DNA of 64,000 nucleotides from Sphingobium sp. YR768 (lineage in GTDB: Bacteria > Pseudomonadota > Alphaproteobacteria > Sphingomonadales > Sphingomonadaceae): NCBI RefSeq assembly GCF_900111125.1, contig NZ_FOGE01000020.1:1-64000 (forward strand). Reading direction: 5' to 3'. The position numbers were made by a program, and so were the translations under genes. Shown here piece by piece: positions 1 to 64,000 of the stretch. Positions within the stretch are counted from its first letter, which is position 1, and every line of letters starts with the position of its first letter. The notes beneath the pieces were generated by a model, which saw only the letters and a list, made by a program, of their open reading frames with translations, ran no database searches and had not been told where the DNA came from.

Positions 1-128
1 ACGCCATCCGGGGTAGTGCCGCAGAAGTGCAAACCCGTTCGGCACGGCGTGTAATTGGAGTTGCCGTCCCCATCTATCGTCGGGGCTTCCAGACGGATTC
101 CGCCTGATGTATCGAAAGCATTAGCCAT
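1..128 (-). CDS. Partial hypothetical protein running off the left edge
   Basis: An open frame starts with ATG at 126-128 on the minus strand and stays open for 42 codons to the window edge. A strong ribosome binding site (GGAGG, 7 bases before the ATG) supports this start. The visible N-terminus begins MANAFDTSGG and contains two cysteines; it is not hydrophobic, so no signal peptide is seen. I do not recognise the family. It is divergent from the HPt gene at 342, and the 213 bases between hold no gene. Confidence 0.55.
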   Translation of the reverse strand, partial: MANAFDTSGGIRLEAPTIDGDGNSNYTPCRTGLHFCGTTPDG

Positions 129-341
129 GGCGAACCTCCATTCGCGTGGTCAGGGCCGGGTGCGTTGCGTAGGCGCATTCCGGCCCGTTTTGGTTTTGCG
201 GATAACAGCTAAGCCATTCAGAAATATCGGCACGGTTTTGCGTGCTTAATGGCTGAAACCTCAGCTTTTCCGCAGGGTCCATCTTAACCCCCTGTTTACG
301 CGAAAAGCCTAGTTTCAGCGGCGCATCTAAGGGAGTGGCGG

Positions 342-782
342 GTGTCTTATCAACAGGCCGATCTGGTCAACTGGACCGACTTTGCGCGGACCCGGAGCGA
401 ACTGGGCGCCGCATTTCTGCGCATTCTCGGCTATTTTCGGGAAGATGGCGTGAAGTCGATCGCGGCGGTCGAAGAAGCCTTTCGTGCCCGTAACGCTGCC
501 GCGCTGGTCAGCCCGGCCCATACGCTGAAGGGCGAATCAGCGCAGTTCGGCGCCTATCGCCTGAGCGCCATGGCCGAAGAAATTGAAATGACCGCCCGCC
601 GCTGTGTAGAAACCCGCGAGGGACCGGACGAACTGATCGAGACGGTCGTCGCGCTGCGCCCCTGCTTCACAGAGACGCTGGCGCTGATCGACCGGGACGC
701 CAGCCCGCTTGTGCCGCGCCGTCCCGCCACCTTCGGGCGCCGTGTCGATGCCCCGCCGCCGACATTCGGCCGCGCCGGATAA
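342..782 (+). CDS. HPt (histidine phosphotransfer) domain protein
   Basis: This 146-residue protein is mostly one HPt four-helix domain. The phosphorylatable histidine sits in the motif AHTLKGESAQFG (about residues 59-70), the classic HxxKG signature. Such proteins relay phosphate between a hybrid sensor kinase and a response regulator in the cytoplasm. The start is a GTG preceded by GGGAG at good spacing. The C-terminal 30 residues are proline- and arginine-rich and look disordered. No kinase or regulator gene is adjacent, so the partner is unknown. It is monocistronic as far as can be seen. Confidence 0.8.
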   Translation: MSYQQADLVNWTDFARTRSELGAAFLRILGYFREDGVKSIAAVEEAFRARNAAALVSPAHTLKGESAQFGAYRLSAMAEEIEMTARRCVETREGPDELIETVVALRPCFTETLALIDRDASPLVPRRPATFGRRVDAPPPTFGRAG

Positions 783-829
783 TCGGATCGCGCAATTACG
801 TCTTGAAACAAAACTAATACTGCCCCCAT

Positions 830-1843
830 ATGGTGGGCATGACCCGTTTTTCCCTGCTCGACCTCGTCCCGGTTCGCGAAGGCGATACTGCCGCGACCGC
901 CCTTGCCAACGCTGCCGATCTGGCCGCCCATGCCGAAGCGCTGGGCTATCACCGGCTCTGGGTGGCGGAACATCATGGCATGGCCGGCATCGCATCTGCT
1001 GCGACCGCCGTCGTGCTGGCCCATATCGGCCATGCGACCTCCACTATCCGGATCGGCGCGGGCGGCATCATGCTGCCCAATCATGCGCCGCTGCTGATCG
1101 CCGAGCAGTTCGGAACGCTGGATGCGCTCTTCCCCGGTCGGGTCGATCTGGGGCTGGGGCGCGCGCCCGGCTCCGACCAGCGCGTGTCACAGGCGATCCG
1201 CCGAACGCTGACCGGCGGGCCGGATCAGTTCCCCCGCGACATCATGGAATTACAGGCCTATTTTGCGGGCGATGACCGGCTGGGCATTCAGGCGACACCA
1301 GGCGCAGGCGCGCAGGTGCCGCTGTGGATATTGGGTTCCAGCCTCTATGGCGCGCAACTGGCCGCCGCACTGGGCCTGCCCTACGCTTTCGCCTCTCATT
1401 TCGCGCCCGCCGCACTGGACGAGGCGATCGAAATCTATCGCCGGGATTTCCGACCGTCGGCGACGCTCAAATATCCTTATGTCATGGCCGGCTATAATGT
1501 CTTTGCCGCCGATACGCAGGATGAGGCGCAATTGCTGGCCAGTTCGATGCAGCAGGCCTTTGTGAAGCTGCGCACGGGCCAGCCCGGCAAATTGCAGCCC
1601 CCGGTGCGCGACTATTTCGACAGCCTGCCGATGCAGGCGCAGGCGATGCTGGCCGACGTGCTGAGCGTGTCGAGCATCGGCACACAGGCGGATGTCGAGC
1701 GGGATATTGCCGCCTTCCTGCGCCGCACCCAGGCGGACGAACTGATCCTGACCGGTCAGATTTTCGACCCGCAGGCGCGCAAGCATAGTTTCGCCATCGC
1801 CATGGCGGCGGCTCAGGCCATCGCGACGCGCGAACCGGCCTGA
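830..1843 (+). CDS. LLM-class (luciferase-like) flavin-dependent oxidoreductase
   Basis: The protein is 337 residues, the usual size for the MsnO8-type branch of luciferase-like monooxygenases. Signature stretches are LLDLVPV near the N-terminus, LWVAEHHGM (about 45-53), [15 protein letters not shown] (about 74-88) and [10 protein letters not shown]. These build the TIM barrel that binds reduced FMN. The substrate cannot be told from sequence. The ATG at 839 (MTRFSLLDL) is an equally good start, and neither start has a clear ribosome binding site. The 3' end overlaps the convergent acyltransferase gene by about 31 bases. Confidence 0.85.
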
Positions 1844-3021
1844 ACTTCCCCTTTCAGGCGCCCGCCACTCAATATCCCTGCGGCGGTGGGGGCAATCCGG
1901 CGCAGCAGCGTGCCGACAGCCACGACAACGGCCAGCACGATCAGCGGTTGCAGGATCAGATATACGGGATAGAGCGGCGCGCCCATTCGACCGGACAGAC
2001 CGCCCAGCACTGGCCCGCCCAGCCAGATCAGGATCAGATGGGCGCAGAAGAGGAAGAAGGCATAGGGTTCGATACGCAATAGCGTGCCGCGTATCCGGCT
2101 GCCTGCCAGCGCCCATGCCAGCCGCCAGAAGGCCAGCGCCGCAGCGATGCGCACGGCCAAGTCTATAGCCGTCTGGGTCGTGCGCGCGCCTGTGTCCCCT
2201 ATGGTGATCGCACGATAGAGTTGCAGCCCCATCAGCAGAGCGAAGGGGGCGACGGCCAGTAGCCATGGGATGGCCACTGCACGCTCCGCCCAGCCGCCGC
2301 GCCGCGCCAATATGCCGGTGGTGAAGAAGAACAGGATCGATGCGCGCATCAGCACCGGCGGCCCCAGCCCGGCGATGTGGCACGCCGCCGCCGTCAGCCC
2401 GATCAGCGCCAGCGTCCAGCCCGGAAGCCGGACCAGCAGCGGCGCGGCGACCATGCACAGGAACAGGTCGCGCAGGAATGGCATCTGCACATTGATGTCG
2501 GGATTGCGGGTGATGATCAGCACTTCATCCACCACCCACCAGAGCGATTTCGGCTGCGGCGCGGACAGGTTGAACAGCCATGCGGCGCCCCCCACCAACA
2601 GGATGGCGATGATGTTCCACAGCGCCATCGGCAGCAATATGGTGCGCGCCTTGCGCCGGACATGGCCCGACCAGTCAAGGGTCCGACTGGAGGTTGCGAC
2701 CAGCCAGCCAGAGATCAGACCCAGCAGCGGCACCGCGCTGCGCCCGAACATTTCCATCAGCAGCCAGCGGAGATTTTCCTGCGGCGTGCCGCGCAGGGCC
2801 GCCAGTGCCTCGCCATTCTGACCAGTCCACGCATGGACATAGACCACCCCCAATATGCAGATGACACGCGCTATGGCGATCGCGTCGGAGCGGCGCGCTC
2901 CATCGGCCGGCAGAGTGAAAGGCAAAAGACCATCCCGATTGTTACGCCCTGACAATGCCCAAGTCCCTCTGCCTGTTCCCCGTCCGAATTGTCTCATCCG
3001 GAATGGAGGTGTTTCAGGCAA
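1813..3021 (-). CDS. Acyltransferase 3 family membrane protein
   Basis: About 402 residues with roughly ten hydrophobic segments. The first segment carries [16 protein letters not shown], matching the conserved arginine and histidine of acyltransferase-3 proteins (OafA/OpgC type). These enzymes move acyl groups, often acetyl or succinyl, onto cell-surface glycans or glucans in the inner membrane. The acceptor is not predictable here. The first 40 residues are polar and lack a clear start signal, so the true start may be the ATG at residue 9 or later. It is divergent from the HerA-like gene and converges with the oxidoreductase gene. Confidence 0.78.
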
Positions 3022-3148
3022 TGCTTAACCCTTGTCTTCCAGACTGATGCGGGCCGTGCGCAATTGGAGATAAGCCAATATTTACCAATATCGCCTACTC
3101 ACTGCCTGTTTGCCGGAAGCCTTCCGGACAAGGGGACGACAAAGGCTC

Positions 3149-4801
3149 ATGACCCATATGCCGGGCGCTCACCATTTCTCTGCTCCTACGCCCTCGCACA
3201 TGACCCCCAGCCAATCGATGGGGATGGTGTTCCAGATCGCCGGGTCAAGCTCCAAGGTGCTGATCGATTCCCATCGCCTTGCCCTGCTGGGGCAGGATGA
3301 AGACCCCTGTATCGCCATGGCGGGGCAGGTCGGCAGCCAAGTGAAGATGCGCGTCGGCAATAGCTGGCTGATTGCCAGCGTGCGCGCGATGATGCTGGAT
3401 CAGGCGAGCCAGGGCATCATCGCCGATATCGATTTCCTGGGGGAAGGCGATGAGGAAAAGCTGACCGGCCGCATCTTCCGCTTCCGGCGCGGCGTTACCC
3501 GCTATCCCACGCCCGGCACCGATATCTTCCCGGTGTCGAGCCACGACATGCAGCAAATCTATGCCGCCGACGATCGCCCGCATGTGCAGATCGGCACCGT
3601 CTATCCCACGAGCGATACCCGCGCCGCGCTCTATGTCGATTCGATGCTGGGCAAGCATTTCGCCCTGCTGGGGTCGACCGGCACCGGCAAGTCGACCAGC
3701 GCCGCGCTGATCCTGCACCGCATCTGCGACCTGTCGCCACAGGGGCATATCGTCATGATCGATCCTCATGGCGAATATGGCGCGGCCTTCGCCAGCAATG
3801 GCGCGGTCTACGACATCAGCAATCTGGCCCTACCCTATTGGCTGATGAATTTCGAGGAGCATTGCGAGGTGTTCGTCACCTCACAAGGCCCCGAACGCAC
3901 GATCGATAGCGACATATTGGCCAAGTGCCTGCTCGCCGCACGATCGAAGAACCGGCTGGCCGAAAGCATCGGCCGGCTGACGGTGGATTCGCCGATCCCC
4001 TATCTGCTGTCGGACCTGACAACCATTCTCCAGAATGAGATGGGGAAACTCGACAAGGGCACCAATTCGCTGCCCTATATGCGGCTCAAGACCAAGATCG
4101 ACGAGATCAAGGCCGATCCGCGTTACAGCTTCATGTTCTCGGGCATGCTGGTGGCGGACACGATGCAGGCCTTTCTTGCGAAGATCTTCCGCCTGCCCTC
4201 CAATGGCAAGCCGATCTCCATCATCGATGTGTCGGCCATGCCATCCGACATCACGTCCGTCGTGGTGTCGGTGCTGTCGCGACTGGTGTTCGACTATGCG
4301 ATCTGGGCACGCGATGAGCCGCAGCGCCCCATATTGCTGGTCTGCGAGGAAGCGCATCGCTACATTCCCAATTCGACCAGCGGTTCGGGTCAGGCGGTGC
4401 GCAAGATATTGGAGCGGATCGCCAAGGAAGGCCGTAAATATGGCATTTCGCTGGGCCTGATCACCCAGCGTCCGTCCGATCTGGCCGAAGGCGTGCTGTC
4501 GCAGTGCGGCACCATCATCGCGATGCGCCTGAACAACGACCGCGACCAGGCCTTCGTGAAAGCCGCCATGCCCGAAGGCGCGCGCGGCTTCCTCGATTCG
4601 ATCCCGGCGCTGCGCAATCGGGAGGCAATCATCTGCGGCGAAGGCGTCGCCGTGCCGATCCGCGTGTCGCTCGATACGCTGGAAGAGCATCGCCGTCCCG
4701 CATCGGGCGACCCCAGCTTCACCGAACTCTGGCGTCAGTCGGGCAATGAGGCCGATATCCTCGACCGCACCATCACCCGCTGGCGCAGTCAGGGCCGTTA
4801 A
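3149..4801 (+). CDS. HerA/DUF87-type P-loop ATPase
   Basis: About 550 residues. A short N-terminal beta-rich HAS-barrel-like region precedes a FtsK/HerA-type ATPase core. Walker A is GSTGTGKST, a DPHGEYG strand follows, Walker B is ILLVCEEAHRYIP, and an ITQRPSDL sensor motif lies near the C-terminus. These proteins are hexameric DNA translocases, in archaea and some bacteria paired with the NurA nuclease. No NurA-like gene is adjacent, so the role is unclear. I chose the ATG at 3149 because AAAGG lies just upstream; the frame is open for another 13 codons before it. Its 3' end touches the convergent MATE gene. Confidence 0.8.
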   Translation: MTHMPGAHHFSAPTPSHMTPSQSMGMVFQIAGSSSKVLIDSHRLALLGQDEDPCIAMAGQVGSQVKMRVGNSWLIASVRAMMLDQASQGIIADIDFLGEGDEEKLTGRIFRFRRGVTRYPTPGTDIFPVSSHDMQQIYAADDRPHVQIGTVYPTSDTRAALYVDSMLGKHFALLGSTGTGKSTSAALILHRICDLSPQGHIVMIDPHGEYGAAFASNGAVYDISNLALPYWLMNFEEHCEVFVTSQGPERTIDSDILAKCLLAARSKNRLAESIGRLTVDSPIPYLLSDLTTILQNEMGKLDKGTNSLPYMRLKTKIDEIKADPRYSFMFSGMLVADTMQAFLAKIFRLPSNGKPISIIDVSAMPSDITSVVVSVLSRLVFDYAIWARDEPQRPILLVCEEAHRYIPNSTSGSGQAVRKILERIAKEGRKYGISLGLITQRPSDLAEGVLSQCGTIIAMRLNNDRDQAFVKAAMPEGARGFLDSIPALRNREAIICGEGVAVPIRVSLDTLEEHRRPASGDPSFTELWRQSGNEADILDRTITRWRSQGR

Positions 4802-6249
4802 CCTGCTGGCGCGATGCGCCCTGCCGGCTCCGCTTCGCTATGCACCGCCTCGCGACATTCTTCCTCATGCACGGGGACCATCAGCTTGGCCTTGCGCCAG
4901 CCGCCCTGCGCATAGACCGCCCAGGCAAGCAGCAGCGCCACCCCCGATCCGACGGGGAAGCTGAGCCATAGCGCATTGGCGCCGAGCGAAGGATAGCCCA
5001 GCTCATAAAAGCCCAGCCGCACACCGAACAGGGTGAAGGTCAGGATCAGCAGCGGGGCCACCACCACGCCGTTGGCGCGCATGACGCCGAACAGGATCAT
5101 GGTGATGCCGAATATCAGGAAGCTCCAGCTCGCCAGCAACTGCATGTTCCAGGCCGCGTCGATCGCCGCCTGGTTGCTGCCCAGGAACAGCGACAGCAGC
5201 GGCGCGTGGAACAGCAGGATGATGGCGATCATCGCGCTGGTGATCGCGAGCAGATAGCCGATGCCATAGCCGGTGATGCGGCTGATCCGGTCCCACCGAC
5301 CAGCCCCCACATTCTGCGCGGCCATGGCGCTGACCGCCGCGCCCATCGCCATCGCCGGCATCTGAAGATAGGTCCAGATCTGCTGCGCCGCGCCATAAGC
5401 GGCCGTCACCAGCAGGCCTTCGCGATTGACGAGCCCGATCATCACCAGCCCGGATGCCGACATGACGATCATCTGAAGGCCCATGGGCAGCCCCTTCCCC
5501 ACCAGCACGCGCATCTCGTCAGCGGCGGGCCAGAGATAGCGCAGTTCCGCGCCGCGCAGCCGCAACGGCAGATCCTTTGCATAGGTGAAGCTGACCAGCC
5601 CGATCAGGCTGACGAAACCGGCCGCCGCCGTGGCGGCCGCCGACCCGGCAATGCCGAACGCCGGGATCGGCCCCAGCCCCAGGATCAACACGGGGTTCAG
5701 GATAAGGTCGATGGCGACGCTGACGATCATGAAGATGAGCGGCGTGCGCGCATCCCCTGCCCCGCGCAGACCCATCATCATCATGACGCTGAGCAGGGTG
5801 GCCGGCATGGCGATGAAGATGACGCGCAGATAGACGAGCGCCAGCGGGAAGGCTTCGGCCGGCGTCGCCAGCAGGCGCAGCAGCGCGGGCGCGCCGATCC
5901 ACCCGGCAATGGCAACGCCAAGGCCAAGCATCGAGCAGAAGCCGACGGCCGATCCGAAGGCACGGCGCGCGGCATCCAGATCGCGCCTGCCGATCGCCTG
6001 CGCGATCATCACGGTCGACGCCATGCCGAAGCCGAACACGACCGAGAACATCAGGAACATGATGATATTGGCATTGGCGGTCGCCGCCAGCGCCTGCGCG
6101 CCCAGAAAGCGGCCGACCCAGATGGCGTTGATCGATCCGTTCAGGGACTGGAGAATATTGGACGCTAGTGTCGGAATGGCGAACAGCAGCAGGGTCGAGG
6201 CGATCGGCCCCTGCGTCAGATCTTTTCCGCCCTTGCTCTGTCCACTCAC
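4798..6249 (-). CDS. MATE family multidrug/Na+ efflux transporter
   Basis: About 483 residues with twelve predicted membrane spans and the MATE internal duplication. Landmarks are PTLASNILQSLNGSINAIWVG near the N-terminus, MGLRGAGDARTP and the LVNREG loop after the midpoint. It would export cationic compounds across the inner membrane using a Na+ or H+ gradient. The start is a GTG with GAGGGAGG upstream. The frame stays open further upstream only because it reads through a repeat unit at 6271-6344, so the longer version is unlikely. It lies downstream of valS on the same strand. Confidence 0.85.
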   Translation of the reverse strand: MSGQSKGGKDLTQGPIASTLLLFAIPTLASNILQSLNGSINAIWVGRFLGAQALAATANANIIMFLMFSVVFGFGMASTVMIAQAIGRRDLDAARRAFGSAVGFCSMLGLGVAIAGWIGAPALLRLLATPAEAFPLALVYLRVIFIAMPATLLSVMMMMGLRGAGDARTPLIFMIVSVAIDLILNPVLILGLGPIPAFGIAGSAAATAAAGFVSLIGLVSFTYAKDLPLRLRGAELRYLWPAADEMRVLVGKGLPMGLQMIVMSASGLVMIGLVNREGLLVTAAYGAAQQIWTYLQMPAMAMGAAVSAMAAQNVGAGRWDRISRITGYGIGYLLAITSAMIAIILLFHAPLLSLFLGSNQAAIDAAWNMQLLASWSFLIFGITMILFGVMRANGVVVAPLLILTFTLFGVRLGFYELGYPSLGANALWLSFPVGSGVALLLAWAVYAQGGWRKAKLMVPVHEEECREAVHSEAEPAGRIAPAG

Positions 6250-6270
6250 GCCCCGGCCCTCCCTCGTGGG

Positions 6271-6344
6271 TGCTCCTGCGAAAGCAGGAGCCCAGGGCGA
6301 ACCGGCATGACCTGGCAACCTGGGCTCCTGCTTTCGCAGGAGCA
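6271..6344. repeat. Pair of inverted REP-like hairpin units
   Basis: Two 26-base units face each other at 6271-6296 and 6319-6344. Each has a core hairpin GCTCCTGC-GAAA-GCAGGAGC followed by CCAGG. The whole can also fold as one long inverted repeat with a 22-base centre. It sits between the valS 3' end and the MATE start. Such palindromic units are commonly scattered through sphingomonad intergenic regions, which is background knowledge; copy number elsewhere cannot be checked here. It may act as a transcription attenuator or mRNA stabiliser. Confidence 0.8.
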
Positions 6345-6361
6345 CCAGTCTCTTTAACGCC

Positions 6362-9235
6362 TTAGCCCAGCCGGTCCAGCGCCGCCTTCAGCCTTTTCGC
6401 CTCGGCGGTCTTTTCGGCATGATCCTCGCGCGCCTTGGCGACGGCTTCGGGCTTGGCCTTTTCGACGAAGCTGGGGTTGGACAGGCGACCGCCCAGACCA
6501 TCCCGCTCCTTCTCCGCCGCGGCCAGCGCCTTGGCGAGACGGGTCTTTTCCGCCGCGATGTCGATCACGCCTTCCAGCCTGAGAATGTAGGTCACATTAT
6601 CGACCACGATTTGCGCGCTCGCCCCTTCGACCAACACCTTGTTCATGGTGCTGCCCCACTGCACCTTGGCCATGCGCGACAAGGTGGTTTCATATTTGGG
6701 CATCAGAGGCAAAAGCCTGTCGATGAGCGCGTCCTCTTCGGTGAACGCCTGCATCGCAATAGATGCGCCGGGCGGGACATTGAGTTCGGTGCGCGCTGCA
6801 CGGATACCGCTCACCAGACGGATCAGCCAGTCGATTTCCGCCTGCGCATCAGTGTCGACGGCGGCGAGCGCCTGCGGCCATTGCGCCACGATCAGCTCAT
6901 TCGCACGCTCGCCGGTCAGATGCCACAGCTCTTCGGTGATGAAGGGCATGAAGGGGTGGAGCATGACCAATATCTGGTCGAACGCCCAGCCCGCGACGGC
7001 CTTCGTCTCGTCGTCCATCGCGCCCTTGGTGAGTTCGATATACCAGTCGCAAAACTGGTCCCAGACGAAATGATAGATGGCGTTGGCGGCCGCATCGAAC
7101 CGCAGTTCGACCATCGCCGTGTCGATCGCCTGTACCGTCGCGACCGTCTCCGCGATGATCCAGCGGTTGACCGGCAGCGTGGCATGCGGCGCTTCATGGG
7201 CCGTCGAGGCGGTGACACCGTTCGACTGGAGGAAGCGCGCGGCATTCCACAGCTTCGTCGCGAAGTTGCGATAGCCCTCGACCCGCTTCTCATCCATCTT
7301 CACGTCACGGCCCTGGCTTTCCATCGCCGCCATGAAGAAGCGCAGCGCGTCCGCGCCGAACTTGTCGATCAGGCCCAGCGGATCGACCACATTGCCCTTG
7401 GACTTGGACATTTTCTGTCCGTCCGCCGCGCGAACGAGGCCGTGGAGATAGAGCTTCTTCCACGGGACCTGCCCCATGAACTCCATCCCCTGCATCGCCA
7501 TGCGGGCGTCCCAGAAGAACAGGATGTCGAAGCCGCTGATCAGCAGATCATTGGGGTAATGGCGCGACAGCTTGTCGCTCTGCTCCGGCCAGCCCAGCGT
7601 GCCGAACGGCCAGAGAGCCGAGGAGAACCAGGTATCGAGGACGTCGGGATCGCGGGTCAGCAAAACTTTATCGCGCTGCTTCAAGGCAGCGTCCTGTATT
7701 TCAACGCCGAAATGCATCTCATCGGAGAGCATTCGAATATTTTCAGCACTATATCGAACTCGTGCTTGCTCAATAGCGTCTTGTTCATCAACCGCCACGA
7801 ATACTTCCGGATGCAAACCCGTTAACTCAGGAGCACGTGAACCAATTAGGTAGTGCAAACCGCCATCTTTATCGATTGCCGGGCCATACCATACGGGGAT
7901 CTGATGTCCCCACCAGAGCTGGCGCGAGACGCACCAGGGCTGGATATTCTCCATCCAGTTGAAAAAGGTCTTTTCCCACGTCTTGGGCACGATCTCGATC
8001 GCGCCGTCGCGCACGGCCTGCATCGGCGCGACCGCCAGCTTTTCCGCGTCGACATACCATTGGTCGGTCAGCCAGGGTTCGATCACCACGTTGGAGCGGT
8101 CGCCGAACGGCGTCTGGATCGTGCGCGGCTCGAAATCGGCAGAGACGTCCTCGCCTTCCTTGTTCTTGGTGACATGGGGGACGAGGAAGCCGAGTGCCTT
8201 CATCTCCGCGACCACGGCTTCGCGGGCGCCGTCCACGCCATCCTTCTTGAAGCGGTGCAGTCCCAGGAAGCGGTCGGGGATCAGGCCGTCGGCGGTCTGG
8301 ACGACATTGGCGTCGGCATCGAACATGTTGAGCATGTCGCCAGCCTTGAAGCCCGCGCGCTTGCCCACGTCGAAGTCATTGAAATCATGGCCCGGCGTGA
8401 TCTTGACCGCACCGGTGCCCAGTGCCGGATCGGCATGTTCGTCGGCCACGATCTTGAAGCGGCGGCCGGTGATCGGCTGGAGGATGTCCTTGCCGATGAC
8501 AGACTTGTAGCGCTCATCGTCGGGGTGCACGGCAATCGCCATGTCGGCCAGCATCGTTTCCGGCCGCGTGGTGGCGACGACGATATGGTCGCTGCCGTCG
8601 GCCAGCGTCACGCCATCGGCCAGCGGATAGCGGAAGCGCCAGAAGCCGCCCTTCGTCTCGACCGTTTCGACCTCAAGGTCGGAGATGGCGGAGCGGAAAT
8701 GCGGGTCCCAGTTCACCAGCCGCTTGTCGCGATAGAGAAGGCCGCGCTTGTGCAGTTCCACGAAGGTCTTGATGACCGCCTTGGAAAAGCCCTCATCCAT
8801 GGTGAAGCGTTCGTTCGCCCAGTCCATCGAGCAGCCCAGCCGCCGCAACTGGCCGGTGATGGTGCCGCCGCTTTCGGCCTTCCATTCCCACACCTTGTCC
8901 ACGAACTGCTCGCGGGTGAAGTCGGTGCGCTTCTGTTGCTTGGCGTTCAGCTGCCGCTCGACCACCATCTGCGTGGCGATGCCGGCATGGTCGGTGCCGA
9001 CCACCCACAAGGCGTCCTTGCCGCGCAGCCGCTCGTAGCGGATCACGATATCCTGCAACGTGTTGTCGAGCGCATGGCCGATATGCAGGCTGCCCGTAAC
9101 GTTCGGCGGCGGGTTCACGATGGTGAAGGGCACAGCGTCCGGCCGTTCGGGGCGGAACAGGCCGTTGGCCTCCCAATGGGCGTACCAGCGGGATTCGATA
9201 TCGACGGGGTCGAAGGTTTTGGGCAGTTCGGTCAT
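6362..9235 (-). CDS. valS: Valine--tRNA ligase
   Basis: 957 residues, a class I aminoacyl-tRNA synthetase that charges tRNA-Val. The HIGH motif is in [15 protein letters not shown] and the KMSKS motif in [14 protein letters not shown]. The editing domain, anticodon-binding domain and C-terminal coiled coil (about the last 70 residues) are all present. Oddly, between the IPVWYGP strand and the [17 protein letters not shown] motif there is a stretch of some 70 residues, longer than I expect for this family. The DNA encoding it (about 7660-7890) is much more AT-rich than its flanks. The frame is intact, so the enzyme is probably functional. Confidence 0.97.
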
Positions 9236-9282
9236 GGTTGCGCTTTAGCGGCTGGGGCGCGACACGCAAGAGAGGGCAGGCG

Positions 9283-9885
9283 TCAGAGCAGGCTATCCAT
9301 GATCTCCGGTGGCAGGCCAGACCGAATGGTGATGCCGCCATCCCCCTTTCGCGCCACCAGTTGCGGTTCGGACAGACTATTGTCGAATATCCAAGCCCTG
9401 TCCGCCCGGTCGAAGAACCAGCGCAGTTGCGCGAAAGACCGCGCCCGGCGCGCCCCAACCTTGTCAGGTGGCACATCATGGCCACCCTTGGCCACGCGAT
9501 AGGCGATCCGCTCCAACTGCCGCTCGACCGAATCCAGATAGACGTAGATCAGCAGGATCTCGAAGCCCTTGCCCTGGGCCTTCTCCACCAGCCGGCGATA
9601 TTTGGGACTGGACAGCACGGTTTCGACGCCGATCGTCTGGTGCACATCGATGGAGGCATCGAGCCATGCTTCGATCCGTTGCACCGCCGCCAGATTGGCC
9701 GCTTCCTGATCCAGATGTTCGCTGTCATGCAACCGGGCGGTCAGCAGGTCCGGATTGATGATCCACACCGACCCATCAAATTCCGCTACATCGCTGCGCC
9801 CATAAGCGGAACTTTTGCCGCAGCCGTTCGGTCCCGCGACGATCCACAGGCGCGGGCGGGCATAACCCTTCCCCTTCCCGCTCAA
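9283..9885 (-). CDS. Zeta-toxin-like P-loop kinase domain protein
   Basis: 200 residues. Walker A is WIVAGPNGCGKSS near the N-terminus, followed by INPDLL and a Q-x-IGVETVLSS strand. This is the layout of zeta-toxin/UDP-GlcNAc kinase-like P-loop proteins and of related predicted ABC-type ATPases. The start appears to be TTG at 9885, whose bases overlap the TGA of the upstream gene, so translation is coupled. Together with the 71-residue gene upstream it looks like a toxin-antitoxin style pair, but the partner does not resemble a known epsilon antitoxin. A housekeeping kinase role is also possible. Confidence 0.65.
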   Translation of the reverse strand: MSGKGKGYARPRLWIVAGPNGCGKSSAYGRSDVAEFDGSVWIINPDLLTARLHDSEHLDQEAANLAAVQRIEAWLDASIDVHQTIGVETVLSSPKYRRLVEKAQGKGFEILLIYVYLDSVERQLERIAYRVAKGGHDVPPDKVGARRARSFAQLRWFFDRADRAWIFDNSLSEPQLVARKGDGGITIRSGLPPEIMDSLL

Positions 9886-10097
9886 TCCTTGGCCTTGATG
9901 GCGCGATTCTCTTCGCGCGCCTTGCGCACGCTGGCCTTGAAGGAAGCCAGAAACTCCGCGCCGAAATTGGGGCTGTCGGCATCGACAACGCGCAGCTTCA
10001 CCGCCTTCCCGTCCTTGTGAACGGTCCGGTATTTGGGCTTGCCCGGCTTGCCCATGTCGATGGGGCCATCGACGATATCGACCTTCATCTTTGCCAT
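9882..10097 (-). CDS. Small basic protein paired with the zeta-like gene
   Basis: 71 residues, rich in lysine, with a PGKPKYRTVHKDGKAV stretch and a helical C-terminal half. I do not recognise the family. Its stop overlaps the start of the zeta-toxin-like gene by four bases, so the two are co-transcribed and probably co-translated. Size, charge and position would suit an antitoxin, but this is inference from context only. The 38 bases to the S9 peptidase stop codon upstream leave little room for a private promoter. Confidence 0.6.
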   Translation of the reverse strand: MAKMKVDIVDGPIDMGKPGKPKYRTVHKDGKAVKLRVVDADSPNFGAEFLASFKASVRKAREENRAIKAKD

Positions 10098-10135
10098 GGG
10101 GTCAATATAGCAGGCCGGGCCAGCCGCTTAAAGGC

Positions 10136-12187
10136 TCATTTCCCCGTCCACTTGTCCAGCCAGCCCAGCGCCTCGCCATACCATTGCAGCGAGTTCTTCG
10201 GCTTCAGGACCCAGTGATTTTCATCCGGAAAGACGAGCAGTTTCGAAGGAATGTCCCGCCGCTGGAGCGCGGTGAAGGCGGCCAGACCCTGCGTGTAGGG
10301 GATGCGGAAATCCTTTTCGCTGGTCACGACCAGCATCGGCGTCTTCCACGCGGCGACATGGTTGACCGGGTTCCATTTCTCGAACTCTTCCGGTTTCTCA
10401 TAATAGGGACCGCCATGCTCCCATTCGTCGAACCACAATTCCTCGGTTTCATAGGCCATGGCGCGGGCGTCGAACACGCCGTCATGCTGGACGATGCATT
10501 TGAAGCCGTCGGCCCACTGGCCTTCGATCCAGTTCATCATATAGCCGCCATAGCTGGCGCCCAGCGCGCAGGCCTTGCCCGCATCGACCTGTGCGTCCTT
10601 CACAGCAGCGGCGGCGAGGCCGAGTTTCAGGTCTTCGAGCGGCTTGCCGCCCCAATCCTTGTTGATGGCGTCGGTGAAGGCCTGCCCATATCCCGTGCTG
10701 CCATGGAAATCGACGATCACCGCTGCATAGCCATGCGCCGCAAACGCCTTGGGATTCCAGCGATAGGACCATGAATCGTTGAAGCTGCCCTGCGGCCCGC
10801 CATGGACCAGGAAGGCCACCGGCAGCTTGCCGGCTGCGCCTTTGGGCTTCACGATCTGGCCCCAGACGGTGTCGCCATTGGCGCCCTTGAAGCTGTAGCG
10901 TTCGACCGACACGTCATCCACGCCAGCGAGTTTCACAGCATTGACGTCAGTCAGACGGACGGGCTTGCCCTTCCCGCCCGGCATCTTCCAGAAATCGGCG
11001 GGCGACTGGATGCTGTCCATCGCATAGACGAAGCCACCCTGCGGTAGCGGCAAGACGCTGCCGGCATGGCCCTTTTCCGTCAGGCGCGCGACCTTGCCCG
11101 ATACGGCGTCAACGCGGAACACCGGATTGTCCAGCACGTCATTGGCGGTGACGAGCAGCCCCTTGCCATTGGCTTCCCATGCGATCGAGGCGATGGAGCG
11201 GTCCCAGCCTTCCGTCAGCGCCTTCGTTTCGCCGGTGGCGATGCTGCGCAGCATCAGCACCTGCCGGTCGGCTTCATAGGTCGGCCGCTTCATCGCCACA
11301 TAGGCCAGCCACTTTCCGTCCGGCGACACGGTCGGCAGAGTATCGGTCGCGTCATTGGCGTCGGTCAGGTTGGTCGGCGCGGCGCTGCCGTCTGCGGGCA
11401 CCGAGAAAATGTCGAGATTGGTCGACAGCGGTTCGATTCGGCCTGCTTCCCGCAAGGCGAAGAACAGGGTCTTGCTATCCTGGCCCCAGGCGATTTCCTC
11501 CGCGCCGCCAAAGGGCTTGGACGGGCTATCGCCCACCAGACCGCCCATCACCGAAACGGCCGGACCGCCCGCGACCGGCATGACGAAAATCTGCGAGCGC
11601 TGGCCGTCCGACCATGTGTCCCAATGGCGCACAAACAACTGGTCGTAGACACGGCCCGATCCTGCTTCCTTCGGTGCATCGGCCTTCACATCGTCGATCG
11701 TCTTCGCGCCGACCGGGCGATCGGCCCACAGCGCGACCTTGCTGCCATCGGGGCTGAGCAGGAAGCCGGAGATGCCGCCGGACGCGTTGCTGATCTGCAC
11801 CGGATCGCCGCCGGACAGCGCGACCCGCCACAACTGGTCGTCACCGCTGGCGTTCGACTGAAAATAGAGCGCGGAGCCATCGGGCGAGAAGACCGGCGAC
11901 GCCTCATTCTTGTCCGGCTTCGATGCGATCAGCTTTGGCGCCTGTCCGGCCTTGCTGATGTCGAGCAGATAGAGGTCGGTCCGCCCCCTATTACCGGCCA
12001 GATCGGTGCTGCGCAGTTGATAGGCCATCCATTTGCCGTCCGGCGACACGGCCGGCGCGCCGATCCGGTCCAGACCCACCATGTCGGCGGGTGTGAAAGG
12101 CCGGGCAATAGCGGATGTCGGGCACAGGGTCAGCAGGGCAGGCGCCAGCGCGGTGGCGGCCAGCGCAGCGGTCAGGATTTTCTTCAT
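10136..12187 (-). CDS. S9 family prolyl oligopeptidase, exported
   Basis: 683 residues. A signal peptide begins MKKILTAALAATALAPALL. Then comes a WD40-like beta-propeller with repeated VSPDGKWMAY-type strands, and a C-terminal alpha/beta-hydrolase domain. The catalytic serine is in GASYGGYMMNW, and the aspartate and histidine lie in later strands (VTSEKDFRIPY and PDENHWV). It would cleave short peptides in the periplasm or on the cell surface. The start is set by the signal peptide; the frame is open upstream but without sensible sequence. It is followed by the zeta-like pair on the same strand. Confidence 0.9.
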   Translation of the reverse strand: MKKILTAALAATALAPALLTLCPTSAIARPFTPADMVGLDRIGAPAVSPDGKWMAYQLRSTDLAGNRGRTDLYLLDISKAGQAPKLIASKPDKNEASPVFSPDGSALYFQSNASGDDQLWRVALSGGDPVQISNASGGISGFLLSPDGSKVALWADRPVGAKTIDDVKADAPKEAGSGRVYDQLFVRHWDTWSDGQRSQIFVMPVAGGPAVSVMGGLVGDSPSKPFGGAEEIAWGQDSKTLFFALREAGRIEPLSTNLDIFSVPADGSAAPTNLTDANDATDTLPTVSPDGKWLAYVAMKRPTYEADRQVLMLRSIATGETKALTEGWDRSIASIAWEANGKGLLVTANDVLDNPVFRVDAVSGKVARLTEKGHAGSVLPLPQGGFVYAMDSIQSPADFWKMPGGKGKPVRLTDVNAVKLAGVDDVSVERYSFKGANGDTVWGQIVKPKGAAGKLPVAFLVHGGPQGSFNDSWSYRWNPKAFAAHGYAAVIVDFHGSTGYGQAFTDAINKDWGGKPLEDLKLGLAAAAVKDAQVDAGKACALGASYGGYMMNWIEGQWADGFKCIVQHDGVFDARAMAYETEELWFDEWEHGGPYYEKPEEFEKWNPVNHVAAWKTPMLVVTSEKDFRIPYTQGLAAFTALQRRDIPSKLLVFPDENHWVLKPKNSLQWYGEALGWLDKWTGK

Positions 12188-12299
12188 GAGACAGGCTTTC
12201 CAGATCGATCGCCTGCGCCCCGACAGGACATCATAGGGCGGCGGGCGATACGGATGATGGCCAAGGACTAATCCCGGACAGCCGTGCCGACAAGTCCGA

Positions 12300-13427
12300 T
12301 CAGGCGGCCACACCTTCCGCCCTGGCAAAGGCGTCCAGCTTCGCGAGGTAGGCGGCCCGCTGCGCCTCCTCCATCCATCCCGCGTTGAAGGCATTGCGCG
12401 ACAGCATGACCAGTTCCGCCTTGGTCAGCGCGCTGCGCGCCTGCGCCTTCACCAGCACTTCATTGAGATATTCGCTGCCCATATAGGCCGGATCGTCGGA
12501 ATTGATGGTGAGGGTGAGGCCCGTATCGATCATCCCGCGCACGACATCGACCGGCGGCGCTTCCCCACGCACCGTGCCGGAAAAGCTGGGGCACACGGTG
12601 AAATACAGGTTCCGCGCCTTCGCCGCCGCGATCAGTTCGGGCGACTCCAATATATTGCCGCCATGGTCGATGCGGTCGACGCGCAGTTCGACGATCGCCT
12701 GCCGCAGATGAGCGATTATGTCCTTCTGGTTGAGGTCGCAATGCGCCGTAACCTTCAGACCCGCCGCCCGCGCCTTAGCGAAATGGGCGGCGAACTTGGT
12801 CGGCGGATTGTCCTTCTCGTCCGAATCCAGCCCGACCGCGACCAGTTGATCGCGAAACGGCAGCGCCGCATCCAGCGCCGCCATGGCCGATTCGGCCGAT
12901 AGATCGCGCACGAAACAAAGGATGAGTTGCGACCGGATACCCAGCTTTGCCTCGGCATCCTGCCGCGCCTGGGTGATGCCGCCGATCACTGCGGCCATCG
13001 GCACGCCGCGCTTGAGATGCTCCTGCGGGTCGAAGAACATTTCGGCATAGAGGATATTCTGCGACGCCGCTTTCGCCAGATAGGCATAGGCCAGATCGTA
13101 GAAATCCTGCTGTGTCCGCAGCACCTTCATGCCGTCATAATAGATGGCCAGAAAGCTGGGCAGGTCATGATAGCGATAGCTGGCCTTCATCGCGGCGACA
13201 TCGGCAAAGGGCAGGTCCAGCCCGTTGCGCTTCGCCAGCGCGAATTTCATCTCCGCTTCCAGCGTGCCTTCCAGATGAACATGATATTCCGCCTTGGGCA
13301 GAGCGGCGATGAAGCGGGCCATATCGGCCCCGTCCGCATCCTGCGCGGCCCAGGCTGGCAGGGATGAAGCACAGGCTGCGACAGATGCACCAGCCATTGC
13401 CCGGATCATCGCGCGCCTGCTTATCAT
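12300..13427 (-). CDS. add: Adenosine deaminase family protein with export signal
   Basis: 375 residues. The metal-binding HVH is in AEYHVHLEGTL, and downstream come VTAHCDLNQ, RIDHGGNIL and LTINSDDPAY, the zinc ligands and catalytic residues of adenosine deaminases. It would convert adenosine to inosine, though related deaminases act on other purines. The N-terminus MISRRAMIRAMAGAS with a following hydrophobic stretch and AWA looks like a Tat-type signal peptide, so the enzyme is probably periplasmic. That is less usual for this family. Confidence 0.87.
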   Translation of the reverse strand: MISRRAMIRAMAGASVAACASSLPAWAAQDADGADMARFIAALPKAEYHVHLEGTLEAEMKFALAKRNGLDLPFADVAAMKASYRYHDLPSFLAIYYDGMKVLRTQQDFYDLAYAYLAKAASQNILYAEMFFDPQEHLKRGVPMAAVIGGITQARQDAEAKLGIRSQLILCFVRDLSAESAMAALDAALPFRDQLVAVGLDSDEKDNPPTKFAAHFAKARAAGLKVTAHCDLNQKDIIAHLRQAIVELRVDRIDHGGNILESPELIAAAKARNLYFTVCPSFSGTVRGEAPPVDVVRGMIDTGLTLTINSDDPAYMGSEYLNEVLVKAQARSALTKAELVMLSRNAFNAGWMEEAQRAAYLAKLDAFARAEGVAA

Positions 13428-13532
13428 CGACCATCACCCCCTTGAAACCCGAGCTTCTATCCGGGGATCGGGGCACGCCTGTCCATCATGGAATAGGCGA
13501 CAGGCCGTCGCAAAAAAGGAAGCGGCCCGACC

Positions 13533-14015
13533 TTAACGGCCGGTGATGCGCGCGATTTCCTTGGCCACCATTTCCTCGACCATGGAAGGAAGCCTTGTGT
13601 CCAGCCATTCCTTCAGCATGGGCTTGAGCATCGAACGGACAAGGCCGTCGAGCGTGTTGTCGCCGCCATCCCTGGGCGTCACCAGCATCGAGGACAGGGC
13701 GGAAAGCGAATGGCGCGCGGCGACTTCGCTTTCGACCGACAGGATCGAATCGTCGGTTTCGGCAGCAACGGCCTTGGGCGCGGCTTTGGGAGCAGGCACG
13801 GCGTCTTCCTCCGCAATCTCGTCGGTCAATTCCAGCACTTCTTCGATCGCCGTTTCCACGGGGACAGGCGCAATCGGCGGCAGCGCAGTGGCTTTCGCCT
13901 CCCCCCGCATACGGCGCGGCGCAGCCTGCATCGCTTCCTCGCCTTCTTCAGCAATGATCCGCTTGATGGACGAGAGTATCTCTTCCATCGAGGGTTCCTT
14001 GGTCATGTCACCCAT
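13533..14015 (-). CDS. popZ: PopZ-like polar organising protein (DUF2497)
   Basis: About 160 residues. The N-terminal helix EPSMEEILSSIKRIIAEEG is the conserved DUF2497/PopZ head that binds client proteins. A proline- and acid-rich linker follows. The C-terminal helices LDGLVRSMLKPMLKEWLDTRLP are the oligomerisation region. PopZ forms a polar condensate that anchors ParB-bound origins in alphaproteobacteria. The ATG at 14015 (MGDMTKEPS) is preferred over an upstream in-frame start. It follows tolC on the same strand after a 70-base gap. Confidence 0.85.
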   Translation of the reverse strand: MGDMTKEPSMEEILSSIKRIIAEEGEEAMQAAPRRMRGEAKATALPPIAPVPVETAIEEVLELTDEIAEEDAVPAPKAAPKAVAAETDDSILSVESEVAARHSLSALSSMLVTPRDGGDNTLDGLVRSMLKPMLKEWLDTRLPSMVEEMVAKEIARITGR

Positions 14016-14085
14016 GGATAGTCCCCGTCCAACACGCATTGCGCATCCCTAGCCTTTAAGATTACCCGACCGGGTTAACAAGCAG

Positions 14086-15582
14086 TTAAGGCTGCTGCGC
14101 AGAAGCCGCATCGACATTGGCATTTTGCGTCGGCGTGTCAACGGTGCGCGTGGCGACCGGCTTGGCGGCGGGATCGAAATCCCAGTCGAACCATTTGCCC
14201 TTCACCCGCTCATAATTGACCATCGGATCATAGAGCGTGCCGCTTTCCAGCCCCAGATCATCGGCTTCGGCATGGCCCATCGCCGCCAGCAGGCTGAAAC
14301 CCGCGACATAGGCGTTGCGCCGCGCCGTCACCAATTGAACCTTGGCGTTAAGCGATTCCTGCTCGGCATTCAGGATATCGAGAATAGTGCGGCTACCGAC
14401 CGAATTTTCGGCACGCACACCTTCCAGCGACAGATCGGCGGCATCGACCGCCCGATTGCTCGACTCGATCGTCTGGAGCGATGCCTGCCAACTGGCATAG
14501 GCGGCGCGAGTCTGGGCGATGACGCCGCGCTCGGTTTCGATCTCCTGCTCGATCGCCTGCGACTCAAGCGCCTGATTTTGCCGCACCTGCGCCGCTGGGC
14601 GCCCACCCTGATAAATCGGGATGGTCAGTTGCACGCCTGCCGCCGCCTGTTTGTTGATCTGCGGCCCCTCCACCGCATTGCCTTCGGCATCCTGCGCGGT
14701 GCCGCCCAGCGAATGGAGATAATTGGTATAGCCCGCCTGGGTGAAAGCCGACACGGTAGGCATCACCGATCCGCGGGCCGCCTTCACATCATAGCGACGC
14801 GCCTCACGCTGCTTCTGCGCGCTCAGAATATCGGGATTGTCCTTCAGCGCGACCTGCACCGCCACTTCGGGATCGGCCGGAAGGCCGGGCAATTGCGGCG
14901 GCGATTCCAGCGCATCAGGCGCTTCGCCCACCAGTGCGATGTAATTTTCGCGGCTGGTGATCAGATTCGCCTGCGCCGTCTGAAAATCCGACCGCGCCAG
15001 CGCCAGACGAGACTGCGACTGAGCGACGTCGGTGCGGGTAAGGTCGCCGACTTCGAAACGGTCGTTGGTCGCCTGGAGATTGACCTCCAGTACCTTCACG
15101 TTGGCCTGATTGAGCGACACGATCGCCATGTCGCGGATCACGTCCATATAGGCACCGACCGTTTGCGAAAAGATGCTGGCTTCGGTGCCACGCAGTCCCG
15201 CTTGCCCCGCTGCGACCCGGATCTTGGCAGCCTTCACGCCATTGCGCACCGTGCCGCCGCTATAGATCGGCACGCTCAGGTTCGCCTGCGCATTCACGGT
15301 CCGCTGCGGCGAGGTGAAGCTGATCGTCGGCTTGAGGATGCTTTCGCTATAGCTGCCGGTCACGTCCAGCCCGGGACGTCCGGCCGCCTTCTGGATCGGC
15401 ACATTCTCGTCCGTCGCGCGCTGACCAGCACGCGCGGCAGTCAGCGTGGGGTTGGACGCATAGGCTTTGGCCAACGCGCCCTGCAAAGTTTCCGCCTGCG
15501 CCGGGACGATGGTCAAAGCAGAGGTGAGCAACAGCAGTGCGGCTGCGGCACGATGCCGTGTGTAGGTGCGCTTCGCTGTCAT
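14086..15582 (-). CDS. tolC: TolC family outer-membrane channel protein
   Basis: 498 residues with a signal peptide (ending VPAQA) and two OEP repeats typical of TolC: AYASNPTLTAARAGQRATDENVP in the first, and NVPIYSGG/IPIYQGG plus GSRTILDILNAEQE in the second. It forms the trimeric outer-membrane duct for type I secretion and RND efflux. No inner-membrane pump or fusion protein is adjacent. A G-rich ribosome binding site sits almost against the ATG. The gene lies 18 bases after pcm, so the two are likely co-transcribed. Confidence 0.92.
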   Translation of the reverse strand: MTAKRTYTRHRAAAALLLLTSALTIVPAQAETLQGALAKAYASNPTLTAARAGQRATDENVPIQKAAGRPGLDVTGSYSESILKPTISFTSPQRTVNAQANLSVPIYSGGTVRNGVKAAKIRVAAGQAGLRGTEASIFSQTVGAYMDVIRDMAIVSLNQANVKVLEVNLQATNDRFEVGDLTRTDVAQSQSRLALARSDFQTAQANLITSRENYIALVGEAPDALESPPQLPGLPADPEVAVQVALKDNPDILSAQKQREARRYDVKAARGSVMPTVSAFTQAGYTNYLHSLGGTAQDAEGNAVEGPQINKQAAAGVQLTIPIYQGGRPAAQVRQNQALESQAIEQEIETERGVIAQTRAAYASWQASLQTIESSNRAVDAADLSLEGVRAENSVGSRTILDILNAEQESLNAKVQLVTARRNAYVAGFSLLAAMGHAEADDLGLESGTLYDPMVNYERVKGKWFDWDFDPAAKPVATRTVDTPTQNANVDAASAQQP

Positions 15583-15600
15583 CTCCCCCCGCCTGTCATA

Positions 15601-16233
15601 TTAGAATGTAAAAGCCTTGGGCGCGCTGAAACCGGGCAGCACGACCATTTCCATATCCGTAAGGCTGTTCAGCCCCAGCAGACCACCAATCACCCGGCCG
15701 CTGCTCAGGCGGGTCACGCCGCGATCGGCGATCCCCGTCACGACGCGCGCGTCCTCGGCGAGTTGCTGAACGAGCGCGGCGGGAACTTCCTCCACGGCGC
15801 CGTCAACGAAAAGAACATCATAGGGCGCACCGGCCACAGCACCGGCGCCCAGCGCGCCACGCACCACGGTCACGCCGGGAAGTGCAATATCTGTGCCGCC
15901 CTCTTCCTCGACCGCCGTCACCTGCGCACCCAGTTCGGTCAGCAGTGCGGCGGCATAGCCGGTCGCTGCGCCGATCAGCAGCACCTTGTCGCCCGGCACG
16001 ATCTGCGCTTCCTTGAGCAGGCGGCCCGTCACCAGCGGCGGATTGAGCGCGCGATCGGCGCTCAGCGGAATCGGACGGTCGATATAGGCCATGGCACGGC
16101 GTTCGGCGGGCACGAAATCCTCGCGCGGCACCTTGGCCATCACGGCGATCACGCGCTGGTCGTCCACGTCGCTGGTGCGCAACTGGCTCTCGACCATGGC
16201 GGCCCGCATCGAAGAATAGTTCTGCTCGGTCAC
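15601..16233 (-). CDS. pcm: Protein-L-isoaspartate O-methyltransferase family
   Basis: 210 residues. MVESQLRTSDV, VPREDFVP and the SAM-binding KVLLIGAATGYAAALL match the PCMT family as it occurs upstream of tolC in alphaproteobacteria. The enzyme methylates isoaspartyl residues in damaged proteins. The glycine-rich SAM loop reads GAATGY where many members have GTGSGY, so activity is not certain. The start is a GTG with GAGGA upstream. It is the first gene of the pcm-tolC pair; the 188 bases up to the tRNA hold its promoter region but no clear consensus boxes. Confidence 0.85.
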   Translation of the reverse strand: MTEQNYSSMRAAMVESQLRTSDVDDQRVIAVMAKVPREDFVPAERRAMAYIDRPIPLSADRALNPPLVTGRLLKEAQIVPGDKVLLIGAATGYAAALLTELGAQVTAVEEEGGTDIALPGVTVVRGALGAGAVAGAPYDVLFVDGAVEEVPAALVQQLAEDARVVTGIADRGVTRLSSGRVIGGLLGLNSLTDMEMVVLPGFSAPKAFTF

Positions 16234-16421
16234 GATAATTCCTCGCTTGGCACAACTGTATTGGCAATGCAATACACTATGGGGATCATCGGACCTCTAA
16301 ATCAGCCTGCGCCCCGCGCCAAGCGGGTTTCCACGAGGGGTGAGAAGATTCTTGCATCCTGCGTGACATCCCCGGCTTGACTTTGCGTTTAAAGCCGCAC
16401 ATTTGCGGCGTCCCACACCGA

Positions 16422-16495
16422 GGCCCGATGGCGGAGTGGTGACGCAGAGGACTGCAAATCCTTGCACGCCGGTTCGATTCCGGCTCGGGCCTCCA
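16422..16495 (+). tRNA. tRNA-Cys (GCA)
   Basis: The 7-bp acceptor stem GGCCCGA/TCGGGCC, the anticodon GCA in CTGCAAA, the T-loop GGTTCGATTCC, the discriminator T and an encoded CCA are all visible. The integrase gene begins about 165 bases downstream, so the 3' half of this tRNA is the likely attachment site of the element on its right. Confidence 0.95.
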
Positions 16496-16604
16496 AAATC
16501 CTGTCTGGCGACGTCTGCCAACAGTTGAAAGATCCCTGATTTCCGGTAGTTTATGGGCATTCTCTGATTGTCAGTGGATGCCCTTGTTTGCCTGCAATTG
16601 CGGA

Positions 16605-16659
16605 TGATAGGGGCCTAATTTGGGGGCCTCAAAAGGCCCCAGCAGAATCGAGGCCCCCA
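16605..16659. repeat. Clustered GGGGCC-type short repeats before the integrase
   Basis: Several copies of a G5CC/GGCCC core occur in about 50 bases, including a hairpin with 7-bp arms GGGGCCT and AGGCCCC around a 4-base loop at 16623-16640, and an inverted copy just before the integrase ATG. The position between the tRNA and the integrase start fits integrase arm-type sites or an operator, but no function is shown. Confidence 0.4.
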
Positions 16660-17856
16660 ATGGTGCTAACCGATACCGCTATCCGCAATGCCAAGCCCGC
16701 AGATAAGCCTTACAAGGTTACTGACTCCCAAGGTTTGTATCTGCTCGTCAATCCAAGAGGCAGCAAGCTGTGGCGAATCAAATACCGGATCGACGGCGTA
16801 GAGCGAAAACTGTCACTCGGGGCGTATCCCGAGATTACCTTGGCCGAGGCGCGCGCTGCCAGGGATGCCGCCCGTAGGCAGCTGGCTCATGCGATCGATC
16901 CCAACGTAGCCAAACGACAAGCCCGCATTGAGGCGAGCATTCGGGCCAGCAACAGCTTCGCTAGCGTGGCCGAGGAATTGATAGAGAAGAAAGCGCGTGA
17001 GGGGTTGGCTGAGCCGACGCTGGAGAAGATGCGCTGGTTTGTGAAACTGATGGGGGCAGACTTCGGAAAGCGACCTGTCACCGATATCACGCCTCAGGAA
17101 CTTCTTCATGAACTGCAGAAGCATGAACGGCGTGGCCGCTTGGAAACCGCCAATCTCCTGCGCGCCTTTGCCAGCCGTGTTTTCCGCTTTGCAGTTGCAA
17201 CGGCCCGTGCCGAACGTGATCCGGCGCAACTCCTGATCGGCGCATTGACCACACCGCGAGTCAAGCACTTCGCCGCCATCATTGATCCGAACGAGTTCGG
17301 CGCCCTCCTGCGCGCTATCGAAGATTATCAGGGTGACCCCGCCGTCATGTATGCTTTGAAACTTACACCCCATGTCTTCCAACGTCCCGGCGAACTGCGG
17401 CAAATGGAATGGGCTGAGGTAAATTTCGACAAAGCTGTCTGGACAATCCCGGTAACAAAGATGAAAATGCGCCAGCCCCATTCGGTGCCTCTGTCTCGGC
17501 AGGCTCTCGCGATACTGCAAGCCATGCGATCCTTATCCGGCTCCGGCCGCTATGTGTTCCCTTCGATCCGCACCCGAGCAAGGCCGATCAGCGAAAACAC
17601 CATCAACGCGGCATTGCGGCGCATGGGCTATTCCAAAGAGCAAATGACGGCACACGGCTTCCGAACATCTGCATCATCCCTGTTGAACGAATCCGGCAAA
17701 TGGAACCCGGACGCCATCGAGCGCGCACTGGCACATATGGTGGCGGGGTCCGTTCGTCGCATATATAACCAGTCCGCCTATTGGGTCGAACGTGTTGAAA
17801 TGGCGCAGTGGTGGAGCGACTATATGGACGAACTGCGAAAAGGCGGCAACAGATGA
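16660..17856 (+). CDS. int: P4-type tyrosine integrase
   Basis: 398 residues. The N-terminus MVLTDTAIRNAKPADKPYKV is the DUF4102 arm-binding domain of P4-like integrases; the catalytic domain follows from about residue 200. Visible catalytic residues are the first Arg in QRPGELRQMEW, His-x-x-Arg in AHGFRTSAS, and the C-terminal tyrosine region IYNQSAYWVERVEMAQWW. It would recombine the element into the 3' end of tRNA-Cys. The frame opens 24 codons earlier, but family members start at this ATG. Confidence 0.93.
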   Translation: MVLTDTAIRNAKPADKPYKVTDSQGLYLLVNPRGSKLWRIKYRIDGVERKLSLGAYPEITLAEARAARDAARRQLAHAIDPNVAKRQARIEASIRASNSFASVAEELIEKKAREGLAEPTLEKMRWFVKLMGADFGKRPVTDITPQELLHELQKHERRGRLETANLLRAFASRVFRFAVATARAERDPAQLLIGALTTPRVKHFAAIIDPNEFGALLRAIEDYQGDPAVMYALKLTPHVFQRPGELRQMEWAEVNFDKAVWTIPVTKMKMRQPHSVPLSRQALAILQAMRSLSGSGRYVFPSIRTRARPISENTINAALRRMGYSKEQMTAHGFRTSASSLLNESGKWNPDAIERALAHMVAGSVRRIYNQSAYWVERVEMAQWWSDYMDELRKGGNR

Positions 17857-17921
17857 CGGGCCCGCCCTGCCCTACTCTATCGCAGGCAATGCTTCAGCAG
17901 GAGCCGCGTAGCGTCGGCGTA

Positions 17922-18095
17922 TCAGGCCGTATCTCGGGATTGTGCCAGCCGCTTGATGGACTCAGTGGTCAGCAAGGTTCGCCTACCGATTTTGATCGCG
18001 TCAAGTTTGCCAGATTTGAGTAAGGCATAAACCGACGACCGACCGATGCCGAGCGCCTTAGCGGTGTCGTTGATAGAGATTGCCAGCACTTCCAT
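17922..18095 (-). CDS. Small AlpA-like helix-turn-helix protein (excisionase family)
   Basis: 57 residues. The sequence reads ISINDTAKALGIGRSSVYAL then a SGKLDAIKIGRRT wing, the standard MerR/excisionase-type DNA-binding domain. AGGAG six bases before the ATG fixes the start. It lies 66 bases from the integrase stop and faces it. It probably acts as a recombination directionality factor or regulator. It differs from the other AlpA-like protein at 23674-23892. Confidence 0.8.
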   Translation of the reverse strand: MEVLAISINDTAKALGIGRSSVYALLKSGKLDAIKIGRRTLLTTESIKRLAQSRDTA

Positions 18096-18139
18096 GTGCA
18101 TCTCCTTGTTTATCGATTACCGGTGTACGGGTGCGGGCA

Positions 18140-18555
18140 TGGCGCCGCCTCGACGGTCATGATCCCCTGCGCTTGGGTGCGCCTTCCGCCACCTGGCTGA
18201 TGCGGACAATCTGCTGGTGCTTTGTGCCGAGGCGAAGTTCGGCGACGTCGAAGATGCGATCGACCACATAGAAGCGGGCCTTTACGCGATAATTGACGAG
18301 TTGGGCCCCGCCCTTCCCCCCCAACCAGGAAAGTCGGCGGTGCCTCGGCGACGACCAGCATCGCAGGAAATTCGATAAAGATCCGCCGCCCGTCGTCGAA
18401 AGCGCGAACCGGCCGCCAAGTCGGTCGATCATTGGAAACGACATAGTTAACATGACGCTGCTCGACTTTGATCCCGGCCGCTACTGGCTCCGTCGCCTCG
18501 GTCGCCGCGGCGACGCGATTCAATTCGATCAGCGCATCCTGGGATAGGTCGCAGC
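18140..18555 (-). pseudogene. Remnant of trbG 3' part (plus first codons of trbI)
   Basis: The minus strand keeps a diverged copy of the trbG C-terminal half found intact near 25,346-25,735: shared stretches encode VEQRHVNYVVSNDRPTWRPV, AFDDGRRIFIEFPA and the KHQQIVRIS end. The reading frame is broken at about 18,310, in a run of C bases. The first seven or so codons of trbI (MTVEAAP) follow and then similarity ends. By eye the two copies are roughly 80-85% identical, so this is not a recent duplication. Confidence 0.85.
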
Positions 18556-18559
18556 CCCC

Positions 18560-18745
18560 TCCCCGCGATAACGATCGCGAAGGTAACAAAGATCTTGCTG
18601 ATGAGCAATTTGGTGGGCGTCACATCGAGGCTCCCGCCCGCCGAACAGGATCGGTGGAGGCGGTTTCAGACTCGGTGACGGGGGCCAAAAACGGAACGGC
18701 GCTGATGAGCGCTGATGGGCTCGCTCCGGTTCAGATAGGCCAGTA
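18560..18745 (-). pseudogene. Remnant of traG 5' end and upstream region
   Basis: Matches the intact traG start and its upstream DNA at about 35,620-35,760, including the run encoding TPTKLLI, the GGGAG before the start and the CAAAAACGGAACGGCGCTGATG block upstream. It is fused directly to the trbG remnant, so everything from the 5' part of trbG through most of traG has been deleted from this copy. Confidence 0.8.
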
Positions 18746-18854
18746 GTAAAGCCGGAATCCGGTGAAACGAAGTGGCCTCGATCAGCCCCAGTCAGAGGCC
18801 GTGGTGGTTCCTCGGCCTTTTGAGGTGTGCACTGGAGATCGTCGCCACGATGTA

Positions 18855-19009
18855 GCGGAGGTACGATTGTCGAGCATGTATTTGCCGATGAGATCGGGAA
18901 CAAGACCACACAGGCCTACCGGCGAGAGGATGCGTTCCTGCAACGGCGCGTGCTGATGAAGGATTGGGAGGGGTATCTCGATGCCAAAGCAAGAAATCGA
19001 AACGGGTAA
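18855..19009 (+). pseudogene. Truncated tyrosine integrase C-terminus
   Basis: About the last 45-50 codons of a P4-type integrase remain: TTQAYRREDAFLQRRVLMKD then WEGYL and a stop, the region of the catalytic tyrosine. No N-terminal or core part is present upstream. The intact integrase at 16660 has a quite different C-terminus, so this comes from another element. Together with the trb/tra remnants it suggests the scar of an earlier ICE. Confidence 0.75.
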
Positions 19010-19103
19010 AAGTCGGCGTAAACCAGATTCGGTGCGGTTGGCCGCTTAGCCGTAATCATCATGGATTGGGCGAGGAGCAGCGTAGGGAAAACGTGACAGC
19101 AAG

Positions 19104-19931
19104 TTAAGGCTTGTTTGAAATAAGCCCCGTCACCCCCTGAATCTTGTCCACCCAGTCGGCAGCAACGCTGCTTCTCCAGCTAATTACCTCATGAATGAGC
19201 GCATAGTCGGCGGAGAGGTTTCGACCGAATATCGGCTCATGATGCGCGATGCGATTCCGGAAATGTCGGATCGTCAGCAGTGCGTTGAAGGCGGCCGCAC
19301 GGGCCGTGGGAATGGGTGTTGCGTTAGGAACGCCCGGGAATGACGCATTGAAGTTTCTATTGGGAAGCCAAAGACGGTTGTCCTGGCCGACCGTGAACAC
19401 CTTTTCCCAGAAGGCGAAGTTGAGTTCCGCCACCACCTTGCCGGTCGTCGGCTGCCTTGCTGCAACGTCGCGCAGATTATTCTGCGGATTGTAGTGGTAG
19501 GCCTTCTTGGGAACCGGCAGGCTGCGAATGAAACCGTTCGACCATGGCCAGTTTGGCCCATGCACCTTCTCGATCGCCTCGACGACGCCGTTGCGGGCCG
19601 CGACTTCGCACACTTGCAACGGCACGATAAAGGCCGCCGAAATTTCCAGATTCCACTGGTACAGAGCGAGCGCGTGATCGACATCGTTGTTTGTGACGCG
19701 CAGATATGTGGCGAATCGCGGGCCGGAAATGACGGGAGGAAGATCGCGAATTTCGTCGGCGGTGAACATTGATGAGGCGACTCGTTGGAGGAATTCCCCT
19801 CTCTGTAGGTTGACTTTTAACCCCTTCGCACCCATTATCTCAACCAGCGGCTTTGAGACACGCGGGCGCAAGCCCCCCCTCATCGTCATCGGATAATTGG
19901 GAAGCCCGTCAGAAATGGCGGGCTTTTCCAA
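19104..19931 (-). CDS. Abi-like (Abi_2/AbiD-type) HEPN protein
   Basis: About 275 residues, with NDVDHALALYQWNLEISAAF in the first half and LLTIRHFRNRIAHHEPIF near residue 225. The RNRIAHHEP stretch is the RxxxxH RNase-type motif of HEPN proteins, and the overall layout fits the Abi_2 family, whose members block phage growth by abortive infection. The longest frame starts with TTG at 19931; ATGs at 19889, 19832 and 19769 are alternatives, and the family-like part begins near the last of these. No partner gene is adjacent. The base composition is lower in GC than the core genes. Confidence 0.72.
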   Translation of the reverse strand: MEKPAISDGLPNYPMTMRGGLRPRVSKPLVEIMGAKGLKVNLQRGEFLQRVASSMFTADEIRDLPPVISGPRFATYLRVTNNDVDHALALYQWNLEISAAFIVPLQVCEVAARNGVVEAIEKVHGPNWPWSNGFIRSLPVPKKAYHYNPQNNLRDVAARQPTTGKVVAELNFAFWEKVFTVGQDNRLWLPNRNFNASFPGVPNATPIPTARAAAFNALLTIRHFRNRIAHHEPIFGRNLSADYALIHEVISWRSSVAADWVDKIQGVTGLISNKP

Positions 19932-20093
19932 TTCTTAGCCACATAGCAGGCCTTGATGGCCGGAGCTCAAGCGCTGCGGCGCTCGAGAAGCTCAGCCCCG
20001 GCCATTTACCCCATGAAAGACCCAAAGTCGATCTGGCCCAATTGCATTTGGCGCTCCAACTCAGTAATGATATTGAGACTCGATAGCGGATAA

Positions 20094-21668
20094 GTGATGT
20101 CATCTGACTTGGAAAATGGGAAGGATGGTGTTGACGACCGCTCTAGTCTCGTCAGGGCTGCGCAATATGTTCGAATGTCGACCGACCACCAGAAATATTC
20201 GACGGAAAATCAATCAGAATACATCGCCTTCTACGCCGCTCAGCGTGGCTATGAAATCGTCCGGACCTATGCCGACGAAGGAAAGAGCGGTCTTCGCATA
20301 GATGGACGGGAGGCAGTAAAGCGCCTGCTTTCCGACGTGGAATCCGGGAGGGCCGATTTCTCTGCTCTCCTTATCTACGATGTCAGTCGGCTCGGTCGTT
20401 TTCAAAACACCGACGAAGCGGCCGAATTTGAACTCCGCTGCAAGCGGGCGGGCGTAACCATTCACTATTGCGCCGAGCAATTCGAGAACGACGGGTCCAT
20501 GATGGCTGGCCTGTTCAAGGCGTTCAAGCGCTCGATGGCGGGTGAATATAGCCGCGAACTCTCCGTTAAGGTCCACGCCGGACAGACGCGGTTGATCGAG
20601 TTGGGCTTTCGGCAAGGTGGCGCTCCCGGATTCGGACTACGCCGCCAGCTTGTCGATGAGAACCTTCAACCCAAAGGAGAGTTGGCGGCAGGCCAGCATA
20701 AAAGCATCCAGACAGATCGTGTCATTCTGGTGCCCGGACCACCGGAGGAGGTTGCCGTCGTCCAGGCGATCTATCGTGGATTTGTCGAGCACGATCGTTC
20801 CGAGCGCGAAATCGCGGAAGATCTGAATCGTCGAGGATTGCGGACGGACCTGGGGCGCCCATGGACGCGCGGGACCGTCCATCAAATCCTGATCAACGAA
20901 AAATATATCGGCAACAACGTGTGGAATCGCACCTCCTTCCGGCTGAAGCAGGCGCACATCCGCAATTCCCGCGAAAAATGGATCAGGCGCAACTGCGCCT
21001 TCACGCAGATCGTCGATGCTGGCCTGTTTGCTCGGGTCCAGGCGATTATCGCCCAGCGATCGATCAGATTGACCGATGCGCAAATGCTTGATGTCCTGAA
21101 AGCGCTATTGAATCAGCACGGGGCGTTATCCGGTCTCATCATCGATGAGAGCGAAGATTGCCCCTCCAGCAGCGCGTATCGCAATCGCTTCGGCGGCCTG
21201 CTGCGTGCCTACTCTCTGGTCGGCTTTACGCCTCCGCAGGACTACGGTTATCTCGAAATCAATAAGGAACTGCGCCGCCTCCATCCTAAAATCATATCCG
21301 ACATCCTTACCGGCATCGGCCAGGTCGGTGGTTCGGCTATGCTGAATCCGGTTACGGACCTTGTCCGGGTCAATGACGAATTCACCCTATCCATCGTTCT
21401 GGCCCGCTATCGCCAAACCGGGACTGGTGCGGCACGATGGCACATCAAGATCGACCACCAGTTAAGGCCGGATATAACGGTTGCCGTGCGGATGGACGCC
21501 GACAATCGGGCACCGATGGACTATTATCTGCTTCCCCACTTGTCGCTTGGAGACGCATTCCTCCGGCTCTGCGACCATAATGGGTTGGGCTTCGACGCCT
21601 ATCGGGTTCCCTCACTGGAGTCGTTGTTCGCCTTATCCCGGCGCGCCAAGCTGAGAAAGGCCGCTTGA
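20094..21668 (+). CDS. Large serine recombinase
   Basis: 524 residues. The N-terminal resolvase domain begins AAQYVRMSTDHQKYSTENQ with the nucleophilic serine in VRMST, then LLIYDVSRLGRF. A Recombinase domain follows (GGAPGFGLRR, LNRRGLRTDLGRPWTRGTVH, LINEKYIGNNVWN). The C-terminal 150 residues lack the zinc ribbon of phage integrases. The stop abuts the ATG of the next gene, so it forms one operon with two ParB-like genes. It is probably a site-specific recombinase of an embedded unit, separate from the ICE integrase. Confidence 0.9.
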   Translation: MMSSDLENGKDGVDDRSSLVRAAQYVRMSTDHQKYSTENQSEYIAFYAAQRGYEIVRTYADEGKSGLRIDGREAVKRLLSDVESGRADFSALLIYDVSRLGRFQNTDEAAEFELRCKRAGVTIHYCAEQFENDGSMMAGLFKAFKRSMAGEYSRELSVKVHAGQTRLIELGFRQGGAPGFGLRRQLVDENLQPKGELAAGQHKSIQTDRVILVPGPPEEVAVVQAIYRGFVEHDRSEREIAEDLNRRGLRTDLGRPWTRGTVHQILINEKYIGNNVWNRTSFRLKQAHIRNSREKWIRRNCAFTQIVDAGLFARVQAIIAQRSIRLTDAQMLDVLKALLNQHGALSGLIIDESEDCPSSSAYRNRFGGLLRAYSLVGFTPPQDYGYLEINKELRRLHPKIISDILTGIGQVGGSAMLNPVTDLVRVNDEFTLSIVLARYRQTGTGAARWHIKIDHQLRPDITVAVRMDADNRAPMDYYLLPHLSLGDAFLRLCDHNGLGFDAYRVPSLESLFALSRRAKLRKAA

Positions 21669-22547
21669 ATGTCAGAAGAGACGGGCCAGACAGTCGCATT
21701 CATCGCCATCGACCGCATCACTGTCGTCAATCCAAGGAGTCGTCCTAAACGCAGCTTCGAGGAGATGGTCGATAGCATTGCCGCGGTCGGCTTGAAGAAG
21801 CCCATCACCGTTACAAGAAACCGGGATCACGGTGCAGGATATGACCTTGTTTGCGGTCAAGGGCGTCTTGAGGCCTTTCGCTTGCTAGGCGAGAAGACGA
21901 TACCAGCCTTCGTGGTCGATCTCGATCCGCAAGACAGCCTGATTGCAAGCTTGGTCGAGAATTTTGCCCGTCGCCAACTGCGCGGCATCGACCTGCTGCA
22001 CGACATCGGCGCGATGAAACAACGTGGACATGCCGAAGCCGAAATCACGCGAATGACCGGGCTCTCGTCGGAATATGTGAAGGGTATCATTCACCTGATC
22101 GAGAAAGGCGAGCAACGGCTCCTGCAATCTGTCGAAGCTGGAATCGTGCCGGTCGCGATTGCGGTGCAGATCGCCGATGCTGACGACATTGGTGTTCAGG
22201 AAGCTCTCCAGCAGGCGTATGAACGCAACGAGTTGCGCGGCAAACGCTTGCTCGCCGCCAAGCGGTTGGTCGACAGGCGCGCGAAATATGGCAACGCCCT
22301 TGTCTCACACCTGACGAGAAAGCCGAAGATTTCATCGATGTCGCTGGTGAGAGCCTATCAGCAGGACACCGAGCGCAAGCGGATGCTGATACGAAAAGCC
22401 GAGGCCACTAAGGCACGGCTGCTACTGATTACCGCAGCCATGCGGGAAATGCTGCGAGATGAAGCACTGGTGGAAGTCATGCAGCAGGAGGGCCTGGCCA
22501 CCATGCCGAAGGTTCTCTCCGATCGTATCTTCCCAGGGAGAATGTAA
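21669..22547 (+). CDS. ParB/RepB-like protein 1
   Basis: 292 residues. The ParB N-terminal nuclease-like fold is clear: DRITVVNPRSRPKRSFEEMVDSI, then DLVCGQGRLEAFRLLG (the GxGxxR loop) and LVENFARRQLRGID. A helix-turn-helix segment follows (EITRMTGLSSEYVKGIIHL), and the C-terminal part is coiled. It starts directly after the recombinase stop. It may bind sites linked to the recombinase rather than segregate a replicon, as no ParA is present. Confidence 0.85.
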   Translation: MSEETGQTVAFIAIDRITVVNPRSRPKRSFEEMVDSIAAVGLKKPITVTRNRDHGAGYDLVCGQGRLEAFRLLGEKTIPAFVVDLDPQDSLIASLVENFARRQLRGIDLLHDIGAMKQRGHAEAEITRMTGLSSEYVKGIIHLIEKGEQRLLQSVEAGIVPVAIAVQIADADDIGVQEALQQAYERNELRGKRLLAAKRLVDRRAKYGNALVSHLTRKPKISSMSLVRAYQQDTERKRMLIRKAEATKARLLLITAAMREMLRDEALVEVMQQEGLATMPKVLSDRIFPGRM

Positions 22548-23437
22548 TGATGTCCGAGCCCCGTAAGCCAGTCCAGATCGCGTTCGAGCGCGAGAGCCGC
22601 ATCATCCCGGTCTCAAAGATCAAACTTCTTCGACCCGTCACACAAGCCATGCGAACGGGAACAAAATATGGGCAGATAGCGGCATCGGTGAAGGAGGTGG
22701 GTATCATCGAGCCTCTGGTCGTGGTGCCCGATCCATCCGTGAAAAATGCATACTATCTTCTCGATGGGCATATGCGGCTGGATATCCTCGTTGGCGAAGG
22801 CACCAATCGCATAGATTGCCTGGTTGCCACGGAAGACGAGGCTTTCACCTACAACAAGCGCATAAGTCGTATGTCGATCATTCAGGAGCACAAGATGATC
22901 CTCAAGGCGATCGAGAAAGGGACGCCTGAAGAACGGATCGCGCGCGCTTTGAACGTCAATGTGTCGACGATCAGGTCCAAGCGTAAGCTGCTCGCGGGTA
23001 TTTGCTCCGAGGTTGAGGAGATGTTCAAGGACCGCCAGGTTCCAATCAATGTTTTTACCGAACTCAGAAAAATGAAATCGGTACGACAGGTCGAGGCCGC
23101 GGCATCCATGATCAAGATGAACCGCATCACGAATGATCAAGCGCGCTTTCTGGTCGCTGCGACTCCCGCAAGCCAGTTGGTCGAAGGCAAGGCCAAGCCA
23201 AAGGAACTGACCGCCGAGCAAATTGTGGAGATGGAACGGGAGACAGCCAATCTCGACCGAGAGGTGCGCGCGATCGAAGATAGCTACGGTGCCGACAACC
23301 TCGCCCTGGCAGTAATCACGGGATTCGTGTCAAAACTGCTCGATAACGCTGCGGTGCTGCGTCATCTTGCAAAGGTTCACCCCGACATACTGGGCGAATT
23401 TCAGAAAATCCGAGATGCCGAAAAAATAACAGCTTGA
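22547..23437 (+). CDS. ParB/RepB-like protein 2 (RepB C-terminal type)
   Basis: 296 residues, distinct from its neighbour. It has the ParB fold with KYGQIAASVKEVGIIEPLVV and YYLLDGHMRLDIL, where DGH replaces the usual GER/GQG. A helix-turn-helix follows (ERIARALNVNVSTIRSKRKL), with a C-terminal region like RepB partitioning proteins. The start ATG overlaps the TAA of the previous gene and has GGGAG upstream. The three-gene set of recombinase and two ParB-like proteins acts as one transcription unit. No terminator is obvious in the 236 bases after it, which hold no gene. Confidence 0.83.
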   Translation: MMSEPRKPVQIAFERESRIIPVSKIKLLRPVTQAMRTGTKYGQIAASVKEVGIIEPLVVVPDPSVKNAYYLLDGHMRLDILVGEGTNRIDCLVATEDEAFTYNKRISRMSIIQEHKMILKAIEKGTPEERIARALNVNVSTIRSKRKLLAGICSEVEEMFKDRQVPINVFTELRKMKSVRQVEAAASMIKMNRITNDQARFLVAATPASQLVEGKAKPKELTAEQIVEMERETANLDREVRAIEDSYGADNLALAVITGFVSKLLDNAAVLRHLAKVHPDILGEFQKIRDAEKITA

Positions 23438-23673
23438 TGTTTGAATGGGGACCCGGACCCGAAAGCGCGGGGACCGCAGGAGACGCCGCACGGTGGGGCG
23501 GATCAAGTGCGGTGGCAGGAAGGGCGGCGATCCCGCTGAGGCCTGCCAGGCTGGCCGTCATATGCCCAGCCGGCTTGCTGCATCCCGCAAGTTTTTCCTG
23601 CATGCCGGCAGGGATGTAGTCGGCATGCCGTTGTTTTCTGACGCGAGCGAACATAGCGCACATAGCCGGTAGG

Positions 23674-23892
23674 TCAGGTCGGGTTTGAAACGCCTCCCGT
23701 GACCACGGAAATCCATGCCTCAACCTCGCGCTCGCTCCAGCGCGTTGCCGCCGGCGTCATCTTATATGGCATCGGGAAGCGTCCTTCGACGATCATGGCG
23801 TAGATCATGGTCTTGCCGAGGCCGACCCGATACCGAACCTTAACAAACCTCAGCAATCGATCCGGCACCCATGCGGCCTCCGTCTCGATCAT
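23674..23892 (-). CDS. AlpA-like helix-turn-helix protein
   Basis: 72 residues with RFVKVRYRVGLGKTMIYAMI, then EGRFPMPYKM and a C-terminal WSEREVEAWI. This is the AlpA family layout, a phage/ICE transcription activator of excision genes. It is the last gene of the conjugation operon, its ATG overlapping the TGA of the preceding gene by four bases. It may couple transfer-operon expression to excision. Confidence 0.85.
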   Translation of the reverse strand: MIETEAAWVPDRLLRFVKVRYRVGLGKTMIYAMIVEGRFPMPYKMTPAATRWSEREVEAWISVVTGGVSNPT

Positions 23893-24119
23893 AATTTACG
23901 TCGCTCCAGTCCATCGCGCGCCTTTGCGAAACCGCGGTCACTCGCAAGGAAGGCAGCGAGCATGTGCGGGACCAGATCAGTGATAGCCTGCTCATCGCCA
24001 TAGGCCTGCTGGTAGATCGCCGCGTAATCGACCAAAGCCAGATGAAGGTCCGGTGCGATGCTGATGGTCAATTTTACGGGCGTTCTGTCGGGCAGGCGGG
24101 TTAGCTTGATATCTGCCAT
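23889..24119 (-). CDS. DUF2274-like small protein after trbI
   Basis: 76 residues, opening MADIKLTRLPDRTPVKLTIS then a helical LHLALVDYAAIYQQAYG segment. It matches the small conserved protein (DUF2274) that follows trbI in many alphaproteobacterial Trb operons. Its molecular role is not known; the ribbon-then-helix start hints at DNA binding. It sits 9 bases after trbI and overlaps the AlpA-like gene. Confidence 0.78.
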   Translation of the reverse strand: MADIKLTRLPDRTPVKLTISIAPDLHLALVDYAAIYQQAYGDEQAITDLVPHMLAAFLASDRGFAKARDGLERRKL

Positions 24120-24128
24120 ATCGGGCTC

Positions 24129-25349
24129 CTATTCTTTCCAGGGTGCGAGGATGAGATCGCGGTGAACGACCAGCCGGACCGGCGCGCCGGGCCGAATAGT
24201 GATGGTCGGTTGGATCTGGAGGTTGCGGGAGGTGATCTGGTCTCCGGCGCGGGACACATTTTGCTGGGTGGATTCGCGGATCGCCTGGACGAGATCGCTC
24301 TCCCCGGAGAAGGTCACGTTCGCACCCACGCCAAGCAATGTCGAGATCGCGACGCCTTTGAGCAGAGTCCAGGTATGAAAATCAATTTTATCGGCAAGCC
24401 CCGCATAGCCTGACGGGTCCGTTGCGGGCACGTTCTCGAGCCGGATCGAACTGCCGTCCGGCAAGATAACCCGCTGCCATACGACAAGGGCGCGCTTCTG
24501 CCCGAACGCGACCACGCTGTCGTAACTGCCGATCAGCCGCGCGCCCTGCGGAATGAGAAGAATGCTGCCCGTGGCGCTGTCGAAGACCCGCTCCGTCACC
24601 TGGGCGGTGACGAGGCCGGGCAGGTCGGACCTGAGTCCCGTAATCAGGCTCGCCGCGATGACGCTGCCAGCGGACAGCATGTCCGGCGACGCCGGTGGGC
24701 TCAGCCGATGCTCGTTGACATCGCCGCCAGTGGCGCGCGCCGCAACAAAGTCGGCCTTGCGCTGCTGGGCATTGGGATCGCGATCAGGATCGATGGCGAT
24801 GCGCGACGCATCGCTCGCTACGGCCGGGGGAGATGACGGCGTCGCATCGGCATTGCGGGTCGGATCGGTGCGGTTGCCGGATTGCACCAGCAATCCCGAC
24901 TCGCGTGCCGCCCTCAATTCCGTAGCCCGTCGATCGCGTTCGGTCGCGGCGGCCTGGTCGGCGCGACCGGCTTCGCCGCTCGCCGATTCCATGCCCATCG
25001 CACGCTGATGATTGAGGATGGGGCGGCCGAGATCGCCCGGCAGGGGCGGTCCGAGTTTGGGCACGTCGCCATAGCTGCCCGGCAAGCGGCTCAATGTATC
25101 GGTCGGCGCTTTCGCCACGACCGTCTGGTCATCAGCCTGTCCAGTAAGGTGCAATGCGGACGGCCGCAGCGCGACCCAGGCTGTCGCGATCAGGCTGACC
25201 GAACCAAGCGCCGCGATCGCCACCACGGCTCCCCGCTTAAAGCGGATCGCCCGCGCCGGCTGGGCGCGCAGCGCGAGCGTTTCCGGGTCCACCTTGCCCG
25301 GTGCGGCGGGGGTTTCGGATACCGGTGGGGCTGCCGTCTCGACGGTCAT
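24129..25349 (-). CDS. trbI: TrbI/VirB10 conjugal transfer protein
   Basis: 406 residues. There is one membrane helix near residues 40-62, a proline- and charge-rich periplasmic linker, and the VirB10 beta-barrel with IPQGARLIGSYDS and GQKRALVVWQRVILPDG. It spans the envelope and links inner-membrane ATPases to the outer-membrane pore of the type IV secretion system. Its ATG overlaps the trbG stop by four bases. Confidence 0.95.
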   Translation of the reverse strand: MTVETAAPPVSETPAAPGKVDPETLALRAQPARAIRFKRGAVVAIAALGSVSLIATAWVALRPSALHLTGQADDQTVVAKAPTDTLSRLPGSYGDVPKLGPPLPGDLGRPILNHQRAMGMESASGEAGRADQAAATERDRRATELRAARESGLLVQSGNRTDPTRNADATPSSPPAVASDASRIAIDPDRDPNAQQRKADFVAARATGGDVNEHRLSPPASPDMLSAGSVIAASLITGLRSDLPGLVTAQVTERVFDSATGSILLIPQGARLIGSYDSVVAFGQKRALVVWQRVILPDGSSIRLENVPATDPSGYAGLADKIDFHTWTLLKGVAISTLLGVGANVTFSGESDLVQAIRESTQQNVSRAGDQITSRNLQIQPTITIRPGAPVRLVVHRDLILAPWKE

Positions 25350-26203
25350 GATCCCCTCCGCTTGGGCGCACCGTCCGCCACCCGGCTGATCCGGACGATC
25401 TGCTGGTGCTTCGTGCCGAGGCGAAGCTCGGCGACGTCGAAGATACGATCGACGACATAGAAGCGGCCCTTCACGCGATAGTTGACGAGCTGGGCCTCGC
25501 CTTTCCCGTCCACCAGGAAAATCGGCGGCGCCTCGCCCACGGCCAGCGTTGCCGGGAACTCGATGAAGGTCTGCCGCCCGTCGTCAAAAGCACGAAACGG
25601 CCGCCAGGCCGGTCGATCGCCCGATACGGCATAGTTAAAATGAAGCTGCTCGACCTCGATCCCGGCCGCCACCGAAGCCGTCGCCTCGGCCGCCGCGGCG
25701 GCGCGCTTCAGTGCGATCAATGCATCCTGGGGATAGGTCCAGGAAAGTGCGGCCATCGCCGTCGTCATCCCACTGGTCAGCGCGATGTGATAGCTGCGCC
25801 GGTCGGTGGTGATGACCAGGTTGGTGGACAGGCCGGCACTGAATGGCTTCACCAGTATATGGGTCCGCTTCTCCGTGCCCGACCCGCTGGTGGTATCGCC
25901 AATCACCCAGCGCACCGTGTCTCCGCTTGCCACGGCGACCAACGTCTCGCCCAGTTGCAGCGCGATGTCCGTCACCCTCTCCGGTGCGGTGATGACTCGA
26001 TAGATGGCGCCGTCGGTGAAAGGATAGACCTGCACGGCGTTGATGAACCCCTGCGCGGTCGGCTCGATCGTCGCCGCGCGGTTGGCGATGGCGACCGGCG
26101 CGACTTCGCGCGACGCGTTGCGGATCGGCGGACTCGCCCCTGCGCTGCCGGCGAGAAGGATGAAGCAAGGCACCAGCAACGTGGTTGTGAGAGTTCGGGT
26201 CAT
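25346..26203 (-). CDS. trbG: TrbG/VirB9 conjugal transfer protein
   Basis: 285 residues with an N-terminal signal peptide ending near GSAGA. The VirB9-type beta-sandwich follows, with VYPFTDGAIYRVITAPERVTD-like start, YHIAL in mid-protein, and a C-terminal domain with AFDDGRQTFIEFP. It packs against TrbI in the outer-membrane core complex. The 3' half is the parent sequence of the remnant at 18140-18555. Confidence 0.95.
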   Translation of the reverse strand: MTRTLTTTLLVPCFILLAGSAGASPPIRNASREVAPVAIANRAATIEPTAQGFINAVQVYPFTDGAIYRVITAPERVTDIALQLGETLVAVASGDTVRWVIGDTTSGSGTEKRTHILVKPFSAGLSTNLVITTDRRSYHIALTSGMTTAMAALSWTYPQDALIALKRAAAAAEATASVAAGIEVEQLHFNYAVSGDRPAWRPFRAFDDGRQTFIEFPATLAVGEAPPIFLVDGKGEAQLVNYRVKGRFYVVDRIFDVAELRLGTKHQQIVRISRVADGAPKRRGS

Positions 26204-27000
26204 GGCTGGGTCTCCGTATTGGCGGTCGGTTGCGCGGCAAGGTTCGGGTCGAGCGGCGACCCGATCGGCACGTTGCTGGGAAGCGGCGCGGCAGACGCTG
26301 GAGCAGTCGATGCCGCAGGCTCGAACTCGCGGCTCCAGTCGATCGCGTCGATGTAGATGCCGAGCGGGTTCTTGCGGAGCGTGTCGGCCGATACCGGCGG
26401 CTTCGTCAGGATCGTCAGGATGCCGGTCCAGTGCGAGGAACCCGCCTCACTCCCACGCTCATAGGCCGTCTCGGTCCATTTCACCTGGAACGAGCGATCT
26501 GATGCCCGGACGACGCTGGTCACCTGGACCGACACGGTGCGCTCGCCGATCCTGGCGAAGGGGTCTGCGGCGCGGGCATAGTCGCCGAGGAACTGGCTTC
26601 CTCGCGTCGTGGTGAAGTCATAGGCCGCAAGCCAGTCGCGGCGCATTAGCACCGGGCCGAGCGAGACTCCGCGGACATTCTCGATGAACTTCGCCAGATG
26701 CCAAGCGATCTGGGGATCGGTGGGGCGATAGCCCGCTTCGGCCTCGGTCACCGCCCTGGCCTCGCCCAGGCGATCGACCTCGACGACATAGGGCGTGACC
26801 CTGCTCTGCAGCGATTGCCAGATGAGCGCACCCGACATGGCGGTCGACAACGACAGCGTGCCGAACGCCATCAGTCGCCAGTTGCGGGCCTGGACACGGG
26901 CCGACCCGATGCGGTCATCCCAGACTTGGCCGGCGCGTTGATAGGGGGTCTCCGGTTCGGGTGTCTGGGCGTAGCGCTGGACGGCGCGCTTAAAGAACAT
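26200..27000 (-). CDS. trbF: TrbF/VirB8 conjugal transfer protein
   Basis: 266 residues. A cytoplasmic start (MFFKRAVQRY) is followed by one membrane helix near residues 45-62 and a periplasmic NTF2-like VirB8 domain, with TPYVVEVDRLGEA at its entry. The C-terminal 40 residues are alanine- and proline-rich. It nucleates assembly of the secretion channel. It overlaps trbG by four bases. Confidence 0.94.
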   Translation of the reverse strand: MFFKRAVQRYAQTPEPETPYQRAGQVWDDRIGSARVQARNWRLMAFGTLSLSTAMSGALIWQSLQSRVTPYVVEVDRLGEARAVTEAEAGYRPTDPQIAWHLAKFIENVRGVSLGPVLMRRDWLAAYDFTTTRGSQFLGDYARAADPFARIGERTVSVQVTSVVRASDRSFQVKWTETAYERGSEAGSSHWTGILTILTKPPVSADTLRKNPLGIYIDAIDWSREFEPAASTAPASAAPLPSNVPIGSPLDPNLAAQPTANTETQP

Positions 27001-27019
27001 GGGGTATGAAGATCATGGC

Positions 27020-28324
27020 TCAATCTTCCCTTTCCTTGATATCTGGAGTGGCGGATGCGCCGCCGCGATCGCCTTCCTTCAATGTCTGGAGCGCAACGTG
27101 GCGGTGATGACGGGAGTCTTGTTGTCGGCGCAGCGACTGCGCCCAGGAGGGAGCGCCGTCGGCGGGGGCGTCCGCAGCCTGCCCGCCCGATCCAGCTCCA
27201 CCGTTGAGTGCGGACCAGGCGGCGTCACGACCGCGCTCGGCGGCTTGGCCCAAGCCCAGCGCCGTCGATGCTTTCTGGCGGGCGGCGTTGCCGGCTGCCT
27301 GCGCCATGCCGCTGATGCCGGCGCCGACACTCGAAGATCCGGCCGCGGTCTGACCGAGCTGGTATGAGGTAGAGGCCGCCGACCCCATCGTCGTGCCGGC
27401 CCGGATTGCACCGAGTGCTGCGCCACCCGCGGCGCGAGCTGCCCCCAAGGCGGCACCGCCGCCCAGGGCGACGATACCGGCTGCGCCGACCGTCGTGCCG
27501 ACTGCTGCACCCGCGCCAAGCTGCGGGGCACCGGCGACAAGGCCCGAGGCGATGCCGGGACCGAAGATACCGAGGCCGAACAGCGTGAGCGACGCCAGCA
27601 CGAGGCTCATGGCCTGGCCGATGTCCGGTTCCTGGCCCTGCAGGGCAGCGGTGAACTCATTGAAGAAATTCGAGCCGATACCGACGATGACGGCGAGAAC
27701 CATCACCTTGATGCCGGAACTGACGACATTGCCCAGCACGCGCTCGGCGAGGAAGCTGGTCCGGTTCCAGAGCGCGAAGGGCACCAGCACGAAGCCGGCG
27801 AGCGTGGTCAGCTTGAACTCGACGATGCACACGAACATCTGCACGGCGAGGATGAAGAAGGCGATGATCACGATCGCCCAGGCAAACAGCAGCACGATGA
27901 TGGTCAGGAAATTGTCGAAGAAGTTGGTGAAACCCATCAGTTTCGACACCTGTTCGAGGAGCGGCCAGGCTGCCGAGAAACCGGTGCCCGCAAGGCGGCC
28001 GGGTTTCAGGAGATCGTCCGCCGAGAGCGTGCCGCCGCCCGCGGTCAGGCCGGCCGCCGCAAAGGAGCGGAAGATGATGTCGGCCAGGGTCGAGAAGCGG
28101 TTCAGGATGAAGGCGAACGCGCCGACATATAGGATCTTGCGCAGGAAACGCCCGATCACATCCTGCTCGCCGCCCATCGCCCAGAATAGCCCGGCAAGCG
28201 TTATGTCGATGCCGATCAAGGTCGTGGTCAGGAAGGCAACGTCGCCGCCCAGCAGTCCAAACCCGCTGTCGATGTAGCGGATGAAGGTCTGCAGGAACCG
28301 GTCGATGACGTTCAGGTCGTTCAT
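27020..28324 (-). CDS. trbL: TrbL/VirB6 conjugal transfer membrane protein
   Basis: 434 residues. About six hydrophobic spans in the first 270 residues, beginning MNDLNVIDRFLQTFIRYID, then a long glycine/alanine-rich C-terminal tail typical of TrbL. It forms the inner-membrane pore part of the conjugation channel. The frame is open upstream, but the ATG at 28324 is where the family starts and has AAGGAAATCC-like context in the preceding bases. Confidence 0.94.
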   Translation of the reverse strand: MNDLNVIDRFLQTFIRYIDSGFGLLGGDVAFLTTTLIGIDITLAGLFWAMGGEQDVIGRFLRKILYVGAFAFILNRFSTLADIIFRSFAAAGLTAGGGTLSADDLLKPGRLAGTGFSAAWPLLEQVSKLMGFTNFFDNFLTIIVLLFAWAIVIIAFFILAVQMFVCIVEFKLTTLAGFVLVPFALWNRTSFLAERVLGNVVSSGIKVMVLAVIVGIGSNFFNEFTAALQGQEPDIGQAMSLVLASLTLFGLGIFGPGIASGLVAGAPQLGAGAAVGTTVGAAGIVALGGGAALGAARAAGGAALGAIRAGTTMGSAASTSYQLGQTAAGSSSVGAGISGMAQAAGNAARQKASTALGLGQAAERGRDAAWSALNGGAGSGGQAADAPADGAPSWAQSLRRQQDSRHHRHVALQTLKEGDRGGASATPDIKERED

Positions 28325-28386
28325 AAGGAAATCCTGGAAATGCAGCCGCGGGGTCCGATCTGGGGAGCGGGACCGAACCCCGCGGC

Positions 28387-28418
28387 GGCAGCGGCGAAGA
28401 GGCGAATTCGCCGCTGCC
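28387..28418. repeat. Hairpin in the trbJ-trbL gap
   Basis: A perfect 12-bp stem (GGCAGCGGCGAA with TTCGCCGCTGCC) encloses an 8-base loop in the only sizeable gap (about 110 bases) of the trb operon. No T-run follows in the direction of transcription, so it is not a classic terminator. An attenuator, or an mRNA processing or stability element, is possible. Confidence 0.6.
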
Positions 28419-28435
28419 TGCACGCCGGCTCGGGC

Positions 28436-29179
28436 CTATTGAGGGGTGTAGGCCGAGCCGGAACCGAGAAACTTGGTGGTCATGGCGCGGGCGTCGATCT
28501 CGGCCTGCGCGCGGCGCGCCTGCTCGACCGCCTGCGCCCGATATTGCGCCGCCATCAGGTTCTGGATCTGGAACTGTTGCTTGGCGGTCAGTGCGAGCAG
28601 CTGGTTGGTCGCCTGTTGCGCTTGCAACGCGCCCTCGGCGGCCTGGCTTCGCGATACGATGCCACCCAGGGTCTGCGCGTCAGCCTGGACGTTCTCGACG
28701 ACCTGCGCCTGCACGCCCATCGTCTGTCTGTAGGCTGCCATCTCGGTGTCGAGCCGGGTCCGCGCGGCTACAACCTGGCCGTTCATGGTCATCGCCTGGT
28801 TGAAGCTCTGCGGAAATAATGCACGGAACTCCTGGTCGAGACCGGCGACGCGGAACTGGATGCCTTGTGCCTGTCCCATCAACTGGTCGATCTGCTGAAG
28901 CGTCTGGGTGATCGCCTGGATCTCGGGGAAGCCAATCGTGGTAAGATTTTTCGCTTGGTTGACCAAGCTCTGCGCCTGGTTCTGAAGCGAGCGGATCTGG
29001 TTGTTGACCTGCTGAAGGGTTCGGGCGGCGGTAAGCAGATTCTGGCTGTAATTGCTCGGATCGAACACGGTGAGCTGCGCATGAGCGGGCGCACTCGGCA
29101 CGATGAGCGCGCCAAGCGAACCGATGGTGCCAGCCCCGAGCGCGGTCGCGATCAGATATTTGCGGGTTGGGATACGCAT
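28436..29179 (-). CDS. trbJ: TrbJ/VirB5-like conjugal transfer protein
   Basis: 247 residues with a signal peptide ending APAHA and a mostly helical mature part rich in glutamine and asparagine (NNQIRSLQNQAQSLVNQA). This is typical of TrbJ, a periplasmic or pilus-tip component. It lies 6 bases after trbE. Confidence 0.92.
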   Translation of the reverse strand: MRIPTRKYLIATALGAGTIGSLGALIVPSAPAHAQLTVFDPSNYSQNLLTAARTLQQVNNQIRSLQNQAQSLVNQAKNLTTIGFPEIQAITQTLQQIDQLMGQAQGIQFRVAGLDQEFRALFPQSFNQAMTMNGQVVAARTRLDTEMAAYRQTMGVQAQVVENVQADAQTLGGIVSRSQAAEGALQAQQATNQLLALTAKQQFQIQNLMAAQYRAQAVEQARRAQAEIDARAMTTKFLGSGSAYTPQ

Positions 29180-29185
29180 GATATT

Positions 29186-31624
29186 TTACTCCTTGGCTTG
29201 GGGGACGGGAAAGTCGGCGAGGAGGCTGGCGGCCCAATCGAGCCCGCTTCCTTCAAGGAAGCGGGCCGCGAAATCCTCGGGGCCATGCTCGGCCAGCAGG
29301 GCGTCGATCCGCGTCTGAGTCACAGGATCGGATGCGCCGCACAGGGCGAGCGCAATCGGGCCGAGGCCGAGTTCGAACAGGCGGTTGCCCCGTGCGGATT
29401 GCAGATAATAATGCCGCTTGGGCGTGGCGCGGCTGACCAGCTCGATCTGCCGCTCGTTGAGGCCGAACCGCTCATAGGCGGCGCGCGACTGCGGTTCGAT
29501 CGCCCGGTCGTTGGGCAGCAATATGCGTTGCGGGCAGCTTTCGATGATGGCCGGTGCGATGCTGCTGTCGGCGATATCCGCCAAACTCTGCGTCGCGAAC
29601 AGCACCGCGACATTCTTCTTGCGCAGCGTCTTCAGCCATTCCCGGATGCGCGCGGCGAAGAGCGGGTGATCGAGGAAGATCCAGGCCTCGTCGAGCACCA
29701 GCAATGTCGGCCGTCCGTCGAAGCGCTCCTCGAGCCGGTGGAAGAGATAGGTCAGCACGGGGGCGATGACGCCGGCCTGTCCCATCAGCGACTCGGTCTC
29801 GAAGCACTGGACGTCGGCGAGCGCGAGATGCTGTTCCGCCGCGTCGAGGAGCCGGCCATAGGGGCCATCGAGCGTATAGGCGGTGAGCGCAGTGCGCAGC
29901 GCATTCGATTGGAGCAGCATGGTGAGCCCGGTCAGGGTGCGCTCCTCCGGGGGCGCCGACGCGAGACTGCCCAGCGCCGACCAGACGGCGTCCTTCACTT
30001 CGGGGGTGACCATGACCTTCTCGTGGGCCAGCAGCGCCGCGATCCATTCCGCCGCCCAGCTACGTTCGCTCGCATCGTCGATCCGGCGCAGCGGCTGAAA
30101 CGCCAGGGTGTCGCCGCTGTCCGCGCCGAGGCCCAGCGCATGATGGGCGCCGCCCATCGCCAGCACCGCCGCGCGTGCCGAATAGCCCTTGTCGAAGATA
30201 TAGAGCTGGGAGTCGGCATAGCGCCGGAACTGCAGCGCGATCAGCGCTAGCAATACCGACTTGCCAGCACCAGTCGGGCCGACGACGAGCATGTGGCCGA
30301 CATCGCCGACATGGGTCGAGAGGCGAAACGGCGTTGATCCGCTGGTCTGGGCATAGAGCAGCGGCGGCCCGTCGAGATGCCGGTTTTCCGTCGGGCCCGC
30401 CCAGACCGACGACAACGGCATGAGGTGGGCGAGGTTGAGGGTGTGAATCAGCGGCTGGCGCACGTTCGCATAAGCCTGGCCGGGCAGCGACGACAGCCAC
30501 GCCTCGACCGCGTTGACGCCCTCGCGCTTGGCTGTGAACCCGAGGCCGTTGACGATACGCTCGACCGCGCGGACCTTCTCCTCGGCGCGATTGCGGTCAG
30601 CGTCCGACACCGTGATCGTCGTGGTGAGGTAGCCGAACGCGACATGGTCGCCGCCGAGCGCCTGCAGCGCAAAATCGGCATCGACCACCTTGTTGTCGGC
30701 GTCGCTGTCGAGAAGCTGGGCCGGCTGGTTATACATCACCTCGCGCAGCAGCGCGGTGATCGACTTGCGCTTGTTGAACCATTGCCGCCTGATCTTCGTC
30801 AGCGCCTTGGTCGCATCGGTCTTGTCGAGCGCGATGAAGCGCGTAACCCAGCGGTAGCCGAAATCCGACAAGTTGAGCGCGTCGAGTATGCCGGGCCGGC
30901 TGACGTTCGGGAATGCCAACACCGTCAGGGTTCGCAGATGGCGGTCTCCAAGCTTGGGCTCCAACCCGCCGACCAGCGGCGTATCGGCGAGCAGCGCATC
31001 AAGATAGATCGGTGTCTCCGGCACGGCGACCGGATGGCGGCCGCTGGAAACGGTGCCGTGGAGATAGGTCAGCGTCTCGGCGTCGCTTAAGGGCCGCACC
31101 TCGGGCATGAAGCCCGACAGGAGGTCGAACACACGATCGGTCTCGGCAATAAAACCGGCGAGGCTGGCGTGCCAGTCCCGGCCCTTCGCGTCGTCAGGCC
31201 GCTCGACCAGCGTCCGTCCCGCCGCATCGCTGCTGTCCGCGGGTGGCAACCAGACCAGCGTGCCGTGATAGATACTCTCGAAATGCTGGCCCTCGGCTTC
31301 GAACCCAGCACGCCGCTCCTGCTCGACCAGCCAGGACGCTGCGTCGGGAAAGGCACTCTCCGGATAGCCGAGCGCCTCACGCCGTTCGGCCTCGAAGAAC
31401 AAAGCCCAACCCGAGCCGAGCCGTTTGAGGACGTTGTTCGCCCGGGCGCAGGCCGACACCAGTTCCGCTTCCGTCGCGCTTTCGAGATCAGGACCGCGAA
31501 AGGCGAAGGACCGCATGAAGCTGCCGTCCTTGTTGAGGATGATGCCCGGTGCGACCAGCGCGGCCCAGGGCAGATGGTCGGCCAGCCGGTCGGCGCGCGA
31601 CCGGTATTCCGCTAGGTTCAGCAT
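29186..31624 (-). CDS. trbE: TrbE/VirB4 conjugal transfer ATPase
   Basis: 812 residues, the normal size for VirB4. Opening MLNLAEYRSRADRLADHLPW, then the CagE/TrbE N-terminal domain, a Walker A in VVGPTGAGKSVLLALIA (near residue 450), Walker B in TLLVLDEAWIFLDH and an ATQSLADI motif. It powers pilus and channel assembly. The true start is the ATG at 31624, which overlaps trbD by seven bases; the frame stays open for a further 111 codons upstream with no similarity to the family. Confidence 0.95.
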   Translation of the reverse strand: MLNLAEYRSRADRLADHLPWAALVAPGIILNKDGSFMRSFAFRGPDLESATEAELVSACARANNVLKRLGSGWALFFEAERREALGYPESAFPDAASWLVEQERRAGFEAEGQHFESIYHGTLVWLPPADSSDAAGRTLVERPDDAKGRDWHASLAGFIAETDRVFDLLSGFMPEVRPLSDAETLTYLHGTVSSGRHPVAVPETPIYLDALLADTPLVGGLEPKLGDRHLRTLTVLAFPNVSRPGILDALNLSDFGYRWVTRFIALDKTDATKALTKIRRQWFNKRKSITALLREVMYNQPAQLLDSDADNKVVDADFALQALGGDHVAFGYLTTTITVSDADRNRAEEKVRAVERIVNGLGFTAKREGVNAVEAWLSSLPGQAYANVRQPLIHTLNLAHLMPLSSVWAGPTENRHLDGPPLLYAQTSGSTPFRLSTHVGDVGHMLVVGPTGAGKSVLLALIALQFRRYADSQLYIFDKGYSARAAVLAMGGAHHALGLGADSGDTLAFQPLRRIDDASERSWAAEWIAALLAHEKVMVTPEVKDAVWSALGSLASAPPEERTLTGLTMLLQSNALRTALTAYTLDGPYGRLLDAAEQHLALADVQCFETESLMGQAGVIAPVLTYLFHRLEERFDGRPTLLVLDEAWIFLDHPLFAARIREWLKTLRKKNVAVLFATQSLADIADSSIAPAIIESCPQRILLPNDRAIEPQSRAAYERFGLNERQIELVSRATPKRHYYLQSARGNRLFELGLGPIALALCGASDPVTQTRIDALLAEHGPEDFAARFLEGSGLDWAASLLADFPVPQAKE

Positions 31625-31893
31625 GCCAGATATCCTTTCTGGCGCAGATGGCGGAGCAGCACCGGCACGAACTCCGGGTCGCGACGGGCCGCGAACACCG
31701 CGATGCTGTGGCCAATCGCCCAGATGCCGATCCCGACCACCCATTGCTGCAGGCCCAGCCCGACCGCGGCGGCGATCGTGCCGTTGACGATCGCGATGCC
31801 CCGAGGGGCGCCACCAAGCAGGATGGCTTGCCCCAGGCTGGCGTGGATAGGCACCTCGAATCCAGCAACATGACCGTTGTCGATGTGGCTCAT
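31618..31893 (-). CDS. trbD: TrbD/VirB3 conjugal transfer protein
   Basis: 91 residues. A short soluble start with VPIHASLGQAILLGGAPRG (the usual TrbD motif) and then two hydrophobic spans. It is an inner-membrane partner of the TrbE ATPase. It overlaps both trbC and trbE by a few bases. Confidence 0.93.
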   Translation of the reverse strand: MSHIDNGHVAGFEVPIHASLGQAILLGGAPRGIAIVNGTIAAAVGLGLQQWVVGIGIWAIGHSIAVFAARRDPEFVPVLLRHLRQKGYLAC

Positions 31894-32225
31894 GCGACGA
31901 GCGCTCCCCCGCCGAAGCTGAAGAAGGACAGGAAAAAGCTCGACGCCGCGAACGCAATCGACAGGCCGAAGACGATCTGGATGAGCTTGCGGAAGCCGCC
32001 GGACGTCTCGCCGAATGCGAGAGCGAGCCCCGTGGAAATGATGATCAGAACCGCGACGATCTTTGCGACTGGTCCCTGGACCGACTCCAGTACCTGCTGG
32101 AGTGGTTCTTCCCACGGCATACCCGCGCCGCTGGCATAGACGCGGCTGGTCATGGTGATAGACAGGCCGAGCACCAGCCCGGTGAGGAAGAAGCGGTCGC
32201 GGTTGGAAATACGAACGATGGTCAT
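31890..32225 (-). CDS. trbC: TrbC/VirB2 pilin
   Basis: 111 residues. A long signal segment (RFFLTGLVLGLSITMTSRVYA) is followed by two hydrophobic helices in the mature part, as in TrbC prepilins. In IncP systems TrbC is processed and cyclised by the TraF peptidase, and a TraF-type gene is present at 61320. The ATG overlaps nothing upstream and lies next to the trbB stop. Confidence 0.92.
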   Translation of the reverse strand: MTIVRISNRDRFFLTGLVLGLSITMTSRVYASGAGMPWEEPLQQVLESVQGPVAKIVAVLIIISTGLALAFGETSGGFRKLIQIVFGLSIAFAASSFFLSFFSFGGGALVA

Positions 32226-32226
32226 G

Positions 32227-33246
32227 TCAGTCTCCTTCAAAGTCGGGGTTGGGGTCTGGGAAGAGATCGACGACGGCGTAGCCGCCATCGGGGTCGAGGC
32301 CCGCGACGCAGGCGATCGTCTCGATCCGCCGCGCGGTGCCGCGGCCGGTGATGAAGACGATTATGTTGATCGCCTCGGCGACCAGGTGGCGCGGCACGAT
32401 GACCACGGCTTCCTGGATGAGTTGCTCAATCCGGTAGAGCGCGGAAGCGGCGCTGTTCGCATGGACGGTCGCGATTCCGCCGGGATGGCCGGTGTTCCAG
32501 GCCTTCAGCATGTCCAATGCTTCGCCGCCCCGGACCTCGCCGACAATGATGCGGTCGGGTCGAAGGCGCAGCGTAGAGCGCACGAGATCGCCCATGGTGA
32601 CGGCGGTGTTCTTGTCAGATGAGCTTGGCCGGGTCCTGAGCGCGACCGTGTCGCGCGCCGGCGACTGCAGCTCGCGGGTATCCTCGATCAGGATCACCCG
32701 TTCGTCGAGATGCGCCATTTCGGCGAGCAGCGCGTTGGCGAGCGTCGTCTTGCCCGAGCTGGTCCCGCCCGCGACAAGGATGTTGCGGCGATCGACGACG
32801 GCGAGCGATAGCAGGCGTGCGGCTTCCGCCGACATGATGCCGTCGGTCACATAGTCCATCAGCGTGTAGATACGCGCCGCCGGTTTGCGGATCGAAAAGC
32901 ACGGGGCCGTCGAAACCGGGGGGAGGATTCCCTCGAACCGCTCCCCGGCGCCAGAACCAAGCGGCGGCAGTTCGGCCGACACGATGGGCTTGTCGCCATG
33001 GACCTCGGACCGGACATGGGATGCCACCAGCCGGATGATCCGCTCAACTTGTGCGGGGTCGAGCTTCACGTCGGTATCGACACGACCCTCGCCGAGGATA
33101 TCGACGCGGAGTGCCCCGTCGGGATTGACCATAATCTCGATCACACGGCTGTCGGAGAGCGCGGCGGCAATCGCCGGTCCCATTGCGGTGCGCAGCATGG
33201 CACGGCGGCGTTCCGCGGAGACGCTTGTCGTCTGGGCGGACATCAT
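32227..33246 (-). CDS. trbB: TrbB/VirB11 traffic ATPase
   Basis: 339 residues. Walker A is in NILVAGGTSSGKTTLANALL, an Asp box in RVILIEDTRELQ, and Walker B in RIIVGEVRGGEALDML. These mark a GspE/VirB11 secretion ATPase that switches the system between pilus building and DNA export. Two ATGs in a row open the gene; the first overlaps the end of the CopG-like gene. Confidence 0.95.
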   Translation of the reverse strand: MMSAQTTSVSAERRRAMLRTAMGPAIAAALSDSRVIEIMVNPDGALRVDILGEGRVDTDVKLDPAQVERIIRLVASHVRSEVHGDKPIVSAELPPLGSGAGERFEGILPPVSTAPCFSIRKPAARIYTLMDYVTDGIMSAEAARLLSLAVVDRRNILVAGGTSSGKTTLANALLAEMAHLDERVILIEDTRELQSPARDTVALRTRPSSSDKNTAVTMGDLVRSTLRLRPDRIIVGEVRGGEALDMLKAWNTGHPGGIATVHANSAASALYRIEQLIQEAVVIVPRHLVAEAINIIVFITGRGTARRIETIACVAGLDPDGGYAVVDLFPDPNPDFEGD

Positions 33247-33647
33247 GATGCGCCTCCGTCGGATTCGACTGGTGCCAGTGTGCGCTTGCCGCCCGCTATC
33301 TGGCGACCGACCTGGGAGACGAACGCCTCGAACCGGTCACGCCCGATGGCGCGGGCCGCGGTATCGGCTTCGGGCAATGGCGCCGTCACCATCAACTGGT
33401 AGCGGACGAACAGCGACAGGCTTTCGAGCAGCACGTCGATGTCGCGTCGCGCGCCGGCGAGTTCGCGTGTCAGCCGGTCGAGGCGAACCTTCAGGAGGTC
33501 GTCGACTTCCTTGGTTCCCCGGCGCGCCAGCCAGTCCTTCAGTGCGTCGTTGACGAGGTGGCTCTTGTTGCCGCGCGGACCGGCGGCGAGCGCCTCCAGC
33601 GCGTCGCTGAGTTCGCGGTCGATATAGAGGTTCTGGCGGATCTTCAT
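33243..33647 (-). CDS. CopG/ribbon-helix-helix-like transfer gene
   Basis: 134 residues. The N-terminus MKIRQNLYIDRELSDALEAL, then KSHLVNDALKDWLARRG, is a ribbon-helix-helix DNA-binding fold. A helical C-terminal part follows. Genes of this type stand between traG and trbB in many alphaproteobacterial Trb operons and may regulate it. The ATG at 33647 follows traG after 7 bases. Confidence 0.85.
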   Translation of the reverse strand: MKIRQNLYIDRELSDALEALAAGPRGNKSHLVNDALKDWLARRGTKEVDDLLKVRLDRLTRELAGARRDIDVLLESLSLFVRYQLMVTAPLPEADTAARAIGRDRFEAFVSQVGRQIAGGKRTLAPVESDGGAS

Positions 33648-33654
33648 CGCAGCC

Positions 33655-35679
33655 TCAGAAATCCGGTATGAGGTCGCGCTTCGCGCCCTCGTTGATGGCA
33701 TGGCCCCGCACGATGGCGTTTTGCCCTTGCGCCTGGTCCATGGCGCGCTTGTCCGCGGCGACATCGTCGTCGTCAGGCGCGATCTGGGGATCGCGCGTTT
33801 CGGCGGCGTCGGTCGCCTTGGAAACCTGCTCGGGAAGGCCGGGATGGCGCTGCTGCTGCATACCGCCATCGTCCTCGCCGCCGGCGGCGTCCTCCGCCTG
33901 CTGCAGTCGGTCATCGGTGCTGCGCACCTGGTTGGACCAGTCGTCGCGGCGCGACTTCGGGCGGTCGACATATTGGCCCGATTCCAGCACCGGTGCCGGT
34001 GCCACGCGCGCGGCGAAGTTTCGGTCGCGGAAATAGCGCAATTTGCGCGCCCTGATCGGCGCGAGACCGGAAACGAGCACGAGCTCTTCGTCGGGCGAAA
34101 GCTGCATCACCTCACCAGGCGTCAGGAGCTGGCGGGCGGTCTCCTGGCGGCTGACCATGACGTGCGCGAGCCAGGGCGCGAGCCGGTGACCGGCATAGTT
34201 TCGCATGGCGCGCTGCTCGGTCGCGGTGCCGAGCGCATCGGACATGCGCTTGGCGGTGCGCTCGTCATTGGTCGCGAAGGCAACGCGGACATGGCAGTTG
34301 TCGAGGATGGCGTTGTGGTCACCATAAGCCTTCTCGATCTGGTTGAGGCTCTGCGCGATCAGGAAGGCGCGGATGCCGTAGCCGGCCATGAAGGCGAGGC
34401 TGGTCTCGAAGAAATCGAGACGGCCCAGCGCCGGAAACTCGTCGAGCATCATCAGGAGTTGGTGCCGGCGCGAGGATGTACCGGGCTGGTCCAGTCGCTC
34501 AGTGAGACGGCGGCCGATCTGATTGAGCACAAGGCGGATCAGCGGCTTAGTACGGCTGATGTCCGACGGCGGAATGACGAGATAGAGCGACAATGGCCAC
34601 TCAGCCTCGATCAGGTCGGCGATCCGCCAGTCGCACCGCGAGGTGACTTCCGCGACTGTTGGATCACGATAGAGGCCAAGGAAGGACATGGCGGTCGACA
34701 GCACGCCGGAGCGTTCGTTCTCACTCTTGTTGAGCAGTTCGCGCGCGGCGGAGGCGACGACGGGATGGACCCTGGGGTTGTTGTCGTCGCCGAGATGATT
34801 GGTGGTCATCATCCGGCGGAGCGTGGCGACGAAGCTGCGCTGCGGATCTGACAAGAAGGTCGCGACCCGAGCGAGCGTCTTCTCTTCTTCGGAATAGAGA
34901 ATATGCAGGATCGCGCCGACCAGTAGCGAATGGCTGGTCTTCTCCCAGTGGTTGCGGCGTTCCAGCGCGCCTTCGGGATCGACCAGGATATCGGCGATGT
35001 TCTGGACGTCGCGCACTTCGTCGATGCCGCGCCGGACCTCAAGCAGCGGATTGTAATGCGCCGAAGCGGCGTCGGTGGGATTGAACAGTAGGCAGTGCGA
35101 GAAGCGCGCGCGCCAGCCGGCGGTCAGCATCCAGTTCTCACCCTTGATATCGTGGACGACGGTCGAGCCGGTCCAGGACAGCAACGTCGGAACGACAAGT
35201 CCCACACCCTTGCCGCTCCGCGTGGGCGCGAACGCCATGATGTGCTCGGGGCCGTCATGGCGGAGATAGCGGCCGGCAAGTGTGCCGAGCATGACGCCGG
35301 CGTCGCGATGCAGCCCGGCGCGCTCGATCTCGCGGGGGCTCGCCCAGCGCGCCGAACCATAGGTGGTGACGTTGCTCGACTGGCGTGCGCGCCACAGCGA
35401 GCCGAAGATCGCTGCCGCGCAGCCGATAAAGCCGCTGGCGCCGGCGAGCATGCCCGCCTTGTCGAAAACGACCGGGGCATAGGCTTCATAGTGATACCAC
35501 CAGCCGAACAGCGCCCAGGGATAGTAGATCGGCACTGTGCCGAGCCGGAACCACGGCAGACCCAGTTCGGGCTGATAGGCCAGCATTGCCGCCGCCCACT
35601 GTGTCGCGGCCCACACCCCCGCGATGACGACCGCGAAGACGACAAGGATCTGGCCGATGAGCAATTTGGTGGGTGTCAC
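33655..35679 (-). CDS. traG: TraG/VirD4 type IV coupling protein
   Basis: 674 residues. Membrane spans lie within the first 110 residues, then the VirD4 ATPase: Walker A in AFAPTRSGKGVGLVVPTLL, Walker B in LLMMLDEFPALGRL, and LIAQSLNQIEKAYG. The lysine of Walker A is followed by glycine, normal for this family. It brings the relaxase-DNA complex to the channel. The start is a GTG with GGGAG upstream. It is the first gene of the conjugation operon. A decayed copy of its 5' end lies at 18560-18745. Confidence 0.95.
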   Translation of the reverse strand: MTPTKLLIGQILVVFAVVIAGVWAATQWAAAMLAYQPELGLPWFRLGTVPIYYPWALFGWWYHYEAYAPVVFDKAGMLAGASGFIGCAAAIFGSLWRARQSSNVTTYGSARWASPREIERAGLHRDAGVMLGTLAGRYLRHDGPEHIMAFAPTRSGKGVGLVVPTLLSWTGSTVVHDIKGENWMLTAGWRARFSHCLLFNPTDAASAHYNPLLEVRRGIDEVRDVQNIADILVDPEGALERRNHWEKTSHSLLVGAILHILYSEEEKTLARVATFLSDPQRSFVATLRRMMTTNHLGDDNNPRVHPVVASAARELLNKSENERSGVLSTAMSFLGLYRDPTVAEVTSRCDWRIADLIEAEWPLSLYLVIPPSDISRTKPLIRLVLNQIGRRLTERLDQPGTSSRRHQLLMMLDEFPALGRLDFFETSLAFMAGYGIRAFLIAQSLNQIEKAYGDHNAILDNCHVRVAFATNDERTAKRMSDALGTATEQRAMRNYAGHRLAPWLAHVMVSRQETARQLLTPGEVMQLSPDEELVLVSGLAPIRARKLRYFRDRNFAARVAPAPVLESGQYVDRPKSRRDDWSNQVRSTDDRLQQAEDAAGGEDDGGMQQQRHPGLPEQVSKATDAAETRDPQIAPDDDDVAADKRAMDQAQGQNAIVRGHAINEGAKRDLIPDF

Positions 35680-35839
35680 GTCTAGGCTCCCGCCCGCCGG
35701 ACAGGACCGGCTCGGGCGGATTCAGACTCGGTGACGGACGCCAAAAACGGAACGGCGCTGATGGGCGCAGATGAGCTCGCGTCGTCCGGCTTTGGCCGGA
35801 AGGTAGAACCGGAAGCTATCCGGCAGGCTTCGCCCTGCG

Positions 35840-36760
35840 TTAGAGGCCGGCGTCGGTCCGGAGCGTTTCGATGCGTTTGAGCGAAACGGCCTCGATCATG
35901 TCGCGAAGGGCGCGAATGGACTGTGCCAGAGCATCGAGGTCGTCGTTGCCGATCTCGTAGCTCGCCGAATAGCGGGCTTCGACATAGGCGCGCTTGAGCA
36001 ATTCGAAGCGGCGGCGGTCAATCCGGGTGGCGCGCGGCCATGCTTCGATCAGCCGCGCCTCGCTGTCCTCGGCCAGCGACCGCAGGAATTTGATGTTGTG
36101 GGAGCGAGGAAAGTAGAGGGTGCGGACGAGAAGGAAGCAGGCGTAGGCCGTTTCCGTTGCTTGATGCAGGTTAAAAGCCGCATGCCGTCGATATCGAATT
36201 GGGTCATCGGTACGGGCCTGCTGTGCCGATGCAGTTTCAAGCCAGACGTCGATATCGCCCAGCTTCTCCTCGAAGTATTTTGATGCCATTTCAAACGCGT
36301 CAGCCGCCGTCAGCGGTTGCGGTGTAGCGAGCGCACTGCCGGGCAGTTCGTAAAGAACAATGCCGTCACGGACAATATCGACCCAGAAATACTCGCCCCG
36401 GCTCAGAGCCTGATTCACCTCCTCCAGCGTGTGCACGATGATATTTACGGGTCGCCCGATCGCGGTGTCGCGCAGGATTTTATCCTCGGCAACGTACCAG
36501 TAATCGGCGATATCCGTCAGATCTGGGTGACTGACGATAACCAGCAGGTCGTAATCTGACTGGTATCCGTTCTCGGGCTCATCAACCCAATCGTCGCGCG
36601 CATAACTGCCGAACAGGATGACCTTGAGGATGCGGCCATTCTTCTTCCACGGCTGGTTCGCGCGCGCGGTCGCTTCGGCGAACTCGCCCATAAGCAATTG
36701 CGTTACCCGTTCCAGCTCGTCCTGGTGGGCGGGTGGCAGATGATCGATGCCGTTCTTCAT
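35840..36760 (-). CDS. Fused nucleotidyltransferase-HEPN protein
   Basis: 306 residues. The first half is a polymerase-beta-type nucleotidyltransferase with VILFGSYARDDW and then SDYDLLVIV, the GSx10DxD catalytic pattern. The second half is a HEPN domain with HAAFNLHQATETAYACFLLV and a C-terminal EARYSASYEI. MntA/HepT-type modules usually encode these on two genes, and here they are joined. Such pairs act as toxin-antitoxin or phage-defence units in which the transferase adds nucleotides to the HEPN RNase. It is the first cargo gene after traG and stands alone on the minus strand. Confidence 0.82.
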   Translation of the reverse strand: MKNGIDHLPPAHQDELERVTQLLMGEFAEATARANQPWKKNGRILKVILFGSYARDDWVDEPENGYQSDYDLLVIVSHPDLTDIADYWYVAEDKILRDTAIGRPVNIIVHTLEEVNQALSRGEYFWVDIVRDGIVLYELPGSALATPQPLTAADAFEMASKYFEEKLGDIDVWLETASAQQARTDDPIRYRRHAAFNLHQATETAYACFLLVRTLYFPRSHNIKFLRSLAEDSEARLIEAWPRATRIDRRRFELLKRAYVEARYSASYEIGNDDLDALAQSIRALRDMIEAVSLKRIETLRTDAGL

Positions 36761-36845
36761 CAGCGGATTCTCTTGATTAAGCCGTCCTTATGCAACCCTT
36801 CAATTCGCGAGAGTTGCTCCGACTATTTGATCACCAACGAGTTCA

Positions 36846-38261
36846 TCATATTCTGACGAGCACCTTGGCCTCCTCGCCTCCGTTTGCCACACGACGTTGC
36901 GCCTCGATTGATCGTTGGCGCGACCTCAGGGCCATCCCGAAGACGTCTGCTTTGCGGACAAGCACGCGGGGATCTTCGCGTATGATCACGTCCTGTCGCT
37001 TCAGGTCGATAGTGATCGAGGAGACCGTCTCCGGAAATGGTTGACGCTTGTCTGTAAGGGGGAAGAGTGTGGTGCGACGATGCAATGGGTCTAGCCGAAC
37101 GATATGTTCTTGGCCGATCTCGCCCGAGAGGTACACCGCGCACCCCACGTAGCACCTGAGCAAACCCTCGAGGTCGACGACGCGCGCGCTGTCAATCACT
37201 AGGCGACCATCCTCGTCGATCGCCCCGAAGCCGTTATCAGCGGCGCGGCGCATGGCAGCGGCGGTCCGTTGTGCATCAGCAAGACCATGAAGGTATTCAA
37301 GTGCCTGCTCGGCGAACTGCTGTTGGCTGCCGAAGTGATGGCGGATGTCGCGCACCATGGCCGGGCTCGGACGGGAGGCCGAGCGTGAACGGTTGAGGAT
37401 GTTCAGGGCCTGGTGAACGAGCAGGTCCTCACGCCGCTCGGATGCGGCCCGTCCAAACAGCTCCTCATTGATGCTGGCATCTTGGCTGATCTCCAGCGCG
37501 CGCGCGAACGAAACGCGCTCGGTCGTAAGGAGATCATGTACATCGGACGGCATCTCGTCGGGATGGGGCAGCCGCCCGTGCTGAAGTGCGAATCTGGCGA
37601 TCGCATCGATCGCGTCCGCGATCCGATCGACCAGTTGCGGCTTGGCACTCGACACTCTTGCCGGACGGTCAGTCCGGTACGCGCTTGTGGATGCCCGGCG
37701 TCCGCGCCGTCGCTCGAGCAGGAAGTCCTGCTCGTCCTCGGGTGAGCGGAATAACGCAAAGATGCCTGGTGCAAGGGCGACGGGCTCGATACCTGTGGTC
37801 TGCGTCAGCATCGCCTTTAGTTCGGCCTGCTGGAAGTATTTCTGGAAGGTACCCCTGGCCGTCAGGTAGCCGTCGCCGAACTGACGGAGCCCGTCCACGG
37901 GCACGGCGCCGACGATCATCACGGAGACGACGAGCATGCGCGTCGCGAGCGCCCATGCCGCCTTGAGGGCGACCACCCTTTCCGCCGGATCCTCGATCAC
38001 ATTCAGGACGAAGCCGAGGTTGACGATCTGGGCTTCATTCCGCGACGCCTCCGGTGCGAAGTGCGGGTCCCAGCCCGCCGCCTCCACGCCTGCAGAGGCG
38101 AGTGCCCGCAGGTCGTCGCCTTGCCCGCAGCCGTAGTCGAACACCGTCATGCCTCGCCGCACAATCCCATGCCGCACGGCGAGAGACATCGGCTGCGACA
38201 GCGTATGCCGCACCATGGCTGTGCGATGCCGGGGGATCGGGATCGGCTTTTGGTCGATCAC
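36846..38261 (-). CDS. DNA phosphorothioation-associated methyltransferase, C-terminal part
   Basis: 471 residues from a GTG whose bases overlap the stop of the upstream gene (GTGA). The SAM-binding motif VFDYGCGQGDDL lies near residues 39-50, followed by AAGWDPHF and VNLGFVLNVIEDPAERV, which I recognise from the putative methyltransferase associated with phosphorothioation operons. In the proteins I know, an N-terminal GKR...Y.HRSAL domain is on the same chain. Here that part is the separate gene at 38258-38713. The substrate is not known; the context implies DNA. It is the last gene of the ssp operon. Confidence 0.72.
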   Translation of the reverse strand: MIDQKPIPIPRHRTAMVRHTLSQPMSLAVRHGIVRRGMTVFDYGCGQGDDLRALASAGVEAAGWDPHFAPEASRNEAQIVNLGFVLNVIEDPAERVVALKAAWALATRMLVVSVMIVGAVPVDGLRQFGDGYLTARGTFQKYFQQAELKAMLTQTTGIEPVALAPGIFALFRSPEDEQDFLLERRRGRRASTSAYRTDRPARVSSAKPQLVDRIADAIDAIARFALQHGRLPHPDEMPSDVHDLLTTERVSFARALEISQDASINEELFGRAASERREDLLVHQALNILNRSRSASRPSPAMVRDIRHHFGSQQQFAEQALEYLHGLADAQRTAAAMRRAADNGFGAIDEDGRLVIDSARVVDLEGLLRCYVGCAVYLSGEIGQEHIVRLDPLHRRTTLFPLTDKRQPFPETVSSITIDLKRQDVIIREDPRVLVRKADVFGMALRSRQRSIEAQRRVANGGEEAKVLVRI

Positions 38262-38713
38262 GTCGTCGCCTCGCCGGCTTCGTCGATCGCCAATTCCTTC
38301 AATCTCTGCCGCCACGCTTCGCGGGTACCGATCCGGTGTGAGTCGGCGAAGGCTCCGGCTCGCACCAGCTTGGTGGTTGCGCTGGTCCAAGTAGATCGGT
38401 GAGGATGATCAGCGCTGACCAGCAATTCCTTCCGATGCAGGATCGGCGGATTTGAGCGTTGCGCATAGTCGCGCCTGACGATGCGGCCGTCGTCGTGGAT
38501 GAGCGTCGAGGCGCGTAGCGCCGGAAACGGATCCTCATCGAAGTCGGCATAATAGAGAAGCGATACCCCGCTTCTCGCGACGCGGACCACGTTCCACACC
38601 GCGCCTGTCGCACGTGCTGCCATCTCAACGCGCGCCTGATCGGGGGCAGTCAAGGTTCCCAGCGCAGACCGGTGGAGATAGGTGGCGCCCCGGATCCGCT
38701 TTCCCGCCGTCAC
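38258..38713 (-). CDS. DNA phosphorothioation-associated methyltransferase, N-terminal part
   Basis: 151 residues starting MTAGKRIRGATYLHRSAL, with LLYYADFDEDPFPALRAS and NPPILHRKELLVS, then RIGTREAWRQRL. These are the N-terminal landmarks of the phosphorothioation-associated methyltransferase family. The chain stops at a TGA that overlaps the next GTG start, so the two parts could be made by coupled translation and work as a complex. It begins with a GTG three bases after the sspH stop, with AGGG seven bases before. A recent frameshift in a once single gene is the alternative reading. Confidence 0.65.
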   Translation of the reverse strand: MTAGKRIRGATYLHRSALGTLTAPDQARVEMAARATGAVWNVVRVARSGVSLLYYADFDEDPFPALRASTLIHDDGRIVRRDYAQRSNPPILHRKELLVSADHPHRSTWTSATTKLVRAGAFADSHRIGTREAWRQRLKELAIDEAGEATT

Positions 38714-38716
38714 CGT

Positions 38717-41700
38717 TCAGCCCTTGGCTATAGCCTGAGCGATTTGGGTGGCTTCCGCTGCGCTCAGATAAGGGGCCTGCGCGTAGATCATGCCACCAGG
38801 CTGGTTAGCCAGCTTGGCGATCATGTGGCCATGACCGAGCAGGCCCTCGGCACCTGGCTCGTCGAGAATGATCTGCGAGTTCAGTCTGTTCGAGACCTTG
38901 AGCGCAATCTTGTTGCCCATGTTCGCCTTGATGAGGCCGGGCAATGCGTCCTTGTCAGGGCGCTGAGTGATCAGGAACAGGTGGATTCCCGCGGCGCGCG
39001 CCTTCCCGCTCAGCCGCACCACGTAATCCGAAACGGCGTCGCGGTACTGGGTATCGGACTTGTCCGCCATCCAGTCGGCAAGTTCGTCATGGAAGAAGTA
39101 GATGCGCGGCAGCTTCTTCTGCTCGTCGACGGTCTCGTTGTAGGCGTCGATGTTGGGCAGCTTTGTCGGACCAAGGATCTCGGCATACCGCCGTTCCATC
39201 TCGTCCACGAGTTCCTTGAGCGCGATGATTGCATCGTCGGGCGTGGTGATGATCGGACCATCGAGGTGCGGAACCTGCTCGACCCAACCGTAGTCGATGC
39301 CCGCTTTCGGATCGACGAGACGGACGCGTGCCGCCGTCGGCGAATTGGTCGCACAGATGTCGAGGAGAAGGTTGGCCGTGAAGATGCCTTTACCGCCGCC
39401 TGTCTCTCCGGCGATCAGCGTGTGGGGGCCGTGCTGTGGCTGGCCTGCGAACGCCTCCCCAAGATTGAGATAGAGTATCTCGCCGGTATCTTCGCGCTCG
39501 CCGAGGACGAAGCTGGTGTTGCGATAGGGCGCGGACGCGGGAAGCTGGCGACGCTTCCAGAGGTCCAACGTTGGTAGGATCACGCGGCCATCGCGCGCGA
39601 CCATCACGACGACCTCTCCCTTGGCCGGCCTGATCGCCACGATCTCAAGTCCGTGCGAGGTAAGGAGGGTCGATCGGCGCTTTTGGACAAGCTCGGTCGT
39701 CATCTGGTCGTTACCGCGGAAGCGGATCAGGGCCGAATTGGGAGTCAGACGCGAGCCGGCCGTCTCGCAGGTCATGCCATAGCCTTTCAACGCCCCGCGC
39801 AGCTGCTTCTCGGTCGCCGCCAGCCAGTCTTGCCCGGCGACCTCGGCGATGGGGACGCCCCGTCCTGATACGATTTCAGCCACACCGGGGCGGAAGCCGC
39901 TGAGTTCATCGCCCGATGCCTGGCCTTCTGCATCCTCATCAGGTTCGCCCACGGCTGGCATATCGATGGCGGAAGCGAGGTCGACGATATCGAAGTTACT
40001 GCCTGCGGCTTCTGTCGACTGATAGTCGCCAGCTGGCTCGGCGTCAGAGTTGACGAACGGATCGGGATCGTTTGAATCCTCGGCGGCAATGCCACCGCCT
40101 TGATGCCCGTCTGTTGCGGATCCGGGGGCTGGCAGGGGTTTGGAGGGCTGTCCAGACCGCACATCCTCCAGCAGCTTGGCTATGTCGGGACGGGAGTGGA
40201 ATACCTGTCGGAAGCCTTCCTCGATGATAGGAGACGGCGCGGCGGCATCATCATCATGGACGTAGATGAGCGAGACGCCGTCCACGTCGATCCTCGCTGA
40301 TCCCGACCGGATGGCCTCAACCCAGCGTAGCAGATCCTCCTCGTTGTCGCGCTCGTCGAACGAGCCGTGCTCGACGAGCAGGTCCGCCAGCTGTGCGGCG
40401 TGGACGGGCGCATTCAACTTGTCCGTCGACTTGTATCGCTTGGTGATCCGGTCGACGGAGGTCTCGGTCTGCTGGCGCGACTTCGACTTGGCATCCGGCC
40501 GGCCCCCGACCTCAACGTATTTCGATTCGACTACCGACATGGTGACGACCGTCCCGTCGCCCTCGTCGCGCGCGCTGACCAGTAGTAGGTCGGCGACGGG
40601 ATCGCCGGCGGAGTGGCCGAGCCGGGTCTTGAAGTCGTCGAGGAAGAACCAGGCCAACGGTGCGGCGGCGGATGGAAGCGAAGACAGCACGAGCTGCTCG
40701 CTGAGGCTGAGGCCGATAAGTTCTAGCGCCGCTTGGTCGCGGTTCGCCGCACGAAGCACGATCTGACCCGAGAGATCAGCGGACCGGTCTATGAGCTTGC
40801 GAGCCAGCTTGGCCTCGTCGCTTGGCATGGCCGTAGTGACGTTGGACACCATGTCGGCGATGCGCATCGTCAGGGAGCGGCGGTGGGCTTTGGTGGATAC
40901 GACGAGGTTGTGCCGAGCCTCGTCAATGGGGATCGAGCGGATGACGCTAATGCCATTCTGCCTGAACAGACGGCGGTCCGCGATGCCGTCGAAGGTAACG
41001 ACCCAGTCCGCGATGTCGTGCGCGCGCCGGATGATCTCGGCGTTTTCCTCATTGTCGAAGGATATCTCGCGAAGCGGCTCCCAATGGTCGCGCAGCGTCG
41101 GGTCCTCGACCTCGGTCTTTAATACCTCCATCGCGAGATCGAGGTAGCGTTGAACCGCTATCGGGCGTGTCGGCGAAACGAGCAAGAGGCGGGTCCGGTT
41201 CTCACCGGCCTTCTGCACCATGCGTCGCGATGGTGATGCCCGGGTCGTTTGGTCGAAGTCGGGCCAGTCGCCCGTCGGCGTCACCGCTGGGCGCCACCGG
41301 CTGGTTGCGTTTCGCGCAAACACATCCTGAAGGAAAGCGACGTCCAGCGGCTTGTTGTCACTGTCCGACATCGCGAGCTTCTCGACGTCTCCTATTCCTA
41401 CCCGAAGGTTGGATAAGAACTCCTTGGTCAGGTCCGCGCCGCCGCTGGATTCCAGTTCGCGCCCGATGGCCACATTCTGCTCGGCATAGACCTGACGAAG
41501 ACGCCGGCGGTCATCGCTAGCGATCACGAGGTCGCACCGCAGCCGGGCATCTTCGTCGACCCTGCGCGCGAGCCGCTCCGCCACCGCAGACGGAAGGTCG
41601 CGGCTGTCGGAGTTGTATAGAACCACGGAAAAGTTGGCGACGTTGTGCGGATGAAGGTCGAGGTGCTCGGCGAGCACCTTCATCAGGTTGTCGGCGGCCT

Positions 41701-44134
41701 GGCGGGTGTAGGCCCCCTGTTCGTCACCCGACGAGGCCCGGTCCGCGACCGGCTCTGCGTAGGAATAGTCATCGAGCTGGCTGTTCTCGACCATCGCGAC
41801 CACCTTCCGATCCGCGGTCGTGCCGATGGCGTAATCGGTGAACCAGCTGCGCTGCAGGTCGTCCACCGCTCGAAGCATGAACGGCCGCAGTTGCGCGTCG
41901 TCCTCAGCCGCGCCCATCGCCAACAGTGTTTCCCGGGCCATTCGAGCACGGAGGCCGACCTCCGCCATGCGAAGCGGGAAGAAGGGCGTGACGATGATGC
42001 CCGGCACGTTCCTGGACGTAGCCGTGCCAATGCGCATGATCGGAAGCCAGAGTCCTCTCCGCGCGACATCGCCACGGGCGTTCTGGCGCAGCATCGCTAG
42101 TAGGTCGCCGTATAGCCGCCCCTGCTCGATCACGGCGTCGTCGGCTGCTCCGCTCCCAGTAAGGAACGCGTTTATGGCGGAACGATAGCTACCGCAGAAC
42201 GCCTCGAACGCGGCGAAGATCGTATCGCGTGCCCCCTTCTTGACGATGTTTCGTTCCGCTAGGCGGTCCAGCTCGGCGAGGAAGCCATTGCCCTCGTCGA
42301 GCTGCGGGATGTTGGGATCGAAGAGCTGACCATCCTCATTGTCGTGGATATCATCGATGGTCCGACGGTCTGAGAGGCGGAGCGAACGCGTTCCCGACGT
42401 GCTGTCTTTCGCGGTTCGGGAAAATAGACCCGACAGCAGCATGGCCGAGTTTTCACCTTGGGGTGCAACGGCATGCAGGTGGTCCGAGAAGTTCAGTCCG
42501 ATTCCTCGCGGGACGGGCGACCATACCATCTGCGTCTTGACCGCATGGCTCAGCTTGGCAGCATCAACCGCGCCTTCGGCGTCGAACGCCGTGGCGTCGA
42601 CGAGGAACGCCTCGAACTTGAAGTCGGTCTCGCTGCCTTGATGGCCGCTGTCGACATCGATCTCGTCGGCCCAGTCCCTGGACCAGCAGATCCCGCAGTC
42701 GACGCGGACAAACGCCGGCAGCAGTTCGGTTAGGCCCCGATGACGGTCGCGGAGCGTCAAACACGCTTCGAGGACGTGCCTGCGCCAGAAGTCCAACTCG
42801 TTGGCCTTGGACAGCTGGATGTAGATGATCTGGCCTTCGACATTGCCGTTGACGGCTGTGATCAGGTCGAAGGCGGCATGCACGATGCCCGCGAGCAGGT
42901 CCGAATGGTTTCTCACTTCCCGGAAGACGAACTGTTCCCACCGGCGGAGCAGCTTGCGGTCTTTCTCGATCCGCGCCCGGTGCCGTCCGAAGAGCTCGGC
43001 CTCGGCCGCGTCCGCCCCTCGGCTTTCCTCAAGCCTATCCAATACGTCTCGATCGACGTTCGTCAGCGTTCCCGCGCTTTCCTTGTCGAGATAGGCGGCG
43101 GTTGCCGCGCCCAACGGGGTCTCGCGTATTGACTTCCGCGCCTTCACCACCTTCTGGATGGATGGCCATCGCATCTTTGCGAAGTCCTGCTGGCTCGTAT
43201 TCCATTCACCCGGTTCGATGTCAGCGTCGTCGAGCAAGGTTTGCCATGTCGCGAAGTCGTCGTCGTCGAGCTCTCCCTCGGCATGGAGGAGCTGGACGCG
43301 GCCGCGGATCAACTCACGGTCGAGCGGCCGTCCCTGGTCATCGCGCAGGTATGCCACGTCGGAGACACGGTTGTAGAGGTCCGTCAGTTGAGTCGCCCAG
43401 GACTCGGGCGAGGTGATCCGGCCCCTGTCACCGGGCGGAGGAAAGTTCGCCGCTTCGGGCGGAATGCGGAATACGGTGAGGGCTTGATTGAGCGCCTTGT
43501 GGACAGTCTGCTTACCTATGCCATCGTCGAGATCGCTCATAAAGCGGGCGAACAGCGGCATATTTGTCGGGATGTCAGTGCGCAGCAGACCAGTGATCGC
43601 GTTGCGTACGTAGGTCGCCTGGCGAGGCGACAGCTCTCCGAAGTGCTTAGTCGCGCCGAACCACGCCTCGATGTCCGCCTTGAGGTGGTCGGGCGAGAGG
43701 CGGTGTATCGTCGCCGCGGTCTCGCCGAGCCTGTTAAGCGCGTCGGTCGTCACCGCCGACACGATAGCGCGGTCAGCATCCTCTCGCGCCACGTTACGCC
43801 AGTGGGTCAGCGGCTCGCTCGAAAGCCATTCGGCCGGGACTGGCCCGGCTTTCACGTCTGGGTGCACGGCAATCCTTGCGGCCGGCTCCTCCGCATGGAT
43901 GTCCTCAAGGATACGGCGGGTCTGGGGTCCGTCGAAGTCGAACACCGCGAACAGGGCGGGCTCGTCCAGGCTTGCGTCGAGTGCCCTCCGCAACCGACGA
44001 ACGGCGACGGCTGACACCAACTTACTGATCTTGCCGTCATCTTCGGTCGGTGCGGAGACGGGGGTCAAGTCTGCGACCATGTGGACCGCCGAAGCAGCCA
44101 TGGATCCGTGTTCTGGGATGATCTGGGTGTTCAT
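38717..44134 (-). CDS. sspH: SspH/DptH-like large HerA/FtsK-type ATPase
   Basis: 1805 residues. Most of the protein has no recognisable motif. The C-terminal quarter is a translocase ATPase with LIAGETGGGKGIFTAN (about residue 1575), RIYFFHDELADWM (about 1683, Walker B) and LFLITQRPDKDALPG. It corresponds to DptH of the Dnd restriction module and SspH of SspFGH. It would translocate along or unwind DNA as part of the complex that damages unmodified DNA. The Walker A lysine is followed by glycine instead of serine or threonine. The start ATG is 9 bases after the sspG stop. Confidence 0.82.
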   Translation of the reverse strand: MNTQIIPEHGSMAASAVHMVADLTPVSAPTEDDGKISKLVSAVAVRRLRRALDASLDEPALFAVFDFDGPQTRRILEDIHAEEPAARIAVHPDVKAGPVPAEWLSSEPLTHWRNVAREDADRAIVSAVTTDALNRLGETAATIHRLSPDHLKADIEAWFGATKHFGELSPRQATYVRNAITGLLRTDIPTNMPLFARFMSDLDDGIGKQTVHKALNQALTVFRIPPEAANFPPPGDRGRITSPESWATQLTDLYNRVSDVAYLRDDQGRPLDRELIRGRVQLLHAEGELDDDDFATWQTLLDDADIEPGEWNTSQQDFAKMRWPSIQKVVKARKSIRETPLGAATAAYLDKESAGTLTNVDRDVLDRLEESRGADAAEAELFGRHRARIEKDRKLLRRWEQFVFREVRNHSDLLAGIVHAAFDLITAVNGNVEGQIIYIQLSKANELDFWRRHVLEACLTLRDRHRGLTELLPAFVRVDCGICWSRDWADEIDVDSGHQGSETDFKFEAFLVDATAFDAEGAVDAAKLSHAVKTQMVWSPVPRGIGLNFSDHLHAVAPQGENSAMLLSGLFSRTAKDSTSGTRSLRLSDRRTIDDIHDNEDGQLFDPNIPQLDEGNGFLAELDRLAERNIVKKGARDTIFAAFEAFCGSYRSAINAFLTGSGAADDAVIEQGRLYGDLLAMLRQNARGDVARRGLWLPIMRIGTATSRNVPGIIVTPFFPLRMAEVGLRARMARETLLAMGAAEDDAQLRPFMLRAVDDLQRSWFTDYAIGTTADRKVVAMVENSQLDDYSYAEPVADRASSGDEQGAYTRQAADNLMKVLAEHLDLHPHNVANFSVVLYNSDSRDLPSAVAERLARRVDEDARLRCDLVIASDDRRRLRQVYAEQNVAIGRELESSGGADLTKEFLSNLRVGIGDVEKLAMSDSDNKPLDVAFLQDVFARNATSRWRPAVTPTGDWPDFDQTTRASPSRRMVQKAGENRTRLLLVSPTRPIAVQRYLDLAMEVLKTEVEDPTLRDHWEPLREISFDNEENAEIIRRAHDIADWVVTFDGIADRRLFRQNGISVIRSIPIDEARHNLVVSTKAHRRSLTMRIADMVSNVTTAMPSDEAKLARKLIDRSADLSGQIVLRAANRDQAALELIGLSLSEQLVLSSLPSAAAPLAWFFLDDFKTRLGHSAGDPVADLLLVSARDEGDGTVVTMSVVESKYVEVGGRPDAKSKSRQQTETSVDRITKRYKSTDKLNAPVHAAQLADLLVEHGSFDERDNEEDLLRWVEAIRSGSARIDVDGVSLIYVHDDDAAAPSPIIEEGFRQVFHSRPDIAKLLEDVRSGQPSKPLPAPGSATDGHQGGGIAAEDSNDPDPFVNSDAEPAGDYQSTEAAGSNFDIVDLASAIDMPAVGEPDEDAEGQASGDELSGFRPGVAEIVSGRGVPIAEVAGQDWLAATEKQLRGALKGYGMTCETAGSRLTPNSALIRFRGNDQMTTELVQKRRSTLLTSHGLEIVAIRPAKGEVVVMVARDGRVILPTLDLWKRRQLPASAPYRNTSFVLGEREDTGEILYLNLGEAFAGQPQHGPHTLIAGETGGGKGIFTANLLLDICATNSPTAARVRLVDPKAGIDYGWVEQVPHLDGPIITTPDDAIIALKELVDEMERRYAEILGPTKLPNIDAYNETVDEQKKLPRIYFFHDELADWMADKSDTQYRDAVSDYVVRLSGKARAAGIHLFLITQRPDKDALPGLIKANMGNKIALKVSNRLNSQIILDEPGAEGLLGHGHMIAKLANQPGGMIYAQAPYLSAAEATQIAQAIAKG

Positions 44135-44143
44135 GTGATCGCG

Positions 44144-45694
44144 TCAGCAATAGGGATTGCGCACGAACGCGCAGTCATCGGACAGGCGCTCGACGAAGCC
44201 GAGCATGCGGAGCCGTTCCTCGAAGATTCGCTGGTTCGACCGTAGCTGCTCGAATGGGGCGTCTTCCCCGAGCCTACGCTGGCCGACCAATGGCCCGACG
44301 ACGAAGGAGTACCGAGCCCAGAGCCGTTCGAGGTGCTGCTCGAGTTCGACTGGGGCGGTGACATTGGCGAGGACGATCGCCTCGAGGAAACCGTTGCTGG
44401 CCGCATACCACCGGCCTTGACCTGGCCTTGCGACGCCCAGCCCGATCCGATCGGTCTGGGTGGCGAGCATGAGGCCAAGATGGTTTGCGTGTTTCGTCAG
44501 CGCCTCGCCCCGCATCTCCTCGATCATAGCGGCTGCGTTGATCGTCTTCGGCGCGACCGTGTGGGAGAATGCCTCCTTCAGCATCTTCTTCCGCATCGCC
44601 ACCGGATCACCAGCCTCGTCTGCATCTTTCCATTCTTGGCTTTCCGCAAACTGATCGATCACCTTGGAGATTGCCAACCGCGACATTTCCCGGTGAAGTT
44701 GGAACCGCTCACGCGAGACGCGACGAAGACCCGCGGCGCTGTCGGTCGCCATGTCGAGCGGAATCGGTTGCTCCGTTCGGCGGCCGAGGACTTCCGCCGA
44801 GCGTTCGATGAGGTAGCGGACGACGTGGAGACCCGTGAGCCGCATTAGCGGTTCGGCCAATTGGTCGTCGGGCAGCTGTTCGAGCGACAATAACGCGATC
44901 CAGTCCTCGGCCAAGCGATCGTAAGTCGGATGGCTCGGCAACGGCAGATATCCGATCTTGTACTGCACGGGATCGGGGTCGTGTGAGCTCGGCGGCTGGA
45001 GAAGGCGGGCGACCTTATTCCACCGGCTGCCGGCCGTGAGAAGCCGCTTCCTTACTAGTTGCTCCAGCTGCGCAGAGTGCTTGCTTCGGTTGAGCATGAG
45101 AAAAACTAGCTCGCCACCGCGCGCAAAGAATTTGCGGTCGTTGTTGATCTTGTCCCCAGCCTTCAGCCCATAGTCGGCCATCAGCATATCCACGCCACCC
45201 GGCACAAGATGCCGCGACGTGGGGCGGCGGTCGCGTTCGGGTTCGACCACGGCGGCGCGGAGCAGGTCCACAGCGTCGTGGAATGATGAGAAGCGCTCGA
45301 ACCGCTCGCGGAGGTGAGCAATCTCCTTGGGATTGCGGCCATTGAGCCACTTTTCCCACTTCGCGTCTTCCGAAAGGTCGTCACCGCCCCGTGCGATGGC
45401 GTCCAAGGCATGATCCTGGAAAAGGACTTGGCGGAGGTGACGCCGAGTCGGTACCTGGTAGACGAATTCTTCGTGCGCGCCATCGTTGGCGGCGAAGATC
45501 GTTTCTACGTTTTTGTCCGCCGCGCGCGCCGACATGATCGCCATTGCCTCGAGTAGCAGCAGCCAGCTGGTTTGATCGTTGATGAGCCGGTGCCCCCAGA
45601 TCATCTGCTCGACGTTCACTTTCCACGAGTCCGGCTGCGCCGTTTCGGGAACGTCGAAGGCCCCATCGACCTTGAAGCGTTTCGCCTGGTTCAT
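44144..45694 (-). CDS. sspG: SspG/DptG-like restriction component
   Basis: 516 residues beginning MNQAKRFKVDGAFDVPETAQ. It has no obvious enzymatic motif. A central helical part contains LERRTEQPI-like and HREMSRLAISKVIDQF segments. The call rests on position between a DptF-like and a DptH-like gene and on size. The ATG at 45694 overlaps the TGA of sspF (ATGA), which fixes the start; the frame is open for 50 codons upstream but those overlap sspF. Its biochemical role within the FGH complex cannot be read from sequence. Confidence 0.75.
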   Translation of the reverse strand: MNQAKRFKVDGAFDVPETAQPDSWKVNVEQMIWGHRLINDQTSWLLLLEAMAIMSARAADKNVETIFAANDGAHEEFVYQVPTRRHLRQVLFQDHALDAIARGGDDLSEDAKWEKWLNGRNPKEIAHLRERFERFSSFHDAVDLLRAAVVEPERDRRPTSRHLVPGGVDMLMADYGLKAGDKINNDRKFFARGGELVFLMLNRSKHSAQLEQLVRKRLLTAGSRWNKVARLLQPPSSHDPDPVQYKIGYLPLPSHPTYDRLAEDWIALLSLEQLPDDQLAEPLMRLTGLHVVRYLIERSAEVLGRRTEQPIPLDMATDSAAGLRRVSRERFQLHREMSRLAISKVIDQFAESQEWKDADEAGDPVAMRKKMLKEAFSHTVAPKTINAAAMIEEMRGEALTKHANHLGLMLATQTDRIGLGVARPGQGRWYAASNGFLEAIVLANVTAPVELEQHLERLWARYSFVVGPLVGQRRLGEDAPFEQLRSNQRIFEERLRMLGFVERLSDDCAFVRNPYC

Positions 45695-47493
45695 GCGACA
45701 CCCAAGGGCAGAGCGGTCATCGCCAGCTTTCCGCTCTGAGGCAGGCGGACCAGGGTGACCTCGTGCGGATCGGACGGGATGAGGCCCGCGGCACCCAGCT
45801 TGGCAACGGAGCGCAGGCGGAACTGGCGCAGCTCCTCGAAACACTGCCGCGAGAAACTTGACGGAAGGCTTCCGTCCTTAATGCGGATCAGATATTCGAA
45901 GAGCAGCGGGGTGAGGTCGATGGAGTTAATCACTTCGTCGTCGCTGGAGAGTGTCAGCCGTGGACGTCCATTGAGACCGTTCGCGTCGAAATCCACGCTG
46001 AGGCGCTCCTGCGCAGACCTGCCGAGCCGGATGGGTGCGGCAGTGTCAAGGACGCGCCCCTGACGACTCTGGGTATTACCCGCAGGTCCGGTCAACCAGA
46101 GCTTATCGTCGTCGTCGGTCATCAGGCCCGTGTAGACGCGGTTGAGACCGATGATCAGATGGCGCTTGGCCTTCGTTGCGTCCGAACCTTCACCGAGATT
46201 TGCCGCGAAGCGTAGGTAGTCGCCGCCGCCTGTGAAAATGGTCAGCAGCCAGGGGTCAAGTCGTCCCTTCTCCTCCGGGAGAGTGAAAAATAGACGTCTG
46301 CGCTGATCAGCGAGCGCGTCGTGCAGCGCCGGCATGTCAACATCGGTTGGTGCCGCGCGATACTGCGCCCTTGCCTTCGCCAGTAATGGGTCGCCGAACT
46401 GAGCGTCCGCAGCCATGAACTTCTCGAATGCGTTGGCCGGCTCGCGCTCCAGCATCATCTCGTCGAAGGCGTTCAGCGTCTCTCGGCCGAGACCGAAGCT
46501 GTCGAAGACGGTAAAGGCGCGAAACTGACGGCGTTCCGTCGGCTCGAAATTGAGGCCCGACACGTTGCGATATGGGTTTACCCGCGCCGCCGCGTCGTCC
46601 TTCTGCGCGATGACGTGAGCGTCAACACACCTGATGAGGCCGCCACCTTTACCGTCACCGAGAAGGATATTCGAGCAGAGGAGAAGCAACTGGCGCACGG
46701 GCAGGTGTGTACCATTGAGTGCAGCTATTCGGATCAGTTGCGACAGTCTGAGCCGCAAGGAAGGATCTCCAGAACCCGCAAGAATTGCAAGGTTGCGGCG
46801 GATCGGGCACGTTCCGGCCACCAAGAGCGTGCACCCATCGCAGCGGTTCCAGTCTGGGTGGTCGACAATAGCGTCGACCACCTCGCCGAACAGTGCGTCG
46901 TGAGGCTGCCGGCTCAGATTGTAGAGCCGTAGCGAGAGATCGGCCGAATCCTCGCTCTCCTCGACGAGCATCTTGCGGATTGCCTCGTCGATTGCCGGGC
47001 CGGCAGGGTGCCGGTGAGCGAACTGGCGGACGAATGCGACGAGTTGGCCATCGTTCGACGCTACGATCAGTGGAATGGCGCTGTCGCCGTTGGTCACTGA
47101 CGCGGCGAAGGCGTCGTAAACCTCCGCCTTTTCGTCGTCGGTCAACTCCGCAAGATCCTTCACGACCTTGACCGTTCCTGTCCCTGGCACTTCGACGTCG
47201 AGCACCTTCTCGGTCGCCCAAGCGGTCATGTCCGCCCCCGCATCCTCAAGCGCACGGCGGCAGGTGTAGGTCTTGCCGTCGCCAGCGGTGCCGGTGAGCA
47301 CGACGCTCGGCCTGTCCGATGCGGCCCACGCCTTCTCTAAAGCGTCCTTCTTGGCCGCCGTGACATGCAGGGGCTGCACGTTCTTACGCTTCGCGGTGCT
47401 CTGCACATGCTCGTCGAACTGAGCGTTCGAAGACGGTAGCGGACCATAGGACCGAAGGAAGTCCACAAGCGGGTTCTGCTTCAGCTCCGGCAT
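45691..47493 (-). CDS. sspF: SspF/DptF-like P-loop protein
   Basis: 600 residues. N-terminal Walker A is VVLTGTAGDGKTYTCRRAL (about residues 64-82). A cysteine cluster NRCDGCTLLVAGTCPIRRNL, possibly metal-binding, lies near residue 220. This is the layout of DptF, the nucleotide-binding member of phosphorothioation-dependent restriction. The ATG overlaps the sspD stop by one base (TGATG). In-frame GTGs occur slightly upstream, but coupling favours the ATG. Confidence 0.8.
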   Translation of the reverse strand: MPELKQNPLVDFLRSYGPLPSSNAQFDEHVQSTAKRKNVQPLHVTAAKKDALEKAWAASDRPSVVLTGTAGDGKTYTCRRALEDAGADMTAWATEKVLDVEVPGTGTVKVVKDLAELTDDEKAEVYDAFAASVTNGDSAIPLIVASNDGQLVAFVRQFAHRHPAGPAIDEAIRKMLVEESEDSADLSLRLYNLSRQPHDALFGEVVDAIVDHPDWNRCDGCTLLVAGTCPIRRNLAILAGSGDPSLRLRLSQLIRIAALNGTHLPVRQLLLLCSNILLGDGKGGGLIRCVDAHVIAQKDDAAARVNPYRNVSGLNFEPTERRQFRAFTVFDSFGLGRETLNAFDEMMLEREPANAFEKFMAADAQFGDPLLAKARAQYRAAPTDVDMPALHDALADQRRRLFFTLPEEKGRLDPWLLTIFTGGGDYLRFAANLGEGSDATKAKRHLIIGLNRVYTGLMTDDDDKLWLTGPAGNTQSRQGRVLDTAAPIRLGRSAQERLSVDFDANGLNGRPRLTLSSDDEVINSIDLTPLLFEYLIRIKDGSLPSSFSRQCFEELRQFRLRSVAKLGAAGLIPSDPHEVTLVRLPQSGKLAMTALPLGVA

Positions 47494-48317
47494 CACAGGT
47501 GGCACACGGCGCAGCCGTCCTCCGCCTTTGCCGACACCGCCCGTCTCGGCATCCGCTCCACGTCGTCGAGCGAGCGGCCATCGACCCAGGTATACTTCCG
47601 CCCCTTCTTCATCGTCTCGTATGCCTTCGCCTTCTCATACAGCTCGGGATGGCGTTCCTTGAGGCCCTGCCACTCGCCGATTTGCTGGTAGAAGCAGAAG
47701 TAGCAGCCCGACCGACTCCGCCATTCGTAGTATTCCGGCAGGCCGAGCCCGGCGCTGTCGAGGATTCGGCCGACCTCGGCAAGGTCGATCGCATCGTCCC
47801 GGTAGGGATACACGGGTGTGATGTTGGGCTTTTCCGATATCACAACCGGCTTGGCGCCAGCCGTGCCTGTCCCGAGGTAACCAGCGCGGTTCTCGTCAGC
47901 ACGCAGGCCGATGTAAGAATAGGCGCGATCGCCGCCGATGAACCGCTCGAATGGGGCGATCTTCATGATCCGCGTGCACCACCTCGCGCGCGGGCTGGGT
48001 AGAAATCCTGCGAAGTGCTCGAACAGCGCGACGTCGAACGCCGTGCGGCCCGGCTTCTCCGCCACGTCGAACATCTCCATCGCCGAGACGCGGTGGATTT
48101 TCACCCCGATGATGTTCTCAAGCCTGTCCAGGTAGTCGATCGTCTCGGGCAGCTCGACGCCGGTGTCGGAGAACACGTACTCGAAGTTCACTTCGGGATT
48201 GCGCTGCTTCAGGTAGACGGCCAGAGCGGACGAGTCCTTGCCCCCGGACACGGGCACAATGTGCCGTGCCTCGGTATCTCTCACCGCGTCGTCGACGTTG
48301 GTGGACAGCAAGCTCAT
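47493..48317 (-). CDS. sspD: SspD/DndC-like PAPS-reductase-fold PP-loop protein
   Basis: 274 residues. The ATP pyrophosphatase loop is IVPVSGGKDSSALAVYL (SGGKDS at 24-29), followed by YVFSDTGVELPET. Cysteines occur in RARWCTRIMKI, RSGCYFCFYQQ and the C-terminal DGCAVCHL, enough for an iron-sulfur cluster. It would adenylate the DNA backbone phosphate before sulfur insertion. At this length it fits SspD rather than the longer DndC. It overlaps sspC by four bases (ATGA), with GGGGGA before its ATG. Confidence 0.88.
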   Translation of the reverse strand: MSLLSTNVDDAVRDTEARHIVPVSGGKDSSALAVYLKQRNPEVNFEYVFSDTGVELPETIDYLDRLENIIGVKIHRVSAMEMFDVAEKPGRTAFDVALFEHFAGFLPSPRARWCTRIMKIAPFERFIGGDRAYSYIGLRADENRAGYLGTGTAGAKPVVISEKPNITPVYPYRDDAIDLAEVGRILDSAGLGLPEYYEWRSRSGCYFCFYQQIGEWQGLKERHPELYEKAKAYETMKKGRKYTWVDGRSLDDVERMPRRAVSAKAEDGCAVCHL

Positions 48318-51300
48318 CTTTTTCCCCCAGCGACCTGAAGGCCGCGGATTCGACTGTCCTCCGTTTCGTCGATTTTAACAAGCATTCTGGTGAGTTCCTC
48401 GACGCGGGCTTGAACGATCGGCCTCAGCGCCGCCGTCGGTGACTCGGTGTCGAGCGCCGCCGCCTCAATGCGTTCGCGGGCATCGCGGAGCGCGGACCTG
48501 AACTGCGCTGCTGTGCGGTCGTCCCACTTGTCGAGACTACGCTGGAGCAGTATCGAACTAAGCGTGTTGGCGAGCGACTTCGGCGAGAAGCGGCCATTCA
48601 CCGTCTCGACGGCCTTCCGTAGCACCGCGCGGTCAACGATGCGCAGGTCGTCGCGCCTGTCGAGCGATGCAGCGTCGAAGCATCCCGCCCATGCGGTGAC
48701 CGCCTCCAGCGGGTCGACGTCAAGGTCGGCGGAGCGAAAGCTCTCCGCGATCACCTCGACCGCATCCTGAGCGAACTGGTCGCGAAGATGGTCGATCTCC
48801 TTGCGCGCCGATTCCAGCTTCGCGATCAGGCTCGGGGAAGGACCCTTGGCGCCGAGCGCTAAAGGCAAATCTTTGAGAAGGAGTTGCACCGGGTCAGAGG
48901 AACCGCCTGCCGTCCGCAACAGTCCCTTCGCATGAGTCCCCAGCTTCTGCGAGCGTCTCGAGCCGTCCGGAACGGTGAGCAGCCAGCGTGTAAGCGCATC
49001 ATGCGCGAACCGGACGAGTTCATCACTCGTCGTCGGCCGCTCGTGCGAAAAGACGTAGGCGGCCTCGGACAAGTATTCGACCAGATCGGGTGTGGGGTCG
49101 AGGACCTGCACGCAGAACCCCTCCGGGTTCGTCACCATGTTATCGAACTGAAAGCCGAGCGTGTCAGCGACGTATCGACCGTTGTCGTAGAGCGCCATTG
49201 CGCGCGAGAAGTGCTTGAACCCCGCAGCGATAAGCAGCGGCATGACCGCCAACGGGACGCCCATCGGCGCCGAAGCAAGGGTCGAGACGAACGCGCTCAG
49301 GTCGCGGTATGCGCCACCGCTGCGGCCGGTCGGTGTGCGGAAGAAGTCGGCAATGCGGAGCCAGACTTCCTTGAAACCGGGGTCGGTGATCTGATCGGGG
49401 TCGGCGAACCGCGTCGATCCTTTGGGGCGAAGCCCCGTGTTCTCGATCACTGTTCGGTAGATTGACCCTTCCGCGCCGCGATCACCTTCCTCGTACCCCA
49501 ACCGCTCGCGACCGGAGCGTTCGAGAATGGATCCGACGACGCGGACGCGCGCAGTCTGCATCGTGCGCGACGCAGTGTTGCGCATCAGCTGATCGTTTGC
49601 GATCTTGGGAGTCTTGTCGAACCATTGACTCAGGAGGCGCGATGCCGCCATGGGGCCTGGCCGCTCGGGCGACACGTCCAGACGCTCGCCTTGGGAATAC
49701 CATGTCGCACCAGTGGCGCGCGGGTCCAGCACCCCCCGGAGGAGGGTCGCCAACTCCTCGAACGCGACCGACTGGAGTTCGTCTATCTCGGTCGTCACCA
49801 TCGGATCCGAAGCCACGAATTCTTTGTCGGCGCGGAGCGCTTCAATCGATATTAGCTCGATCGCTGCACTTTCAGCAGCGAGTGGCCTGTCGGGAATCGC
49901 GATGATCGCGTGAACGCTGGATTTCTTCGCCAGTTTTCGGGCTGCGGCGATGTCGCCCTTGCTCTCCGCAAGTACGTAGACGATCGCGCCAGAGGCAGGG
50001 TCGCCGTCTTCGAGCAGCTCGGCCAGTTCGATGACGGATGCGTAGCGTCCCATCAGAAAGCGGTTCACGCCGAATTCGGCGTTGTGCCGTGGAGCGCGGA
50101 TATGCGGCGCGGGGAAACGGTCTTCCAGAAATGCCCGGAGATCGAATGCGCTCGAGCGCCGCTCGCGTTCCTCGCGCACGCGGATCGCGACGTCGATATC
50201 GGCGCCGTGCCAAACCGCAACGTCGTCGGTGTGCTTGCGCCAGAGCAACAGCTTGGCTTCTAGCAGTTCATCGACCGCGGCAGCGATTTCCTTGGCGGGA
50301 AGTTCCGTCTCGGCAACAGCCAGCTCGAGAACGTTACGAGGCAGGCGCCGTCGTTCGCCGCTCGTCCCAAGCTGCAGCAGGCATGCGGCTGCGAGCAGCA
50401 TTCGCTGGAGCGGGGTGTCGGCCCTTGAACGCGCGCTCTCAGTCTCGATCCAGCGCCGATATATGCCACCAATCCCCACGTCGGTCCGCATAGCGTCCGA
50501 AAATGAGGTGTAGACCACCTCGATATCGACCTTACGGGTCAGGTCAATCTCGCGCAGGAAAGAGAATAGGCTGCGCTCGTTCTGTCCGACCCGGGCGACC
50601 AGCGTCGGCAGGATTTGCAACGCTCCCGCTGTCAGCGGCCTGACATCGTCCAAGATCCCAAGCGCTTGACCACCGTCCTCGATGCCATCGAGCCACTTCC
50701 ACTTGACGACCTCGTCTGCGAGGGCCTGATCAACGCGGGGCATGATTACGACACTCTCCGGAGGACGCATCTCCGAGACCACATCCGCGATCAGGCGGTA
50801 GAACTCCTGGCTATCCTCGATCATCCGAAGCGGCCGGAATCGCCCTTCAATCTTGCGCCATTCGCTCCGTGACGTATCATTCAGACGTGTCGCGTAGGCG
50901 AGCAGGTTCTGGTGGAGGAGCAGTGTGAGGCTCATCGTCGGCCCGGACGCGCGCGCCACCCGCTCGGCGAGACGCTGGACGACGTCCAGTTCGCTCGACC
51001 GTCCGTCGGCCACCAGCCCTTCGAGATGTCGCCCAAACTCGTCCCAGATGATCGCGACGTGATCCCAACCACCGTCGCGCATGGCCTTGCCGAAGCCCTC
51101 GACGCTCTTCGGTGGCCGGGTCATTCCAAGCGCTTCAGCGATCGCGGCGATGGGGTCGTCGATCATTCCCGAAAGGATGACGACGTGTCCCTGAAGCGGC
51201 GCCGAGGCGCGGCTGCGTAGCGCCCCGCTGACTGCGGGGTCAACTTGGTCCGTGCGCTCCAGAACGGCCATGAGCGCGCGGCGATCGTCGGCCGAGTTGC

Positions 51301-51499
51301 GGACCGCCAACGCTCCGACACCCGCCGCTAAACTCTTCCCGCTGCCATAAGGCGCGATGACCATAGTCGTGGACGCGGGTTCGACGATCGCCGTGATGAT
51401 CGGAAGTGCGCGGCGCGTCGGACGATAATGTCCGAACCGATCCGGGTACTCCAGATCCTCGACTAGACTGAGTGAGCGGAAAAAATCGGCGCCGATCAT
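48314..51499 (-). CDS. sspC: SspC-like large P-loop ATPase
   Basis: 1061 residues from the ATG at 51499, which overlaps the sspB stop (ATGA). Walker A is MVIAPYGSGKSLAAG (APYGSGKS at 49-56) and Walker B is VAIIWDEFGRHL (about 149-160). The rest is helical, with winged-helix-like stretches around 400 (RRLPRNVLELAVAETELP). In SspABCD systems the SspC ATPase works with SspB and SspD to insert sulfur into one DNA strand. The call rests on the motifs, the size and the fixed gene order. Confidence 0.82.
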   Translation of the reverse strand: MIGADFFRSLSLVEDLEYPDRFGHYRPTRRALPIITAIVEPASTTMVIAPYGSGKSLAAGVGALAVRNSADDRRALMAVLERTDQVDPAVSGALRSRASAPLQGHVVILSGMIDDPIAAIAEALGMTRPPKSVEGFGKAMRDGGWDHVAIIWDEFGRHLEGLVADGRSSELDVVQRLAERVARASGPTMSLTLLLHQNLLAYATRLNDTSRSEWRKIEGRFRPLRMIEDSQEFYRLIADVVSEMRPPESVVIMPRVDQALADEVVKWKWLDGIEDGGQALGILDDVRPLTAGALQILPTLVARVGQNERSLFSFLREIDLTRKVDIEVVYTSFSDAMRTDVGIGGIYRRWIETESARSRADTPLQRMLLAAACLLQLGTSGERRRLPRNVLELAVAETELPAKEIAAAVDELLEAKLLLWRKHTDDVAVWHGADIDVAIRVREERERRSSAFDLRAFLEDRFPAPHIRAPRHNAEFGVNRFLMGRYASVIELAELLEDGDPASGAIVYVLAESKGDIAAARKLAKKSSVHAIIAIPDRPLAAESAAIELISIEALRADKEFVASDPMVTTEIDELQSVAFEELATLLRGVLDPRATGATWYSQGERLDVSPERPGPMAASRLLSQWFDKTPKIANDQLMRNTASRTMQTARVRVVGSILERSGRERLGYEEGDRGAEGSIYRTVIENTGLRPKGSTRFADPDQITDPGFKEVWLRIADFFRTPTGRSGGAYRDLSAFVSTLASAPMGVPLAVMPLLIAAGFKHFSRAMALYDNGRYVADTLGFQFDNMVTNPEGFCVQVLDPTPDLVEYLSEAAYVFSHERPTTSDELVRFAHDALTRWLLTVPDGSRRSQKLGTHAKGLLRTAGGSSDPVQLLLKDLPLALGAKGPSPSLIAKLESARKEIDHLRDQFAQDAVEVIAESFRSADLDVDPLEAVTAWAGCFDAASLDRRDDLRIVDRAVLRKAVETVNGRFSPKSLANTLSSILLQRSLDKWDDRTAAQFRSALRDARERIEAAALDTESPTAALRPIVQARVEELTRMLVKIDETEDSRIRGLQVAGGKR

Positions 51500-52395
51500 G
51501 CTGTCGCGCCAATCCGGAGATAGTAGTCGCGCAGCCACTGCTCGACCGGCCTGATCGTAGTCCGCAGATACCGCTCACCGGCCAGGGTCTCGACGCTGAC
51601 ACCCTTCATCCACATGACACTGGATGCCTTTCCGACCATCTCGTCGATGGCGTCGAGTCCGGCGCAGAAGACGCGGCCCGGTCCAAAGCGGAGCGTCGCA
51701 AGTTCCCTCAGGGAAAGGGCATCCTTGCCGGTCTCCTCAGCAAGTAGCGACGAGCACGCGAGGAAGGCCTCGTTCGGCAGGCCGATTGGTGCCCGCGTGC
51801 GCTCGAACCGTCGCACGAGTTCATGACGCACCACGAGGCCGAGTTCGCGGAACGGACATGCACCGACGTCGTCGGGATCGACGACATCAACCCCCGGCCG
51901 CGCGGCATAAGCGCTTAGCAGGCAGGCCACGTCCTTGAGTGCCATTGCCTCGCTTGCCGGACGCATTGCCTTCGCGCGGGTGAACTGGAGGAATGACTCC
52001 ACGCAGGTAGCACGATCGAAAATGCGGTCGGAATAGTCGTTGAAAAACCAGGACCAAACGGTGCCCTCGTGCGTCGCAAGTACGAGATGGAGAAACCACC
52101 ACGTGCCTGGCAGTTCACAATACGGATCATGGGTGATGACGAGGTCCGCGATCTCGGACGGCACACGCCCGGTCCTGGCTTCGCCCTCTGCATCCCGTGC
52201 GAGACCGGTGGCCTTGAGCCAGAAACTCAGCGACTCGACCATCTTCGAACCGAGGCCTAAATCGTCGCCGACGTTGGTGCTCGGATGGAAAGCTCCATCC
52301 CGCCTCATGCGCGACAGGCCCTTGGGCAGCCAACCGTATCGCACCGGGAAGGTGACGTGGCCGCCGTAGGAGAAGCGCATCAAGCTCGTGCCCAT
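51496..52395 (-). CDS. sspB: SspB-like DUF4007 protein (nickase)
   Basis: 299 residues. The N-terminus MRFSYGGHVTFPVRYGWLPK and the segment HDPYCELPGTWWFLHLVLA are hallmarks of DUF4007, the family of SspB, which nicks DNA for strand-specific phosphorothioation. An AGGAG seven bases before the ATG at 52395 supports that start; the ATG at 52380, which overlaps the sspA stop, is the alternative and would begin exactly at the conserved MRFSYGG. Its 3' end overlaps sspC. Confidence 0.88.
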   Translation of the reverse strand: MGTSLMRFSYGGHVTFPVRYGWLPKGLSRMRRDGAFHPSTNVGDDLGLGSKMVESLSFWLKATGLARDAEGEARTGRVPSEIADLVITHDPYCELPGTWWFLHLVLATHEGTVWSWFFNDYSDRIFDRATCVESFLQFTRAKAMRPASEAMALKDVACLLSAYAARPGVDVVDPDDVGACPFRELGLVVRHELVRRFERTRAPIGLPNEAFLACSSLLAEETGKDALSLRELATLRFGPGRVFCAGLDAIDEMVGKASSVMWMKGVSVETLAGERYLRTTIRPVEQWLRDYYLRIGATA

Positions 52396-53594
52396 GCGAC
52401 GCTCCTCAGATGTCCAACCGAATTGGCGATGATTGACACTGCCTCGTCGATTTCGGCTTCGGAGCTCAGCACGGAGAGCGAGAACCGGATGGTCTCAAAC
52501 GCTTCGATTTCAGCCAGACCCATTGCGATCAGTACGTGTGACGGCTCTGGCCGGCGGCTGGCACAAGCCGATCCCTGAGATGCCGCGACACCGCGACTGT
52601 CCAGCTGGGCGATCATGGACATACCATCGACGCCAGGAAACCTCACGCTGGAGATGTTGGGTAGGCGTTCCTTGGCGCTAAAGAGACTTGCGTCGGGGAT
52701 GGCAACGCGCAGTCCGGCTTCCAGCCGGTCGCGTAGCGCCTTCATGCGCTCAACTAATTTGCTCATCGCCTTGGCACGCCGATCGCACGCCGCGCCGAAG
52801 CCAGCGATCAAAGGTACCGCCTCGGTGCCCGCTCTGAGTGCGCTTTCCTGATCACCGCCGACGAGTAGGGGAGCTAGCAATATGCCCCTTTCTGCCGCCA
52901 CAATTGCTCCCACGCCCATCGGCGCGTGCAGCTTGTGCCCGGAGACCGTGATCACGTCTGGACCAAGGCCAGGCGACAGATCGATGGGCAGCTTACCAAA
53001 GGCCTGCGCCGCGTCGGAGTGGAACGTCGTCATCGGACGTGTCGCCAGCATCGCCGCGATTTCTGCGATCGGCTGGATCACGCCAGTCTCACTGTTCGCG
53101 AACTGGATCGAGACGAGAAGCGGACCCTGTGCCGACCCGATCAGGGATTCCAGCCGGTGGAGATCCACTATTCCCGCCCCGTCGACGGGGACGAAGTGAA
53201 CTATCGCGCCGGTCAACTTGGCCCGTTCGGCCGAGCGGATAACCGAAGGATGTTCTACCGTGCTGGTGATGATGGTTGCTGCTTCGATGCCCGCAAAGAC
53301 GGTGTTATTCGCCTCGGTGCACCCTGATGTGAACGTCACGCCCTCCTCTGCCGCACCAGTGACCAGCGACAGCAAACTGTCGCGCGCGCGGGCAAGGATC
53401 GCGCGCGCGCGGTCTCCGAGCTCGTGGGCGCTCGCCGGATTGGCGGCACCTCCACGGAGTGCGGCAACGACGGCTTCGATCACTTCTTCGGTGGGTGTGG
53501 TGTTTGCGGCGGCATCCAGGTTGATCACCGCGGAAGACGCCTGATGTGAGTAGGGACAGTTATCAATTTTGGTGTTCAACACAACTTCTACCAC
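52380..53594 (-). CDS. sspA: SspA-like cysteine desulfurase
   Basis: About 404 residues on the longest frame. The PLP-binding lysine is in TVSGHKLHAPMGVGA (about residue 220). The catalytic cysteine loop is ASQGSACASRRPEPSHVLIA (cysteine about 343). It removes sulfur from cysteine and would hand it to SspD/SspC, the same job as IscS or DndA. The start is uncertain: GTG at 53594 or 53582, TTG at 53579, or GTG at 53525 where INLDAAANTTP similarity begins. It is the first gene of the ssp operon and is divergent from the plus-strand gene at 53973. Confidence 0.88.
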   Translation of the reverse strand: MVEVVLNTKIDNCPYSHQASSAVINLDAAANTTPTEEVIEAVVAALRGGAANPASAHELGDRARAILARARDSLLSLVTGAAEEGVTFTSGCTEANNTVFAGIEAATIITSTVEHPSVIRSAERAKLTGAIVHFVPVDGAGIVDLHRLESLIGSAQGPLLVSIQFANSETGVIQPIAEIAAMLATRPMTTFHSDAAQAFGKLPIDLSPGLGPDVITVSGHKLHAPMGVGAIVAAERGILLAPLLVGGDQESALRAGTEAVPLIAGFGAACDRRAKAMSKLVERMKALRDRLEAGLRVAIPDASLFSAKERLPNISSVRFPGVDGMSMIAQLDSRGVAASQGSACASRRPEPSHVLIAMGLAEIEAFETIRFSLSVLSSEAEIDEAVSIIANSVGHLRSVAWARA

Positions 53595-53972
53595 CCCTCG
53601 CGCGCTTAAAAGCTTATAGGATCGCGCTCACGCGCCGCCAACGACCCATCCGAACCACTTGTCGCTGCGCGCAACGCACGTGCGCCTGACGCGGAACATA
53701 TAAAGAATTAGCATTTTTCCGCAATCGCGAAGGAGGTCTCGAACGTGATGAAGGGGGCACAAGGCGTCCGTCTATCGCTCGCTGCTTGACGCCAATGGCG
53801 GTAGCGGGGCGGACCAAGATTTTCGCACATTTAGGCGGTCGTCACCAGTTGCTGTTCCGGCGACCTTCGCGCCGCGATCCATCGACCACAGCAATACTGG
53901 TTTAACTGCGGAACGGAGTCGCGTAACCAAGTCGACAAGCCGATCGCGAGTCGGTGCGGGGGATAACTGACG
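53595..53972. other. Divergent intergenic region ahead of the ssp operon
   Basis: About 380 bases with no credible gene on either strand. It contains the candidate ssp promoter near the left end and must also hold the promoter of the rightward gene pair at 53973. An A/T-richer patch lies around 53,690-53,720. No clear operator palindrome was recognised. Confidence 0.5.
53613..53641 (-). promoter_or_regulatory. Candidate sigma-70 promoter of the ssp operon
   Basis: On the minus strand TTGGCG (53641-53636) is followed after exactly 17 bases by TATAAG (53618-53613). Spacing and match are good for a housekeeping promoter. The leader to the first possible GTG would be very short, which favours a start at 53582 or later for sspA. 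GAGGGG within 53599-53594 could serve as ribosome binding site for GTG at 53582. Confidence 0.5.
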
Positions 53973-54698
53973 ATGACCAAGGCGCCTAAAACGCCTCGCG
54001 CGGCGCTTGAGCGGCTGCATGAATCCTGCACCCAGGCTATGGCAACCTCGTTCGGTGAGGAACGCGAGGCGCAGCTTGCGCAACAATATGTTTTTGGTGC
54101 CGAGCTCGAGCATTGGCTGTCTGCGCTTGCAGGGCGTCCTGAGCGGGCCCTGTACGAGGTTGCACACCGCGAATACTTCATCGCAATGCTCAATCTGGTC
54201 CAAGGCCAGTACCGAAACGCTTTTAAGGGACTCCGGCTAGTTCTTGAGCTTCACCTTCAAGGGATTCTCCTTTCCGCCGACCCGATCGGTCTAAGTGAAT
54301 GGCTTCGCAACGCCAAGGACACGTCATGGGCGGCGATCGTCGACGAGGAGAGGGGCGTATTCAGCGTGCGCTTCGCGAAGGCCTTCTTTCCGGCCCTCGA
54401 AGATAGGACCGGGGCCTACAGAGGGGTCGTCCGGACGCTTTACAAGGAACTCTCCGAAACGACACATGGCAACATCTCGAACGCAATTCAGTTGCCGAGA
54501 AGCATCGCGTTCAGCGCGGATGCGTTTAGAACCTGGTGTGAGAAGGCTGAGACACTGAGATCGACGGTTCATTTCGGCTTGGCGCTTCGCTACTTGGGGG
54601 AACTCGACGGTGAGCGCACAGGACTGGTCGAAGCAATGCTACTAGACCGGCTCGGGAGTGTCGCTCCGGTGCGCGAGCGGCTTGGAGGGCCGGCCTGA
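53973..54698 (+). CDS. Hypothetical helical protein paired with an AAA ATPase (HEPN/DUF5677-like)
   Basis: 241 residues, predicted almost all helical. I do not recognise a named family with confidence. YRNAFKGLRLVLELHLQGILL in the middle and YKELSETTHGNIS later resemble the paired helices of HEPN or DUF5677-type domains, which carry an early Arg/Glu and a late SE..HG. There is no membrane segment or signal. The stop overlaps the ATG of the ATPase gene (TGATG), so the two are co-expressed. In a defence island, a helical effector coupled to an ATPase sensor is a plausible job, but this is inference. Confidence 0.7.
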   Translation: MTKAPKTPRAALERLHESCTQAMATSFGEEREAQLAQQYVFGAELEHWLSALAGRPERALYEVAHREYFIAMLNLVQGQYRNAFKGLRLVLELHLQGILLSADPIGLSEWLRNAKDTSWAAIVDEERGVFSVRFAKAFFPALEDRTGAYRGVVRTLYKELSETTHGNISNAIQLPRSIAFSADAFRTWCEKAETLRSTVHFGLALRYLGELDGERTGLVEAMLLDRLGSVAPVRERLGGPA

Positions 54699-56335
54699 TG
54701 GCTGAGAATGGTACGGACGACTTCATTATTCGCACCGAGGACCTGCATCCGGACTCGACGTTGGACATCTATGTCCCGAACACCCGCGACGAGCAGCTTG
54801 TGCTCCTGCTCAGGAATCAGACCCCCGTTATCATCGAAGGGAGTCGCGGCACGGGCAAATCGATGCTCCTTCGCGTCTGCGAGCAGCGACAGCTGAAGGA
54901 CTTCGCCACCGACAAGGTCTTGCCGATCTACGTCTCATTCAACCGCAGTTCGCTGCTGAAATCGCCGAGTGAGCGACAGTTTCTCCATTGGATGCTGAGC
55001 CGGCTCGCATCGACGATCTTCCGTGCGGTGCAGAAGCAGGGCCTCGCAGCGGCTACCTCGCGTGCATTGAACGTGCTGACTGGTGGCACCGACGCTACGA
55101 CAGCCGCGCTGGGCGGAGCCACGAGGCTGGAGCAGGTCGCCCAGGCCTTCGAGGATTCCTATCAGACACCAGATGTGCATGTTGACGACGCGGCTGTTCC
55201 CACGATCGAGAAGTTCAGGGATGCGATCGAGGATATCTGCGACGATTACGGGATCCGGCGTTTCAACGTGTTGTTCGATGAGGCAGCTCACATTTTCCGG
55301 CCTGAGCAGCAGCGGCAGTTCTTCACGCTGTTCCGTGACTTGCGATCTTCACGCATGACCTGCAACGCCGCCGTCTATCCCGGTGTGACCTCCTACGGCG
55401 GCGTCTTCGAGGGCACCCACGATGCGCGCATCGAGCAACTCGTTCGAGATGTATCCGAGCGTGACTACGCCAAGCAGATGCGTGACATTGTGTTGAGGCA
55501 GGCCAATTCCACCCTGCAGAAGGATATCGCTGAGCGCGGGGAGAACTTCGATGCTCTCGCTTACGCGGTCAGCGGGAATCCTCGTCTCCTTCTCAAGACC
55601 GTCGCGCTCGCCGGAAAGCTACGCGTCGCCGATGTGCAAGCGGTAATCAAGGATTTCTATCGCGTTCAGATTTGGGCCGAACATAGCAGCCTCGCTGAAA
55701 GGTATCCTGGGCATAAGGCCCTGATCGACTTCGGGCGAGAGTTTATGCAGGAGACTGTCCTTCCCGAGGCGAAGAAAAAGAATGATCGGTGGCGCGAGAA
55801 TAAGCGCGATGTTCGTAGCAACGTGATCTGGGTTTCGCGAGATGCGCCCGCGGCGGCTAAGGAGGCGATACGCCTCCTCACGTACATTGGGGTCCTCTCG
55901 CGAATCGATGAAGGCTACAAGGGGACGGCAAGTCAGATCGGTGCCCGGTATGCAATCAACGTGGGATGCCTCGTAGCTGACGAGGTATCGCCGATTCCTG
56001 TGATCGGCGAACTACGAAGGCACAATACCCAGAAAAAATTCACCGAGTTCGGCGCGTCTAATTCGCGATTCGTGGAGATTGAAGGGATCGTTGGATCGGC
56101 CATTGAGGCTGACCTTGCGGTGAACCTCTCTACGCTGTTGGCTAAGCCAATTGCCAAGCTCGATCTAACCGATCATCAGCGGCGAGCGCTTCTCTCAGTG
56201 GGCTTGAGCACAATCCATAAGGCGTTACTTGCCCCAGAGTCAAAGTTTCAGGAAGCGAAGTACATCGGCCCAGTCCGCTCGAAGAGGATGAAAAACGTGG
56301 TAACTGCCGCGGCGCTAGAATATCTCTCTGGGTAA
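54698..56335 (+). CDS. ORC/Cdc6-like AAA ATPase
   Basis: 545 residues. An N-terminal IYVPNTRDEQL segment leads into Walker A VIIEGSRGTGKSMLL (GSRGTGKS at 48-55). Walker B is RRFNVLFDEAAHIF (about 188-200), and a lid with RLLLKTVALAG follows. The last 30 residues, with KYIGPVRSKRMKNVV, look like a helix-hairpin-helix DNA-binding motif. The layout fits the ORC/Cdc6-type ATPases seen in defence islands. It is co-translated with the helical protein before it. It might sense DNA and switch the partner. Confidence 0.8.
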   Translation: MAENGTDDFIIRTEDLHPDSTLDIYVPNTRDEQLVLLLRNQTPVIIEGSRGTGKSMLLRVCEQRQLKDFATDKVLPIYVSFNRSSLLKSPSERQFLHWMLSRLASTIFRAVQKQGLAAATSRALNVLTGGTDATTAALGGATRLEQVAQAFEDSYQTPDVHVDDAAVPTIEKFRDAIEDICDDYGIRRFNVLFDEAAHIFRPEQQRQFFTLFRDLRSSRMTCNAAVYPGVTSYGGVFEGTHDARIEQLVRDVSERDYAKQMRDIVLRQANSTLQKDIAERGENFDALAYAVSGNPRLLLKTVALAGKLRVADVQAVIKDFYRVQIWAEHSSLAERYPGHKALIDFGREFMQETVLPEAKKKNDRWRENKRDVRSNVIWVSRDAPAAAKEAIRLLTYIGVLSRIDEGYKGTASQIGARYAINVGCLVADEVSPIPVIGELRRHNTQKKFTEFGASNSRFVEIEGIVGSAIEADLAVNLSTLLAKPIAKLDLTDHQRRALLSVGLSTIHKALLAPESKFQEAKYIGPVRSKRMKNVVTAAALEYLSG

Positions 56336-56451
56336 GCAATGCAAGAAGTGTTGAGAAAGCGTGCGGGGCAGCAGTTTTCTCAGGTAAGCAGCGCATAGTC
56401 GAGGTTGTCACGAGACATGATGATGAACCGGTAGCACGGGAGGGGCTACGC

Positions 56452-57544
56452 ATGTTAGCGTTTGGTGATGCGCAGGTTCACCACTTCTTCTCCCGCCCGG
56501 TGCGCAAATTTGGAATTCAAGAGACGAGGCTCGCCGCTAGTGCCCAAACAGTCTGGCTTGCGTTTGCGAATTTCCGGACTGTTTCGTGGCCTCGCTGATC
56601 GGATCGATCCGCCCCTACGTCTCCGCCCACAGGAAAAATTGCAATTGCAAGATCTCCTGTCGTTGCCGGGCGGTGAACGGCTCGACTGGCGGTCCCTTGA
56701 CCAAGGAGAAGTGCGCGTACGCTATCGCGCCACTGACGCTGTCTGGGGCGACGTTGAAGGGAACGGCAACCTCATCGATTTGCGCGAGCACGTTCGACGA
56801 ATGTGCGTGGCTGCTCGGGAAATCGGGCAGTTTGCGCAAGGCGATGGCTGGGGTGACGTTGCTCATAATCTCCGCCTCGCCTATGCATTGACGGACTTAT
56901 TCGCTGACACCGATGTCGACGGGTTGAGCATGTGGTGCAACCCGGTAGCCGACTACGAATCCGCAGACAGCGAACTCGCGGCCAAGCACTTGGCGGCGAC
57001 GATCGTATTCACCTTTGTTTGGACTGCTTGGGAAAGCTTGATCGACGTGATGGGTGCGGGTGTGGTCGGGAAAGGCGCTAAAGGGCGCGATATTGTGGTG
57101 CGCCTGGCGAGCGGCGAGATGCCTCACTTCCGCGCGGTACTGTTCAACGCGTTTGCCCTTGATTACGGCCAAGTCGATTTCGCGCACCGCGATATGCGCC
57201 GCTTGCTCGATATGGGTTCCCTTCCGGGAATTGCGGCCGAATATCTTCGGCAGTTTCGCAACCGCGTCATTCATGGCGATGTCCAGAAGCCAGAGCCAGG
57301 CGACTGGGGCGATAGCTCAAAATATCGCGCTGACGAGGATCCGCATCTCAGGCGGTTTCACACGAACATCCGGCTACTCTTACTGTTGCTGCAGATTATC
57401 GCACGCAGCCTCGTGGACCGAGGCACTCATCTAGAATCCTGGCTCGAGTATCCCCGTGACGGCAAATCCGCGCTCGAACAGCTACATTGCGCCGAACGGT
57501 GGTACGACGGTGAGCCGGAAATGGACTTGAATTCTTGGCCTTGA
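56452..57544 (+). pseudogene. HEPN-like hypothetical gene, apparently frameshifted near its start
   Basis: The ATG at 56452 has an excellent ribosome binding site (GGGAGGGG, 6 bases before) and encodes 48 protein-like codons opening MLAFGDAQVHHFFSRPV before a stop at 56598. A second frame, open from 56462 to 57544, then carries the main protein, with sensible sequence from about 56,590 (LADRIDPPLRLRPQEKLQ). Joining them needs a +1 change between about 56,540 and 56,598. The main part has a FRNRVIHGDV motif (RxxxxH, HEPN-type). It could be a decayed gene, a sequencing error, or a recoded gene. If intact in the second frame only, its start is unclear. Confidence 0.6.
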
Positions 57545-57666
57545 ATAACGCCAATGTTGCCAGACATTTGAGCGGAACAATACTCCTGATAGGCCCCTTT
57601 ATATGGCTGTGATAATGGCTCCCGAGGGTGACAAACGGTGCCACAAGAACACCCTCCGTCTTCCTC

Positions 57667-59679
57667 TCACTCGATCGATGGCCCGCTACGTCCCCTTCCG
57701 ACCGACCAGTTGATGCCGTCGCCACGCATCAATCCCGAGACCGATTTTCCGACCTGCCGCTCGAGCGCCGATCGCCACGGCACGAGCGTGAAATCCCGGG
57801 CGCGTTCGATCAGCGCGAAGCGTCCGCTGACGAGATCGACCGAACGGCGATAGACGCCCTCGATCCGGGCTCCCTCGGCAGCTTCCCGGAATGGCATTTT
57901 CATCTCGTCGGCGAGCTGGTCTGCAACCCGCAGCAGTTCGCGTCTCTGCAGCGTGACAATCATGCCGTTCGAAAACGTCGTGCTGCCCGCAGTTTCTTCG
58001 GCCAATCCCTGCGCCACCAGCCACTGCCGACGACGTGCCTGCACCTCCCGCAATTCATGACCTAACCCGGCGTCACGAACCGGCTCGGGCGCGCCCGACA
58101 CAAGCTCGCCATCGATCCAGGTCGCAGCATCGGCATCGACCAGCCGGTCGAGCGGCTGCGCCGACAGCATCGTGATCGCGACCGGACGGTCGCGCAGCCG
58201 CGCCGTCTCGTAGGCCGCAACGCGCGCCAGATGGTCCGGATCGATGATCCAGCGACCGGACGGCTCGCGCTCGACTATCCCCGATGTCCGCCGCATTGCC
58301 TCCAGCCGACGGACATGGGTCTCGGCAAACGCTTCGGTGGCGGTCGGATCGTGACGAAGATGGGCGTCCACGTCATAGCGTCCACCATTGGCGGCGGCGA
58401 CCGCAGTGATGGTCCGATCCACCTCCCGCACTGTCGGGCTGACCGGATCGATCCGCACGATCGCACCGCGCGGCAGTCTGGCGTCGGCTTCCGTGTCCCC
58501 TTCGGTGAAACTCAGGATAGGCTTGCCGATCGCGACATAGTGGCTGCGCCCATCGACGCCATCGACGATCAGATAATGGCGATCGGCATGCTCGTCGGCG
58601 AGCCCATGCGCCAGCACGCGGCCGACCAGCGGGCGGGCATCGGGTGCGGCTGGATCGTAAATCGCCTGGTCGGCCGGTGCTCGGGCAATCGCGGCGCGCG
58701 AAAATTCACGCTGTATCGTTCGGATGATGTCGCCACGTTCGCCTAATGCGCGGAGTGTATCGGCGATGTCGGGCGCGAGCCGGAAACGTCCGGCGCCGAG
58801 CGGCTCGGCCAGGCCCAGGCGCGACAGCTTCGCCAGCCGGCCGGCGCGCATCGTCTGGTCAAAGGCGTCGCGACCGTTGGTCGCCACCACCCGCTCGGTG
58901 TCCGCCCCCTTGAGCAAGGCCCGGTCGATCGAGGTCAGGCGCTCCTGCTCGACTTCGGCGCGCAGCGCCTGCGCGATCTCACGGTCCGTGCGCGGGCCAA
59001 GATCAAGATCGACCAGCTCGGCGGCACGCTCGCGGATGCCGGTTGTCATATAGTCACGGGCGATGACGAGATCGGCGCCGGACATGTCCTTCCCGCGCAC
59101 GACGATATGGGTGTGCGGATGGCCGGTGTTGAAATGGTCAACTGCGACCCAGTCGAGCTTCGTCCCGAGATCCTCTTCCATCCGGTTCATCAGCCGACGG
59201 GTCAGGGGTTTCAGATCGTCATATTGATCGCCATCTTCGGGCGAGACGATGAAGCGTAACTGATGGCGATCATCGGCGCCGCGTTCGCCGAACGCCTTGC
59301 CATCGATGGCGTCGGCATCGCGCCCATAGAGCGTGCCGCGTTCGCCCTCGCGCGTCGTGCCGTCGCGCTGGAGATAGCGCAGGTGCGCGGCGGCCGCCGA
59401 TGCGCCCTTGCCGCCGAGCTTGACGATGCTCGCCTTGACGATGACCCGACGACCGTTCGAGGCCGCATGTCCACCACGGCTGGCAAGCATCCGCCCGACG
59501 CCCGCGCCGCGCCCGATCCGGGTGCCCGAAAATGCTCCGCGTGCGAGGCCAGGCGCAGCCGCGCCGCCGCCCGCAAGATTGGCGGCGGCGAGGACGCGGC
59601 CCAGGTAGCGCCGGGCGCGCTTGCCGCCCTGCTGGCGCTGGCGCCCAAGGCGCGGCTCAAAGCTGTCGTCGTCGGCCAT
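57667..59679 (-). CDS. traI: Relaxase (VirD2-like, DUF3363)
   Basis: 670 residues. The N-terminal relaxase domain includes KASIVKLGGKGASAAAAHLRYL and the histidine triad VDHFNTGHPHTHIVVRG. From about 250 on lies the long DUF3363 region (TNGRDAFDQTMRAGRLAKLSRLG-type). It nicks one strand at oriT and stays attached to it for transfer. The start is the ATG at 59679 (MADDDSFEP); the frame is open upstream without conserved sequence. It follows a 342-base gap that may hold oriT. Conjugation genes continue only after the defence cargo. Confidence 0.92.
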   Translation of the reverse strand: MADDDSFEPRLGRQRQQGGKRARRYLGRVLAAANLAGGGAAAPGLARGAFSGTRIGRGAGVGRMLASRGGHAASNGRRVIVKASIVKLGGKGASAAAAHLRYLQRDGTTREGERGTLYGRDADAIDGKAFGERGADDRHQLRFIVSPEDGDQYDDLKPLTRRLMNRMEEDLGTKLDWVAVDHFNTGHPHTHIVVRGKDMSGADLVIARDYMTTGIRERAAELVDLDLGPRTDREIAQALRAEVEQERLTSIDRALLKGADTERVVATNGRDAFDQTMRAGRLAKLSRLGLAEPLGAGRFRLAPDIADTLRALGERGDIIRTIQREFSRAAIARAPADQAIYDPAAPDARPLVGRVLAHGLADEHADRHYLIVDGVDGRSHYVAIGKPILSFTEGDTEADARLPRGAIVRIDPVSPTVREVDRTITAVAAANGGRYDVDAHLRHDPTATEAFAETHVRRLEAMRRTSGIVEREPSGRWIIDPDHLARVAAYETARLRDRPVAITMLSAQPLDRLVDADAATWIDGELVSGAPEPVRDAGLGHELREVQARRRQWLVAQGLAEETAGSTTFSNGMIVTLQRRELLRVADQLADEMKMPFREAAEGARIEGVYRRSVDLVSGRFALIERARDFTLVPWRSALERQVGKSVSGLMRGDGINWSVGRGRSGPSIE

Positions 59680-60021
59680 TTTGCTGATTCCGTAGGCGGT
59701 GAAGGGCAAGCATGCCGCGCAGTCGGCAATATGAAAACCGGTGCCACCCAACATGGCGGAATGCCGTCCCTTCGGCGCGGAACGGCACTGGCGCCGAGAG
59801 GGCAGTGCCGGTCCCAGGTCCAAAAAACGATGTGCAGACAAGGGCTTATGGCGCGCCAGTGCCATAGCTTTATCTTGCCTTACGCCGCCCTTCCGCCTGA
59901 AGCGCTCCTGTCGCCCACTTCCGCTATCCTGATGCCCGCCCATGTCGCCCGAGCCGAGGCAAAAAAGAGCCGGGACACGATGCCTGTCCAGCACCCTGTC
60001 CCGGCGTTTCCGATGCCCTGA
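59680..60021. other. Intergenic region upstream of the relaxase, possible oriT
   Basis: About 340 bases with no credible gene. It contains GGAATGCC/GGCACT-type short inverted pieces around 59,758-59,810. At 59,925-59,931 it holds TATCCTG, the core of IncP-type nic sites (RP4 is cut in ATCCTG|C), here followed by A. A related TATCTTGCC lies at 59,871-59,879. Position beside the relaxase supports an oriT, but the inverted repeat usual next to nic is not obvious. Confidence 0.35.
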
Positions 60022-60393
60022 TCAATGCGTGGCAGCGAATGCTTCGCGTGCCCGGCGTTCGCTCCTGAAGCTGCGCCGCCCCATCAATCCCTGCGCGTTT
60101 CCATCGCCATCGATGATGCTCACCGCGACGAACCAGCGGCCATCCAGCCGCCCGATAATTGCTACCCGATCGAGTTCGAAACCCTCCTCATCCTGTGCCT
60201 GATACGCGCCGAGCCACCGCTCCGACACGCGCGCGTCCCACAGGAAATCGCTCTCCTCAGCCTCCAGGAACCGCTGTGCCAGCGCCTCTCCTGCGTCCCG
60301 TCCGAACTCGATTTCGAGTCCTGCCACGAGCGTTGCCATTACCCGATCCGTATCTTTGGCCGACGCCGCACCGATGGGTTGAAACATGGTCAT
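60022..60393 (-). CDS. Conserved hypothetical protein of the transfer region
   Basis: 123 residues, acidic in the middle (LEAEESDFLWDARVSERWLGAYQAQDEEGFELDRVAIIGRL as overlapping elements). The ordered C-terminal half, with WFVAVSIIDGDGNAQ, looks like beta-strands. I do not know its function. An AAGGAGG before the ATG gives a firm start. It lies between the relaxase and the lytic transglycosylase, as comparable small genes do in sphingomonad ICEs. Confidence 0.72.
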   Translation of the reverse strand: MTMFQPIGAASAKDTDRVMATLVAGLEIEFGRDAGEALAQRFLEAEESDFLWDARVSERWLGAYQAQDEEGFELDRVAIIGRLDGRWFVAVSIIDGDGNAQGLMGRRSFRSERRAREAFAATH

Positions 60394-60717
60394 GATCGCC
60401 TCCTTCGCTTGAAATCCTCCTCATCGAGGACAGACCTCCGACGACGGGTGGCGGAGCGGCTGTCAGGGCCGCTGGAGGCGCAGCCGGAAGCGCCGCGCAG
60501 CGGCGGCGGAGGAACCGATTTTGTTGCGCTGAAAACAAACAGACTCGGCTGCGCAGCAGCCTCCGGCTCGCGGCAAAATTGGAGGGGCCGCCGGCCTTGC
60601 ACAGCCGCTTCGCCGCCCGTCATGCTGGGCCTTGCCGAGACGAGCCCCCTCTCCAACGTCCGAGATCGCGCGATGCCCTCGCAGCCCACACCCTTCGACG
60701 CTGCCGCCTGTGCAGGC
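60394..60717. other. Gene-free stretch between hypothetical gene and transglycosylase
   Basis: About 320 GC-rich bases. Open frames here overlap each other and lack start signals or protein-like composition. Short G/C-rich inverted pieces (around 60,470-60,510) are present, but nothing I can name. Confidence 0.4.
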
Positions 60718-61332
60718 TCAACGGGGTGCGCGGATCGCGAACAGCGTATCGGACGGCTTGTCTGGCGCGCGTGATGGTGATGGAGTCACGGGTTCGTGGC
60801 TGGCGCGAAGGGCGATGAACAATGCTGGTGGCGGTTGCTGCGAGCGGGATTGCGATGGACCCGATGGCGTGCCCGACACTTGTGCGAGATAGGCGCGCGT
60901 CTCGGTCGGCAACGCACGGCCTGATGCAAGATGCGCCGCATAGCGGCCGGGACCGGCATTGTAGGCGGCAAACAATCCAGGATAGCCGAAGCGGTCATGC
61001 ATCGCGCGCAGATAGGCCGTGCCTGCGAGAATATTGTCGCGTGGATCATGGGGATTGCCCCCCAGGCCGTGCGCCGCGCGCATTGCTGTCCACGTCGCTG
61101 GCATCAGCTGCATAAGGCCCATCGCGCCCGCGTGGGAAGTGATCGGTCGCCCGCCAAGCATGGTCTGGCCACCGCTTTCGGCGCGCATCACCCGTTCGAT
61201 CCACGCGACCGGCACGCCGAACCGCGCGGACGCCTCGGCGATCTCTACTCGCCAGCGATCGAGTGGATCGGCAGCGGCAGGGGTCGCGACGAACAGCGCG
61301 ACGGCGAGCGCGAGTGTCCTCAGCGCAACCAC
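60718..61332 (-). CDS. Lytic transglycosylase (conjugation-associated)
   Basis: 204 residues. Signal peptide TLALAVALFVATPAAA, then the SLT fold: VMRAESGGQTMLGG with the catalytic glutamate, HAGAMGLMQLMPATW, and AAYNAGPGRYAAHLASG. It opens the peptidoglycan for the conjugation channel, like VirB1. The GTG at 61332 overlaps the end of the TraF gene and precedes the signal peptide. The frame is open further upstream but overlaps TraF. Confidence 0.9.
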   Translation of the reverse strand: MVALRTLALAVALFVATPAAADPLDRWRVEIAEASARFGVPVAWIERVMRAESGGQTMLGGRPITSHAGAMGLMQLMPATWTAMRAAHGLGGNPHDPRDNILAGTAYLRAMHDRFGYPGLFAAYNAGPGRYAAHLASGRALPTETRAYLAQVSGTPSGPSQSRSQQPPPALFIALRASHEPVTPSPSRAPDKPSDTLFAIRAPR

Positions 61333-61904
61333 AGCGGGGTCGCCTTGCCAATGATATCCTGCGCCAGCGTTGCCCCGAAATAACGCCCGTCGAACGAGTT
61401 CGGGGTCTCGGTCATGAGCAGGAAGACCATTCCCGGCCGCAGCCGGATGCACCCCTGCCACGCGGGCAGATCGCGGCCTTCGGCATCGGCGGCGCGGCGG
61501 ATGGCTACCGGCCTTCCGTTCAGCGTCACAACGCGATCCACCGCGCAGATTCTATCCCCAGCCATGCCGACGACGCGCTTCACCAGCGGCACGTTGGATG
61601 GCAGATAGTGGCGGCGTGCAGCCAATTGCCGCGCTTGGGCCGGCAGCCAGGCAATCACCATGTCGCCGCGCTGGAGCGCTGCACCGGGCGACACGGCATA
61701 GAGTCCGACGGGCGCGCTGGCGCTGGCGTTCCAAACGAGCCGGGGCACCGGCGGCAGCGCGATCGTGAGGCCGAGAGAGGCGATGCCGACACCGATCAGC
61801 GCAGCGCGGCGGCGCAGCCGCAGGCGGCGGACATGGGCGGCGCGCCGGACCTCCAGCCAGGCGAAAAGCGGCAGCGGGCGATCACGAATCCGGCGCTCAA
61901 CCAC
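61320..61904 (-). CDS. traF: TraF-type S26 signal peptidase
   Basis: 194 residues. One membrane helix (ALIGVGIASLGLTIALPP) precedes the catalytic serine region WNASASAPVGLYAV. The lysine is in VPLVKRVVGMAGDRI, and NSFDGRYFG lies near the end. TraF processes and cyclises TrbC pilin in IncP conjugation, and trbC is present at 31890. The start is a GTG with GGAGG upstream, overlapping the HTH gene's stop. Confidence 0.9.
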   Translation of the reverse strand: MVERRIRDRPLPLFAWLEVRRAAHVRRLRLRRRAALIGVGIASLGLTIALPPVPRLVWNASASAPVGLYAVSPGAALQRGDMVIAWLPAQARQLAARRHYLPSNVPLVKRVVGMAGDRICAVDRVVTLNGRPVAIRRAADAEGRDLPAWQGCIRLRPGMVFLLMTETPNSFDGRYFGATLAQDIIGKATPLWLR

Positions 61905-62121
61905 GGTCGCCTCCCCGCGCGCGAGCTGCCGACCACGTCTCGATATCGTCGATATGATAGCGCCAGGTGCGCCCATGCAGGCGGCATGTCGGCCCCTTGC
62001 CTGTCTGGCGCAGGCGCTTGAGCGTCGAATAGGCAAGGCCAAGATGAAAGGCCGCCTGCTTGGCGGTGAGGAAGGGGCAGGTTTCGCGCGCGGCCTGCGC
62101 ACGTGTCGCGGTATCGTCCAT
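61897..62121 (-). CDS. Small helix-turn-helix (excisionase-like) protein
   Basis: 74 residues. CPFLTAKQAAFHLGLAYSTL then RLHGRTWRYHIDDIETW is the winged helix of excisionase/MerR-type proteins. It opens the HTH-traF-transglycosylase cluster and overlaps traF by eight bases. It may regulate the cluster. The ATG at 62121 gives the usual domain start; the frame is open earlier with no similarity. Confidence 0.83.
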   Translation of the reverse strand: MDDTATRAQAARETCPFLTAKQAAFHLGLAYSTLKRLRQTGKGPTCRLHGRTWRYHIDDIETWSAARARGGDRG

Positions 62122-62301
62122 GATGAAGGTCCATCTGCGCCGATGCACCGTGCGTCGGCTGAGAGGTGCGGATTGGATCGATACGGTCCTCTCAGGCAGG
62201 GTCGCAAATCGACCCATGCGATTCCGACCTCCCTGTTTCGGGACCGGGGTTTCGGGCTGGCGGCGATGCCCCGCGCCCATTTCGGGCGCGGGGCGGTTCG
62301 C

Positions 62302-62622
62302 TCAGTCGGCCGGGTTCCAGATGATCGCGAAGGCATCGTCATCGTCTTGGCCCGCGGCGCGGCCGAGATTGGCGTAGAGTCGGCGCGGGCCGAATTCGGG
62401 GGCGGCGAGCGACAGCGACACATAGTCCTTGCCGCTCATTTCGCCGCGCCGGATCCATCCCGCCCCGACCTCGACCCCTGCTGCCGACACGCGATAGTCG
62501 GGCTGGGTGTCGCCGGACTTGCGGGTGTTTGGAATGATCTCGATGTCGGTGCGGATAGAGAGCGTCTTGAGCTGACCCTTGAAGCCGTTTCCGTCGCGGG
62601 TGACATAACCGATGGCTGGCAT
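62302..62622 (-). CDS. DUF736 family protein
   Basis: 106 residues. Starts MPAIGYVTRDGNGFKGQLKT, with YRVSAAGVEVGAGWIRRGEMSGKDYVSLSL as overlapping strands and LYANLGRAAGQDD. This is the DUF736 family, common in alphaproteobacterial plasmids and ICEs next to transfer genes, of unknown function. AAGGAG seven bases before the ATG fixes the start. Confidence 0.88.
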   Translation of the reverse strand: MPAIGYVTRDGNGFKGQLKTLSIRTDIEIIPNTRKSGDTQPDYRVSAAGVEVGAGWIRRGEMSGKDYVSLSLAAPEFGPRRLYANLGRAAGQDDDDAFAIIWNPAD

Positions 62623-63101
62623 TGTTCGTCTCCTTAAAAAGTCGCCCCGAACCGTTCCCGGGCGATGGGCGGACCTGAGGGACGGTCACAGCAGGCCCGC
62701 GAACCGGCAGGCCGGAGCGGCAGCGGAGGACCGGAGCCGAAGGCCTATTTGAAGCGCAGCGACCGCGAGGAGCCCGCGCCCACCCCACGCGGCATGCCGC
62801 GTGGGGTGGGCGCGGGCGGGGAAATAAGCCGCGCGGCGATGGTTTAGCGGGACTGCGACCGTCCCAGGTCATGCGCCCGAGGAGCCGGAAACGGTGCGGG
62901 CCACGGTAGTGGTAACGACGACAATGCCGCCGGTTTATCCCTCGCGATGGATTGGTCGTGGACTGCGCGGACGCACCACCGCGCCATCGGATCGATCGTC
63001 CAAGGCACGCACGGCGACGCTGCCAGAATTACCGTCGGCGTGGCCGATGACGGCCGGTCGGAGCTTCGCGTCCGGGGTAAGAGGCGATAGAGGCGAGCGA
63101 C
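62623..63101. other. Gene-free region holding a large palindrome
   Basis: About 480 bases without a credible intact gene on either strand. Upstream of the DUF736 gene it holds a 46-bp perfect palindrome. The right part, up to the remnant at 63102, has no recognisable feature. Confidence 0.5.
62772..62817. repeat. 46-bp perfect palindrome
   Basis: Two 23-base arms meet with no spacer at 62794/62795, around GGCATGCC; every one of the 23 pairs was checked by eye. The arms run through CGTGGGGTGGGCGCGGG on the right side. It could extrude as a cruciform or bind a dimeric protein. It lies about 150 bases before the DUF736 start, so a regulatory or transfer/replication role is possible. Confidence 0.9.
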
Positions 63102-63508
63102 ATGTCGATGACCATCCTCCGCCTTCCGACAGGCTGCGCTACGTTGCTACGGATTGCCACCGCGCCGCCGGGCCAGGGGCGCGTCGGCCAGGCACAAGAT
63201 GGCGATACCCTCCGGCTGGAGAGCGGCTTGGCGTTTGCATCGCCAGGATAGACGCCGCCGAAACCCAAGCGGGACAGGCCAGATGCAGGACCGAAATCTC
63301 GCTCGCGCGATCCGCGACGGCGCGCGCCCGGACGCTGTTCGACGGCCGGACTGTCACCATCATGCGGGTCGGGCGCAGCTATAACCGCACGGTCGCGCGG
63401 GTGACGCTGGCCGGTCGCGATGTCGGGTCCGAACTGGTGGTGACCGACGTCGTGCGCTGGCAGCATAAGCCTGACTGGCGCGCGCACGCTGATGAGGACA
63501 AGGGAATA
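63102..63508 (+). pseudogene. Frameshifted SNase-like (thermonuclease) gene
   Basis: The ATG at 63102 opens a frame MSMTILRLPTGC... reaching AQDGDTLRLESGL, the DGDTxR motif of staphylococcal-nuclease-like proteins. It then runs into a stop at about 63,250. In another frame the continuation is clear: ERLGVCIARIDAAETQ, LARSATARARTLFDGRTVT and RVGRSYNRTVARVTLAGRDV. One small indel near 63,220 breaks the gene. In related ICEs this gene is intact beside the same hypothetical gene. The region after KPDW is also decayed. Confidence 0.72.
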
Positions 63509-63552
63509 GCCGCGCCCCGGCCAGCGCCAGCAGGCCGGGGCGCGGCCGATAT

Positions 63553-63996
63553 TCAGGGCATCAGCCGCAGCGGCGGAACCGCGAAATCGCCCGCTGCGAA
63601 GTGGGCGAGGATCGCCTCGTAGCTGCCGAGACGTTCGACGGTGCAACGGCCGATCAGGATATAGTCGTCCTCGTCGGCGGCATAGGACTTCACCTCGCCC
63701 GCGCCGGTGAACACGACGCGCTCGGCGCCCCATTGACCGCAATAGGCGCCCGACCAGCGTGTGAATGGCAGGCCATGCTCGACGCACCATGTTTCGAGGT
63801 GCTCGAACCGGCCCCAGGCCACTTCATGCGCCATGAGTTCGAGCGGCACGCCCTCGCGAAACATCGAGAGCGTGAAGGGTTCGCCGTCCCATTCGGTGGA
63901 CAGTCCTTCTGCCTGAACGAGAGTGGTAAGGTCGGGCAGCAGCGATTGCGGCAGGGTGCCGCCGATGGTGATGCTCGCGGATACGCGGTCGGCCAT
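63553..63996 (-). CDS. Hypothetical protein of the ICE processing region
   Basis: 147 residues with no membrane segment. It includes WDGEPFTLSMFREGVPLELMAHE-like overlapping strands, then HLETWCVEHGLPFTRWSGAY. I do not recognise a domain; proteins like this accompany plasmid and ICE genes. The ATG at 63996 lies at the window edge, so its ribosome binding site and upstream partner cannot be seen. Confidence 0.68.
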   Translation of the reverse strand: MADRVSASITIGGTLPQSLLPDLTTLVQAEGLSTEWDGEPFTLSMFREGVPLELMAHEVAWGRFEHLETWCVEHGLPFTRWSGAYCGQWGAERVVFTGAGEVKSYAADEDDYILIGRCTVERLGSYEAILAHFAAGDFAVPPLRLMP

Positions 63997-64000
63997 GATG

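Follow-up and report, generated by a model that had tools for sequence, protein, structure and literature searches.

A predicted SspABCD-SspFGH operon in Sphingobium sp. YR768 with a split methyltransferase and a two-part mosaic history

SspABCD-SspFGH systems are anti-virus defences in which the host's own DNA is tagged with sulfur, as a single-stranded phosphorothioate (PT) at 5'-CCA-3', and untagged DNA is damaged; SspFGH is toxic without PT. SspFGH has been published as sufficient in E. coli when it is combined with SspBCD and a desulfurase. Nevertheless, a conserved methyltransferase ends a set of SspFGH operons, mostly of Alphaproteobacteria, and also accompanies Dnd systems, which raises the question of what it does at such a locus. 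The question is taken up here for an operon in a window of 64,000 nucleotides, the whole stretch of contig NZ_FOGE01000020.1 that was analysed. The SspABCD-SspFGH core is already known. Seven minus-strand genes (38717–53594) are followed by a small gene and the methyltransferase:

sspA, 52380..53594, minus strand: cysteine desulfurase, 404 aa (PADLOC SspA 7.7e-100; Aminotran_5)
sspB, 51496..52395, minus strand: DUF4007 protein, 299 aa, alternative ATG at 52380 (PADLOC SspB 3.6e-60)
sspC, 48314..51499, minus strand: large P-loop ATPase, 1061 aa (PADLOC SspC 6.4e-118; Walker A)
sspD, 47493..48317, minus strand: PAPS-reductase-like sulfurtransferase, 274 aa (PADLOC SspD 2.9e-90)
sspF, 45691..47493, minus strand: Walker-A protein, 600 aa (PADLOC SspF 1.2e-159; GTAGDGKT)
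sspG, 44144..45694, minus strand: 516 aa (PADLOC SspG 3.4e-141)
sspH, 38717..44134, minus strand: 1805 aa (PADLOC SspH E=0, 1385 bits)
small gene, 38258..38713, minus strand: 151 aa, GTG start; TIGR04096 N-terminal domain as a separate protein
methyltransferase, 36846..38261, minus strand: 471 aa, GTG start (TIGR04096, 336 bits)

Each of the seven Ssp profiles covers most of its respective protein, and the genes have no internal stops. With the preferred starts, to which all junction figures refer (for sspC and sspG these are the ATGs overlapping the stops of sspB and sspF, respectively), sspA and sspB overlap by 16 nt; starting sspB at its second ATG would reduce this to 1 nt (TGATG). ATGA overlaps are found at sspB/sspC, sspC/sspD and sspF/sspG, a TGATG at sspD/sspF, and a 9-nt gap between sspG and sspH. 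A preliminary description had reported overlaps or very short gaps at every junction of the seven genes, as these overlaps of 1–16 nt and the single gap bear out; its gene order and content also stand, but the sspA reading frame opens at 53594 rather than 53641. What looked like a gap of some 330 nt downstream of sspH is taken up by the small gene, which begins 3 nt past the sspH stop, and the GTG start of the methyltransferase overlaps the small gene's TGA by 4 nt (GTGA). Ten other complete cassettes, chosen from loci or records holding both methyltransferase and ssp genes, keep the same gene order, showing that the arrangement is not due to chance.

Judging from profiles and motifs, the core is almost certainly the published SspABCD-SspFGH system, and the complete set proposed in the preliminary description is confirmed by curated profiles, order and motifs in YR768 and the 10 other cassettes, in all of which (11/11) the checked active-site motifs are intact. 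The SspA-type cysteine desulfurase is recognized by its PADLOC profile, its catalytic Cys loop (GSACAS) and its PLP lysine (SGHKLH). SspB, SspC and SspD occur together (PADLOC, Pfam): the DUF4007 gene is SspB as first thought (PF13182, 157 bits vs. a cut-off of 27; PDB SspB 6juf, 1e-14), SspC matches BrxC more weakly (8e-48) than its own profile, and the short PP-loop gene proves to be SspD, with SGGKD, CYFC and CAVC. SspF, SspG and SspH are adjacent, SspF has its Walker A motif, and the SspH C-terminus is an FtsK/SpoIIIE-like ATPase (FtsK_SpoIIIE 9.6e-26). Near residue 1200 of SspH, a candidate PD-(D/E)xK nuclease motif retains its D and E[SA]K in 11/11 cassettes, making it likely that SspH carries the nuclease site.

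The closest described counterpart, the SspABCD-SspFGH system of Vibrio anguillarum FF-93, shares SspB, SspC, SspD and SspF-SspG-SspH with YR768, including the Walker A of SspF and the FtsK-like end of SspH (PMC8092258). There, the three sspFGH genes form a cassette next to sspBCD, and the tests relied on IscS as the desulfurase (PMC8092258). In contrast, sspA opens and the split methyltransferase closes a single gene run in YR768, and the available Results and Discussion on FF-93 make no mention of a methyltransferase gene (PMC8092258). The locus also resembles Type 4 BREX, as far as the excerpted description of that type goes, in its BrxC-like ATPase, PAPS reductase and DUF4007 protein (PMC12839542). 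However, the 18 proteins of the window that were scanned with PADLOC gave no match to the BREX markers PglZ and BrxL, in which the locus differs from Type 4 BREX.

The methyltransferase matches TIGR04096, 'phosphorothioation-associated putative methyltransferase', well above the curated cut-off of 150 bits; the family had more than 3000 homologues among 8000 scored candidates, and a literature search found no published function for it. The SAM motif DYGCGQGDD is present, and a homologue shows the class I fold. The top fold matches of the catalytic domain are tRNA, peptide or small-molecule methyltransferases, and the matches include the bacillithiol methyltransferase NmbA and XrdM, which we take to be a thiol methyltransferase; many unrelated class I enzymes score equally well or better. 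Motif IV of DNA amino-methyltransferases ([DNS]PP[YFWH]) is missing in 11/11 cassettes checked.

The small gene matches positions 305–466 of TIGR04096 and has 35 other homologous proteins (a list of 36 includes its own), and its product is modelled by AlphaFold2 with a pLDDT of 92. Relatives encode this domain and the methyltransferase as one fused protein (680 aa in Azospirillum, for example), the N-terminus of which is homologous to the small gene. Thus, while the N-terminal domain lies within the same protein in many members of the family, in YR768 it is a separate gene: by homology, the methyltransferase is split in two. The small gene is also homologous to the C-terminal domain of the fused relatives (hhalign probability 100, E 8e-40; other domain pairs <1%), and the HRKE signature has been lost from the methyltransferase's C-terminal copy. 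Six of the seven split cassettes have the small gene immediately downstream of sspH. This gene, the split and the mosaic described below had been overlooked in the first reading.

Trees of the cassette parts are in conflict. The YR768 cassette is grouped with that of Tianweitania by ABCD (100/100) and by the methyltransferase (95/96), whereas FGH groups it with Sphingomonas BT553 (100/100), as does the small gene with a support of 89/87. In AU tests, whose groups were named after identities already seen, YR768 + BT553 is rejected by ABCD (p 4e-8) and the methyltransferase (p 1.4e-5), and YR768 + Tianweitania by FGH (p 9e-64) and the small gene (p 7e-4). Sphingobium C100 joins YR768 + Tianweitania in the methyltransferase tree (96/96) and is paired with Sphingomonas gentR by ABCD (100/100). 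The identity matrices (n=11) gave a rho of 0.67 for the methyltransferase vs. sspC (1/2000 permutations as high) and of 0.12 vs. sspH (510/2000), and for the small gene 0.26 vs. sspH (71/2000) and 0.22 vs. sspG (147/2000). Within 6 split cassettes, the small gene reached 0.80 vs. sspG (3/2000), and the methyltransferase just 0.03 vs. sspC (867/2000). These comparisons suggest that sspABCD and, less cleanly, the methyltransferase have a common history, and that sspFGH and the small gene have another, the small-gene part with modest support. The break falls inside what elsewhere is a single gene.

A serious competitor is a purely positional mosaic, in which homologous recombination, with the conserved sspD on one side and the methyltransferase gene's 5' part on the other, swaps the intervening DNA and the small gene is a mere neighbour with no functional pairing; we give it somewhat less than an even chance. 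The unusual conservation of sspD (85–95% among sphingomonad cassettes), the sharp identity steps at the sspD/sspF and small/methyltransferase borders and the modest support of the small-gene tree are consistent with it. However, the latter border falls where a gene that is fused in other cassettes is split, and the small gene directly follows sspH in nearly all split cassettes, both of which argue for more than position. Exchanged modification and restriction parts with a border inside a split gene offer a natural handle on the matching of PT writer and reader, and on what lets PT systems get by with sparse, uneven marking. They also make the role of the widespread methyltransferase family directly testable.

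The full reading favoured here, in which an SspABCD-SspFGH PT restriction-modification system is joined by a methyltransferase of two subunits, is probable; gene content, order, motifs, split and tree conflicts are directly established. The roles of SspABCD and SspFGH are drawn from homology and published work: SspA would draw sulfur from cysteine, SspD would activate it and pass it on, and SspB, by DNA binding and nicking, would pick the site with the SspC ATPase, so that PT is put on one DNA strand. DNA without PT would be damaged by SspF, SspG and SspH, probably by the PD-(D/E)xK site of SspH powered by its FtsK-like motor. All biochemical roles of the methyltransferase pair are ones that we infer. 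The enzyme may set a second mark or adjust the self-signal in some other way, with DNA in or close to PT sites as the favoured target, and the small subunit, co-transferred with SspFGH, may fit the writer to whichever restriction complex is resident. The methyltransferase probably belongs to the modification side, as an accessory or second writer, given that modification genes of Ssp and Dnd adjoin its relatives and that its tree runs mainly with sspABCD. DNA as its substrate is plausible at just under even chances, and the small subunit as a link to SspFGH is more tentative still; co-transfer with SspFGH can be mere neighbourhood. In a speculative version, which we consider a long shot, the enzyme S-methylates PT, or methylates a base only beside PT, giving a combined mark common to Ssp and Dnd, and the small subunit, being exchangeable, informs the writer of the SspFGH reader it has to satisfy. 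A catalytic domain without motif IV and the NmbA and XrdM matches are in line with such a sulfur-mark writer, although the equal or better scores of unrelated enzymes reduce the weight of these matches.

It is rather unlikely that the pair instead acts on the restriction side, or as a regulator on protein or RNA (e.g., an SspFGH component or tRNA). The fold matches, the missing DNA amino-methyltransferase motif and the joining of the small gene to sspH fit this explanation. However, relatives adjoin sspBCD without sspFGH, and dndBCDE, and the methyltransferase tree follows mainly sspABCD, which favours a place on the modification side.

Still less probable is a passenger role, with the methyltransferase as an independent defence or epigenetic gene found in PT islands by coincidence. 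Three relatives (L026, L029, L030) have no ssp match within their flanks, and of the 37 plasmid records in which the methyltransferase was matched, 18 have neither SspD nor DndC nearby among the matches listed, several of the 18 being partial or decayed. Against this, at least 19 of the 37 have SspD or DndC nearby (within 16 kb, SspD in at least 12 and DndC in at least 7), linking the methyltransferase repeatedly to two unrelated PT writers, and in the split cassettes the genes overlap or nearly touch at the operon end. In Pseudoalteromonas, dndBCDE is immediately preceded by a TIGR04096 relative. SspG was matched in 33 plasmid records; 25 of these show no methyltransferase match within 13 kb, and SspFGH therefore does not need the methyltransferase. 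Of the 8 that have one within this distance, 2 do not carry it downstream on the same strand. As first described, sspA lies inside the operon and a methyltransferase is added, but this layout is common to the cassettes compared rather than unique to the element. Nor is it universal, as the 8/33 plasmid records indicate.

The YR768 operon has its predicted PT chemistry in common with Dnd (DndBCDE with DndFGH), which a TIGR04096 relative also accompanies, but has DUF4007 SspB and SspC in place of DndD/DndE. A DndFGH (Dpt) restriction module is very improbable: its architecture of Walker-A protein, middle protein and FtsK-like translocase is alike in the available account (PMC8092258), yet PADLOC SspF/SspG/SspH match strongly, no Dnd/Dpt F/G/H model is listed at E <= 0.001, and the profile scores thus disfavour it. 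Accordingly, of the preliminary DptF-, DptG- and DptH-like labels, the restriction trio holds and the names give way to SspF, SspG and SspH; HMM searches matched DUF4007 and SspC as expected.

The preliminary description placed the operon in an integrative and conjugative element (ICE). Two features lie at the putative insertion region:

tRNA-Cys, 16422-16495
tyrosine integrase, 16588-17856, beside tRNA-Cys

No exact 15-mer of 16381-16640, the tRNA-Cys region by the integrase, is repeated elsewhere in the 89.6-kb contig, and element ends were not found, so that integration here is putative. A conjugative element is the likely carrier, since relaxase, coupling-protein and trb genes flank the operon: RlxS, TraG and trb genes lie on both sides, with RlxS, TraG, TrbB, TrbE and TrbL above curated cut-offs (relaxase, coupling protein, type IV secretion), and in genome G426 RlxS lies beside a related cassette.

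The locus is a real SspABCD–SspFGH system, with SspABCD as the modification and SspFGH as the restriction part, and is apparently intact. The seven ssp identities of the preliminary description, A to H in order, were borne out by Pfam, PADLOC and NCBIfam profile searches, including that of the DUF4007 protein as SspB (Pfam and PADLOC), and the additional methyltransferase of that description matches the NCBIfam family TIGR04096 and comes last in all ten comparison cassettes. The profiles cover most of each operon protein, the best stretch spanning residues 152–1026 of 1074 in SspC and 18–260 of 274 in SspD, and no internal stop was found in the ten minus-strand genes checked with preferred starts. 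The system, already published (PMC8092258), is known in kind; new are the split of the methyltransferase, the separate histories of the two modules and the proposed pairing. In the accessible parts of the open-licence literature on this methyltransferase with phosphorothioate (PT) systems, no description of it in an SspFGH operon was found; a search on SspF, SspG and SspH yielded PMC8092258 as the one paper on proteins of this kind, besides another on sporulation.

Start 53594, minus strand: sspA, first gene of the run
38258–38713, minus strand: small gene, 151 aa
End 36846, minus strand: TIGR04096 methyltransferase, last gene of the run

A TIGR04096 search of the whole genome gave two matches in the window's contig, the second of which, directly past sspH, is the small gene, overlooked in the preliminary description. 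Its start lies 3 nt past the sspH stop, and its TGA overlaps the GTG of the methyltransferase. At four loci of relatives (L026, L027, L029 and L030), this domain forms the N-terminal part of a single protein, and the fused form also occurs on plasmids of Azospirillum, Microvirga and others. Of 188 candidates in a protein search, 36 were listed as homologous to the small gene, with the window's own copy at the top, and the LHRKE core of the domain is invariant in a 51-row alignment. The fused proteins possess a second copy of the domain at the C-terminus (hhalign probability 100, E 8.4e-40); three other domain pairs compared by hhalign gave <1% each. The split methyltransferase is conserved and, by its family, a putative enzyme. 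In six of seven split cassettes, the small gene shares the reading frame of sspH and starts no more than 2 codons past the sspH stop. At another locus (L018, G124:C82, 2246–13272), a split small gene and methyltransferase lie near cysteine desulfurase, GmrSD-like and DUF6339 genes, and none of SspB, C, D, F, G and H of the window has a match there; this is perhaps another PT-like cluster.

The comparison set consists of ten complete cassettes besides the window, taken from loci or records with the methyltransferase and ssp genes together: five split (Tianweitania populi, Sphingobium C100, Sphingomonas BT553, Sphingomonas gentR and genome G426) and five fused (Methylobacterium indicum, Microvirga ossetica, Azospirillum TSA2s, Falsirhodobacter algicola and Rhizobium leguminosarum TP16). 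The Croceicoccus cassette (L024), truncated at a contig end, was excluded from the matrices. All ten share the order A-B-C-D-F-G-H-methyltransferase, although in Microvirga an additional gene of 210 aa separates sspH from the methyltransferase; since co-occurrence was the selection criterion, the frequency of the layout is not readable from this set. Among 72,556 plasmid records, SspG was found in 33, the methyltransferase in 37 and both within 13 kb in 8, the methyltransferase being downstream of sspG on the same strand in 6 and placed otherwise in 2 (Methylibium PM1 and Pseudanabaena ABRG5-3). In the class sample of 385 genomes, TIGR04096 exceeded its cut-off in 3 and SspG (PDLC02799) was present in one, the window's own; in the order sample, 4 of 396 genomes, own included, carried the methyltransferase at E <= 1e-30.

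All 11 cassettes keep the active-site Cys and Lys of SspA, the SGGKD loop and C-terminal cysteines of SspD, and Walker A of SspC, SspF and SspH. SspH also has, in 11/11, a D ahead of E[SA]K around residue 1200, resembling PD-(D/E)xK nucleases; FtsK-like similarity is the only likeness reported for SspH in the accessible text of PMC8092258, and DndH is described as containing an REase domain (PMC10853773). A motif search for [DNS]PP[YFWH] in the methyltransferase was negative in 11/11.

The identity matrices of the 11 cassettes fall into two blocks, sspA-D with the methyltransferase versus sspF-H. The methyltransferase correlates with sspA-D (rho 0.63–0.75); the small gene correlates weakly with sspF-H (0.22–0.39) and not with sspA-D or the methyltransferase. 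The sspABCD tree joins the window to Tianweitania (100/100) and rejects window + BT553 (p 4e-8), whereas the sspFGH tree joins it to BT553 (100/100) and rejects window + Tianweitania (p 9e-64). For the window's pairing, the methyltransferase tree agrees with ABCD (95/96; alternative rejected, p 1.4e-5) and the small-gene tree with FGH (89/87; alternative rejected, p 7e-4), the clades for these tests having been chosen after the identities were known. Between window and Tianweitania, identity in 60-residue blocks falls from 88–98% in sspD to 27–46% in sspF, and rises from 33–44% in the small gene to 68–92% in the methyltransferase. However, two results speak against a clean division into two blocks: unlike ABCD, the methyltransferase tree joins Sphingobium C100 to window + Tianweitania (96/96), and the methyltransferase–sspC correlation is lost among the six split cassettes (0.03). 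The small gene–sspG correlation among these six is 0.80, with 3 of 2000 permutations as high.

Elsewhere, SspD or DndC lies within 16 kb of the methyltransferase in at least 19 of the 37 plasmid records (SspD 12, DndC 7), and in at least 17 of the 24 with >=80% methyltransferase coverage, these counts being lower bounds because 60 of 77 SspD and 60 of 69 DndC matches were listed. Relatives accompany sspABCD without FGH in Rhodobacteraceae SC52, dndBCDE in Pseudoalteromonas, and a desulfurase and DUF4007 in Synechocystis; the Sphingomonas naphthae copy is shortened, with no ssp gene annotated nearby.

The cassette had been placed in an ICE, a reading that agrees with RlxS, TraG, TrbB, TrbE and TrbL above curated cut-offs in the window. 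A tyrosine integrase adjoins tRNA-Cys; a contig search found no repeat for the tRNA-Cys/integrase region. The G426 cassette has RlxS on one flank and, on the other, a relative (79% identical) of an ORC/CDC6-like ATPase of the window; the other cassette flanks examined matched none of eight queries. Other genes of the window include:

53973–57544, plus strand: trio of genes divergent from sspA and upstream of it (241 aa, ORC/CDC6-like ATPase, 360 aa)
35840–36760, minus strand: nucleotidyltransferase–HEPN fusion, 306 aa, 85 nt past the methyltransferase
20094–23437, plus strand: serine recombinase, then two RepB/ParB-like genes, in a lower-G+C stretch
18110–18589, minus strand: short fragment of a CagX-like conjugation gene, close to the integrase

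In the divergent trio, the ATPase matches PF24389 (46 bits), and the 241-aa and 360-aa proteins gave no hits. In genome G075, a TIGR04096 methyltransferase adjoins a relative of the 360-aa gene. On Methylibium plasmid RPME01, three genes annotated much like the window's serine recombinase and RepB/ParB-like genes (recombinase, ParB, RepB) stand next to a TIGR04096 methyltransferase.

A second trb-type element lies on contig C38 of the same genome (C38:46000–65500; L064:3817–18999), its TraG and TrbB being 69% and 58% identical to those of the window. Beside its traG stands a further Ssp operon, in which sspA-B-C-D precede a PbeA-like gene (PADLOC, 8e-185), a PbeC-like gene (1.5e-44) and an ORF of 148 aa. 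SspABCD thus occurs on two conjugative elements of this genome, with different effectors on each.
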